In this document: positions 1-64,000 of the stretch, piece by piece | How positions within the stretch are numbered: the first letter of the stretch is position 1 | Layout of the letters: each line of letters opens with the position of its first letter | Program-made: the position numbers and the translations under genes | DNA from: Branchiostoma floridae | Taxonomy: Eukaryota; Chordata; Leptocardii; Amphioxiformes; Branchiostomatidae | Reading direction: 5' to 3' | Assembly (NCBI RefSeq): GCF_000003815.2 | Contig: NC_049982.1 | Span: 8,011,825 to 8,075,824, forward strand | Length of the DNA: 64,000 nucleotides | The notes under the pieces: model-generated | Databases searched by the model: none | Told to the model about the DNA's origin: nothing | Seen by the model: the letters and a program-made list of their open reading frames with translations, nothing else

Positions 1-551
1 TTCGTCCCACGACGAGTTCGCCTGCCCCGAAAATGACCTGAAAACGTTTGGCCTTATTGTCTTGGAATGCATCGTTATTGAAGCCTATTCAAAAATGTGT
101 TGAGCACATGGATGTCTGAAGTGTGCATACCTCGGAACTTACTGTTGTTGCGCTAGTAGATCTCCTTAAATTCATCGCTGATTTATTTGGCGGTATTATG
201 ACTAGTGGCGGTATTATGATAATGGATGTTGTATGTGACAGGGACGGTTTTCAGGTGAAAAATACGCGCAACCCTCTGTCGATCTTAAATATGGCCGACC
301 TTCCAGCGATACGCCCGAAGATCGTGGATAATGTGACACGGGTATTAGCTTGTACATGCTGCTGTGAGCACATTGTGAGGTATAAGGTTTGGTCAAGGCG
401 GATTATGTCGTTTCTTTATTGTGTACATTATAATATAAATAGACAATGAATTTATGTAAAGCTACAGCTGTATAGAAATGTTGCAATAAAAGAGCCTATG
501 TGTGTGGAAGAGTCTGCTTTATTTCTGACTATAAATGCCTGATGACTTCAG
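1..551. repeat. Left copy of a 551-bp near-identical duplication
   Basis: Bases 1-551 match 45241-45791 with four substitutions by eye (about 99.3%). The copy probably continues left of the window. It covers the flank beyond a gene 3' end plus the polyadenylation region of the receptor genes. The match stops abruptly after base 551, where this copy runs straight into receptor exon 1 sequence while the right copy continues into ordinary 3'UTR. Confidence 0.95.
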
Positions 552-821
552 GGCCGTCACTTCCTGGTTGTCTTTGGCAGCGGTGTCTTGTTTGATCTCC
601 ATGGCCAAGGTACGATCCTTCAGCGTCAGGATCTGGTCTTTCAGTTGAGCGGAGTTTTCACGGACATGCTTTACCTCATGAAAGAGGAAGACGAGGGCCG
701 CCACGGCCAGCACACCCGCCCCGACCGCCACGGCCACCGTCACCATTCGGGCCGCGCCGGGTCGGTCTCGGCGGGCCCGGCCGGCAGCTTCGACAACGTA
801 TGCAGACTTCTCCGAGCTCAT
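519..821 (-). pseudogene. Collapsed receptor remnant: exon 1 membrane anchor fused to 3'UTR
   Basis: From the ATG at 819-821 the frame encodes the family cytoplasmic tail (MSSEKSAYVV...), the transmembrane helix and the first part of the stalk up to [12 protein letters not shown]. It then leaves homology at about 551/552 and stops after 100 residues. The coding part is nearly identical to exon 1 of the gene ending at 42699. Everything from mid exon 1 to the 3'UTR is missing: the junction joins exon 1 directly to the polyadenylation region, with TTCAG shared by both parents. The stop codon overlaps the AATAAA signal (518-523 on the complement). It is either a dead deletion product or a tiny single-pass membrane protein gene. 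Confidence 0.8.
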
Positions 822-2182
822 TATCAGCTTGTAGCGAGAACAGACTGACAAACCAAGGAAAAATCTATAACGTCACTTTCTGTTGCCCGAGAGCACTTCC
901 ACCCTTCAACAGTCGGGACTTGGAATAAGAAGTAAGAAAAAATACCCTGTAGGAAGAATGCGTACTACAGCAACATCACAGGGTACAGAAGCATTGATTG
1001 GTTGAAGTGTACAGGCGAGGTGTCATTTCCCATGGCCAATGCTAGTTGGTAAACAGCACCGTCTTTGTTCAGACCAACGTTCCATGCCAATAGTCCGAAA
1101 GGAAGGAACGAGGAAATTTGGTGTCAAGTTTTTTTCCCCGAAACAAAGCGAGACAAGGGCTTGTTTTATAAAGAGCTGGTGTAGTCGCTCTCACGGTCAT
1201 TAACCCCAACTTATAGGACAACTTGAATTCACAGTAATTTTTAAGTACGAACATGAATGTTTTTGTATTGTTCATTATCATTATCTTCAATTTGCCCAAG
1301 GTTTTGACCCCCAAAACACATTAAATTCATTGACTACACATGTGAAGCAATATTAGCCCAGTCAAGAGTCAAGAAGTTGTGAAAGAAGCTCATATATCAT
1401 CCCATTCTGACTACCTGCTCGTTTCAAAGATTTAATTTGGTATGAGTTGGATAAGTTGAATCGTGTGCCCTGACGTGACGTAGCCGAACTGTAATCTCCA
1501 AGACATGAGATGTACTGTGGGAGGTGGGCAGTATCCATGGGCCGAAACAATCTCCATTTCCCACCGGGATTGTCTGTGAACTTCTGTGGCTGACACAAAG
1601 TTGTCCTATAAGTCGGGGTTAACGACCGTAAGAGCGAGTACACCAGCTCTTTACAAAACAAGCCCTTGTCTCACTTTGTTTCGAGGAAAAGAAAACTTGA
1701 CACCAAATTTCCTCGTTCCTTCCTTTCTGACTATTGGCATGGAACATTCGTCTGCACACGGACACTGCTGTTTACCAACTGCTGCCGTATGCACAGGTGG
1801 TATTGAACATTGGCCTGCTCCTGCCTCTGGGGCCGGAAATAACGAGGAACAAGTTGAACGTACTTGATGGAAAGTACCGATGGGACCCATAACTACAGAA
1901 TATGTACTCACATTTGAAATACGACGGTAACAGGTAGATGCACAGTTGGATTACTAGAATGCCTTCCAGTTGTCAAATGCAATGTTTGTAGCAAGATGAC
2001 ACCAGTTTGTGAACGTCATTGTATGAAGATGTCACGTTATCGGCGTCGCAAGGCACAAAAACATTGATGGGGGGGGGTGCGGTGGGGTCAGGTGTATCTT
2101 ACACCTGTACTCCCGCAGTCATTTTAAGGTGTACAGAAATATGTTACAATACAAGAGTCCATATGTATGTGGAACAATCTGC
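822..2182. other. 5' flank of the remnant with a long imperfect inverted repeat
   Basis: No credible coding exon is seen. The first 250 bases resemble the 5' flanks of other family members, for example 37000-37250. About 1041-1224 is inverted relative to about 1601-1782, leaving a spacer near 380 bases. The same arrangement lies upstream of the genes starting at 36999 and 60767. Confidence 0.6.
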
Positions 2183-2188
2183 TTTATT
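2183..2188 (-). terminator. Polyadenylation signal AATAAA, remnant copy
   Basis: The complement reads AAATAAAG in the conserved 3'UTR block shared by type 1 receptor genes. Here the block (about 2183-2740) leads directly into a truncated exon 1. Confidence 0.5.
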
Positions 2189-2707
2189 TCTGGCTATAAA
2201 TGCCTGATAGGTTCTGAGTGCACAAATGAAGTAGCTGCATTTTGTATTTTATCATCTCCTTGCTTGCAAACATTAGTCAAAATTCTCCACGACTAAAGGC
2301 AGTGTAGTAACTAAGGACAGACAACAACACAAACATACAATTGATCTAGTCATTCGTCTTAACATCATGAAGTCCTTGACATCTTCATCAAGCCAGTACA
2401 CAAGGCACACCGGCTACAATATAAAAGTGTAATGCTGTAATCACCAGGACATGGTATTAATATAAAATAGGCTGAACATTGTTGTCACAAGCTTTAAATC
2501 GGTAACCCTAAATACGTCAAGTAACTCTCAGTGTAGCCATGACTCATGAGATACATGTACTGTTTCTGAACCCACCTAGGCCACCTCAAATAACTGCAAA
2601 CACCAAGCCAAACAAACGTACCAAAAACAATATTTGTTGAGATGATAACCAAAGGTGATAACAATTTTAAGAAAACACATCATTTGTAATTTGTAATTTG
2701 CTGTAAA

Positions 2708-2989
2708 CTACCATAATAAGTAAAAGAAGAAAACGTTGACTCTGGCAGCGGCGTCTTGCTTGATCTCCATGGCCAAGGTACGATCCTTTAGCACCAGGAT
2801 CTGGTCTTTCAGTTGAGCGGAGTTTTCACGGACATACTTAACTTCGTGAGCGAGGAAGACGAGGGCCGCCACCACCAGCACCACCGCCCCGGCAGCCACG
2901 GCCACCGTCACCGGTCGGGCCGCGCCGGGTCGGTCTAGGCGGGCCCGGCCGAGAACCTCGCTTCCGTTGGCAGCCTTCTCTGTGCTCAT
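2708..2989 (-). pseudogene. Second collapsed receptor remnant (exon 1 start only)
   Basis: The ATG at 2987-2989 begins MSTEKAANGSEV, followed by the basic tail, the transmembrane segment and the stalk start as far as [10 protein letters not shown]. Family similarity ends near 2740 and the frame closes after 93 residues. Left of the junction is type 1 3'UTR sequence, also present near 46270 and 57070. As in the remnant at 519-821, the gene body between exon 1 and the 3'UTR is gone. The breakpoint differs from that copy, so this is an independent deletion. The second residue pair reads ST instead of the usual SS. Confidence 0.8.
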
Positions 2990-4009
2990 TGCCAGCTTGT
3001 AGCGAGGACGGACTACAACAGAGAGTCCAAATGCATAACGTCACTTTCTGTTGGCTACGAGCACTTCCACCCTTCAACAGTAGAGAAGGAATGTCTTTCA
3101 TTAAGTCAAATGCACTGCCAGTTTATAGCAAGATGACATCGGTGAAAGGTACAAAAACAGTAGTGGGGGGAGGGGTATATTTTACACCTGCCCTGTACTC
3201 CCACAGTCATTGTAAGGTGTAAGGTGTAAGGTGTCAATTCTCAACAATGACACAGCGGCACAATAACAACACCACAGTGGATGGTAAACAGCGGTGCCTT
3301 TATCCAGACGAGTGTTCCATGTCAATAGCTGCAAGCTGGTGAAGTCACGCTCACTGTCATTTGTAAAGGCAAGATCATTGCTTGTTGTGCAAATAACAAC
3401 ACAAATAACAATAGAACATTTGATATCGTTTCTCATTACAGTATCATTTAGGCCCCCTTTTCACTAGACGGAGACCACTGAGCATAGCCTGGGTACCATC
3501 CGATTTCTAACGGGGGCTCCTTATACTCGCTACCCCCCCCCCCCCCACAAACACACACACACACAAAGATTTTTTGGGGTATAGAGTATAAGGAGCCCCG
3601 GAAGAAATCGGATGGTACCCGGGCTACGGTGACCAAAATCGGATGTGTGTGTCCCTGGTATCATAATGGGAATATGATACAAGATGTAATGGTATGATTT
3701 TAAAGAAAATATAACACACAGGTTTTTTTCTAATCCGTTCTTTATCTGTGAAATTCTCATCGTTGTTGTTCAGTAGTCACAGCATCCAGTTGTTGTTACA
3801 ACAATACATTCTTGCAAGGAGGTTTTCAACCTCCTTGATTCTTGTATATACTTCTGTGAGCACATTGTGAGGCATAAGGTTAGGTCAAGTGGATTATGTT
3901 CTTTATTGTATATGCTGTGATGTAAATACAATAGACAATGAGTTTATGTCAAACTGCAGCTGTACAGAAATGTTGCAATAAAAGAGTCTATATGTGTGGA
4001 AGAGTCTGC
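2990..4009. other. Intergenic receptor flank, no gene seen
   Basis: Contains 5' flank sequence like that at 43200-43900, a C-tract followed by a short AC repeat (about 3532-3565), a foldback element and downstream flank shared with 43870-44420, 55700-56200 and 62300-62700. Confidence 0.5.
3487..3624. mobile_element. Small foldback element with arms of about 40 bp
   Basis: The sequence from GCCTGGGTACCATCCGATTT to the centre is repeated inverted up to AAATCGGATGGTACCCGGGC. A TA lies on both sides. Related flanks at 44230, 55990 and 62470 lack it. The centre holds a C-run and a short AC repeat. A diverged relative may lie at 15185-15275. Confidence 0.65.
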
Positions 4010-4015
4010 TTTATT
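4010..4015 (-). terminator. Probable polyadenylation signal for the discoidin gene at 4847
   Basis: AATAAA on the complement, about 830 bases past the stop codon, inside the 3'UTR block conserved downstream of all type 1 copies. Confidence 0.55.
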
Positions 4016-4846
4016 TCTGACTTTGAATGCCTGATAGACCCTGAGTACAAATGAAGTAGCTTCATTTGTATTCATCAACTCCTTGTTTGCAAACATTAGT
4101 CCAAATTTCTCCAGAACAGTGTAGTTACTAGGAACAGACAGCAACACCAGCATACAAAAACAATGTATCATCCTTTTTATCACGAAGTCAATGACATCTT
4201 TATCAAGGGAGTAGACAGTACACACCGGCTACAATATAAAATGTAATGCTGTGCAGCTGTAATCATTAGGACACGGTGAATTAGCAGTACATTATTGTAC
4301 ATTGTTGTCGCAGACCTGAAGTAACTGTTGGTAACTGTCAATTACGTGCCACTTCTGAGTTCCTTGTAAATAGAGTTAACTATCGTAATAAGTAAAAGAC
4401 GAAAACTGGTGTTTCACTTCGAACTACGAAGCAGATAGATACATCTACATGTGTATCATGCTATGTGCAAATCTGTGCTTTGGAAATCTCCAAGTCTGCA
4501 TGCTGTGTCTAGTCACCGGTGCAGTCCCTACAGAGAAGAACAAAAATGACTGTTGTTGTACATCAGTTAATGCACAGTGAAAATCTTCAAATGCCTTTAC
4601 TGGCACATTTTCTTGTGTCTTGTTCACCTTGTCATATGTTCACCATATCAAGTTCTCTTGCTGTATCTGTACCAGGGTTTACTTTTACAGGAAGGGGTTG
4701 CTTGCGCCTCGTCGAACAGTGGACCCCCATTTCATGTTTTTTTTTTCCGAAAGACGGGTGCCGCCCCAACTGAGGTGTCCTCTCCGGATCTATTGAAAAT
4801 CACCTTATGTGAAGTCACATGGAAAGAGAAGACTCCAGTAGTGTAC

Positions 4847-7800
4847 TTACTGCCCCAAGACCTCCACCCGCATGCTGAGGTGAGAATTCCATGTCTGCGG
4901 CCAGAACCGGACGTAACGTGCAGTTACCGGCGGGTCCAACAGGTGGCGCACTTCGGTGTCCTGATCGTAGTTGCCAGGGAAGACCTGGGGTGATATTGTG
5001 AGAAAATCAGTAATGCTACAAAGAAACAGGTTGTGAAATAAAATCTTTGATGTAACACTGATAAAATGATTTCTTAGACTAACGAAGACCTGAAAATATC
5101 ATATATGACTGTCAGTTCATATTGACTATCATGGTAAAATACTAACTGACATCAGCAATACAGTATTGGCTATGGCTAAACAGTCCTATTCGATAATGAC
5201 AGTCTCTGCTACGCTGCATCTTACATCTGTATCTGTAAGCTGACTTAGGTCTTGATTTGTTATAAACTTCTTTTTCTACGAACGTGGCCTAGTCAGCAAA
5301 ATTTATTGGAAACATAAAAAAATATTCTTGGAAATATCAAACTTGTGCAGAAGGCAATGGTTACCGACCCTCTCACGTCCCAGTTTGTCCAGGTATGTAG
5401 ACCACGTGCTTCCGTCTCTGCTGAAGCGTAGTTTGTAGGAGGTCACCCACTGAATTGACGGACCAGGTCTACCCTGGGTGATAACTCCAGCTACAGTAGT
5501 CTCTGCTCCCACGTCAACCTGAACAGGATTGAAAACGGCATCCTGGTACGGTAGTCTTCGTACATATTCTACATTTGTACCAAGACATATTCTACATTTG
5601 GGTACATACAAGTTTTTCACCCAACATGTGACAACGTAACCAGATTTCACGTAAGTTACACTCAGTCTGACACTGTGTCTGGTTAGATACATCAGGACAT
5701 GATGTTGGCCGTTGTCTACTTTATATAGCTCGTTATTGTTATTACCTCCATGAAATGTCATGGAATGGAGGTTATATTTTCTGTTATGTGTCTCTGTCTG
5801 TGTAGATGATTACTCAAGAACGGCTGGATGGATTGGTTTCATACTTGTTGTGTTGGTGGGGTGTGATGAAAGCTCGAATCGATGAGATCTTGGGAGCCGT
5901 ATCTGTCGTTATAATTGATGTAATAATATCAGAAATCACCCCTATATTTGAGATATATTGGTACAGGCATCGTGCTGTATGTGTTTGTTAATGGCCTTAG
6001 CTGCAAGCAGATAGTGAGGTGACAGCTGTTTGGGGAACCCCCAGTAGTTTTATTTATGTCTGCTTAGGACTGTTTGAAATATTTGTAACAGTTGGCACAG
6101 TAGTTACCTCCATGAAATGTCATGGAGGTTATATTTTCTGTTATGTGTCTCTGTCTGTGTACAAGATTACTCAAGAACGGCTGGATGGATTGGTTTCATA
6201 CTTGTTGTGTTGGTGGGCTGTGATGAAAGCTCGAATCGATGTGATTTTGGACGACGTATCTGTCGTTATAATCGATGTAATAATATCAGAAATCCCCCCT
6301 ATATCTGCGATATATTGGAACATGGGCTTAGCTCCAAGCAGATAGTGAGGTGATTTGTATGACAGTTTTTTGAATATGATAATTAGTTTTATTTATGTCT
6401 GCTTAGGACATCATGGAGATGTGAAGCGTAAGTATAATTGTAAGAAGTTGAGGTACATTTAATGGTAATGCTTAACAGGTATGGATGTCTCACATACTGT
6501 ACTGCTGATTTGAGTGACATGGTGATTAAAATGCCATTAGGTCCTCTCATCTTAGATGGGTTGGGTGTCAGAAGTTTTATGGGCGATACAGATGTTCTGA
6601 TTTCGTTACGATAAGGGACAGTTGTTAGTTGTCTCTTTCGTAGCCAATGGTACTTGTTTTTTAGCAGACGGGGTTGGCACCAAGTATTCATCTTACAGTT
6701 GATGTAGGGCTATCAGAGGAAAGTGTGCATCTCATTTTTGTACCGTGTGAACAGCTGATGTTATGACATATTGGTGGAAAATCAAATCACCATCTGACTA
6801 AAGTTGGCCACATCCCTTCTTTTTTCTGAGTTTCCCAACTTCCTCCCACCACACCGCTCTGAGGCACATAGTCGAACCTCAATAATGCTGACAACCTTAG
6901 ACAGTTTAAATGCCAAACATCAAGCTTAAGGAACACCACGCTACCATATGCCGTCGAACTCTTAAACGCACATTACACAATTAAGTGTCACATTTTAATA
7001 ATTACTAATCAGATGGACATCCTCTGTGTCATTAAATAAATACACCACTACTTTCCCATAACATTTATAACCATTACTCTCAAATACAACCGACTATAAA
7101 CATACATACCATCCACAAAAAAGCAATAAATATTTCATGGAGGTATGAGGTCCCCGAACTCTAGTTTACTTTGATTTATCCCCTCTTTCAACCTCCTTGA
7201 TCAAACGTAAACAGAAAAAGCACAGTATATAAGCATATACAATCAATGGCGGCACGATAAGAAGAAAGAAACAGATTAGAAGACATTGACCGGGGGAAGA
7301 AAAATAATAATGATAATAATAATCATCTGGTGTATTTTGTCAGCCAGTAGGTCGTTACCCAATGTGTTGAGTAATGAGGCCGTTGAACGAGGTCGAGGCA
7401 CCTCCTCGAGTACGGGACCCCCGTTTTACGTCCCTCTCGGAAGACGAATTCGTGGAATGACCATGAAAAGAACCATGCGTCATATGAATCAAGGGCACAA
7501 TTACAAATGATTGGCAATAAACCAAGTTATTTCCCTTGCCGTGAATCTCCCCTTACCTGTAGCCACTGGTTGGTGTTCAGCGGGCCGTTGGCGCACCAAG
7601 CCCCGGCCCATCCACCTTGGTCTGTATAACTCTCTTCCCGGGAATGAAGACGAGCTTCGCTGGTGGCACAATGTGGGTGCGTAGTGGATGCAGTGATGTG
7701 GCCATCAGGAATGGCGCCGCTCTCCATACCCAGTGGTACTGCAGTGCACAGCGGCTACGGAAAATCACGGTGAAATGATGACATTTGACAACATGTATCT

Positions 7801-8048
7801 GTACACGTCACATCGTCCATTCCCAATAGTACAACATGGCCATGGACCAGAGCCTAGTCTGATACGCTAGTAACGGTTGGTGTACGTAGTAACAGTTAAC
7901 GAGGGCTGAAAATGTCCAACCTGTGGGCATGGGCAGGATTGTCTCTCACACCCCCCACATCCGCCAGCCGGCCCGGGAGGCCCGGGAACACCATCACGGC
8001 CGTCCCGCCCGTCTCGTCCGGCCGGTCCCTCAGGACCCCGGAAGAGGC
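4847..8048 (-). CDS. Collagen exon plus complete F5/8 type C (discoidin) domain, 3' part of a gene
   Basis: Four intact exons: collagen 7921-8048 (enters in phase 1), then discoidin exons 7557-7754, 5369-5518 and 4847-4984. They join in frame and end at a TAA. The collagen exon reads [16 protein letters not shown], then [13 protein letters not shown]. The discoidin domain shows the family opening [20 protein letters not shown], the middle [20 protein letters not shown] and the end [11 protein letters not shown]...MRVEVLGQ. The cysteine that usually closes this domain is replaced by Gln at the stop. Discoidin domains typically bind lipids or glycans extracellularly. No membrane-anchor exon 1 or linker exon was found upstream before 21.9 kb. 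The 5' end may be the signal-peptide exons at 14278-14906. The donors after 5369 (GTCGGT) and 7921 (GTTGGA) are weak. Confidence 0.85.
5742..6410. repeat. Two tandem copies of a dispersed repeat
   Basis: About 5742-6070 and 6104-6410 are similar copies, each starting TTACCTCCATGAAATGTCATG and ending TTTATGTCTGCTTAGGAC. They lie in the intron between the first two discoidin exons. A related fragment (CATGGAGGTATGAGGTCCCC) occurs near 7138. Open frames inside are not conserved and do not look coding. Confidence 0.7.
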
Positions 8049-8275
8049 CTGTAACAGTGGAAGTGATCGAAAACAGTTAATATCATTGCCAGCCCGGATA
8101 GAAATATGGCAAAGTTATTCATCAGAAAAAGTACAGGCACAGCCACCGGGTAAAAGACATTTTGGCATTTATCCAATATAGAACGTACCATAATCAAATA
8201 AATGCCAGACAGGGCACCAAACGAGTTGGGCCTAGACCTAAAGAGGTGACCTGTGAAGACCCTGGAAAACAGTCC

Positions 8276-9394
8276 GGTGTGACAGCGATTTCGCCCCCCC
8301 CCCCCCGGGGGGGGAAATCACTAGCGTTTTCGCCCCGGCCCCCTTTAGCGTTTTCGCCCCCCCCCCCCCACCAAGAGCAGCTGGTTACTACATATTACAG
8401 GTGCGCTACCTGGTACTATACTGCACCTGGGGAGTAACGTATATGGTGTGTTACCTGGTACCTATATGGCACCTTATTACCGTACCGTAAGATGTCATAC
8501 CTCGAAAGTCGATACTATATTGTTCGGTGCAAACATGACATTGAAATGAAAAAGACAATTTTTGCAGCTGAGGTGGCATAAAAACAGTGCTACTGCGAAC
8601 GTATAAATCAACACCGTCTATGGTACGGAATACGTCAGCTATGTGTTTTCAATTTGTCACAGTGTTTTCTTTCTTGTGCTGGAAACATGTCCAAAGCACT
8701 AACAAAAACACACGTGAATAATAGTTTCTCATTATAAACACTATCTACGCGCAAGTTGATATAGCTGTTGCTAAATGTTACACAAACACTGGTAAAGTAC
8801 CAGTCTTAAGAAACACGGGTAAATGCATCAGTTCCTAAATACTAGAAAAAACAGTCATGTTGGTGGTGAAGATATCCCTTGGCCAGGTGCATAGACCAAA
8901 ATGTGCTTTTTTCTAATTAATAACAAATATTTGCTTATTTAATAAAGACATTACATAGTTCTTTTGTGGTCACTTCATGGTAGAGACTTCATATTGGAGA
9001 TATATAGGTTGCTTGAGGACAGGTGAATACAATGAAATACATCTTATGTCAAGACTCAGGTATATGCAATAATGGGAATACAAGGGACCCAACCCACCTT
9101 GTCTGAAACAAGTTCAACTATCTTATTACCATGTAATTACGTTAATATTGATACTATGAATTGAGTTATGTATCAAACTCGTGTACTTATATCATTCTGA
9201 AACTGCATTTTGTGATTTATACCAATCAACTTCTAAAATGTCATGTAAACCCGTTTTTTTGGGGGGGGGCGAAATCGCTAAAGGGGGGCGAGGTAGGGGG
9301 GCGAGATCACTAGCCGGGGAGGGCGAGATCGCTAGTGATTTCGCCCCCGGGGGGGCGAGATCACGGGGGGGGGGGGCGAGATCGCTGTCACACC
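8276..9394. mobile_element. Insertion with inverted ends and G/C-run subterminal repeats
   Basis: The left end GGTGTGACAGCGATTTCGCC is mirrored by the right end as GGTGTGACAGCGATCTCGCC on the complement. Inside both ends are runs of C or G and repeated motifs such as GCGATTTCGCCC and CGAGATCACTAG. The left flank matches the equivalent intron of the gene at 39659-42699 (near 41630) up to the insertion. No coding region and no clear target duplication were identified. Confidence 0.65.
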
Positions 9395-10210
9395 TGTCTG
9401 AATAGGGTTAAGGTTCTGAAGCTTCATTGATTACAAATATGCAGAAACATAAACAGACACACCTGTCTTTGCATAGCCCACTCGAACTAAGGGAACGCTC
9501 AGCTACAGATAATGATGTAACCTGACCCTTATCTAGCCTCCTTGTCTAGCCATGGGGAAACAGGCGACAAAATTCTACCAAGGAGCAAACCAATGGCCTG
9601 AGAAATTAACCAAGCAGATGTAGGTGGGGAACATTGTGACCAAACTGGCCCTGCAGCTCATGCAATGGCATGCTGCAAGGGGGCTTAAACTAATACCACT
9701 TCCAACGCACTGAAAGGTATGCGTCTTCGAAACAAAGAAGACCACAGCATGTCCATGCCCAAACGCTCTAAAATAAAAAGGGCCGCCGAGTTTCAAGTTC
9801 AAACACTAGGAGGCCCAAAATCAATTTTGAGCATCAGATCTAGACGACCACCACCAAACCATGTAAAAAATATCATCGCGATCACACGTTTTGTTCTGTA
9901 GATATAGCGCCGGAAACGCCCCTTCAACACACAAAAGGCTATCTGCAGACAGTGCAGTGCCAAGTTTGAACACAAGCAATTCCAAAATCAATCCTGAGCA
10001 TCAGGCAACCACCCTCAATCCTTGTAACAAATATCGTTGCAATCGCCAGAAACGCCCATTCCACACACTCCACGCTACTGAAAACAGACAGCTGTTCCCA
10101 ATTAAGAGAGAGGGAAGACCAGATCACTCCATATCAACAAAAGGGGTTAATATTTATTTTAAAACAACCAAAAAACTGCAACTTCTAATACGCACTAAAG
10201 CACAATGGGG
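9395..10210. other. Non-coding stretch, nothing identified
   Basis: Contains two or three diverged tandem units built on a phrase like CCAAAATCAATTTTGAGCATC (about 9815 and 9980). No gene was supported. Confidence 0.4.
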
Positions 10211-10214
10211 TTAA

Positions 10215-12185
10215 GGTGGGTTTACACCTGCGTATATTTTCAAGTGCGCATGATTTCCGCATGAAATTTTGTCAATACGCGGCCGAATGCCCAACATTTG
10301 GATTTTTTTTGGAATAAATTAAATTGTACGTCGAGCCCATCTGGCGTTTGAATTACGACTTCAGCGTTTTCATTTCGCATGAGATGCGTATGATTGCAAC
10401 TGAAATGCGCAACAAAATTTTCCGTACTGCGAATATATTCGCATGGGGTACGTATGTTGGGCGTTTTCCGGACGCACACAACGTCTACCGACCGCATGCC
10501 TGACGCACCTGGTGCTAACTGCATTCCAAACGCATTTCAGGTGTGTCAGAGGAACAGTTTCTGTTACATATACTTTTGTTTGCGAGCATTGCCAATAGAG
10601 TATTTTTGGTAGAGGAACCCTTTGTACTACGTATGCTTTTGTTTACAGGCAGTGCAAGTAGAACATTGACAAGTAAACAGTGAAGAGGTTTTTTTTATTC
10701 ATTTGCGAAGCAGTGAAGCAGTGACACTGTGCTTTTACAGAAATGTGGGCCATCATTTACCTTAAGAAATTATGTGCACTGTTAAGATTGTGTTTGTTTT
10801 CACTTTGTCCTTAATGATTTCCCCTATCATCTTAGTATTTCAACTACTATAAAAATCACACTCTTACACACCACAAAACGTATTCAAGATCTTTATCAAA
10901 CACGTAGATTAAACAATTATGAAACCTTACGCCCTCTTTCAAAGTTGCAATATGGCTCTATATTGCACCTTTATATCATGTGGTTCTACACACACAAAAA
11001 GTGCCATTATCAGCAAATCAAGTGAAATATCTGTTACACAAAATGTCACGTGTGTCACACAAATTGACCCAGTGCTTGAGCAGGTTCCTCTACATCTTCC
11101 CGTCCCTGGAGGCTCTGTTGGGACCAGTGTCCTGCATTCATGGTGTCCTGCAAGTTGTGACCATCTCTCCATGCCCCCGGTACAAATTCGTCGGTCCTGG
11201 CCTGGATCTGACATCATAAACCGGAAGATTCCAAAAAATCCCTATCGACCAGAGGGTTTGTCCATTCTGCCCAGAGCTAATAGAAGACGAATATCACTTT
11301 ATGGTTGTATGTCCCAAATATTCCGATATACGCAATTCTCTATACAGAAGGCTGTCATTTTGTACACAAGGATTTATCCAAATGGACCTGAAGGGCAAAT
11401 TCAAATACATAATGACATGTGACAATCCCTGCATGGCAGATATAGGAAAATATATCAAAGAAGGTTTAGACATTAGAAATTCCCCAAATGATTGTAAAAG
11501 CCTCCAATGATTGTAAGAAACTTATCCCATACTATAACTCCTGTATTAGTTAGGTAAGCCTTAAGTTAAGTTATAGCACTGTAGTTATGTAGATGCCATA
11601 CTTTGTACCTCCTACAATTGTTGTGCAATAAAGTTATATACATCTTGAGATTATTTTTTTTGTCTGGAGTCAGATGCACCTTCGTATTTATTCCAAATCT
11701 GGAGTGTGCGTCGATCACGCTATCAGTACGCGTAGTATGCGCAAAGCGATCGCAGAACGCACGGTACTAAATCGTGATCTAGTGTGCATTCGTTATACGG
11801 TCGCTCATGGTGCGTTGTGTCTGCGCTGTAAGAACGCTATGTACTCGCAATACCGCGATTTCCGCGTATTACTGCGTATAAAGCGCAAACATATAGCGTC
11901 TTCATAGCGCAATCGACCGACGTGGGACCACTGTATTGCGCATCCATAACGTTTTGGGCACCAAACTGCGTACGAATGATAGTTTTGTGCATGTCCAAAA
12001 CTATCAGGCGAACTGGGCGCATATTTTCGTTTGCCTGCGTACGTGAAACTTTCTAAAGACGATTCAGATGCGATAGAGGTGCGACTTGTGCGTGCGGCCG
12101 CGTATTGAAGAAATTAGTCAAAATGTCGAAAAATGTCAAAACGGAACTCATGCGGCATGAAAATATACGCAGGTGTAAACTCACC
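10215..12185. mobile_element. TTAA-type element, long relative of the MITE at 38007
   Basis: The left end GGTGGGTTTACACCTGCGTA and the complement of the right end GGTGAGTTTACACCTGCGTA form terminal inverted repeats. Similarity continues inward, for example CAATACGCGGCCG in both arms. It is flanked by TTAA at left and TTTA at right, probably a decayed TTAA duplication. A LINE tail lies in its interior. No transposase was recognised. Confidence 0.7.
11226..11650 (+). mobile_element. 3' end of a non-LTR retrotransposon (LINE) ORF2
   Basis: The frame 11226-11510 encodes a 94-residue C-terminus with VCPFCPELIEDEYHFMVVCP. This C-x2-C-x8-H-x4-C motif is typical of the C-terminal end of LINE reverse transcriptase proteins. 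After the TGA there is about 130 bases of 3'UTR ending in GCAATAAAGTTATATACATC. The upstream catalytic domains are absent, as in a 5'-truncated insertion. A similar tail occurs inverted at about 44520-44580. Confidence 0.75.
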
Positions 12186-13734
12186 TTTACATCTCAGTAT
12201 TGCTATAGCAAACGTGATTGCGTACTAAAGATATTGGTCCGGAATCACAAACGAATAATCACAAAAGGAATTGACTCTAAAATGCCACAATAAACATCTA
12301 TATGACTTCATAACACCTACACAGGAAACCACATACATGTATTAGTGTAGAATCTTGTCATGAACTCACATTTTTATATAAGGTAACTTGACACTACATA
12401 CTACTAAATAGTATGATTCACGGCGTAAAAATGACTTTTCTTTCACGTGGGACGGTTCAATTAGAATATAAATAAGGCCTACAATTAGATCATTTGTCAG
12501 CCATGTTTGTCCAAATGGGAACTTTTTGTTAGGCTACCAAAAATAGGGAACTTCTCATGGCTTGCTTATGCGTTGTACATATACCGATTTTGGAAATGTG
12601 TAGAAACGTACCGCAACACATTTCGAATTTCAATGGAAATGGAGATTTTTAAATAGAGATTGTTTGCATTCAACTAGATTCCGATAATACGTACATTTAA
12701 ACTAAAATAATGCCTCCGATTACATTTAAAAATCCATGCAACCAAATGGGTAACACCTGAATATACAGCTGAAATAACTCTACATGGACGATTCACACGG
12801 TCTCTTTCTTCTTCTGTTTTTCAAGAAAAAATCTATCAGGTAAGGAATCATCAGTAATTGTGTAGTCTACATTCAACACTGATGGTTCCCACTAAGATGA
12901 ATTGACTGTGATGTTGTGCGAATTTTAGGACAGAGTGTTAACAATGTGCTAATAAAAATGGTAGGCTTAGAAATTCAGCAACTAAGAAGGTACAAAATTA
13001 ATATCTAATAATTTGAACTTGCTGGATAGACTATAAAATAGTGTTATTTTATACGCTTGTGGTTTGTAGAACGAAGTTTGTTAGAAGCACAAAGCGATAA
13101 AAAATGATCAGATTTTGACCTGCATGGATAGACACAATAACAGATAGATTTTACGTATGACCAGCCAGACATGTACTTTGTCTACACGTCATCAAATGGT
13201 ATGTAGTACGCAAATTAAAACGGATTTGACTTTGACTTTCAGAGGGCTACAGATGACACTTATGGAGACGGTGGTATGCAGAAGTAAATGAATACGATGT
13301 AAAAAAAAACCTCTCTTGTATATAGTATACATGTGTCTACACCGTAGCAAGTACCTCAAACATTTCATTATACTGTGTCATTGTATAGCGCGTACATGTA
13401 TGTAGACAAAAGGAGGCACCGTAAGGAGATTTATCGATGGTTTTGAGTACTTTATAATTACCTAACTGGTAACAGTCGGAACACACATACGTGAATCCAT
13501 TGTAATATCTGAAACAATTGAAAGTAGCAGCTGGGAAAGTGTGATGAATGATTGAACACAGACACTCGACAGCTGTATGACAACAGTGACAAATTCGGCA
13601 ATCGATACATTAATACTAGTCTTTTCTAGAATATAATTCTGAAAATATACGGAGGTAAATGTAATATTAAAATATACAAGTTAAGTTAAACGCTTCGGCC
13701 TGTTACAATTATACATTTTCTCATTTGAAGAGCG

Positions 13735-14010
13735 TTACATAGGTATTGCCTTAGGTATGTAAATATGGAGTCTGAAGTCGTAACCTAAGAGTATTGAAAA
13801 TATTTGTTTTTGTATTGCGTCTACTAGATTGAAAATGTTTGTTTCTGTAATGTGTGCACTAGATTTACATACGGTATCGACTACAGTATAGGCGGGACAT
13901 ACCAATAGAAAATGATTGTCATTTTCAATTTTTTTAAGATTTGGAGCCATAAAATGGCTACCTGTAGATTCCTTAAACAAACCCCAATCAGAATTCACAT
14001 CATCAATCAT
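13735..14010 (-). mobile_element. Possible decayed LINE C-terminal fragment
   Basis: The minus frame contains ENDNHFLLVCPAY, resembling the H-x4-C end of LINE zinc motifs, but the upstream CxxC pair is missing. It may be a relic or chance. The surrounding stretch 12190-14270 shows no other supported feature. Confidence 0.3.
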
Positions 14011-14277
14011 TACGCGTATGTTTGAGTTGGCAGACGTATATTAAAACTAGAGATGGTCTGATTGCTTTTTTTCTAAATTTAGATAACTGCGCTTGGATCT
14101 CACTATGGATCGGAATTGATCACCCGTAATAGTCCATAAGACGGTGGTATTTCTAGCTGTTTATAGTTGTCCTTTGTAGATCTCAATTCCAAAACGTACC
14201 ATATCTTATCTCAAACAGTTCCGTTTTGCACTGATTAAAGGGGAATACATTTTACACAGTTCAAATCACAAGCTTAC

Positions 14278-14906
14278 CTTCGGCGAGGGAGACGATGTCG
14301 CTTGTACGTTCCAGCTGCATTTTGCTTTTCCGCACATTTTCTATGTGACCTTCAACTTCTTGAAGACGATCCACCAATTTCATATCATGAAAACGTGGAA
14401 TAAGCCCCAAAAGGTCATGCCAACGCCTGCAAAAATCAATCCCTTCTATATTATTCTAATAATTTCTGTATCAGTATCTATATATCTAATCGCTGTTCGG
14501 CGTAACACACCAGCTTCGCAGGCGCCCGGCGCGTCATGATCAGCAGCTGGTTATATTACACCGAACGACCCGACAAGTTTTCACAATTCCCACCGAAAAC
14601 AAGTGTGTATGGTCTCGACCAAGAATATTCATATGGAGGAGGGATTTAGGCAAAATGTTGAATGTAATAAAACCTATATGCGAAAAAAAATGAAACAGAG
14701 GCATGCATATACTGAATCAAAAACAGATAGATAAATTGAACATTAGGTGATAGATATCAAAATGAAACTTACAGCTGATTAAAGACGTAAACAGTAGCGA
14801 CTGCATTTGTGTTATTTGCAGCTCCACACGACGTCTGTTGGCCACAAGTCTGGACAAAGATACATAGAGCCAAAACGACACACACATGTCTGTACGAACC
14901 CGCCAT
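14278..14906 (-). CDS. Signal-peptide exon plus helical exon; candidate 5' end of a secreted collagen-discoidin protein
   Basis: Exon 14773-14906 starts at ATG 14904-14906 and encodes a secretory signal (MAGSYRHVCVVLALCIFVQT) and a short Cys-containing segment with an N-glycosylation sequon (NNT), ending at a good donor, GTAAGT. Exon 14278-14426 follows with acceptor TTTTTGCAG and joins in frame through a split Leu codon to RWHDLLGLIPRFHDM and a 30-residue amphipathic helix (KLVDRLQEVEGHIENVRKSK...). It ends in phase 1 at GTAAGC. Phase 1 is what the collagen exon at 7921-8048 requires. Joined, the product would have 298 residues: signal, short coil, collagen, discoidin. The 6.2-kb intron would hold the elements at 8276-9394 and 10215-12185. 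The two exons themselves are well supported. The link to the collagen exon is inference. Confidence 0.6.
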
Positions 14907-14959
14907 GCCGCGGCTAAAATGTTTACTGGGCACAATAGCCTTTATTCTATAGCCCACAG

Positions 14960-15728
14960 ACTCATTATGTAAATACCTGCAGGATCAAAGAAGCGAAAAA
15001 AAAACATCACCCATTGAAGACCACTCGCTGTTACCGCCCCCTAATAAAGAACACGCGAATGACTTTTTTAAATACCAAGGATTTTGCTTTGAGAATTGCG
15101 TAACTGGTCACAGTCGGTCTCTTTTGAATCCCTTTGGGTTCTTCTCAAATGTAAATATTGTAAAAGGATAGGTGAAACATAGTAGCCTAGGTATCATCTG
15201 ATTTCTACCAGGATTCTTACTTTCGCTGCCCTGAAAAAAAATTGCAGTGCCGGGAGTATAAGGAGCCCGGTGAGTAACGTATGTTTGGGATATTCAACAA
15301 TATATAGTTGGTACCCATAGGCGCATGATGGGCTTGGAAACAAACCTGGTTTGAACAATACGCGAAACCAAACAAGAAGGGCGCATTATATTTCTTGGGC
15401 CCCAAGCTGCTTTCCTTGGTACTGAAGCACAACTTCCGGTTTTCTATCTCGTGTTATAAACTAGTTACGGTCGAGAAAGTTGGGTATAAGATAGCTCTTG
15501 TGCTCAGGAATAAGTTTGGGTCCCCTAGCGGCTAGTTTTGGAATAGAAGGGGCACGTTTGCAACTTCTAGAGTGGATAACTGAAGAGGGGAACCATATAA
15601 TTTTTTGGTATGTAGGTACCTTAGACAATGTTGCACGAAATAAAACACTAATCATGTCAAATTGAAGTAATTTTGCATAATTAATGAAAACATTCTACCG
15701 TATCAGTTTATATATATATATATATATA

Positions 15729-15772
<44 letters not shown>

Positions 15773-17870
15773 TTGTCTTGGACATGGTATGGTCTTGACA
15801 TTTGGGTGGTAGAAAGCTTTTAGGGCCATGACAAGTTGGGTCAAGATTCAGCCTCCTAACATTTAATTTTGGAACTGCAGGGGCGTTTTTGTTATGACAT
15901 TCTAAACAGGATAACTGCAGAGAGGTAGGACAGATTCCCATCATTTAGGCATGCAGGTAGCCTAGACAAAGATGTTCATAATGATTTACATGTTATGCAA
16001 ATGATGACTTAATTTTTGGTGATTAATGAGGAAATTCTATAATTCCATTGTTTTCAATAACTGGACTTCAATAAATGTAACGTATCTAAATTATCATAGG
16101 TGTAACATAGGCTGATACCAATATGCAAATGTAGACCTGTTTTTCATAATATATGCAAAAAAGTCAAAACCGCTTTATGATTGATGATGGGAATTTTATA
16201 CTTGTGACATGCGTATGTTGTCAATGATGAACATCACCATGCAACTATCATGTAAATGGGTAATTCATTTGCATAAGATTTTTAAAAGCTCGTAATTTTT
16301 CCTGGAGGTATGATGTCATCGAACTCTAGTTTGATAAGGTAACTACAGAACATTGAGTATCTTAAACAGCGAACGCTGGAGTCTAGTTCATTCCAATGAC
16401 TTACGCAGTGCGGGACAAAGGATTTACTAAGTCTATCAGTTAAATATCTAGAAAGACTGAAATTGAGTTTGATTTATTTCTCCAGGGGGAAGTCGAGAAG
16501 ATACTCCCGTGTTAGGCCATTGACTAGTTTATAGAATAACAACTAGAGTTCCACGACCCCATACCTTCGCCAAATGACTTTAACCTTTACAACTAGTGTT
16601 TGAATTGTGCAAATAAGATCCTAATTTGTATAAATAGTATTCGTTAATCATCTCTTCAATCCAGTTACACAATATGTTAAGAAAGAATGGTTTAACCGCA
16701 TTTTCTGATACTTAATGCAAATGAGGTCCTCATTTGTATGCAAATGATGTCCCCATTTGCATAATAGAGATCAATGATGTTCACCTGTTCATAACTCCCA
16801 AATGCCCCAAGTAAGAAATTCCTGTCATTTACCACAATAGGATTATAGCATTTTCTCATTGATTATGCTAATTGGGTCTTCATTTGCATAATGCTCATCT
16901 ATCAATATCTTCTTCTCTTACTCATTTACCAAAGTTACCAATGTTGCAATAGTCCTATAATGGAACGGAGCGGGTTTAGACGATTTCCTCATCAATTATG
17001 CAAATAAGATTTCAATTTGCATAATAAATAGTTAACTATATGAAGCATCACTTGAGCTATCTACATACCAAAAATTGTGACGATCCGTTAATCCCTTCTT
17101 GAGTTATTCCCTTTAAAAATCTGACACTATCCGGCCCCTGCAGTTCCAAAACAAGCCGCTAGGGGACCCAAAACTACACCACTTACTCTCTACCCCAAGA
17201 GCTATCTACCACTCAAAAATCATGACCACAGCATATCCAAAACTCGAGATATCAAACGCGGAAGTTAAACTGCAGTACCATAACAAGCCACTAGGGAGCC
17301 CAAAATCTAATCATTTTTAGGTATCTTCAAGACCTACCCACATACCAAATATCAATACAATCCATCCAGGGGTTCTTGAGTTATGCTGGTCTTCTACACA
17401 CACAAACACACACACACACACACACAAACGCTACCCAAAATATAACCTTCTCGGCGAAGGTAATATTGGCAAGGAACATTTGTCTGAACACAGACTGCTG
17501 TTTATCAACTGCTGACGTATGCACAGGTGGCATTGAACATTGGGCTGCTCCTGCCGCTGGGGCCGGAAATAACGAGGAACAAGTTGAACGTTCTTGCTGG
17601 AAAGCGAGACGGTGTGCAGATGGAACGGTTCAACCCATAACTACAGAATATGTACGCACATTTGAAATACGACGGTAACAGGAAGAGTCACGGTTGGATT
17701 ACTGGAATGTCTTTTATTAAGTCAAATACACAGTTTATAGCAAGCTGACATCAGTTGGTGGACGTCATTGCCTGCAGATGTCACGTTATCAGCGTCGCAA
17801 GATACGAAAACATTGATGGAGGGGGTGGTGGGGGTGTCAGGTGTATCTTACATCTGTACTCCCGCAGTCA
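14960..17870. other. Gene-free stretch with diverged repeats
   Basis: Includes a TA microsatellite (15709-15768), a CA microsatellite (17396-17428) and repeat blocks that recur inverted, for example GGGTCCCCTAGCGGC near 15520 and its complement near 17160. Right of 17460 there is sequence shared with receptor flanks (compare 1740-1930). No gene was supported. Confidence 0.5.
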
Positions 17871-18600
17871 TTTTAAGGTGTACAGAAATGTTGAAATTAA
17901 AGAGTCCATATGTATGTGGAACAGTCTGCTTTATTTCTGGCTATAAATGCCTGATAGGTTCTGAGTGCACAAATAAAGTAGCTACATTTGTATCTCATCA
18001 TCTCCTTGTTTGCATGCATTAGTCATAATTTCTCCACGACTAAAGACAGTGTAGTAACTAGGAACAGACAGCAACACCAGAATATAAAAACAAGGAATGT
18101 AGTCATCCTTCTTTACATCATGAAGCCTTTGACATCTTCATCAAGCCAGTACAAAGTACACACCGGCTACACTACAAAAGTGTACTGCTGTAATCACCAA
18201 GACATGATTATTGATATGGAATTGGCTGAATATTATTGTCACAAGCTTGAAATGGGTAAACCTAGAGACCTGAAGTAACTATTGCCTATTGGTGGAGCCA
18301 TGACTCATTACATGCTACTTCTAAACCCAGCTAAGTCACCTCAAATAATGCAAACAAACACCAAGACAAACAGACCTAAAACAACGTCTCCATTTTTACT
18401 TAGATGATTAGCTATTAAAGATAAAAAAACAACAATGTAAAGAAGGTACATCATTCTATTTTCTGTGTACAAAAAACTAATTCCATGTACAAAAGGACTG
18501 GTGCATTCAAAGAGGAAAGAATCACTGTCTGCTGAACTGGCAGTTTTGTTAGTGAAAAAATAAACATTTCGACATTCAATTACAACATTGTAGCACAAAC

Positions 18601-21600
18601 CTTCCCTGCTTGAAAACATCTTCCTGGGAGGTGCATATGTCGTTGCACGTCTGACCGTCCCCGAAACGACTACAATCCCGACGGATGGCGAAGATGTATG
18701 CTCCTCGGTCGGTGACCGCTGTACAGATGCTCTGTGCCAGCATATCACGGTAGTTGTGGTCTGGTTGAGGAAACGTAGAGAAAATGTGGAAGGTGCAAAT
18801 ATAGACAGTAAATCATTCAATATCCATTCAAAGTGTGGAATATCCATAAGCATGGCAACTTAAGCGTGTAGATGGAACAGTACAACACATGTACTGAAAA
18901 TGATTTTGACTACCTACTCCTAGCCTGTTTGCTACATGTATACATGTATACACCTATATCTGAAGTATTTACAAAGCAGCACAAATGTTGAAGTGTATAT
19001 AGACCATGATGCTGTGAACGAGAGCAGGACGCATATGTGGTTACAAATTTAAATATGCAACTTACTCGATCCATTTACTCCAGGTGGTCCGGGTGGGCCC
19101 TCTGGTCCAGGAGGACCCTAGGGACATTTGTGATTAGCTGTAATTTTTCTTTCTTCAAAAAACTCTACATTTACAAATATGTCAGAGAGCACTAGTTGAT
19201 TTATACGGCAGATGATGATGGCGATGCATGGGTCATGCATGTGCTGCTCAAAGTTTGCCAAAATGTGACGCCAAAACAAACTACAGAATTTCAGACCTTC
19301 TTAAGAGCTGTTTTTGACAATATAGATTTTATATTCAATTTTTGCTTCTTGGATTTGGAAACCACAATGGCAACGGGTCACAATGATCATAAAACAACTC
19401 CGCCCAATGTTCAATAATACACAAACCTATGATTAAAATTATGTTTTTTACAGAACGCTTACACAAAAATGTCCTACCTGTTCGCAAGACGGCTCCCCAC
19501 ACCCTCCACATCCGCACGGAGGCCCGGGCGGCCCGGGAACACCATCACGGCCGTCCCGCCCGTCTCGTCCGGCCGGTCCTTCAGGACAGCGGAAGGGACC
19601 TGCTAAATTTGAATATCTACACTGTTTATCATTAGCGACAAAAGGATATTGATGAAAGTGCGTTTCATGTCGCCACTTTTTAACAAAATGAAAGTACAAA
19701 TGTACGTACGGAGACCTGAGGGTCTACGTCGACGAGCAATTAAACTTAACGAAAACGTAACATAAAAATTTTCCGATACTGCAATAGAAAACGTAACACA
19801 ACACAACAACTATATATCGTGAATTTGACACAAGACGTATGTCAAGTACAGTGCAAGTGTGCTGACAGTGCAAGCTTCGAGTCTAAGAACGCGAAAATTG
19901 TGAATAATGACAAAAAGAAATGTTACATAAACACGCACTTTCAACGGAATCGTTGGATCGCCTGTACCTCCGCAAGGTGGCGTTGTGTTCAGGGACACCG
20001 TCAACTTGGTTCGACTTTATAAAAAAAAGCAGATTTAGGCTTTTTGTTTAGCTGCTTGTCTTGGCTCTTGAATGTTCCTAATTGCTATAACATCTCAAGA
20101 AGGCAATAAAACAGGGAACCATTGGCCTAAACATTTGCCGCAAACCACGTTACATCCGCTGTATGTTGATAGCATTTCAGACACACAAGAACACTAGAAA
20201 GGCCGACATTTGCTTGAGAGCAAATACAGCATATTTCAGCCATCTCCCTCCCCATGCAACAGTAGACAGTTCTAAAATCACCCATGTGTGAAAACGGAAC
20301 ACTTCTGCTTAAAAATCACTTTTACTAAGCACAGTTTAGTCCAAAAAGGAATCTTAAAGAAATACCCCGTGCAAGAATGGACTCTTTCAGTGCACCCCAT
20401 TGGAGCTTTCACAATAGACCAGTCTAGAAATGCTCCCGCTGAAAACATGGCCTTTGAATCAGAAACCCAGTCCAAAATTAGACTCAGCAAAAGAGTCCCC
20501 CCGTGCATGAAAAGGTAAAATAGACCAGTCTAAAAACACTTCAATCTGCTAAAAATAAAATTTTGAATCATCACCCATCCATCCTGAATTTGAAAAAATC
20601 CCCCTCCGTCCAAGAATGGACACTTCCTGTGATACCCCTATGTAAAATGGACCAGTGCAAAAATACATCCTCTAAAATAGGACTTTGACATAGTCATGAA
20701 GTCCAAAAATTATTCCTTTTGTAAGAATGCCCCCCTCCGTGCAAGAATGGACTATTCCATCATATCCCATGTAAAATTGCAAAATAGACCAGTCCAAAAA
20801 TACTCCCACTAAAAGACTTTACATAATCATTGGTCCAAATATGAATTTAAAAATAAAAATTAACCCCTCCGTGCAGGAATGGACTCTTCCAGATATATAC
20901 AGGCTCGCTGATTGGCTGCCGTAACCTACTCAGAATATTAAATCAGCCTACACGAATGGTTGCCAAATAGGTCTTGTATAGACATGTACACGTGCAGTCT
21001 GCAGGTGGAGGGTCAACGACCTTGAGGTCATTGACCTCTCTGGCCATTTGAAAATGACCACAAAATCCCAAAATATATCATTTTGAAGTGATTTATGCCA
21101 AAAATTATACATAGGTCATTTGGATAAATATCAAGAGCACCCCTTTACCAAATTTCAGGTCATTTGGTTGTGAAACGGGGGTACAGGAGCCAAAAATGTC
21201 CTATTTTTGACAAAAAATGGCCAAAAAATCGCAAAATTAAGCATTTTGTTGTACTGTATGCCCAATTGTTGTTGAATCCATGTGCGCATATGTAAAGGGC
21301 ACTCCTATACAAAAATTTAGGTCATTTGGTTGTGAAACGAGGGTACAGGAGCCAAAAATGTCCTTTTTTGTAAAAAAAATGACCAAAAGTCACAAAATTA
21401 AGCAATTTCTTGTACCATATGCCAAAACTGTTATTGAATCTATGTGGGCATATTATTAAAGCATCTCTTTACCAAATTTTAGGTCATTCGACTGTAATAC
21501 CAGGGTACAGGGAGCCAAAATATACATAAAAATTGCCAAAAACCTCAATAAAATCATTTTAAAGGCAGATATGAAAAAAATGAAAAAAACGTCTAAGGGT

Positions 21601-22399
21601 ATTAGCCCACTCTACCTTTGTGCGAAATTTCAGGTCATTCGGTCCAGGAACGACAGAGATAACGTGTTCCGAAGATTTGACAGGAGAAAGAAGAAAGAAG
21701 AAACATTACGAATACAATATATTTCACCATACCTATGGTATGGCTGAAATATAAAAATCTCTATTTTCTTCTAACTACAGACCTAATGCCGAGATGTTAA
21801 GGCTAAGAAGCCAGTGTTGTTATGGGGTTAACAGGGGCATATTCACGGTTCATTGAACTTACAGCCATGTACTGTCAGATTTTACTTGCGTGTTGTAGCA
21901 AGCCACTGGCAAAAAATACCTCTCGAAAGTTGTGTTCCTCAGCATGCCCGAGTTGGACCTTGGTTTCCAGCACAGCCAGTCTCTCCCTCAAAGCCGCCCC
22001 GTCAGCTTTCTCCTTCTGTAACTCCGCACGTTCGCTGTCTAGTTGAGTCTTCAGGGACGACAGTTGGATTTTCAGGGCCGTTATTTCCTCCTTGTGCGAG
22101 AACGCTTCCTCCTTGTCTCCAGTAGCGGCGCTTTACTTGATCTCCATGGCCAAGGTACGATCCTTCAGCGTCAGGATCTGATCTTTCAGTTGAGACACTT
22201 CTTGGGAGCAGTGAGACACGTCTTGCGAGGACTTCTCACGGACATGCTTAACTTCGTGAGCGAGGAAGACGAGGGCCGCCACCACCAGCACCCCCGCTCC
22301 GGCCGCCACGGCCACCGTCACCGGTCGGGCCGCGCCGGATCGGTCTCGGCGGGCCCGGCCGGCAACTTCGCTTACGTGAAGAAGCTTCTCAGAGCTCAT
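18601..22399 (-). pseudogene. Broken type 2 receptor gene (collagen plus Cys-rich domain)
   Basis: Recognisable exons: exon 1 21920-22399, linker 19939-20014, collagen 19478-19599, second collagen 19066-19117, first Cys-domain exon 18601-18760. Four lesions are visible. Exon 1 has an in-frame TAA at 22133-22135, where other copies read CAAGAC after MEIK. The linker lacks its first three codons. The collagen exon reads FRCPEG where others have FRGPEG, breaking the Gly-X-Y register. The terminal exon encoding CGPNYCCCRVR is absent: downstream of 18600 is type 1 3'UTR sequence (compare 2480-2650). If translated, the nonsense codon would leave the anchor and a short stalk of about 88 residues. 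The RYRR furin-type site persists in the linker. Confidence 0.8.
21080..21640. repeat. Diverged tandem repeats of about 165 bp in intron 1
   Basis: The phrase GGTCATTTGGTTGTGAAACG, followed by GGGTACAGGAGCC, recurs near 21160, 21322 and, diverged, near 21482. It sits in intron 1 of the type 2 pseudogene. The block 20280-20900 also repeats a phrase like GTGCAAGAATGGAC. Neither looks coding. Confidence 0.55.
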
Positions 22400-22628
22400 C
22401 GTCAGCTTGTGTCGACAACAGACTAACAGAGAGAGGACAAATCTATAACGTCCCTTTCTGTTGCCCGAGAGCACTTCCACCCTTCAACAGTCGGGACTTG
22501 AAGTAAGAAAATATACCCTGTAAGAAGAATGCGTAATTTACAGCAACGTTAACGTTTCAGAGTACAGAAGCATTGATTGGTTGAGGTGTACAAGTGGTGT
22601 GATCTCCCAACAATGCCACCTTTGCACT

Positions 22629-22636
22629 TGACGTCA
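22629..22636. promoter_or_regulatory. CRE-like palindrome TGACGTCA upstream of exon 1
   Basis: A perfect TGACGTCA lies 230 bases upstream of the exon 1 ATG, in a flank that also carries an inverted CCAAT box (ATTGGTTG near 22575). The gene at 51669-54895 has the same site at 55148-55155. Function is inferred from the motif only. Confidence 0.35.
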
Positions 22637-22977
22637 CAACGTCAACACGGCAGCAGTTGGTAAACAGCTGTGTCTTTTGTTCAGACGAATGTTCCACACC
22701 AACAGTCCGAAAGGAAGGAACGGGGAAACGTAACCTTTTCTTTTCCGTGAAACAAAGTGAGAAAGTGTTTGTTTTGTAAAGAGCTGGTGTAGTCGCTCTC
22801 ATGGTCATTCACATCGACCCTACATATAAAAACATGAAACTCCGTTGTTCATTTTTTTAGTTAACCGCTTCGGAATGATGATGTGATGTAAACATAATAG
22901 ACAATGCGTTTATGTAAAACTGCAGCTGTACAGAAATGTTGCAATAAAAGAGTCTATATGTATGTGAAACAGTATGC

Positions 22978-22983
22978 TTTATT
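22978..22983 (-). terminator. Probable polyadenylation signal for the gene at 24306
   Basis: AATAAA on the complement in the conserved type 1 3'UTR block, 1.3 kb past the stop codon. The stretch between is 3'UTR plus the element at 23479-23912. Confidence 0.5.
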
Positions 22984-23478
22984 TCTGACTTTAAATGCCT
23001 GATAGGCTCTGAGTACACAAATGAAGTAGAGACATTTGTATTTTATCATCTCCTTGTTTGCATATATTAGTCAAAATATCTCCACGACTAAAGACAGTGT
23101 AGTAATTAAGGACAGCAACACCAGCATACAAAAACAATGAATTTTGTAATCCTTCTTAACATCACGAAGTCATTGACATCTTTATCAAGCCAGTACACAG
23201 ATCACATGGCTACAATATAAATGTGTAATGCTGTGCAGCTGTAATCACCAGGACACGGTAAATTAGCTGTACGTTGTTCTCACAACTACAGACCTGAAGT
23301 AACTGTTGGTAGAGGAACTTCCTTCTTGGCTTTTCTCATTAAATCAATTATCATTAAAGAAAATTCAATGATAGAATCATTACGTGCCACTTCTGAATTT
23401 CTTGTAAATAGAGTTAAATTAGAGTAAAAGAAGAAAACTGGTGTTTCACTTCAAACTACGAAGCAGATACATGTACAT

Positions 23479-23912
23479 TAGGGCTGGGTATCGGTATAGT
23501 GTACCGGTACAAAACCGGTTTTTCTTATTGGACCGGTCCAGAAAAAACGGACCTGAAAAAATTAGGTGGACCGGATGTTGGACCGATTAGAAAATTAACA
23601 GATTATTTTATCAGGCATTCACACGTTTTGGCGCTTGCAGGTGGAAGAAAATAACAAGAGTGAAGTAGAATAGAGTTTATAGTAAATTTCTACCACGTTT
23701 TACAGCCAATCGTACAGGTGCAGTAAGCGTTGAAGGATTTTAAAACGCTAGTGTAAGTCTAATACTCCACCAAATAGATCTCTTTGTAGTGAAATGGACC
23801 ATTGGTATGAGTCATACTGCATCAGGTCCAGGTTCAGGTCCGGACCTGGACCTAATCCTTTGGACCTGAACCGGACCTGGACCTGAATTTTCTGTACCGG
23901 TACCCAGCCCTA
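23479..23912. mobile_element. hAT-like non-autonomous element with 8-bp target duplication
   Basis: The element begins TAGGGCTGGGTATCGGTA and ends TACCGGTACCCAGCCCTA, forming inverted ends. It is flanked by ATGTACAT at 23471-23478 and 23913-23920, an 8-bp duplication. The paralogous site near 57120 (CAGATACATGTACATTATGT) is empty. It has no coding capacity. It lies in the 3'UTR of the gene at 24306-28002. Confidence 0.85.
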
Positions 23913-24305
23913 ATGTACATGTATCCTGTTATGTGCAAATCTGTGCTTTGGAAATCTCCAGTCTTCATGCTGCGTCTAGTCACCGGTGCAGTCCCTACAG
24001 AGGAGAACAAAAATGATTTGTTGTAGAGTTGTATATCAGTTAATGCACAATGAAAATCGTCACTGATGCCTTTACTTTTACATTTCGCTATGCGTGTGTT
24101 GTTCACTTTGTCATAGGTCATCAAGTTTCCTTGCTGTTTCTGTACCAGGGTTTATTTTTACAGGAAGGGGTTGCTTGAGCCTCGTCGAACAGTGGACCCC
24201 AATTTCATGTTTTTTTTTTTCTGAAAGGTGAGGTACCCTTTCCCGGATCTATTGAAAATCACCTTATGTGAAGTCACATGGAAAGAGAAAACTCCAGTAG
24301 TGTAC

Positions 24306-27300
24306 TTACTGCCCCAAGACCTCCACCCGCATGCTGATGTGTCCAGTCCATGTCTGCGGCCAGAACCGGACGTAACGTGCAGTTACCAGCGGGTCCAACA
24401 GGTGACGCACTTCGGTGTCCTGATCAGTGTTGCCAGAGAAGACCTGGGGTGGTATTGTGAAAAATACAATGCGGAAAAGTGCAGAAAAATAGGTGTGTTG
24501 CACATTGTTGATGTCGGCCGAGGTACATAACCCAACATCTTGTTGGAGATATCCAAATTACCGAATGTCCAAGACTTGCCGAACGCCAAAACAACCGGGG
24601 ACCTGTTCCCCAATACCATGAAACTAGGGTAACTCCTGAAAAATCACATTAGTTACACAAACAGCTATGGTGTGATATGTGCATCATCTCGCGCAAACGG
24701 GTAGGCGACGCGCTAAAGTACATCCGAATGCAGCAAATGGATCGTGAGATACAGCTACGAATAGCATAGCAACCCCAACTACAATACTCCGTCAAGAGGT
24801 GATCCTCCTTCACAGAGTAAAAACATTCTTGGAAATATCAAACTTGTGCAGAAGACAATGATTACCAACCTTCTCACGCCCCAGTTTGTCCAGGTATGTA
24901 GACCACGTGCTTCCGTCTCTGCTGAAGCGTAGTTTGTAGGAGGTTACCCTTTGTAGATAAGTGTCGCTGGACCTACCCTGGGTGATAACTCCAGCTACAG
25001 TAGTCTCTGCTCCCACGTCAACCTGGACAGGAGGAAAACGGCATCCTGGTACGTTATTCAGGGTACCTATTCTACTTTTGTATCTGTACATATTCTACAT
25101 TTGCGTCAAGTTTTTCACCCAATATATTAACAACGTAAGTTACGTAACCAGGTCTCACGTACATTCACGGTGTCTTGTTAGATTCTCCGGGATATGGTGT
25201 TAGTCGTTGTCTTCTAATAAATATTTATTGTATCTTATAAAAACTATATCAAACTGTTGTTCAAACATAAACAGAAAATGCGACAGTACATAGCCACTAC
25301 AACCAATGGCAGCAAAAATGAAAGAAACTGGTCAGAAGATGTTAGCCGGGGGAAGAAGAATAATTTGACGAAAGGAACCAAAGAATATAACGACAGTCAA
25401 ACATATGAATCAAGGGCACAATTACAAAGCAAGTTGCACCGTGCGGTGGTCCTCTCACCTGTAGCCACTGGTTGGTGTTCAGCGGGTGTGCGGCACACCA
25501 GGCTCCGGCCCATCCTCCCTGGCTTGTGAGACTCTCCTCCAGGGAATGAGGACGAGCTTTGCTGGTGGCACAATCCGGGTGTGTAGTGGATGCAGTGATG
25601 TGGCCATCAGGAATAGCGCCGCTCTCCATACCTAGTGGTACTGCAGTGCACGATTGCTACATACAGGATGTGACATTGGTGGTAGAGGTCATGTCATTCA
25701 ATATCCATTGATCCACATACGGTGCAACATCCATTTCGCATTGCCCAAGACCCCGATACAACAGCTACACATGTCTCTGTTATGGCAAACTGTTTAACAA
25801 AGGTTACTAGCGAACACTATGTCTAAAGCTTGTCTATGTCTAAGTTCCACGTAGGTTGATGTAACTTAAGTTTACTGATTATATCGATTCCAAATAAAAT
25901 GTTCGCCTCAAGCTGAAGCTCGTTAGCACAAGAACAGGTCACCTTGCTATATGACAATAACTACAGTACTGTACGCACCAGACAGGATTGTCCTCCACAC
26001 CCTCCACATCCACCAGCCGGACCGGGAGGACCCGGCGGACCGGGAGCACCATCACGGCCGTCCCGCCCGTCTCGTCCGGCCGGTCCTTCAGGGCCTAGGA
26101 AGGGACCTGGGCAGCAGTAAGGTTTACCATTACTTAACAAAAATACTTAACAAAAATACATGATCACAAAATGCACTATCATATACTAGTAGCGTTAAAT
26201 TTTTGATGGTATCAGACGAGATGGAATAACAATAAGGACAATCTCCACTCTGGCACTATCGTAGTCAACTTTCTCGCGAAAATGGAACAGACAGGTGACC
26301 ATTAACGGTTACCTGTGAAGTAACCACCGATCAACGTCTATGTATCCCTGGTGCATTAAAAAACCCATAGGAATTGAGTAATGTCTTCCCACCTAAGCCG
26401 TAGGGTGTTGTGACGGTGTTGGCCGCTCTCTTGGACCGCCGCATGGTGGCGCTGTGATCTCCGGCATGCTTGACATCATCACTGACTTGACTCGGTTTCA
26501 CATCGGTGTCAGTCTCCTGTTGTATTAAAAATGTTCAAAACTTTACTCCGCATCCGCACTTATAGGTTCCATAAAGCACACTGTGGTTATGTCCTTGAAA
26601 TTATCCTGCGAAGGACAGTTGTTTTAGTCCAGTCAGGTTTCATCCAATCAGAGATCCGTGTGCATGCATCATGTGTACCGTTTGGTACCGGCCGGTTACG
26701 TTGTCATGATTACACATTGCGATAAAACAAGGAAAGGGTTTAGGGCATACTTCAACTACAAATGAAGTGTTTCCAAGTTGATTTATAGCTTGTCTTCTGA
26801 GCAGTCTGGTAGTAGAAAGTAGCCATTTTACTTTCTGCATGTTGTTCCCAACTTCCAGTCACGCGTTATTTTGTCAAGTCTCTGGAATCAAGCCTTAACT
26901 GACTTAACTCGACAAGTCTAAGTCGGCCTTACCACTCATGCTTATGATTGTAACATTGTGCAAACGTACCACACATTATCATGATGCTACTTTCAGACAG
27001 TTTATGTAAACCATCTCCCCTATTATTCCACATCATCACCGCACACATCGACACAGTTCACTGCGTACAGCTATCTAAAGTAGAAAAAACAGACATGTCG
27101 AGTTTTTGCCCGAGGCAGGTTACCTGTCATGAGGTGTGGGTGACCCAACCTGCCCAATTATCCGTGGTGTTCATGTGTATGATATATATAGTCAGAACGT
27201 ATTTTTGTTTTTGAGAAAATATGAGACAATTGTAGTTCTGAACGCTATCATATTGCTTCCCTGGCGATGGTGAAATTTAGCGTAAAGTGAGGGAGAGGTT

Positions 27301-28002
27301 AATGTAAGCTTTACAAGTTGATTGGATGCTGACACAGACATATCCAAAACCTGAGATTATACCGTTGTAGCTTAAATCTGGTATATTTGACAACATAACC
27401 GAACCTGAATATAAAAAGACTGAAGAACTTTCAATTATAGCTCACTATGATGTGATGTTGTCAACAGGGAGGCCGCTAATGTTATGGAAGCACTGAGAAG
27501 AATTTGTGCCCCCCCTTACCTCATGAGATGTTTCGTACGTTGGTTCTTGTTCGTTTTCGACACCGAGTTGGAACTTGGTTTCCAGCACAGCCAGTCTCTC
27601 CCTCAAAGACGCCCCGTCAGTTTTCTCCTTCTGTAACTCAGCCTTGAGAGACGACATCTCCGCACGTTCGCTGTCTAGTTGAGTCCTCAGAGACGACAGT
27701 TGGATTTTCAGGGCCGTCACTTCCTCCTTGTCTCCAGTAGCGACGTTTTGCTTGATCTCCATGGCCAATGTACGATCCTTCAGCGCCAGGATCTGGTCAT
27801 TTGCCTTCGCTAGTTGATCTTGCAGTTGACTTGCGTTCTTTCGCACATGCTTGACCTCGTGAGCGAGGAAGACGAGGGCCGCCACTACCAGCACCCCCGC
27901 CCCGGTCGCCACGGCCACCGTCACCGGTCGGGCCGCGCCGGGTCGGTCTCGGCGGGCCCGGCCGGTAACTTCGCTTACGTTAAGCAGCTTCTCCGAGCTC
28001 AT
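24306..28002 (-). CDS. Type 1 receptor: membrane anchor, coiled coil, furin site, collagen, F5/8C domain
   Basis: Exons: 27520-28002, 26393-26516, 25979-26106, 25459-25656, 24870-25022, 24306-24443, giving 407 residues with all phases matching. Residues 1-26 form a basic cytoplasmic tail (RARRDR), 27-47 the transmembrane helix and about 50-150 a heptad-rich coiled coil. The linker exon carries MRRSKRAAN, a furin consensus (RSKR, about 188-191). The collagen exon has [20 protein letters not shown] followed by Cys-Gly motifs. The remainder is a discoidin domain with an extra Cys pair (HPDC...GAWC) and the end MRVEVLGQ. The basic tail before the helix predicts type II orientation. Compared with other exon 1 copies the stalk carries a distinct LQDQLAKAN segment. 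The product is expected to trimerise at the cell surface and may be shed. Ligand is unknown. Confidence 0.88.
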
Positions 28003-29267
28003 TGCGAGAATGTAACTTGGCGTGATCAAAAATTTCTTACTGTAGACAATTTTCCACCCGACCGAGGACAATGTTGCAGTGTCAGATACCGAAATGCGCA
28101 GCTGATATGAAGAATACCAGTGGTCGAGGTCATTGATTAGAACCCCTGTGGCATTCAAGTATATTCATGCATGAAACCTTTACTAAACGCTTTAAAGTAC
28201 TAGTACTTAGCACGCCCGCCTCCTGGCGGCTTTACAGCAAACCGCACGCTATTTCTCTTTACACATCTTATGATTTAACATGTCATTCAACTGTCATTAT
28301 TCGTGAAAGGTTTCGTTATTATCCGTTCATCATTAGGAGGTGCTTTGGAGGTCCTAACCATAAATTTTCTCCTGAGAAAATTGCATGCAACACCACATCA
28401 CTACACTAATCCTGTCCAAGTAAGAACTCGCATGCATGTATACGTGACCTTTTCCTACTTGAATAAACACATAATGACTAAATGTTTTGAGGCCTAGTCA
28501 CAACACATAGGGCAGATTGGTCCGAGAGTTCACTGAATGCTTGCTCCATTCAAATAAACCTGACCCTGAAGAAAAAGGCAGAAGAGAAAAGCACATTAAC
28601 TTATTAGCTTCCATCAAAACCACGATGAAAGGAAAGAAAATCAGGCAAGTCAGAAAACGCTAATCTCCAAGCAGATCCTACAATGGCATAAGATAGTACC
28701 AAACTGGCCAAGGAGTGTAGTCAGTCAAGAGGTGTCCATTTTCCATGTAGCGAAACTCACTCCTAAGCCGGCTTCACTCCTCTGCCAGCTTTTGATACTA
28801 TCTTATGCTACCGTAGGATCTGCTTGGAGATTAGGAAAACACTTAGCCTGGGCTAGCTATAGATCGAGACGTGTCGGAAAGGCGAGAAGATATTCCTTTC
28901 GAAGATCAACTGTCAGGAAAAAATAGGCGATCACACAATCTAAAGCAGAGACAGACCAAGATTCCTAACTTTTGCTCACTTTGAAATACATGAGTTGAAT
29001 TCTGTTGCAATATCTAGCTAGATTATGTGATCTATAATACATTCGAACAATAACGTTAAGTTTACATGATATGGCAGAGACAAACCAAGAATTCTAACTT
29101 TCGCTCACTAGAAATTACAGTGAATCAATTTCTGTTGCAATGGCTAGATTATCTGAGAACATGTATGTTATGTGTTTATATATTTTTATCAAGTACAAGT
29201 ATCGTTATGACTTTATCGGGAGAAAGTCATAACATTAAGATGCACTGAGATATTAGTGTTTAGATTG
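28003..29267. other. Shared 5' flank of the type 1 gene and 3' side of the type 2 gene
   Basis: The first 150 bases are conserved upstream of the genes starting at 28002, 50241 and 60767 and probably hold the 5'UTR and promoter. The rest matches 50400-51200. No coding exon was supported. Confidence 0.5.
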
Positions 29268-29344
29268 TTTATTGAGCAGCACACCGAATTTGCACAAACA
29301 TCACAGAGACAATATGGACATACAGAAATTCTCTATTGTTTATT
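29268..29344 (-). terminator. Candidate polyadenylation signals for the type 2 gene
   Basis: Two AATAAA hexamers on the complement (29268-29273 and 29339-29344) lie about 285-360 bases past the stop codon. The equivalent pair occurs at 51285-51290 and 51356-51361 for the other type 2 gene. Confidence 0.45.
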
Positions 29345-29628
29345 GTACAGCATGTCGAACAGACAAAGTCACGTAGAAGCAAATACAAAATACTAGTAAC
29401 TTGAGAAATACATAGAAAGATTCTTCCCGGCTCAAGTGATAAATTGTTAATTGATGGATATTATAATACAGCAAAGGAAACATGTCTGAAAGTGCCTTGT
29501 ATTATTTTCGGAAACAAAAGAACATAACCTAAGAATTTAATAGATCTGGATTTGAATCGGATATTGGTTAGACGTGCTGTTTGATATATATTCACTTGAC
29601 AATCTCTAATCTTGGTAAGATGCTAGAG

Positions 29629-29988
29629 CTAGCGAACGCGACAGCAACAGTAGTTTGGTCCGCAGCTGGGATGGGCACAGCCACCATGATAGCGATATGC
29701 GGCAGGGCCAACTTTTCCAGCGTCAGTGTTGTGGTCGGATGAAAGGACAGGCCGACCTCCGTACACATGTATGGCATCAAAGCACTCTGAGGTGCTGTGG
29801 AAAAGAAATCATCATCAACAAATCATGATACTAACGTTATATATCATATAGTGGCTAAATGATCACACATACGCGCGCGCGCACACACACACATGCGCAT
29901 ACACACACACACACATATATGCACATACACACACACACACATGTACACACATAAATATTGCATATATAGACATATGTCTATATATATT

Positions 29989-30051
<63 letters not shown>

Positions 30052-33000
30052 GCAGTGCCGTGTCGTACAGATAGATACAGTGACAGTATTTGTCAAAAAC
30101 TAGAATTTGCGCACAGAGCCACACCGACTTATCTTGATAATTCTGGTGACAGAGAACCACGACTTTATAACACAAAAAATACTGTGCCATTCAACAAAGA
30201 CGTTTGATAGCAAACTCATTTCGTGAACAAAAGGACTGGTGCATTCAAATATTCAAAGAGGAAAGAATCACTGTCTGCTGAACTGGTAGTTTTGTAATTG
30301 AAAAAATAAACATTTCGACATTCAATTACAACATTGTAGCACAAACCTTCCCTGCTTGAAGACATCTTCCTGGGAGGTGCATATGTCGTTGCACGTCTGA
30401 CCGTCCCCGTTACGACTACAATCCCGACGGATGGCGAAGATGTATGCTCCTCGGTCGGTGACCGCTGTACAGATGCTCTGTGCCAGTACATCACGGTAGT
30501 TGACGTAGTCTGTGCCTGATTGAGGAAACGTAGAGAAAATGTAGAAGGTACAATAATAGACAGTAAATCATTCAATATTCATTTAAAGTGTGGAATATCC
30601 CTTAGCATGCCAACTAAAGTCTTTAGACGGATACAACACATGTGCTGTACATGATTTTGACTACTAAGAGGATCTAGGACTACCTACTCCAAGTCTGTTT
30701 GCCACATGTGTACACCTATACCTGAGGTATTAACAAAGCAGCACAAATGTTGAAGTGTATAGAGACCATGATGATGTGAACGAGAGCAGGACTTGTGGTC
30801 ACAAACGTGGAACTTACATGATCCATTTACTCCAGGTGGTCCAGGCGGGCCCTCTTGTCCAGGAGGACCCTGAAAACATTTGTGATTTAGCTGTAATCTT
30901 TCTCTCTTCAACAAACTCTACGTTTACAAATATATGTCAGAGAGCACTGGTTGATTACGGCAGATGATGATGGCGATGCATGTGCTGTTCAAAACGTGAC
31001 GCCAAAACAAAGAATTTTAGTCCCTTTAAGAGTTTTTTTTTTATTTTTTGCATTATTTATTCAATTTGGCTTCTTGGATTTGGAAACGTGTCACAATGAT
31101 CATAAAACGACTCCGCCCAATGTTCAATAATACGCAAGCTTATAAGGCTATATATGCCATACCTGTTTGCAAGACGGCTCCCCACACCCGCACGGAGGCC
31201 CGGGCGGCCCGGGAACACCATCACGGCCGTCCCGCCCGTCTCGTCCGGCCGGTCCTTCAGCACCTCGGAAGGGACCTGTAACAGTTGCAGTGATCGAGGT
31301 TTACACCGTGTAAGTTGATATCATTACCAGCTCGGATATCGTGAAGTTTTCGTCCGTTTCATCAAAAACTACGTAGAAATAGCGAAAAAATAACACTTTT
31401 TTTCCATTTATCCAATATAAAACGTAACAAAACACATAAGACGCGCCAAACGAAAATCGGTTTGGCTGGGGAAGCCATCTATACCTCGCTAAAGCTAGGT
31501 GCACAACCCGCCGTACGTGCAATTTGTCCGTACGTTTGTTTGGGAGGCCACGTCCGCCACGTATTTCTGAAAACGTGGGGAACGACTGGCAAGAGCAGGT
31601 AGGGAGTACGTCAACGCACGTCACTTGCACGGTTGCGCAAGGTGTAAGTACGTTGTCTGCACGCCACGACTGGCTGCGAGCGGTTGTGTTCATCGTACGT
31701 TGCGCAAGTGGTAGGTGAGTTGCACGTGGTTACAACGTCCGGTCTCTGTGCGGTTGCCACGTTTGCATTGCGTCGGCATTCACAGGTGAACAAGTGAAGC
31801 GCGGAGTAAGCACGAAACACGCAATCACCACGTGCGCAGCACGCACGTGCTACGTGCGCCGTCCGTACAACAATTGACAAGTGAGAAAACTCAAGGAGCC
31901 AGTGCGTTGTGCGCTCATTGGCTGTACAGGGGCGAATCCGCAGCCCGATCGCAGAGAAAGTGCTGCATGCACTTAAAATTCTACGGCGTGTCTGCGTGCT
32001 CCCAAATCCGTCGAATTTCCTACGAGTTCGTACAGAGACGGTACTTACCACTTACGGATACCAAAAGATTGCCCACGTTTTGGCATGTAGACAGCACGTA
32101 TTTGTACGTACGGCGGGTTGTGTCCCTAGCTTAACGGAGTTGGACGATCACTGATCTATTGCGTGGGGGGCTATTGTAAAATTTCCCCGCGGCATATCGG
32201 ACAACAGCGCCAACTTTAGAATTTAACGACGTGTAAACTGTTTATACTAAAAGGGAAATGATCACAATATGACAAAATTGCATCAACAAGCACAATTCTC
32301 TCTCAAAACTCAGCTAACATACATACCGTAAGGTGTGACAGAGTTGGGGGATCGCCTGTACCTCCGCAAGGTGGCGTTGTGTTCAGGGACATCGTCAGCT
32401 TGGTTCGGCTTCCCGCCCTTCAGACATAAAGAAAGTTAAGTCGATGGAGGTTAGACATGCAGCTAATAAGATACGTTAGATAACAGTTCATTCAAGAACT
32501 GGATAAAAAGGAGTGAAAATTCTATTCCCTCCCGAGGGCAAAGCCATTATTGTTATAGGGTTGAATTAAAAACAAGAACGTATTCACGCTTCATTGAACT
32601 TAGAGCCATGCACGGAAAGAATTTACTTCCGTGTTGTAGCAACATCACCCCCGTTAAACTCCAGCTCCGGCCCGCACGGTCCAGCTCTTGCCCGCACGGT
32701 CCAGCTCCGGCCCGCACTGATTCCAGCTCCGGCCCGCACGTTCCAGCTCCGGCCCGCACGTCCCAGCTCCGGCCCGCACGGTCCAGCTCCGACCCGCACG
32801 GTCCCTTTTTCACTAAAACATTAGCCAAAAAAGTTTAAAAGTTGCTCGTTTTAAGAAAATGTCGAAACGACATGCAAAACGTTTTAGTGCATTCGTTGGT
32901 TAACATGTTTACCCATCCTCTGACCAAATATGACGGCCCAAGACCCGCTGGTTTTTGAGATTACCCCATACCTCCGGTCGCGATACCATAAGTCAGGCGC

Positions 33001-36000
33001 GCCTAGGCATAGAACACCATGGCCAATGAAAGTTTTCGCTTTACGCACAGAAGGAACGCACGATCTTTAATAAATACAGATAACATGGATAACATGACTG
33101 TCCATTTTCACAACGTTAATTTAATAAACGGTGGTCTGACCATGACGGGGTTCCTCTTGCGACACTCATCATGCCCCTGAATGACTTCTATGTGGCTAAC
33201 AAAAATGCCTATGATAGAGACTACTTACTTGTCTGTGGATAACAAAATGCCCATGGTAGAGACTATTTACTTGTATGTGGATAACCAAATGCCCATGCTA
33301 ACAATACATAACTATCAGGATGATGCATATCACCTCATATCTATAGATGCTTACAAATTAACATGTCTGATACACATGTATACCATGCATATGGAAACAG
33401 TTGTTGACTTGTTGTACTTTTAATTCTTATGGTGAGCACATGAGCAACAAATGAGATGTATTGGTCATGCCCAAAAGTTTGTGTATCCTGAAGAAAGTTG
33501 TGTAACAGAAGGTTTTACGTTTTGGTTATGCCAATTGCTGTTTAACAGTTGTTAAACATATTGAATAGGAACTAGATAAATGCTTGTCATGTATATACAA
33601 CTTAACCTGAACATAACAGAAAATGAATGAAAGTGTTAGCAGGAACAAATCATGTATTTTCCATGCACGTTGCTACTGCAGTTGTAAACAACATCATTAT
33701 GTGTTGCAATGGTCTGAAAGAGTAGAAAAAATACTGAAAACAGCATGTAAGTTTACAGAATAAAGAGGGTGACTAATCTTACTTAGAATGCATTGAAAAT
33801 GAAGTCGAGTGATCAATGTTTTGTTTTCAAATGTCTTTTGTACTGGTGCTGGCCTTTGTATTTCCCCCCACACATTCCACATGACACAGTCGTATGTGTG
33901 GACATGTGTCTGACCATGCTGTCCTTCCTCTTAAAGGTAGTTTGGCAAGTTTCACATGTGAATGGCCTGAGGTTATCATGAGTAATCACATGCCTCTCTA
34001 ACTTGCTATTAGAAGAGAATGTCTTGGAGCAAGAGCCACACTCAAAGAAATTGCTGGTGTCCTTTCTATGATATTTTTCCCTATGGTAATAGAGAGGAGC
34101 AGCCGCTGTAAACTCTCTGTCACATTTGTCAACAGTACACTTCTGGGTCTTGGGAGAATGCAGCTGTTGATGTTTCCTCAGTCCACCTGCTGACTTGAAT
34201 TTTTTGTCGCACTGGGCACATTCAAGTAGCTTACCATAATGGATAAAAGTGATGTGTGACTTTAAGCTGGAATTGTCATGAAAATTCGCATCACAGCGTG
34301 TACACTTGTACTCTCCATCATGCCATCTCTTGTGCCTGGCCAGATATTTATTCGATTGGAATGTTTTACCACATAACTCACACATCAAGTAGTGTGGCAG
34401 TGGAGCAGGGTCATCCATGTGTCCTGACACTGGAGCAGAGTCATCCAGGTGTTCTGGCAGTGGATCAGGGTCATCCAGGTGTTCTGACAGTGATTCAGGG
34501 TCATGCAGGTGTTCTGACACTGAAGCAGGGTCATCCAGGTGTTCTGACAGTGAATTAGGGCCATGCAGGTGTTCTGACCCTGGAGCAGGGTCATCCAGGT
34601 GTTCTGACAGTGGAGTAGGGTCATCCAGGTGTTCCGACAATGAATCAGGGTCATCCATGTGTTCTGACTGTAAATTAGGGCCATCCAGGTGTTCTGACAC
34701 TGGAGCAGGGCCATCCAGGTGTTCTGACACTGGAGCAGGGTCATCCAGGTGTTCTGACAGTGGAGCAGGGCCATGCAGGTGTTCTGACACTGGAGTAGGG
34801 TCATCCAGGTGTTGTGGCAGTGGAGCAGGGCCATGCAGGTGTTCTGACACTGGAGCAGGGTCATCCAGGTGTTCTGACACTGGAGCAGGGTCATCCAGGT
34901 GTTCTGACAGTGGAGTAGCGTCATCCAGGTGTTGTGGCAGTGGAGCAGGGCCATGCAGGTGTTCTGACACTGGAGCAGGGCTATGCGGGTGTTGTGGCAG
35001 TGAATCAGGGCCATGCAGGTGTTCTGGTAGTGAATAAGGACCATGCAGGTGTTCTGGCAGTGGAGCAGAGCCATGCAGGTGTTGTGGCAGTGAATCAGGG
35101 CCATGCAGGTGTTCTGGCAGTGGAGCAGGGCCATGCAGGTGTTGTGACAGTGAATCAGGGCCATGCAGGTGTTCTGGTAGTGAATCAGGGCCATGCAGGT
35201 GTTCTGGTAGTGAATAAGGACCATGCAGGTGTTCTGGCAGTGGAGCAGAGCCATGCAGGTGTTGTGGCAGTGAATCAGGGCCATGCAGGTGTTCTGGCAG
35301 TGGAGCAGGGCCATGCAGGTGTTGTGACAGTGAATTAGGGCCATGCAGGTGTTCTGGTAGTGAATAAGGACCATGCAGGTGTTCTGGCAGTGAATCAGGG
35401 CCATCCAGGTGTTGTGACAGTGAATCAGGGCCATGCAGGTGTTCTGGTAGTGAATCAGGGCCATGCAGGTGTTCTGGCAGTGGACTGTACTCCAAGAGGT
35501 GGAGCAGCGATTGATGTACTATTGCTGTGGGTAAACAAATAAGGCACTTCTAAAGGTTGGAAACAAGTTTAACTCTATGTTGGCTAAGAATTATCCAAGG
35601 TAGGTGACAAAGTTAACTGATGTGTGAGAAATTATAGCTTAGAGGCTTTAATACTGATAAATATCTTGGAAAGAACACTCCATTGAGCACGTATGGGTGG
35701 ACAATGTCTGAAATCCGGCGTCCAGAGAGAAGTAACAATCTACTTTTAATTCAGAACATGAGTGATATTAAATAATAAATGATGAAAAAATATCGACAGG
35801 TGTATAAATGCAATTTGGGGGCACGTATAGTGTAGCACTTTGTCAAGCAGTTATGTTACTTTGCACAGGCTATTATGATCGAAATAAAGATTACCTGAGA
35901 TGTCCATATTTTGTACGGTCCTGCTTAGTTAGATTTTCCCGCGCTGTTGGTGATGCGTTATCCACTTCCGGGGCAGTCAGGGGCATGATGGGTGTCGCAA

Positions 36001-36999
36001 ATAGGGACCGGGTCATGGACTACCGTTTGAAGTTGTGAAAATGGACAGTCATGTTATCCATGTTATCTGTATTTATTAAAGATCGTGCGTTCCTTCTGTG
36101 CGTAAAGCGAAAACTTTCGTTGGCCATGGTGTTCTATGCCTAGGCGCGCCTGACTTATGGTATCGCGACCGGAGGTATGGGGTAATCTCAAAAACCAGCG
36201 GGTCTTGGGCCGTCATATTTGGTCAGAGGATGGGTAAACATATTAACCAACGAATGCGCTAAAAAGTTTTGCATGTCGTTTCGACATTTTCTTAAAACGA
36301 GCAACTTTTAAACTTTTTTGGCTAATGTTTTAGTGAAAAAGGGACCGTGCGGGTCGGAGCTGGACCGTGCGGGCCGGAGCTGGACCGTGCGGGCCGGAGC
36401 TGGAACGTGCGGGCCGGAGCTGGAATCAGTGCGGGCCGGAGCTGGACCGTGCGGGCAAGAGCTGGACCGTGCGGGCCGGAGTTTAACGGGGGTGAACATA
36501 AGCAAGCTACGGGCAAAAATACCTCTCGAAAGTTGTGTTCCTCAGCATGCCCGAGTTGGAACTTTGTTTCCAGCACAGCCAGTCTCTCCCTCAGAGACGC
36601 CCCGTCAGCTTTCTCCTTCTGTAACTCCGTACGTTCGCTGTCTAGTTGAGTCTGCAGGGACGACAGGTGGATTTTCAGGGCCGTCATTTCCTCCTTGTGC
36701 GAGGACGCTTCCTCCTTGTACCCAATAGCGGCGTCTTGCTTAATCTCCATAGCCAAGGTACGATCCTTCAGCGCCAGGATCTGATCTTTCAGTTGAGGCA
36801 CTTCTTGGTAGCAGTGAGACACTTCTTGCGAGGACTTCTCTCGCACATATTTGACCTCGTGAGCGAGGAAGACGAGGGCCGCCACCACCAGCACCCACGC
36901 CCCCACCGCCACGGCCACCGTCACCGGTCGGGCCGCGGCTCGGTCTCGGCGGGTCCGGCCGGTAACCTCGCCTGCGTATGCGGCCTTCTCCGAGCTCAT
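29629..36999 (-). CDS. Type 2 receptor: membrane anchor, coiled coil, furin site, two collagen exons, Cys-rich head
   Basis: Exons: 36523-36999, 32327-32417, 31163-31275, 30818-30869, 30347-30515, 29629-29794, giving 355 residues with consistent phases. Exon 1 encodes [12 protein letters not shown], the basic tail, a transmembrane helix and a coiled coil. The linker carries LRRYRRS, a furin-type RYRR site. The first collagen exon is shorter than in its relatives (the GGC step before GEPSC is lost). The second encodes five Gly-X-Y triplets ending GVNGS. The head shows LAQSICTAV, YIFAIRRDC, QTCNDICTS, ECFDAIHVYG and a terminal CGPNYCCCRVR. I do not recognise this domain with certainty. A splice-created Cys (TCA T|GC) replaces the Ser found in the other type 2 copies. 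Intron 1 contains the 3.85-kb element at 32646-36494 and another at 31493-32131. The coding sequence remains open despite them. Confidence 0.85.
29866..30050. repeat. Compound microsatellite CA / TA / GA
   Basis: CA-rich tracts (29881-29950) are followed by TA repeats (to about 30013) and a GA run (30013-30050). It lies in the intron between the last two exons of the type 2 gene. The other type 2 copy (near 51870) lacks it. Confidence 0.95.
31493..32131. mobile_element. Non-autonomous element with TAA target duplication (Harbinger-like)
   Basis: Starts AGCTAGGTGCACAACCCGCC; the complement of the right end reads AGCTAGGGACACAACCCGCC. Both sides carry TAA (31490-31492, 32132-32134), a target length typical of PIF/Harbinger elements. 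The interior is rich in TACGTGC-like words and has no coding region. It lies in the intron between the linker and collagen exons of the type 2 gene. The equivalent introns at 19600-19940 and 53630-54000 lack it. Confidence 0.75.
32646..33184 (+). repeat. Left terminal inverted repeat of the 3.85-kb element
   Basis: Matches the complement of 35970-36494 closely to about 33115, and more weakly to GCGACACTCATCATGCCCCT near 33175. The outer 160 bases are 20-bp subterminal repeats. Confidence 0.9.
33813..35907 (-). CDS. C2H2 zinc-finger protein with a large 10-residue repeat domain, carried inside the element
   Basis: The large exon 33813-35524 is preceded by acceptor TTTACCCACAG. A 13-base first exon 35895-35907 (ATG GAC ATC TCA G, donor GTAATC) fits its phase exactly and supplies a start, giving 574 residues. 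Residues about 16-380 are some 36 copies of a decapeptide such as PDSLPEHLHG or PAPVSEHLDD, rich in Pro, Glu, Asp and His. Seven C2H2 fingers follow (CELCGKTFQSNKYLARH and six more, the last ending HLKTKH at the stop). C2H2 arrays normally bind DNA or RNA, so the protein is expected to be nuclear. Start and end both lie inside the inverted repeats. Whether it is a captured host gene, a regulator of the element or a silencing factor cannot be told here. The tiny first exon is the least certain part. Confidence 0.8.
34385..35492 (-). repeat. 30-bp coding minisatellite, about 36 units
   Basis: The unit resembles CATGCAGGTGTTCTGGCAGT plus 10 bases on the plus strand. It is a multiple of three, so all copies stay in the zinc-finger frame and several other frames are also open. 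A block of about 180 bp (35041-35160 and 35221-35340) is repeated identically, a sign of recent expansion. Confidence 0.97.
35970..36494 (-). repeat. Right terminal inverted repeat of the 3.85-kb element
   Basis: Inverted counterpart of 32646-33184, ending GGAGTTTAACGGGGGTG just before AACAT. Its outer end lies 28 bases from exon 1 of the type 2 gene. Its inner end lies about 60 bases upstream of the zinc-finger start, so it may contain that gene's promoter. Confidence 0.9.
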
Positions 37000-38729
37000 T
37001 GTCAGCTTGTAGCGAGAACAGACTAACAAACTAAGGACAAATCTATAACGTCACTTTCTGTTGCCCGAGAGCACTTCCACCCCTCAACAGTCGGGACTTG
37101 AATAAGAAGGAAGAAAAATGCCCTGTAAGAAGAATGCGTAGTTTACAGCAACGTCACGGGGTACAGAAGCATTGATTGGTTGAGGTGTGCAGGTGAGGTG
37201 TCATTTCCCATGGCCAATGCCACCTGTGCGTACGACAGCAGTTGATAAACAGCAGTGTCTTTGTTCGGACCAACGTTCCATGCCAATACTCCGAAAGGAA
37301 GGAACGAGGAAATTTGGTGTCATGTTTTCTTTCCCCCGAAACAAACTGATGCAAGGGTTTGTTTTGTAAAGAGCTAGTGTTGTCGCTCTTACGATCGTTA
37401 ACCCCGACTTATAGGACAGTTAGCATTCACAGGAATTTTCCGAGTTAGTACGGACCTGAAGGCTTTTGCATAGTCCATTAATCATCAGTATCCTTCAAAC
37501 ACATTTGATTTTATTGACTACAACATGTGAAGCAATATTGGCCCCGACTCAAGTTTGTGACATAAGCCCCCTCACACCATTATGACTACCTGCCCTTTTC
37601 AGAGATTTTGGTATGAGTTGGATAAGTTGTAATGTGTGCACTGACGTGACGGGTTCGAACTGTAATCTCCAAGCAGATCTACTGTGGTAGGTGGGCAGTA
37701 TCCATGGGCCGAAACAATCTCGATTTGCCACCGGGTTTGTCACGACCCGTGGATACTTACCAACTGCCACCGGTAGATCTACTTGGATATTAGCAGAACT
37801 GTGAACTTCTGGGGCTGACACAAAGCTGTCCTATAAGTTGGGGTTAACGACCGTAAGAGCGAGTACACCAGCTCTTTACAAAACAAACCCTTGCATCACT
37901 TTGTTTCGGGTAAAACAAAACATGACACCAAATTTCCTCGTTAGCGTTCCTTCTTTTCGGACTATTGGCATGGAATGTTCGTCTGAATACAGACACTGCT
38001 GTTTAAGGTGGGGTCACACCTGCGTATATATTCAAGTTCGTATGAGGCGCGTATGGGAGTATTTGCCTCCACCAGGCTCCACAGGCCGTTGTAAAAATGA
38101 TAAAAATTGGACACACGTAAACAGGTAACATGTCAGATGAGTTAGCTGGGTCGCTAACCACACTTCTCGGTCAGCTAACTCATCTGGCATGTTATATTTG
38201 TCCAATTTGTACTATTTTCCCCGCGACCTGTGGAGCCTGGTAGAGACTGAGAGCTTCATACGCACATCAAACGGACTTGAAAATATACGCATGTGAGAAC
38301 CCACCTTAACCAACTGCTGCCGTATGCACATGTGGCATTGAACATTGGGCTGCTCCTGCCACTGGGGCCGGAAATAACGAGGAACAAGTTGAACGTTCTT
38401 GATGGAAAGTGAGATGGTGTGCAGATGGAACTCATAACTACAGAACATATAGTCACATTTGAAAAACGATGGTGACAGGTAGAGTCACAGTTGGATTTCT
38501 GGAATGTCTTTCACTAAGTCAAGTACACAGCAGTTTATAGCAAGATGACATCAGTTGGTGAACGTCGTTGCATGGAGATGTCACGTTATCGATGTCACAA
38601 GCTACAAAAACATTGATGGGGGAGGGGGCGCTGGGGTCAGGTGTATCTTACACCTGTACTCCCGCAGTCATTTTAAGGTGTACAGAAATGTTGCAATAAA
38701 AGAGTCCATATTTATGTGGAACAGCCTGC
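37000..38729. other. Receptor 5' flank with inverted repeat and MITE, no gene
   Basis: Exon 1-proximal flank with an imperfect inverted repeat (about 37240-37424 against 37826-38005), as upstream of 821 and 60767. A TTAA-type MITE interrupts the right arm. No coding region was supported. Confidence 0.5.
38007..38305. mobile_element. 299-bp MITE with TTAA target duplication
   Basis: Starts GGTGGGGTCACACCTGCGTA and ends TACGCATGTGAGAACCCACC, flanked by TTAA at 38003-38006 and 38306-38309. Paralogous flanks (near 1770, 17507 and 61800) read CTGTTTACCAACTG or similar without it. Inside is a second palindrome (CCAGGCTCCACAGG mirrored near 38230). It has the same ends as the element at 10215-12185. 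Confidence 0.88.
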
Positions 38730-38735
38730 TTTATT
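38730..38735 (-). terminator. Probable polyadenylation signal for the gene at 39659
   Basis: AATAAA on the complement in the conserved type 1 3'UTR block, 0.9 kb past the stop codon. Confidence 0.5.
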
Positions 38736-39658
38736 TCTGGATATAAATGCCCGATAGGTTCTGAGTGCACAAATGAAATAGCTACATTTGTATTTTATCA
38801 TCTCCTTGTTTGCAAACATTAGTCAAAATTTCTCCACGACTAAAGGCAGTGTAGTAACAAAGGACAGCAACACCAGCATAGAAAAACAAGGAATGTAGTC
38901 ATTCTTCTTTACATCATGAAGCCATTGACATTTTCATCAAGCACTACACAATACACGTCGGCTACAATATAAAAATGTAATGCTGTAATCATTAGGACAT
39001 TGTATCAATATAAAATAGGCTGAACATTGTTGTCACAAGCTTTAAATCGGTAACCCTAAATGCATCAAGTAACTCTCAGTGTAGCCATGACTCATGACAT
39101 ACATGTACTGTTTTTGAACCCACCTAGGCCACCACAATTAACTGCAAACACCAAGCCAAACAAACAGACCAAAAACAATATTACTATTTTTACCGAGATG
39201 ATAATCTAATAATAACTATAACCATAAGTAAAAGCCAAAATTGGTCTTTCACTTAAAACTGTGAAGCAGATACATGTGTATCCTGTTGTGTGCAAATCTG
39301 TGCTTTGGAAATCTCCAAGTCTGCATGCTGTGTCTAGTCACCGGGGCAGTCCCTACAGAGGAGAACAAAAATGATTTGTTAAGTGCATCAGTGAATGTGC
39401 AGTGAAAATCTTACTTCAATGCATTTACTGGCACATTGTGTCGTGTTGCTCATCTTGTAGTGAGCCATAGGTCAGCAAGTTTCCTTGCTGTTTCCGTTTC
39501 AGGGTATTCAGAAAGGGTTGCTTGCACCTCCTCGAACACGGACAGTATTTCATGTCTTTTCGAGAGACGTGTGTAGCCCAAGATACCCTTCTCCGAATTA
39601 ATTCAAAACCGGCTTAATGGAAGTCACACGGAAAGAAGAGAAGACTTCAATAGTGTAC

Positions 39659-42600
39659 TTACTGTCCCAAGACCTCCACCCGCATACTGAGGTGAGAGTT
39701 CCATGCCTGTGGCCAGAACCGGACGTAACGTGCAGTTACCGGCGGCTCCAACAGGTGGCGCACTTCGGTGTCTCGATCAAAGTTGCCAGAGAAAACCTGG
39801 GATGATATTTTGAAGAAAAAAAACATTGGAGCCGGCTAGCAGCAATGCTACATGGAAACAGATGGTAAAATCTTGCAGTAACACATAAATGATTTATTAG
39901 ACTAAAGAAGCCTAAGAACACGTACATCTACATACCCTGAAATATCAGAAAAAAACTTTATCTAATCTGGAAAAAAATCCTATATGACTTCTGTCAGTTC
40001 ATATCAACTATGGTAAAATCCTAGTTAACATCAGCCATACAGTATCGGCTATAGATTATTAGTAATATTCGAGAATGACAGTCTCTGCTACGCTGCATCA
40101 GTCACATCTGTAACATGTCTGTTACAAATGTCTTTTTCTGCAAAGTGGCCTAGTCAGCAAAATTTATTGGAAACATAAAAAAATCCTTGGAAATATCAAA
40201 CTTGTGCAGAAGACAATGGTTACCGACCCTATCACGTCCCAGGTTATCCAGGTATGTAGACCACGTGCTTCCGTCTCTGCTGAAGCGCAGTTTGTAGGAG
40301 GTCACCCACTGATCTGCACCAGCCCTACCCTGGGTGATAACTCCAGCTACAGTAGTCTCTGCTCCCACGTCAACCTGGACAGGAAAAACACTGAGAAACG
40401 CCAGCGGTACAAAATGCCTGCGGAGTTGAATATGTCGTACATAGTTTCATGATTTAAGTGTGATTGGTCAACCATGAAACTTAAATTGGAGAATGTCCAT
40501 GCTGACATTTGAACCCTTATCTTCTGCTTTTTTATGTTAAAAAAAAACACAAAGGGAACACAAATAATTAGAAAATGCTAAAATAAAATAGATAACTGCA
40601 TGAATCTGCATCAACAAATATCAAACAAGTGGCTGTTACGCCTGGGAGGGAGCGAGCAAGCGAGCACTGGATAGAGGAAAGTGGCGGGATGATGCCAGAT
40701 GAATTTGCTGTGAAGAGGAGGAGGAGAAGGGTGTGCTGGTACTTGTATTTAATATGAGGATGAGGATGCAAAAAACATGCCAGAAGATGTGGATGACCCA
40801 GGACAAAAATGACTTGATATGATAAAAAGATATAATCTACACCCTGCAGGCTCTACTTACCTGTAGCCACTGCTGGTTGTTGTTCTGTGCAGAACACCAG
40901 GCTCCGGCGCCCTCCTGAGAATGAAGGCGACCTTTGCTGGTGGCACAACTGCCAGTATTGTACTGACTGGATGCAGTGATGTGGCCATCAGGAATAGCGC
41001 CGCTCTCCATACCTAGTGGTACTGCAGTGCACGGCTTCTATATACAGGATGACATATGCATGTTGCCGTACCCACTATCCTTTGCCCATACGGTACAAAG
41101 TTGTCCAAAGTTAAGCTGGATGTAAATTTACGGCTTCCTAAAAATGTTCGCCTGAAGTTCGATAGCACAAGAACACATCACGGTATTCTGCAAAAATAAC
41201 TACAGAACACACCTTACCTGTGGGCAGGATTGTCCTCCACACCCTCCACATCCGCCAGATGGACCGGGAGGCCCGGGCGGCCCGGGAGCACCATCACGGC
41301 CGTCCCGCCCGTCTCGTCCGGCCGGTCCTTCGGGACCTCGAAAGAGGCCTGTAACAGTTGAAGTGATCGTGTACAGTTAATGTCATTGCCAGCTCGGATA
41401 GAAATGTGGTTAAGTTATTCATCAGAAAAAGTACAGGCACAGCCACCGGGTTACAGAAATTTTGGCATTTATCCAATATAGAACGTACCATAAACAAATA
41501 AATGCCAGACAGGGCACCAAACGATCGAAAGCCCCTTCGACTGGGGATTTAATTAAAAGTTATGCTAGCACTATACTAGATTTGGGCCTAGACCTAAGAG
41601 GTGACCTGTGAAGACCCTGGAAAACAGTATTCAGGATTCACAAATATCAGTCAGAAATCTATTTCTAAGTGACTTTGACGCAAATAAAGCAAAGGTTAGA
41701 CAAATACTTTAGCATTTAACGGCGTGGAAAATTAGTACTAAAAGAAGAAATATCACAATAGGACAATATTACACCAACAAACACAATCCTCTCTATTTCA
41801 CGCGCATCTACGTTAAGTCAAACAAAACTCAGCTAACAGACATACCGGCAGGTGTCGTGACTGAGTTGTCGGAGCGCCTGTACCTCCGCAAGGTGCCGTT
41901 GTGTTCAGAGACACTGTCAGCTTGGTTCGGCTTCTCGTCCTTAGACATAAAGAAAGTTACATTTATGAAAGTTATACATGCAGCTAGTAAGATAAGTAAA
42001 GTTCATTCAAGACACCGACGGAAGGTAGCGAATGCTACCCGAGACGTCTGGCCGTTTCCAAATTTTATCCAGTTGCTTGATCATTAGTAACTGTTACCTT
42101 GCATAGGATGAAGTTGGTTTAGCTTAGATATTTTTGATAACACGGTGACTCCATTGACGCATTATTGTTATAGGGTTGGGACAGGAACATATTCACCCTT
42201 TATTGAACTTAGAGCCATGTACGTACGCTAAGAATTTTCTCCGGTGCTATAGGAACATGAGCAAGCTACTGTTAAAATATCATACCTCTCGAAAGTTCCC
42301 AAAGCTGTGTTCCTCAGCATGCCCGAGTTGGAACTTGGTCTCCAACACAGCCAGCCGCTCCCTCAAAGATGCGCCGTCAGCTTTCTCCTGCTGTAACTCC
42401 GTCTTCAGAGACGACAGTTGGATTTTCAGGGCCGTCACTTCCTGGTTGTCTTTGGCAGCGGTGTCTTGTTTGATCTCCATGGCCAAGGTACGATCCTTCA
42501 GCGTCAGGATCTGGTCTTTCAGTTGAGCGGAGTTTTCACGGACATGCTTTACCTCATGAAAGAGGAAGACGAGGGCCGCCACCACCAGCACCCCCGCCCC

Positions 42601-42699
42601 CACCGCCACGGCCACCGTCACCATTCGGGCCGCGCCGGGTCGGTCTCGGCGGGCCCGGCCGGCAGCTTCGACAACGTATGCAGCCTTCTCCGAGCTCAT
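39659..42699 (-). CDS. Chimeric type 1 receptor: type 2-style exon 1 and linker with an F5/8C head
   Basis: Exons: 42286-42699, 41846-41939, 41218-41348, 40861-41037, 40228-40374, 39659-39796, giving 366 residues in consistent phase. Exon 1 begins [15 protein letters not shown], followed by the transmembrane helix and a shorter stalk ending [13 protein letters not shown]. That ending and the linker ([16 protein letters not shown]) belong to the class otherwise found in type 2 genes, yet the head is a discoidin domain. The RYRR furin-type site lies near residues 157-160. The collagen exon is [20 protein letters not shown] then SGGCGGC. The discoidin middle exon has a shortened variable loop (GRAGADQW) and reads LDNLGRDR. 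Its donor is the weaker GTCGGT. The domain ends VLGQ without the usual closing Cys. The 5' flank is also of the type 2 class. Confidence 0.87.
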
Positions 42700-42789
42700 T
42701 ATCAGCTTGTAGCGAGAACAGACAAAGTAAGGACAAATTTATAACGTCACTTTCTAGATCTGTTGCCCGAGAGCACTTCTACCCTTCAA

Positions 42790-43870
42790 CGGTCGGGACT
42801 TCAAGTAAGAAAAAATACCCTGTAAGAAGAATGCGTAGTTTACAACAACGTAATAGGATACAGAAGCATTGATTGATTGACGTGGGCAGGTGAGATGTCA
42901 TTTCCCAACAATGGCACCTGTGCGTCAAAAACGTCAACACGGCAGTAGTTGGTTACAGCAGTGTCTTTGTTCTGACGAATGCTCCAAGTCAATAGTTTTG
43001 AAAGGAAAGAACAAGGAAACGTGGTGTCATCTTTCCTCTTCTGCGAAACAAAGTCAGACAAGTGTTTCGTAAAGAGCTGATGTAGTCGCTCTCATGGTCA
43101 TTCACATCGGCCCTACATATCAAAATCATGAAACTCCGTTATTATTCCTTACTTGAGTTATCCGCTTTTTTTAGAAATTCCCTGTTACTCCTTGTTAGCT
43201 GCAATTTTGCACTTCCACCCTTCAACAGCCGGTACTTGAATAAGAAGTAAGAAAAAATACCCTGTATTATAAGTGCGTAGTTTACAGTAACGTCACAGGG
43301 TACAGAAGCAGTGATTGGTTGAGGTGTGCAGGTGAGGTGTCATTGCCCAACATCAACACGACAGTAGTTGGTTAACAGTAGTGTCTTTGTTCAGACGAAT
43401 GTTCCATGCCAATAGTTTTGAAAGGAAAGAACAAGGAAACGTGGTGTCACCTTTTCTCTTCCGCGAAACAAAGTGTTTGTTTTGTAAAAATCTGGTGTAG
43501 TCGCGCTCATGGCCATTCACATCGGCCCTACATATCAAAAATTATGAAACGTCTTAATTCATATCTTGAGTTATCCGCTTTGGATTTTTTTCTTTTTAGA
43601 AACAATGTCCCTGCTATTCCTTATTAGCTACAACTGTGCACTTGTACCTTTCAACATGTACAGTCAGAAGTATGAAAAAATACCCTGTAGTTTTTAGCAA
43701 CGTCACGGGACACAGAAGCATTGATTGGTTGAGGTGTGCAGGTGAGGTGTGCAGGTGAGGCCCAGCATCAACACGGCAGCAGTTGGTAAGCAACAGTGTC
43801 TTTGTTCAGACGAGTGTTCCATGCCAATAGTTTGAAAGGAAATAACGGTGAAATTTGTTTGGTAGAGAAC
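42790..43870. repeat. Three tandem copies of a receptor 5'-flank module
   Basis: Similar blocks at about 42760-43110, 43200-43540 and 43640-43870 each run from a polyA-rich TACCCTGTA stretch through GCATTGATTGGTTGAGGTG to TTTGTTCAGACGA and GGAAAG-rich sequence. Other genes have one or two copies, for example 54960-55360 and 55440-55700. Copies include an inverted CCAAT box. No coding exon was supported here. Confidence 0.65.
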
Positions 43871-44519
43871 ATTAATCTGTGACCGACACACCGACTCATA
43901 TAACTTTTTATAGGACAAATATCCACAGTAATCTTGACTTTTTCGTAGCAGTTGTAATTTATCGGCCAAATTGTTGTCGCGTGTAAAGAACAATGGTTTA
44001 TGTGCAATGGGCAGTTACACTATTTATTCAAGTGTATGATAAGTGATATGAAGATATGTGCCTTAGAACACAAAGTATAGCACATTTAATGTCATATCTC
44101 AGTGAGAACCACAATGATATTCGCCACCTCTTGAAGAGGGCTAATGTTGTCCCTATCACGACATGTCCATGATGTAAACAGGTGTCATTTAGTATCATTT
44201 AGGCCCTCTTTCCACTAGATAGAGATCACTGAGCAACCGTACCGTGACCAAAATCGGATGCGTGTGACCCTGGTATTACAACTGGACTATGATACAAGAT
44301 GTATTTAGTATGATTAGAAAGAAAACATAACACACAAAGTTTTTTTATTTTAAATCTGTTATCATCAGGCTGTGAAATTCATTGAGCAGTCTGTTAACTC
44401 ATCAGTCGCTCAGCGGTCACAGCCTCCAGTGGAAAGGTGATGTTATACCCCTGTCACGTGCACATTGCGCGAAAATCGATCAGACGACGAGTCTGCGACA
44501 ATCGCCCGAGCCTCGCTTA

Positions 44520-44580
44520 TAATAATAACTTTATTGCATAACAATTGTACAAGGTACGAAGTATGGCTTAATATCCATTA
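44520..44580 (-). mobile_element. Short LINE 3' tail, same family as 11226-11650
   Basis: The complement reads TTGTACAATTGTTATGCAAT followed by AAAGTTATTATTATAAG, matching the end of the LINE at about 11610-11650. Confidence 0.5.
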
Positions 44581-45041
44581 TCATAATACCGCCACGTTTA
44601 CGACAATATTTCTAGGTTCTTTCTAGCCGTACCGATTTGACAAATTATCAACGCATCATTTTCTCCAGTTACATGTTGCTCTTACAGCTTACCTTTGCCA
44701 CTTCTTCTGTGTATCTTTTTTTGTCTCTCTTGTCCTGCTGAAAGCGTAATATCGTAATTGTAACACACCGCGGAATTGCACGGGGAACGGACGCGTGGTT
44801 TGGAGGGGGTTAAAAATACCGCCAGGAAGAAACACGGCACAATTAACTGCCGGTTTGTACCTTAGTTTATACATCCTCTGTTGTTCCTTCCTTTTCTGTT
44901 AGTAATTGCATAAAACGTAAACCTGCATAGGCATACAAAAAGTCATGAGAAAACGGACGTATACTGACAAGAATTTTCATTTAATTTTGGTCCGTCACAA
45001 CCGCTATGACGTAAAACTTTACTGCTTGCGTAGATATAAAA

Positions 45042-45053
45042 ATGGCGGGAAAA
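45042..45053. promoter_or_regulatory. E2F-type site in a possible housekeeping promoter
   Basis: The complement reads TTTTCCCGCCAT, a close E2F consensus, followed by a CG-rich patch (GGCGCGCGCACG). A 35-codon plus-strand frame starts at 45235 shortly downstream (MCSSHDEFACPEKELKTFG...), but no splice sites or homologue could be assigned. Between 43870 and 45240 nothing else was supported. Confidence 0.3.
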
Positions 45054-45240
45054 TGGCGCGCGCACGTTCAATTTTGCCCGTTCAGCCGTAGTGCGGGCTA
45101 TCATGCAACGGTTCGTCACACTTTTACACGAGTTGTAGGTCACCAACATAAATTCAAGATTACTGTTGAATCATAGTCGTCTTGTGCCATGTGCACGTGT
45201 GATTATTATTTACAAATCCGGCGCTGAACGTGACAATGTG

Positions 45241-45791
45241 TTCGTCCCACGACGAGTTCGCCTGCCCCGAAAAAGAACTGAAAACGTTTGGCCTTATTGT
45301 CTTGGAATGCATCGTTATTGAAGCCTATTCAAAAATGTGTTGAGCACATGGATGTCTGAAGTGTGCATACCTCGGAACTTACTGTTGTTGCGCTAGTAGA
45401 TCTCCTTAAATTCATCGCTGATTTATTTGGCGGTATTATGACTAGTGGCGGTATTATGATAATGGATGTTATATGTGACAGGGACGGTTTTCAGGTGAAA
45501 AATACGCGCGACCCTCTGTCGATCTTAAATATGGCCGACCTTCCAGCGATACGCCCGAAGATCGTGGATAATGTGACACGGGTATTAGCTTGTACATGCT
45601 GCTGTGAGCACATTGTGAGGTATAAGGTTTGGTCAAGGCGGATTATGTCGTTTCTTTATTGTGTACATTATAATATAAATAGACAATGAATTTATGTAAA
45701 GCTACAGCTGTATAGAAATGTTGCAATAAAAGAGCCTATGTGTGTGGAAGAGTCTGCTTTATTTCTGACTATAAATGCCTGATGACTTCAG
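45241..45791. repeat. Right copy of the 551-bp duplication
   Basis: 99.3% identical to 1-551. Here it continues smoothly into the 3'UTR of the gene at 46733-50241, so this copy is probably the intact arrangement. Confidence 0.95.
45758..45763 (-). terminator. Probable polyadenylation signal for the gene at 46733
   Basis: AATAAA on the complement in the conserved 3'UTR block, about 0.97 kb past the stop codon. Confidence 0.5.
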
Positions 45792-46732
45792 CACAAACAA
45801 AGTAGCTAACGTATCATCTCCTTGTGTACATGCATAAGTCAAGATTTCTCTACTGACAGTGTAGTAACTAAGGACAGCAACACCAGCATACAAAAAACAA
45901 GGACTTTAGTAATCCTTCTTAGCATCATGAAGCCATTGACATCTTCATGAAGCCAGTACACAGTACACACCGGCTATACGGTATAAAAGTGTAATGCTGT
46001 AATCACCAGGACATGGTATTAATATAAAATAGGCTGAACATTGTTGTCACAAGCTTTAAATGGGTAACCCTAAATACGTCAAGTAACTCTCAGTGTAGTC
46101 ATGACTCATGAGATACATGTACAGTTTCTGAACCCAGCTAGGCCACCTCAAATAACTGCAAACACCAAGCCAAACAAACATACCAAGAACAATATTGCAA
46201 TTTTTACTGAGATGATAATCAGGTGATAACAATTTTAAGAAAACACATCATAGGTGTGAACTATCACAATAAGTAAAATAAGAAAACGTGTTTCACTTCA
46301 AACTGCGAAGCAGATACATTATGTATCCTGTTATGTGAAAATCTGTGCTTTAGAAATCTCCAAGTCTGCATGCTGTGTCTAGTCACTGGTGCAGTCCCTA
46401 CAGAGAACAAAAAATAATAATTTGTTGTTATCAAAACGATTTGTTGTTATTAACATTACAGAATGCACAGTGGAAATCTTGTTTCAATGCCTTAATGACA
46501 CATTGTGTCGTGTTGCTCATCTTGTAGTGCCTAGTGACCCATAGGTCAGCAAGTTTCTTTGTTGTTTCTGTTTCAGGGTATTCAGAAATGGTTGCTTGCA
46601 CCTCCTCGAACACGGACAGTATTTCATGTCTTTTCGAAAGACGTGTGCAGCCCAAGATGCCCTTCTCCGAATTAATTCAAAACCGTTTTAATGGAAGTCG
46701 CAGGGAAAGAACAGAAGACTCCAGTAGTGTAC

Positions 46733-49700
46733 TTACTGCCCCAAGACCTCCACCCGCATGCTGACGAGATGATGCCATGTCTGCGGCCAGAACCGGACGT
46801 AACGTGCAGTTACCGGCGGGTCCAACAGGTGGCGCACTTCTGTGTCTCGATCAAAGTTGCCAGAGAAAAGCTGGGATGATATTTTGAAAAGAAAAACAAT
46901 AACAATGAACCGGCTACCAGCAATGCTACACGGAAACGAATGGGAAAATCTTTGCAGTAACACATAATTGATTTATTAGACTAAAGAAGAACACGTACAT
47001 CTACATACCCTGAAATATAAGAAGAAACTCTATCTAATCTGGAAAAAAAATCATATATGACTTCTGTCAGTTCATGTCAACTATGGTAAAATCCTAGTTA
47101 ACATCAGCCCTACAGTATCGGCTATAGCTTATTAGTCCTCTTTTAGAATGACAGTCTCTGCTACGCGGCATCAGTTACATCTGTAAGCTGTCTCAGGTCT
47201 GTTGCAAATGTCTTTTTCTGCAAAAGTTGACTAGTCAGCAAAATTTATTGAAAACATTAAAAAATTCTTGGAAACATCAAACTTGTGCAGAAGACAATGA
47301 TTTATAATACCAACCTTCTCACGTCCCAGTTTGTCCAGGTATGTAGACCACGTGGTTCCGTCTCTGCTGAAGCGTAGTTTGTAGGAGGTCACCCATTGTT
47401 GAAAAGTGTCACTGGACCTACCCTGTGTGACAACTCCAGCTACAGTAGTCTCTGCTCCCACGTCAATCTGGACAGGAAAAACACGTAACAGTTAACACTG
47501 AGAAGCGTCAGCGGTACAAAACGCCTGCGGTGTTCAATATGCCGTCCGTAGTTGCATGATTTAAGTGTGATTGGTCAACTTTGAAACTTAAATTGGAGAA
47601 TGTCCATGCTGACATTTGAACCCATATCTTCTGCTTTTTTATGTTTTTCAAAAAACCACAAAGGGAACACAAATAATTAGAAAATGCTAAAATAAAAATA
47701 GATAACTGCATGAATCTGCGTCAACAAATATCAAACAAGTGGCTGTCGGCGGAGCTAGGTTACGCCTGGGAGGGAGCGAGAAAGCGAGCACTGGATAGAA
47801 GAAAGTGGAGGAGAAACAAGAAGGGTGTGCTAGTACTTGTATTATGATGATGAGGATGCAAAAACATGCCAGAAGATGTGCATGACACAGGACAAAAATG
47901 ATTTGATATGATAAAAAAGTATAACCTACACCCTGCAGCCTCTACTTACCTGTAGCCACAGCTGGTTGTTGAATTGTGCACACCAGGCTCCGGCGCCCAC
48001 CTGGGAATGAAGGCGAGCTTTGCTGGCGGCACAACTGCCAGCATTGACCTGACTGGATGCCGTAATGTGGCCATCAGGAATAGCGCCGCTCTCCATACCC
48101 AGTGGTACTGCAGTGCACTGCTGCTATATACAGGGTGTAACATGTATTTACTGGTGGTAAAGGTCACGTCATTCAATATCCATTGCCCCATACGGTGCGA
48201 CATCCATTACCCATTGCCCAAGACCCCAGTACAACAGCTACACATGTCTCTGTCATGTCAAACTGTTAAACAAAGGTTACTAGCCAACACTATGTCTAAA
48301 GCTTGCCTATGTCTAAGTTCCATGTAGATTGATGTAAGTTTACGGATAATATCGATTCCCAAAAAATTTGTTCGCCTCAAGCTGAAGCTGATTAGCACAA
48401 GAACAGGTCACATTGCTATATGACAATAACTACAGTACTGTACGCACCAGACAGGATTGTCCTCCACACCTTCCACATCCACCAGCCGGACCGGGAGGCC
48501 CGGGCGGACCGGGAACACCATCACGGCCGTCCCGCCCGTCTCGTCCGGCCGGTCCCTCAGGACCACGGAAGGCACCTGTGACAATTGCATTGAGGTTTAT
48601 AGTTACTTAACAAAAATACATGATCACAAAATGCACTATCATATACTAGTAGCATAATTTTATAATGGTGTCAGACGAGACGGAATAACAATAAGGACAA
48701 TTTCCACCCTGGCACTATTGTAGTCAACTTTCTCGCGAAAATGGAACAGACTAGTGACCATTAAAGGTTACATGTGAAGTAACCACCGACCAACGTCTAT
48801 TTATTCCTGGTGCGTTCAAAGTTTATAGGAAAGAACCCATGCCTGCCTACCTAAGCCGTAGGGTGTTGTGATTGTGTTGGCCGCTCTCTTGGACCGCCGC
48901 ATGGGGGCGCTGTGATCTCCAAGCTTGACGTCATCACCAACTTGACTCGGTTTCACATCGGGGTCAGTCTTCTGTTGTAAAATATTCAAAATTTTACTCC
49001 GCATCCGCACTTATAGGTTCTATAAAGCACACTGTAGATACGCCATTCTACTTTCTCCATGTTGTTCCCGACTCCATCACGCGTTATTTTGTTAAGTCTC
49101 TGGAATAAAGTTTTGCTCTTTTACCCCTCCCTAACTCGACAAGTCTAAGTCGGCCTTGCCACTCATGCTTATAACTGTCTAAATGCCACACAAATTATCA
49201 TGATGCTACTTTCAGACAGTTTATGTAAACCTTCTCCCCTATTATTCCACATCATCACCGCACACATCAACACTGTTCACTGCGTACAGCTATCTAAAGT
49301 AGAAAAACCAGACATGTCCGAGTTTTTGCCCGAGGCAGGTTACCTATCATGAGGTGTGGGTGATCCAACCTGCCCAATTATCCGTGGTGTTCATGTGCAT
49401 GATATATATATAGAGTCAGAACTTATTGTTGTTTTCGAGAAAATATGAGACAATTGCAGTTCTGAACGCTATCACATTGCTTTCCTGGCGATGGTGAAAT
49501 TTAGCGTAAAGTGAGGGAGAGGTTAATCATTTAATGTAAGCTTAAGCTTTACAAGTTGATTGGAGGCTGACACAGACATGTCCAAAACGTGAGATTGTAC
49601 CATTGTAGCTTAAATCTAGTATGTTTAACACCATAAACTGGTCTGAATATAAAAAGACTGAAGAACTGTTAACTAAAGCTCACTATGATGTAATGCTGTC

Positions 49701-50241
49701 AACAGGGAGGCGGGGAGTGCTATCGAAGTTCTGAGAAGAATCTATGCTAACCCCTTACCTCGTGAGAGGTTCCGTAGGTTGCTTCTTGTTCATTTCCAAA
49801 TCCGAGTTGGAACTTGGTTTCCAGCACAGCCAGTCTCTCCCTCAAAGACGCCCCGTCAGCTTTCTCTTGCTGCAACTCCGTCTTGAGAGACGAGACCTCA
49901 GCACGTTCGCTGTCTAATTGAGTCTGCACAGACGACAGTTGGATTTTCAAGGCCGTCATTTCCTCCTTGTGACAGGACGCCTCTTCCTTGTTTCCAGTAG
50001 CGGCGTCTTGCTTGATCTCCATGGCCAAGGTGCGATCCTTCAGCGTCAGGATCTGGTCTTTCAGTTGAGCGGAGTTCTCACGGACATGCTTAACTTCGTG
50101 AGCGAGGAAGACGAGGGCCGCCACCACCAGCACCCCCGCCCCGGCAGCCACGGCCACCGTCACCGGTCGGGCCGCGCCGGGTCGGTCTCGGCGGGCCCGG
50201 CCGGTAACTTCGCTTACGTTAAGCAGCTTCTCCGAGCTCAT
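46733..50241 (-). CDS. Type 1 receptor: membrane anchor, coiled coil, furin site, collagen, F5/8C domain
   Basis: Exons: 49759-50241, 48851-48971, 48448-48575, 47950-48123, 47315-47467, 46733-46870, giving 398 residues, all in phase. Exon 1 is [15 protein letters not shown], the transmembrane helix ([20 protein letters not shown]) and a coiled coil ending EATYGTSHE. The linker contains MRRSKRAAN, a furin consensus. The collagen exon is [10 protein letters not shown], then [20 protein letters not shown]. The discoidin domain has variable positions [20 protein letters not shown] and WHHLVS against an otherwise nearly constant framework, and ends VLGQ. It enters with IDVGAE instead of VDVGAE. 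The neighbour to the left is the chimeric type 1 gene. The neighbour to the right is a type 2 gene. Confidence 0.88.
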
Positions 50242-51284
50242 TGCGAGAATATAAGTTGGCGTGACCAAAAATTTCTTACTGTAGACAATTTTTCACCCCC
50301 CGACCGAGGACAGCGTGGCAGTGGCAGATACCGAAATGCGCAGCTAATATGAAGAATACCAGTGGTCGAAGGTCATTGGTTAGAACCCCTGTGGCATTCA
50401 ATTATATTCATGCATGATGTGATTAGTTGGTTGGTGTTACGTAAAACCTTTCAGTATTACTAAACGCTTTAAAGTACTTAGTACGCACACCTTCTGGCGG
50501 CCTTACAGAAAATTGCACGCTTTTTCTCTTTACACATCTAATGATTCAACTGTTTCGTGAAAGGTTTCGTTCCTATCCGTTCAGCATTAGGTGTGCTTCC
50601 GCCCTTAACCATAAATTTCCTCCTGAGAAAATTGCAACACTGTATCACTTCACTAATCCTATCCAGGTAAATACTCGCATGTATACGTGACCTTTTCCTG
50701 ATTGAATAAATACACCGGCACACAATGGCTAAATGTTCTGAGGTCTTGTCACAACACACAGGGCAGATTGGTCCGAGAGTTCACTGTGGACTTCATTTCA
50801 AACAAACTGAAGAGAAAGGCAGAAGAGAAAAGCACATTCACTTATTTACTTCCATCAAAACCACGATGAAAGAAAAGAAAATCAGGCAAGTCGAAAAACG
50901 CAGCAGCCTGGGCTAGATCGAGACGTGTCGGAAAGGCAAGAAAATATTCCTTTCGAAGATCTACTGTCAGAAAAAACAGGCGATCACACAACGGAATGAA
51001 TGGTGCGGCAGAGACAAACCAAGATTCCTGACTTCCGCTCACTTGAAATTACATTGAATCAATTTCTGTTGCAATGGCTAGACTATCTGAGATGATACAT
51101 GCATGTTATGTATTTATGTATTTTTATTAAGTACATCTATCGTTATGATTTCATCGGGAGGAAGTGGAAACATTAAGATGCCCTGAGATATTATTCCGAA
51201 CATTTGTTGAGAACCTTTGGGTTAATTACATATATGTAGAAATAATTCCAGGCAAGCATATGACCTTTCAAGGGCTTAAGATTG

Positions 51285-51361
51285 TTTATTGTGCAGCACA
51301 ACGAATTTGCACAAACCTTGCAGAGACAATATGGTCATACAAAAATTCTCTCTTGTTTATT
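51285..51361 (-). terminator. Candidate polyadenylation signals for the type 2 gene
   Basis: AATAAA occurs twice on the complement (51285-51290, 51356-51361), 300-380 bases past the stop. The region 50242-51284 is the shared flank with the upstream type 1 gene and holds no supported exon. Confidence 0.45.
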
Positions 51362-51668
51362 GTACAGCACGTCGAACTGACAAAGTCTCGGAGTCGTAGA
51401 AGCAATTACAAAACAACTTGAGTAATACTCAGAAAAATTCTTCCAGGTTCAAGTGATAAAAAGTTTGTTAATTAATGGTTACAGCAAAGGAAACATGTCT
51501 GAAAGTGTCTATTGTATTATTTTCGGAAACAAAAGAACATAACCTAAGAATTGAATAGATCTGGATTTGATAGATATTGGTTAGACGTGCTGTTTGATAT
51601 ATATTCACTTGACATATATTCTCTCTAATCTTGACTATATTCTCTCTAATCTTGGGAAGATGCTAGAG

Positions 51669-54895
<3,227 letters not shown>

Positions 54896-56374
54896 TGTCA
54901 GCTTGTAGCGAGAACAGACTAACAGAGAAAGGACAAAACTATAACGTCCCTTTCTGTTGTCTGAGAGCACTTCCACCCTTCAACAGTCGGGACTTAAAGT
55001 AAGAAAAAAACACCCTGTAAGAATAAATACCTTGTAAGAAGAATGCGTAATTTACAGCAACGTTAACGTTTCAGAGTACAGAACAGAAGCATTGATTGGT
55101 TGAGGTGTACAGGTGGTGTAATTTCCTAACAATGCCACCTTTGCACTTGACGTCACAACGTCAACACGGCAGCAGTTGGTAAACAGCTGTGTCTTTGTTC
55201 AGACGAATGCTCCACACCAACAGTCCGAAAGGAAGGAACGGGGAAACGTCACCTATTCTTTTCTGTGAAACAAAGTGAGACAAGTGTATCGTAAAGATCT
55301 GGTGTAGTCGCTCTCATGGCCATTCACATCTACCCTACATATCAAAAATCATGAAACTCCGTTGTTCATTTTTTTGAGCTTCGGATTTTTTTGTTTGTTT
55401 TGCAAAATGCCCATGCTATTCCTTATTGGCTGCAACTTTGCACTTCCACCCTTCAACAGTCGGGACTTGAATAAGAAGTAAAAAAAAGAATACCCTGGAA
55501 GAATCATGCATAGTTAAACAGCAACGTCACGGGATACAGAAGCATTGATTGCTTGAGGTGTGCAGGTGAGGTGTCATTTCCCAACATCAACACGGCAGCA
55601 GTTGGTTGGTTAACAGCAGTGTCTTTGTTCAGACGACTGCTCCATGCCAATAGTTTGAAAGGAAAGAACGGCGAAATTTGTTTGGTAGAGAACATTAAGC
55701 TGAGCTGGTGCAGTCACGCCCACTGTGACTGACACACCGACTCAGAGGACGTAAAAAAAACAATGGTTTATGTACAATGGACATACACTATTTATTCAAG
55801 TGCATGATAAGTGATATGAAGATATATGCCTTAGAACACAACAAGGTATAGCACATTTAATGTCATATCTCAGTGGGAACCACAATGGTATTCGCCACCT
55901 CTTGAAGAGGGCTAATGTTGTCCCTATCACTGACATGTCCGTGATGTAGACAGGTGTACAGTATTTAGGGCCTCTTTCCACTAGACAGAGATCACTGGGC
56001 AACCGTTCAGTGACCAAAATCGGATGTGTGTGACCCTAGTATTATAACTGGAGTATGATACAAGATGTATTTAGTATGATTTGAAGGAAAACATTACAAT
56101 TTATTTTTTAACTTGTTCTTTACCTGTTAGCAGTCTGTTAACTCGTTAGTCGCTCAGCGGTCACAGGCTCCAGTGGAAAGGTGTTGTCACCACAATACAA
56201 GCTTGTACATGCTGTTGTGAGAACGTTGTGAGGTGCAAAGTTTGGTCAAGGTGGATTATGTTGTTTCTTTAATTATTGTGTATATTATAATGTAAATAGA
56301 CAAAGGATTTATGTAAAGCTGCAGCTGTACAGAAATTTTGCAATTAAAGAGCCTATATGTGTGGAACAGTCAAT
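54896..56374. other. Receptor 5' flank and shared intergenic sequence
   Basis: Two 5'-flank modules (about 54960-55360 and 55440-55700) are followed by sequence shared with 43870-44420 and 62300-62700. No coding exon was supported. Confidence 0.5.
55148..55155. promoter_or_regulatory. CRE-like palindrome TGACGTCA
   Basis: Perfect TGACGTCA 253 bases upstream of the exon 1 ATG, in the same context as 22629-22636. An inverted CCAAT box (ATTGGTTG) lies near 55095. Confidence 0.35.
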
Positions 56375-56380
56375 TTTATT
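56375..56380 (-). terminator. Probable polyadenylation signal for the gene at 57523
   Basis: AATAAA on the complement in the conserved type 1 3'UTR block, 1.1 kb past the stop codon. The element at 56508-56655 lies within this 3'UTR. Confidence 0.5.
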
Positions 56381-56507
56381 TCTGGGTATAAATGCCTGAT
56401 AACTTCTGCACAAATGAAGTTGCTAACGTTACATTTGTATTGTTATATTGTATCATCTCCTGCGTACATGCATTAGTAAAATATTTTCTAAATACAGTAT
56501 AGTAGCT

Positions 56508-56655
56508 TAGTCTCTACCAGACTCCGGATCGCTGGAAAATCGTAGAAATGGAACAAATAGAGGAGTAAGCCGGCCAGAGAACTATAGCCGGCTAGGGAAC
56601 AGCACGAGATCCATTTCTAACGATTTTCCAGCGATCCGGAGTCTGGTAGAGACTA
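56508..56655. mobile_element. 148-bp foldback MITE with 9-bp target duplication
   Basis: The left arm TAGTCTCTACCAGACTCCGG continues through ATCGCTGGAAAATCG and is inverted at the right end. ATAGTAGCT flanks both sides (56499-56507, 56656-56664). Paralogous 3'UTRs (near 23098, 45862) have a single such site. A 9-bp duplication with long arms fits Mutator-like elements. There is no coding capacity. Confidence 0.88.
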
Positions 56656-57522
56656 ATAGTAGCTGAGGACGGCAGCACCAGCATAATAAAACAAGGAATT
56701 TAGTCACTCTTCTTCACATAATGAAACCCTTGACATCTTCATCAAGCCTGTACACAACACACGCCGGCTACGATATATAGTGTAATGCTGTAATCACCAG
56801 GACATTGTATCAATATAAGATTGGCTGAACATTGTTGTCACAAGCTTTAAATGGGTAACCCTAAATACGTAAAGTAACTCTTTAATAGTGGAGCCATGAC
56901 TCATGAGATACATGTACTGTTTCTGAACCCACCTAGGCCACCTCAAATAACTGCAAACACCAAGCCAAACAAACGTACCAAAAACAATATTACTTTTTTT
57001 ACTGAGATGATAACCAAAAGTGATAACAATTTTAAGAAAACACATCATAGGTGTAAATGCTGTAAACTATCACAATAACTAAAAGAAGAAAACTGGCGGT
57101 TCAATTCACACTACGAAGCAGATACATGTACATTATGTATCCTGTTATATGCAAATCTGTGCTTTGGAAATCTCCAAGTCTGCATGCTGTGTCTAGTCAC
57201 CGGTGCAGTCCCTACAGAGAAGAACAAAAATGACTGTTGTTGTACATCAGTTAATGCACAGTCAAAATCTTCAAATGCCTTTACTGGCACATTTTGTTGC
57301 GTGTTGTTCACCTTGTCATTGGTCATCAAGTTTCCTTACTGTTTCTGTACCAAGGTTTATTTTTACAGGAAGGGGTTGCTTGCGCCTCGTCGAACAGTGG
57401 ACCCCCATTTCATGTTTTATACCGAAAGACAGGTGCCGCCCCAACTGAGATGCCCTTCCCCGGATCTATTGAAAATCACCTTATGTGAAGTCACGTGGAA
57501 AGAGAAGACTCCAGTGGTGTAC

Positions 57523-60500
57523 TTACTGCCCCAAGACCTCCACCCGCATGCTGATGTGTCCAGTCCATGTCTGCGGCCAGAACCGGACGTAACGTGCAGT
57601 TACCGGCGGGTCCAACAGGTGGCGCACTTCGGTGTCCTGATCAGAGTTGCCAGCGAAGATCTAGGATCAGGATGGTACATGTATTGTGAACGAACAGCCT
57701 ATCAGAAACACCGTACATAAGAATCAACGTTGTTGGAAGACATAATATGACACACACAATTTCTAATACTGAATTAGAACAATTACAATATTTACTTTAG
57801 ATTGAATGACTATTCATACCTACAAGTGCGAGAGAAAACTTTATCAATTCTGTAACGTTAACTACGTACATACTGTAATTAACTTGATTATGTATGACAA
57901 CGGTTACCAACCTTCTCACGTCCCAGTTTGTCCAGGTATGTAGACCAAGTGATTCCATCTCTGCTGAAGCGTAGTTTGTAGGAGGTCACCCTTTGTGGAT
58001 AGATGTTACTGGACCTACCCTGGGTGATAACTCCAGCTACAGTAGTCTCTGCTCCAATGTCAACCTGGAGAGGAAAAAAAAACACGTCGTCCTGGGAAAA
58101 GTGAGCGGCATAAGACCTTTTAAAATTGTTGCCAATCTCGACTTAAGTGTGATTGGTCAATTATTAAGATTAAGAAGTATAGAATCTTAATTGACACTCG
58201 TTGAGAATAAGAAACATTCCAGAAGATGGCACGGGAAAATTATTTTATATGAATACTGTAAATGCATTTAATTTCGCGGTAGCGGGAAAAATTATTTTTC
58301 GCGGTGGATTTAAGTTCGCGGTAACACCACAGACTGCAGTCTAATACCATAATAGAAAAATGTTCGCAGTGGTTTTAAGTTCGCGGTGAAGTGGTCACCG
58401 CGAAAACCGCGAACATTAATCCACCGCGAACATTTCTGCATTTACAGTATGTGAAAAAGAATCAAGCAAGGATTAGCAAGCAAACGGCTCTACCCTGCAG
58501 CCTCTACTCACCTGTAGCCATTGCTGGTTGTTGTTCTGTCCAGCGCACCAGGATCCGGTGCCCTCCTGGGAATGAAGGCGAGCTTTGCTGGCGGCACAAA
58601 TGCCAGTAGTGTACTGACTGGATGCAGTTATGTGTCCATCAGGAATAGCGCCGCTCTCCATACCTAGTGGTACTGCAGTGCACGGCTGCTACATGCAGGA
58701 TGTGACATGACTGATGATAAACATAATGTCATGATACCATCCATTATTCCATCACCCATGTGGTATATATTCCTAAAACATTCGCCTCGCCGACTCAGGT
58801 TCGATAGCACAAGGACACGTCACGTTAACATGCCATAATAAGTACAGAACGTATCTACCTGTTGGCAAGGTTGTCCTCCACACCCTCCACATCCACAAGC
58901 CGGCCCGGGAGGCCCAGGCGGCCCGGGAGCACCATCACGGCCGTCCCGCCCGTCTCGTCCGGCCGGCCCTTCAGGACCCCGAAAGGGACCTGGGATATTT
59001 GCAGTGAGGTTTATAGTTACTTTTAAGGAAATACATGATCGCACCTTTTAAGTTAACCATGAACAAAATACACTATCATATACATATATTAAAAGTTAAT
59101 GTTGTCAGACGAGACGGAATACCAATAATGACAATTTTCTTCGGAATTCGATATAGTCAAGTGGAAGTCAATTCCACTCTGGCACAATTATAGTCAACCT
59201 TTTCGTGAAAATGCAACATATTTCTAACATGATTACTTGTGATTAACCACGGACCACTCGTCTTTTTATTCCCGGTGCATTTAATGATTATCGGAAAGAA
59301 CCCATGCCTGCCCACCTAAGCCGTAGGGCGTTGTGACAGTGTTGGCAGCTCTCTTGGACCGCCGCATGGGGGCGCTGTGATCTCCAAGCTTGACGTCATC
59401 ACCAACTTGACTCGGTTTCACATCGGGGTCAGTCTCCTGTTGTATAACGTACAAAATTTTACTCCGCATCCGCACTTATAGGTTCCATGTAGCACACCGT
59501 AGTTACGCCATTCTACTTTCATCATGTTGTTCCCGACTCCATCAGGCGTTATTTCTTTAAGTCTCTGGAATCAAGTTTTGCTCCTTTACCCCTCCCTAAC
59601 TCGACATGTCTAAATCGGCCTTGCCACTCATGCTTATAACGTTAATTGTATAAACTTACCACACATATTATCATGATGCTACTTTCAAATAGTTTATGCA
59701 AACAAGCTCCCATATTATTCCACATCATCACCGCACACATCAACACTGTTCACTGCGTACAGCGATCTAGAGTAGAAAAACCAGACATGTCCGAGTTTTT
59801 GCCCGAGGCAAGTTACTTGTCATGAGGTGTGGGTGATCCAACCTGCCCAATTATCCGGGGTGTTCATGTGCATGATATATATAGTCAGAACTTATTGTTG
59901 TTTTCGAGAAAATATGAGACAATTGCAGTTCTGATCTAATACATTGCTTCCCTGGCGATGGTGAATTTTAGAGTAAATTGAGGGAGAGGTTAATCTTTTG
60001 ATGTAAGCTTAAGCTTTACAAGTTGATTGGAGGCTGACACAGACATATCCAAAACGTGAGATTGTACCATTGTATCTTAAATCTGGTATGTTTAATACCA
60101 TAACCTACCTGAATATTAAAAGACTGAAGAACTTTTAACTAAAGCTCACTATGATGTGATGTTGTCAACAGTGAGGCCGGTAGCTATGGTGTTATCGAAG
60201 CACTAAAAAGAATCTATGCTAACCCCTTACCTCGTGAGAGGTTCCGTAGGTTGGTTCTTGTTCATTTCCAAATCCTAGTTGGAACTTGGTTTCCAGCACT
60301 GCAAGTCTCTCTCTCAAAGACGCCCCGCCAGCTTTCTCTTGCTGCAACTCCGTCTTGAGGGACGAGACTTCGGCACGTTCGCTGTCTAGTTGAGTCTGCA
60401 GAGACGACAGTCGGATTTTGAGGGCCGTTATTTCCTCCTTGTGCGAGGACAGTTGGGTTTTCAGGGTCGTCACTTCCTCCTTGTGCGAAGACGCTTCCTC

Positions 60501-60767
60501 CTTGTCTCTTCCGGTGGTGTCTTGCTTGATCTCCATGGCCAAGGTACGATCCTTCAGCGCCAGGATCTGATCTTTCAGTTGAGACACTTCTTGAGAGGAC
60601 TTCTCTCGCACATATTTGACCTCATGAGCGAGGAAGACGAGGGCCGCCGCCACCAGCACCACCGCCCCGGCCGCCACGGCCACTGTCACCGGTCGGGCCG
60701 CACCGGGTCGGTCTCGGCGGGCCCGGCCGGTAACTTCGCTTACGTTAAGCAGCTTCTCCGAGCTCAT
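57523..60767 (-). CDS. Type 1 receptor with the longest coiled-coil stalk
   Basis: Exons: 60231-60767, 59316-59436, 58859-58989, 58512-58688, 57912-58064, 57523-57660, giving 418 residues in consistent phase. Exon 1 (179 codons against 138-161 in the other intact copies) has [12 protein letters not shown], the transmembrane helix and a stalk with an internal SSHKEE repeat, indicating a heptad-unit duplication. The linker carries MRRSKRAAN (RSKR near 205-208), the furin consensus. Collagen exon: [10 protein letters not shown], then [20 protein letters not shown] and CGCGGC. The discoidin head has variable stretches ASSQYTTGIC, GRSSNIYPQR and WTGHIS, and ends VLGQ. The last exon starts IFAG after a CTAG acceptor, whereas most others start VFSG after CCCAG. 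The intron between the first two discoidin exons holds a small MITE. Confidence 0.88.
58254..58449. mobile_element. Foldback MITE with CGCGGT-rich arms
   Basis: Starts TACTGTAAATGCA and ends TGCATTTACAGTA. The arms contain repeated TTCGCGGT / ACCGCGAA. Flanking TA on both sides fits a TA target if the element is taken as CTGTAAATG to CATTTACAG. It lies in a discoidin intron of the gene at 57523-60767. Equivalent introns in other copies lack it. Confidence 0.8.
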
Positions 60768-62832
60768 GGCGAGAATGTGACTTGGCGTGACCAAAAATTC
60801 CTTACTGTAGACAATTTTCCGTCCGACTGAGGACAGTGTCAGATACCGAAATGCGCAGCTAATATGAAGAAAGAAAAAATAATAGTACCCTGTTAGAAGA
60901 ATGCGTAGTTTACAGCAACGTCACAGGGTATAGAACCATTGACTGATTGAGGCGTACAGGTATAAGGTGTCATTTCTCAACAATACAAACTGTACACCTG
61001 ACTTCACAACATCAACACGACAGCAGGTTGTAAACAATAGTGTCTTTGTCCAAGCGATTGTTCCATGCCAATAGTCTGAAAGGAAAGAACGAGGAAATTT
61101 GGTGTCATCTTTCCTTTTCCCCGATACAAAGTGAGACAAGGGTTTGTTTTATAAAGAGCTGGTGTAGTCGCTCTCACGGTCATTAACCCCAACTTATAGG
61201 ACAACTTGAATTCACAGTAATTTTTAAGTACGAACATGAAGGCTTTTGTATTGTTCATTATCATTATCTTCAATTTGCCCAAAGTTTTGACCCCCAAAAC
61301 ACATTTCATTTCATTGACTACCACACGTGAAGCAATATTAGCCCAGTCAAGAGTCAAGAAGTTGTGAAAGAAGCTCATATCTCACCCCATTCTGACTACC
61401 TGCTCGTTTCAAAGATTAAATTTGGTATGAGTTGGATAAGTTGAATCGTGTGCCCTGACGTGACGTGGCCTAACTGTAATCTCCAACCGGGTGTGGCAGG
61501 AGGGCAGGATCCATGGGCCGAAACAATCTCCATTTCCCACCGGGATTGTCTCGGCCCGTGGATACTAACTGGCACCTGTATATCTGCTTGGAGATTAGTA
61601 GAACTTTGAACTTCTGAGGCTGACACAAAGTTGTCCTCTAAGTCGGGGTTAACGACCGTGAGAGCGACTACACCAGCTCTTTACAAAACAAACCCTTGTC
61701 TCACTCTGTTTCACAGAAAAGAAAACATGACACCAAATTTCCTCGTTCGTTCCTTTTTGACTATTGGCAAGGAACATTCGTCTGAACACAGACTGCTGTT
61801 TATCAACTATTGCCGTATGCACAGGTGGTATTGAACATTGGGCTGCTCCTGCCTCTGGGGCCCGGAAAAATACGAGGAACAAGTTGAACGTTCCTGATGG
61901 AAAGTACCGATGGGACCCATAACTACAGAATATGTACTCACATTTGAAATACGACGGTAACAGGTAGAGTCACAGTTTGATTATTGGAATGTCTTTCAGT
62001 GAGTCAAATGCACAGTCAAGATGATATCGGTGAACGTCATTACATGGGGATGTCACGTTATGAGCGCCTCAAGACACAGAAACATTGATGGTGGGCAGGT
62101 GTATCTTACCCCTGTACTCCTCAGTCATTGTAAGGTGTGAGGTGTCATTTCCCAACAACGCCAGTGTATTGCACGGCACAACGTCAACACGACAGCAGTT
62201 GGTAAACAGTAGTGTCTTCGTTCAGACGAGTTATCTATGCCAATAGTTTTAAAGGAACGAAGGGCGAAGTTTCCTTATTAGAGAACAAGCTGGTGCAGTC
62301 GAACTCACTGTCACTGACATACCGACTCTTATTTAGGTACCTAATAAGTGATATGGTGATATATGCCTTCGTGCACAACTTACTATAGAACATTTGATAT
62401 CATTTCTCAAGTGAGAATTACATTGATATTTGCCACCTCTTGAAGAGGGTTGACTAGACGGCGATCACTGAGCAACCTTACAGTTACCAAAATCGGATGT
62501 GTGTGACCCTGGTATCATAACTGGAATGTGATAAATGATGTAGTGGTACGATTTGAAAGAATACATAACACACATCTGTGAAATTCATTTAGCAGTCTGT
62601 TAACTCATCGAAGTTGTTCAGCAGTCACAGCATCCAGCGTATTGTTACCGCAATACATTCTTGTACATGCTTCTGTGGGCACATTGTGAGGCCTAAGGTT
62701 TGGTCAAGTGGATTATGTTGCTTCTTTATTGTATATCATGTGATGTAAATATGATAGACAATGCGTTTATGTAAAGCTACAGCTGTACAGAAATGTTGCA
62801 ATAAAAGAGCCTATATGTCTGGAAGAGTCGGC
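60768..62832. other. Receptor 5' flank with long inverted repeat, no gene
   Basis: Conserved 5'UTR/promoter block (to about 60870), then an inverted repeat (about 61025-61208 against 61631-61810) with the same spacer family as 1225-1600. Remaining sequence is shared intergenic flank. No coding exon was supported. Confidence 0.5.
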
Positions 62833-62838
62833 TTTATT
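62833..62838 (-). terminator. Probable polyadenylation signal for the partial gene at the right edge
   Basis: AATAAA on the complement in the conserved 3'UTR block, 0.4 kb past the stop at 63234. The 3'UTR is shorter than in the paralogues. Confidence 0.45.
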
Positions 62839-63233
62839 TATGAGTATGATTTTTACTTCAAACTGCAAAGCAGATATGAGCTTTGGAAATCTCCAAGTGT
62901 GCATGCTGTGTCTAGTCACCGGTGCAGTCCCTACAGAGGAGAACAAAAATGATTCGTTGTTAAGTGCATCAGTGAAAATCTTTTTGCAATGTCGTCATTG
63001 GCACATTGTAGTGTCTAGTGACCCATAGCTCAGCAAGTTTCCTTGCTACTTCTTTAGGGAATTCTATGGGGTATTCAGGAAGCGAAGAGGTTGCTTGCAC
63101 CTCCTCGAACACTGACCATATTTCATGTCTTTTCTAAAGACGTGTGAAGCCCAAGATGCCCTTTCCCGGATTAATTCAGAACCGCGCTTTAAGGGAAGTC
63201 ACAAGGAAAGAACAGAAAACTCTAATATTGGAC

Positions 63234-63371
63234 TCACTGCTCCAAGACCTCCACCCGCATGCTGATCCAAGAATTCCATGTCTGCGGCCAGAACCGGACG
63301 TAACGTGCAGTTACCAGCGGGTCCAACAGGTGGCGCACTTCGGTGTCTCGATCAGAGTTGCCAGAGAAAAC
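63234..63371 (-). CDS. Last F5/8C exon of another type 1 receptor, gene cut by the window edge
   Basis: The exon encodes [34 protein letters not shown] and the end MRVEVLEQ with a TGA stop; paralogues end LGQ with TAA. The next exon toward the 5' side would be expected just right of 63980. Conserved intron sequence runs to about 63975 (CAGAAGACAATGATTAC) and then departs from the paralogues exactly where the splice donor should be. The rest of the gene is outside the window or disrupted. Confidence 0.75.
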   Translation of the reverse strand, partial: VFSGNSDRDTEVRHLLDPLVTARYVRFWPQTWNSWISMRVEVLEQ

Positions 63372-63615
63372 CTGGGATGGTATTGTGGAAAAAACAAAGA
63401 ACCGGCTACCAGCAATGCTATACGGAAACAGATGGTGAAATAAAATCTTTGGTGTAACACATTTAAGATTTCTTATAGAAGAACACATACCCTGAAATAT
63501 GAAAGAAAACTTTATTATCAATTCTCAATCATATATGACCTCTGTCAGTTCGTACTGACTGTGGTAAAAGCCTAATTAACATCAGCCCTACAGTATCGGC
63601 TATGGATAAACAGTC

Positions 63616-63816
63616 TTTAGTTCTTTTAGTTCTTTTTATTTCTTCGCATATGTATACATAAATTAAAACAATATTGAATATATGAAATAAATACATGCAG
63701 GGGTAGGACAGAAGCCAAAAAGGCTTTTCATGGACCTCCCCTGGCTAGGTCGCAAAATAGATTAATCATATGTAATCAAATTGAACGAAATACACATAAC
63801 AAGTTGAAATTCTTCT
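63616..63816 (-). mobile_element. SINE/LINE-tail-like insertion with 5-bp duplication
   Basis: About 200 bases interrupt an otherwise conserved intron (compare 5190-5210). CAGTC occurs at 63611-63615 and 63817-63821. On the minus strand it ends in an A-rich tail of AAAAGAACT repeats and contains CTTTTTGGCTTCTGTCCTAC. No internal promoter boxes could be assigned with confidence. Confidence 0.6.
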
Positions 63817-64000
63817 CAGTCCTGTTCGAGAACGACAGTCTCTGCTACGCCTAGTTGCATCTGCAAGCTGACTCAGGTGTGTTCCAAACTTATTTTTCTG
63901 CGAACGTGGCTTAGTCAGCAAACTAGTTGGACACATTTTGGAAATATCAAACTTGTGCAGAAGACAATGATTACTGCTCTCGAAGCAGAGGTTGAGTCGC

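Follow-up and report, generated by a model that had tools for sequence, protein, structure and literature searches.

The DNA analysed here, referred to as the window, is a stretch of 64,000 nucleotides from Branchiostoma floridae. It holds six complete genes, four with an F5/8C head and two with a Cys-rich (Cys) head, together with five broken or cut units, and every module lies on the minus strand. In-phase AG and GT sites are found at every exon boundary of the complete genes (g11-g16, 6/6).

Gene content of the window and of the array

The four complete F5/8C genes are g11 (57523..60767), g13 (46733..50241), g14 (39659..42699) and g16 (24306..28002). The exons of g11 encode the anchor and coil (60767-60231), the linker (59433-59316, with RRSKR), the collagen segment (58989-58859) and the head (58685-58512, 58064-57912 and 57660-57523). 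The corresponding exons are 50241-49759, 48968-48851, 48575-48448, 48117-47950, 47467-47315 and 46870-46733 in g13; 42699-42286, 41939-41846, 41348-41218, 41034-40861, 40374-40228 and 39796-39659 in g14, where the F5/8C head is placed on an RYRR-type stem; and 28002-27520, 26513-26393, 26106-25979, 25656-25459, 25022-24870 and 24443-24306 in g16. The first Cys gene, g12 (51669..54895), has exons at 54895-54458, 54101-54008 (linker, RRYRRS), 53623-53502 (collagen), 52980-52569 (second collagen, 138 amino acids of G-X-Y) and 52276-52114 and 51837-51669 (head). The other, g15 (29629..36999), has exons at 36999-36523, 32417-32327, 31275-31163, 30869-30818, 30509-30347 and 29794-29629.

Among the remaining units, g17 (18601..22399) is a broken Cys-head unit whose anchor holds an in-frame TAA and whose last (second) Cys exon was not found. 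For the F5/8C-head unit g18 (4847..8048; collagen 8048-7921, head 7754-7557, 5518-5369 and 4984-4847) no anchor or linker exon was found. Only the last head exon of the F5/8C unit g10 (63234..63371) falls within the window; its anchor, linker and collagen exons lie to the right, neither of its other head exons could be located, and 4,364 intervening bases are N. The leftmost F5/8C head ends with base 4847, and the last exon of the rightmost head starts with base 63371. An earlier sequence-only reading had listed the heads in the order F5/8C, Cys, F5/8C, Cys, F5/8C, F5/8C, Cys, F5/8C, F5/8C, and the nine head groups follow exactly this order; among them, g17 is broken, g18 has no anchor or linker found and the right edge contributes one exon only. 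Two further lone anchor fragments are present at 2989 (2747..2989) and 821 (546..821).

The window is one slice of an array of about 308 kb on a single contig, and a separate copy of the same architecture is found on another contig. In this assembly the whole array counts 45 units and 42 anchors. Strictly intact models were obtained for 26 genes (19 F5/8C and 7 Cys), besides which g1 is intact and bears a pentraxin head. The 18 of the 45 units without an intact model have mixed causes, being broken, lying over N runs or failed by the model-building script alone. GT donors (130/130) and AG acceptors (130/130) are present throughout the 26 strict models, but as the script demanded GT/AG, this means that in-phase sites exist and is not proof of their use. 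Splice phases are constant within each head class in these models.

For some units a single anchor might have two alternative splicing partners, its own Cys head and a downstream F5/8C unit lacking an anchor, giving alternative 3' ends. Such anchorless collagen and F5/8C units (g18, g24 and g36) do come after Cys-head units (g17, g23 and g35) on the same strand, and the acceptor phase of their collagen exon is the same as in complete genes. We nevertheless regard this arrangement as very unlikely, as most heads have an anchor of their own and the anchor of the block in the window (g17) holds the stop codon. The Cys-side stretches of the three cases moreover have duplications in common (2.7-8.5 kb, 96-97%), and the three are therefore probably one event that was copied.

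A common stem and unrelated heads

All six complete genes of the window have the same stem layout, consisting of a predicted type II anchor, a coil, a furin-type site and a collagen exon carrying a ten-residue motif ([10 protein letters not shown]). That intact members have these parts in common was borne out beyond the window, as both the furin-type motif RX[KR]R (a sequence motif, with putative cleavage) and the ten-residue motif are present in 26/26 intact array genes. A single hydrophobic span, starting at residue 27-29 and with net +3 ahead of it, is likewise found in all 26 and gives the predicted topology. The stem exons end in phase 0, 1, 0 in 26/26 strict models; this rule had been proposed for the array everywhere and does not extend to g1 and g3, both outside the window, where the collagen exon exits in phase 1.

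Relative to g13 the coil exons carry 70 indels, of which 32 are of 7, 14 or 21 residues and 17 of 2 residues. The heptad signal of g13 was reached by 6/2000 shuffles, and it is weaker in g12 (117/2000) and g15 (66/2000). F5/8C genes have one short collagen exon and Cys genes two, the globular head coming next. The additional G-X-Y exon of the Cys genes, 18-150 residues long, had not been noticed in the earlier reading. A Pfam Collagen match had been expected and was formally not obtained: the collagen exon of g13 scored 16.6 bits against a cut-off of 27.2, although its G-X-Y run is plain. The g13 stem matched no PDB chain to E=0.01, a weak test given how little signal there is in coils and in a short collagen segment, and no class A scavenger receptor family was present among the Pfam matches of g13 to E=1, again a weak test. 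The dN/dS ratio was 0.47 for the anchor exon, and the cytoplasmic part is less constrained (0.91).

The predicted Pfam match of the F5/8C head was obtained: the spliced g13 protein matched F5_F8_type_C with E=1.5e-31 over profile positions 2-127 of 127, i.e. the whole domain. Among the 60 matches listed for the head against PDB chains, E ranged from 9.2e-57 to 7.5e-22, with snake pseutarin C at the top. Variation among the F5/8C heads is concentrated in the loops that, in the C2 domain of factor VIII, make up the ligand face, with a mean column entropy of 0.99 in three spike windows versus 0.33 elsewhere, a difference reached by 0/169 circular shifts. The scaffold is conserved, with dN/dS = 0.28. 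Synonymous divergence is also raised in the loops (dS 0.49 vs 0.13 in the scaffold), and the raised loop dN is therefore not a clean sign of positive selection. Simple positive selection on all loops is unsupported, because 25/169 shifts reach the combined-loop pN/pS and dN/dS exceeds 1 in loop 1 only (2.01; its pN/pS was reached by 7/159 windows).

The F5/8C domain is common to the array heads, the factor V/VIII C domains, the neuropilin b domains, lactadherin and the DDR discoidin domains. Factor V/VIII-type domains have membrane-docking hydrophobic spikes, whereas the array heads have polar, variable residues or gaps there. In the 8 of 24 heads inspected, the equivalents of M2199/F2200 and L2251/L2252, which we take to be the hydrophobic spikes docking factor VIII C2 on membranes, are deleted or polar. 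For this reason we do not favour reading the F5/8C heads as phosphatidylserine receptors.

The Cys head gave no Pfam match to E=1 in any of 12 members, and its profile matched nothing in PDB better than E=0.62. Single-sequence matches to a ribonuclease inhibitor (7.5e-5, with no stretch passing alone) and to lacto-N-biosidase (0.029) vanished when the profile was used, and both candidates were rejected. Constraint on this head is weaker than on the F5/8C scaffold, with dN/dS = 0.69. The array thereby brings to light a conserved Cys-rich domain without a Pfam match.

The 26 strict models all end in an F5/8C or a Cys head, as had been claimed for all intact members, but two further heads are found outside the window. 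The intact gene g1, 57 to 61 kb to the right of the window, matches Pfam Pentaxin with E=9.4e-40 over positions 5-190 of 194 (the whole domain), and its head is 83% identical over the second exon and 66% over the first to a copy on contig C3. In g3 a fourth, EGF-associated head was captured, which is now frameshifted and has up to 76% identity to copies 0.74-0.78 Mb away. The intact head types thus number at least three: F5/8C, Cys-rich and pentraxin.

Exchange of heads between stems

For the 19 intact F5/8C genes, the stem tree is rejected by the head data and the head tree by the stem data (AU p 0.001 in each direction, delta lnL 783 and 434). Mutual rejection is also seen between the tree of the first head exon and that of the other two head exons. 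Best-match painting of five genes identified g4, g12 and g27 as mosaics. Up to the collagen exon g12 is 96-100% similar to g43 and after it 91-100% similar to g26/g33/g29; the switch points of both g4 and g12 are at the collagen exon, and that of g27 is in the intron between the first and second F5/8C head exons. The top two partners of stem and head are disjoint in 10/26 genes, and in three of the 26 (g2, g4 and g15) the best stem partner bears the other head class. The Cys gene g15 groups with the F5/8C gene g4 in the coding tree, and in blastn its stem region is closest to the F5/8C genes g8/g32 (96% in the top stretch). The tree conflict and the mosaic genes show that stems and heads have been re-paired by recombination, which agrees with the proposal of a tandem array of type II collagenous genes with exchanged heads.

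Unmerged haplotypes and mis-joined repeats in the assembly could in part imitate both the copy number and the mosaicism. The array contains N runs, and identity in its longest duplicated blocks is 95-98%. Partners of at least 1 kb at 97% exist for 16% of the array and 27% of the window. Such block identity fits unmerged haplotypes of a very heterozygous animal, and copy number may therefore be inflated. At 99.5%, however, partners of at least 1 kb cover just 2% of the 308 kb array and 0% of the window, the copies vary in order and content, and the mosaic g4 is 81-96% similar to its best partners, which is far from allelic. Taken with the copy of the architecture on another contig, an artefact of this kind seems to us highly improbable as an explanation.

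The intron 5' of the collagen exon could be aligned in 15/133 F5/8C-Cys pairs and the intron 3' of it in 0/133 (250 bases examined). Together with the switches of g4 and g12, this confines homologous exchange of stem and head between the classes to the collagen exon or to positions before it. The suggestion that a crossover in any intron would leave an in-frame gene is thus compatible with the intron switch of g27 within the F5/8C heads, but between classes it is too broad. Homogenisation of the hinge by gene conversion is unsupported, as between-class pS of the collagen exon core (0.208) is not below that of the anchor exon (0.181).

Possible function and related systems

Our preferred explanation, which we hold to be probable, is that the array encodes sheddable trimeric recognition receptors in the germline, which owe their diversity to the exchange of heads around the collagen exon and are used in innate immunity. 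Each gene would give a type II protein with a short basic cytoplasmic tail, one span, a parallel coiled coil, a furin-type site, a short collagen helix with the ten-residue motif closed by a Cys cluster, and a C-terminal head. Coil and collagen would join three chains into a three-headed receptor, which may remain cell-bound or be released in a soluble form resembling a collectin. While the stem is kept, the heads would be varied by three routes. Genes are duplicated in tandem and lost; neighbours recombine and so re-pair stems and heads, for which the GC-rich, near-identical collagen exon is the site in two genes or more; and heads are captured from elsewhere, as suggested for the pentraxin and EGF-associated domains. 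The F5/8C heads vary further at the ligand-face loops on the conserved scaffold. Most likely the receptors would serve to recognise diverse surfaces, whether non-self or altered-self.

In layout the genes resemble class A scavenger receptors, as the earlier reading had recognised. These receptors are type II (PMC7848082) and have a cytoplasmic tail, a membrane span, alpha-helical and collagenous domains and usually a C-terminal recognition head (PMC4491621). SR-A, MARCO, SCARA5 and SCARA4/collectin-12 are matched in the predicted type II span and in the alpha-helical and collagenous domains; they bear an SRCR or C-type lectin head, or none, where the array has F5/8C, pentraxin or an unnamed Cys-rich domain. 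The furin-type linker of the array is not among the features given in PMC4491621, and the tandem arrangement with head exchange is a feature of the array. Colmedins/gliomedin and ectodysplasin are also type II, with a collagen stalk, a C-terminal globular head and release of the ectodomain (PMC7848082). The array likewise has a predicted type II span, collagen stalk and globular head, but the olfactomedin head of colmedins and the TNF-like head of ectodysplasin are not among its Pfam matches.

The MACIT collagens (XIII/XXIII/XXV) have in common with the array the type II orientation, the coil and, between the span and the collagen, a furin-type site, placed in MACITs directly ahead of the first collagen domain (PMC4678570; PMC7848082). 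The MACIT ectodomain is largely collagenous with a conserved C-terminal end, whereas the array genes have one or two short collagen exons and then a globular head, and Tu et al. report no MACIT in Branchiostoma floridae or B. belcheri (PMC4678570). The products could instead be matrix or adhesion proteins, gliomedin- or collagen-XIII-like and furin-shed, serving tissue assembly, epithelial coats or feeding mucus, with heads diversified by neutral birth and death. Layout and furin-type site fit MACITs, which like colmedins are shed (PMC4678570; PMC7848082). The dN/dS ratio is also below 1 everywhere measured except in one loop. We still consider a structural role unlikely: it is unusual for a structural protein to exist in some 40 copies whose unrelated heads have been exchanged and whose variation is focused on the ligand face, and the captured pentraxin head suggests recognition.

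Germline-varied recognition proteins of lancelets include the amphioxus VCBPs (PMC13428168), which consist of Ig-like domains and a chitin-binding module and, unlike the array genes, have no collagen stem. Among the matches listed from the open-licence literature we found no description of a membrane family combining collagen and F5/8C domains or of such a lancelet array, which is weak evidence of absence.

Returning to innate recognition as the preferred function, we tentatively propose, as a possibility short of an even chance, that this is a head-exchange locus. The trimeric sheddable stem would be a germline platform on which unrelated heads (F5/8C, Cys-rich, pentraxin and EGF-associated) are swapped through the collagen-exon hinge, discoidin loops would vary, and the head repertoire would be individual-specific, like that of other germline-diversified immune loci. 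In vertebrates, the known collagenous receptors of the membrane that differ in their ends come from a few separate genes (SR-A, MARCO, collectin-12, gliomedin). In the lancelet some 40 versions lie together at one locus; they carry three or more intact types of head, and the traces of re-pairing are clear. Should this locus serve immunity, the origin of head choice on collagenous receptors would become testable, as would the question of whether recombination at a shared exon serves as a device of germline diversification.

Extent of the array and gene models

The assembly searched comprises 513,431,437 bases in 431 contigs, and the anchor exon was matched at 50 places, some being pieces of one anchor. 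All except one lie on the minus strand at C4:7.831-8.136 Mb (C4 being NC_049982.1). The remaining match, C12:6767140-6767631, at 28% identity, is the sole anchor-like match beyond the array in this search. The collagen exon was matched at 44 places, 42 of them inside the array. Besides the window, which spans C4:8011825-8075824, we examined C4 7,810,001-8,010,000 and 8,075,001-8,145,000; a gap of 1,824 bases separates the left flank from the window, an N run of 4,364 bases lies immediately to its right, and further N runs occur in the array.

Grouping left 42 anchors, or 45 units (g1-g45, numbered right to left) once anchorless units were counted apart: 28 with an F5/8C head, 13 with a Cys-rich head, two with other heads and two lone anchors. 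A strict model, i.e. all exons present with AG/GT borders, in frame, with an ATG and one stop, was passed by 26 units (19 F5/8C and 7 Cys), or 27 with g1. The other 18 are partly broken, partly placed over N runs and partly (e.g. g28 and g9) rejected by the script only. Splice phases are 0,1,0,0,0 in all 19 F5/8C genes and 0,1,0,1,2 in all seven Cys genes.

Gene models and copy counts come from the genomic sequence of one individual. Some copies could be unmerged haplotypes: identity is 95-98% in the longest duplicated blocks, and a partner of at least 1 kb at 97% exists for 16% of the array and 27% of the window (2% and 0% at 99.5%).

Searching with module sequences (tblastn) placed all modules of the window on the minus strand, running from g10 to g20 from right to left, in the order of heads that the sequence-only reading had given. 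Six genes are complete. In g11, g13, g14 and g16 three exons encode an F5/8C head; in g12 and g15 a second G-X-Y exon is followed by two exons for a Cys-rich head. The first residues of the g12 Cys head are uncertain, because two in-frame acceptors, six bases from each other, are available for its first exon. The unit g10 is cut by the window edge, leaving a single exon inside; g17 is broken, with a TAA in the anchor and no last exon found; neither anchor nor linker was found in g18; and g19 and g20 are lone anchors. The long first intron of g15 holds a 578-codon open frame (33813-35549, minus, the same strand as g15). In it, some 40 units of a 30-base (10-residue) repeat precede a part that by eye resembles C2H2 zinc fingers, and the frame may be a nested or inserted gene.

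A collagen and F5/8C unit without a detected anchor stands behind a Cys-head unit three times (g17/g18, g23/g24 and g35/g36, at C4 ~8.03, 7.99 and 7.90 Mb), and either duplication of a pseudogene block or alternative 3' ends could account for this. In g23 and g35 (C4:7997834 and 7905970) the first and second collagen exons are seemingly fused into a run of 21 letters, which would fit deletion of the intervening intron. In the anchorless g36, the first head intron holds a long tandem repeat (L008-L009, C4:7889308-7894942); its period is ~1.3 kb and its identity 99.9% over a 4.3 kb stretch.

The stem and its exchange between heads

The first 50 residues of all 26 intact genes contain a single strongly hydrophobic stretch, whose best 19-residue window has a mean hydropathy of 2.56-2.99; the net charge is +3 ahead of it in every gene and below +3 in the next 15 residues in 25 of them. 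This stretch and the charges on its two sides predict an N-in, type II topology. Among 70 anchor-exon indels relative to g13, those of 7 residues (16 indels), 14 residues (15) and 21 residues (one) have lengths that would be expected if the heptad register is kept; 17 others are of 2 residues. The heptad signal is clear in g13 (reached by 6 of 2000 shuffles), but those of g12 (117) and g15 (66) are not decisive. Seventeen intact genes carry the furin-type motif as RYRR and nine as RSKR. Among the models listed, all except g27 have a Cys cluster after the collagen exon; g27 is intact by rule, yet a deletion shifts its collagen exon to another frame and the cluster is lost. Kinship of the stem was searched for with one gene, g13, in Pfam and by PDB sequence search.

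RSKR (LA) and RYRR (LB) stems are each paired with both F5/8C and Cys heads, LA carrying a Cys head in g2 only; the pentraxin head of g1 and the fourth head, of g3, both sit on LA stems. In AU tests on the 19 intact F5/8C genes, the tree of the stem and that of the head are each rejected by the alignment of the other part (p 0.00106 and 0.00094), and head exon 1 and exons 2-3 conflict in the same way (p <1e-30). Best-match painting covered five genes (g2, g4, g12, g14 and g27), among which g12, g4 and g27 are mosaics. The first matches g43 at 96-100% up to the collagen exon and g26/g33/g29 at 91-100% beyond. Along the g4 stem a Cys gene is best in most windows (84-96%) and F5/8C genes in three anchor-exon windows; from within the collagen exon on, F5/8C genes are best (81-93%). 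The partners of g27 are g13/g34/g37/g30 (88-100%) through the first head exon and following intron, and g14/g31/g45/g7/g38 (87-99%) after that intron. The top two stem and head partners are disjoint in 10 of 26 genes, and the best stem partner belongs to the other head class in three (g2, g4 and g15).

Over 250 bases, the intron before the collagen exon is alignable in 15 of 133 F5/8C-Cys pairs and the intron after it in none of the 133, which places the stem/head junction at the collagen exon, the meeting point of exchangeable stem and class-specific head. The 66-base core of this exon has 80% GC, and its ten-letter collagen motif is near-identical in all 26 genes. Between-class pS is 0.208 in the core, no lower than the 0.181 of the anchor exon, so that these data locate the hinge but do not explain it.

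Variation in the heads

Twenty-four F5/8C heads (24 distinct proteins, with the stem intact or not) were aligned to factor VIII C2, using residue numbers that agree with the full-length chain among the PDB matches. With a gap counted as a letter, factor VIII 2195-2202, 2213-2224, 2249-2254 and 2314-2317 take in most of the 25 most variable columns. M2199/F2200, V2223 and L2251/L2252 are what we take to be the C2 spike residues. Mean entropy is 0.99 in three windows around them versus 0.33 elsewhere, a difference reached by none of 169 circular shifts; this contrast is a description and no blind test, because the windows were set after the variability of the first head exon was known and the four loops after the entropy result.

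In the F5/8C heads the scaffold has a dN/dS of 0.28 and the loops one of 0.63 (0.31 and 0.70 in 167 close pairs); synonymous divergence is likewise higher in the loops, and their pN/pS was reached by 25 of 169 shifts. Loop 1 alone has a dN/dS of 2.01 and the top pN of 159 windows, its pN/pS being reached by seven of these, loop 1 included. A set of old, divergent loop versions that exchange has kept and spread would explain these values as well as positive selection would. For the Cys head, dN/dS is 0.69 (66 pairs, 12 heads).

Further heads, outside relatives and proposed working

The head of g1 (anchor C4:8136494) is a pentraxin domain (Pfam, E=9.4e-40), and with two further exons g1 gives an open protein of 452 residues with phases 0,1,1,0. 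A pentraxin on C3 shares 83% identity with the second head exon of g1 and 66% with the first. Pentraxin exons akin to this head gave 136 matches on many contigs (e.g. C5, C2 and C14) at 25-83% identity, g1 itself aside, and look like a large, mobile domain family. The fourth head, in g3 (anchor C4:8125000), has no Pfam match and is preceded by what by eye is an EGF remnant. Relatives of this head occur at C4:8.86-8.90 Mb, with 47-76% identity, and on C2, C7 and C362; at L030, the only relative inspected, an EGF-like ORF lies ahead by eye. The g3 copy is probably not functional, since it is frameshifted near the end relative to L030.

The stem and Cys architecture exists beyond the array too: in L028 (C3:28.96 Mb; C3:28959001-28968000, minus), a diverged relative, the Cys head follows an MSSEK anchor, a KRAKR linker and a ten-letter collagen stretch of its own. 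Because linker and collagen form one continuous open exon there, gain or loss of the array intron between the two is probable. By eye, an ORF resembling a signal peptide shortly precedes the Cys head at L029 (C11), where no collagen was seen and an N run lies further 5'; at L031 (C3:18.63 Mb), likewise by eye, no collagen exon was seen in the ~5.5 kb upstream of the Cys head.

Judged by gene anatomy, coil and collagen would hold the chains as a trimer, and the receptor would be membrane-bound or shed, with the head outward. The head and its ligand face are the varied part and the stem is the kept part, a pattern that we read as the signature of a recognition family. Of the possible roles, we put innate recognition first and matrix or adhesion second.
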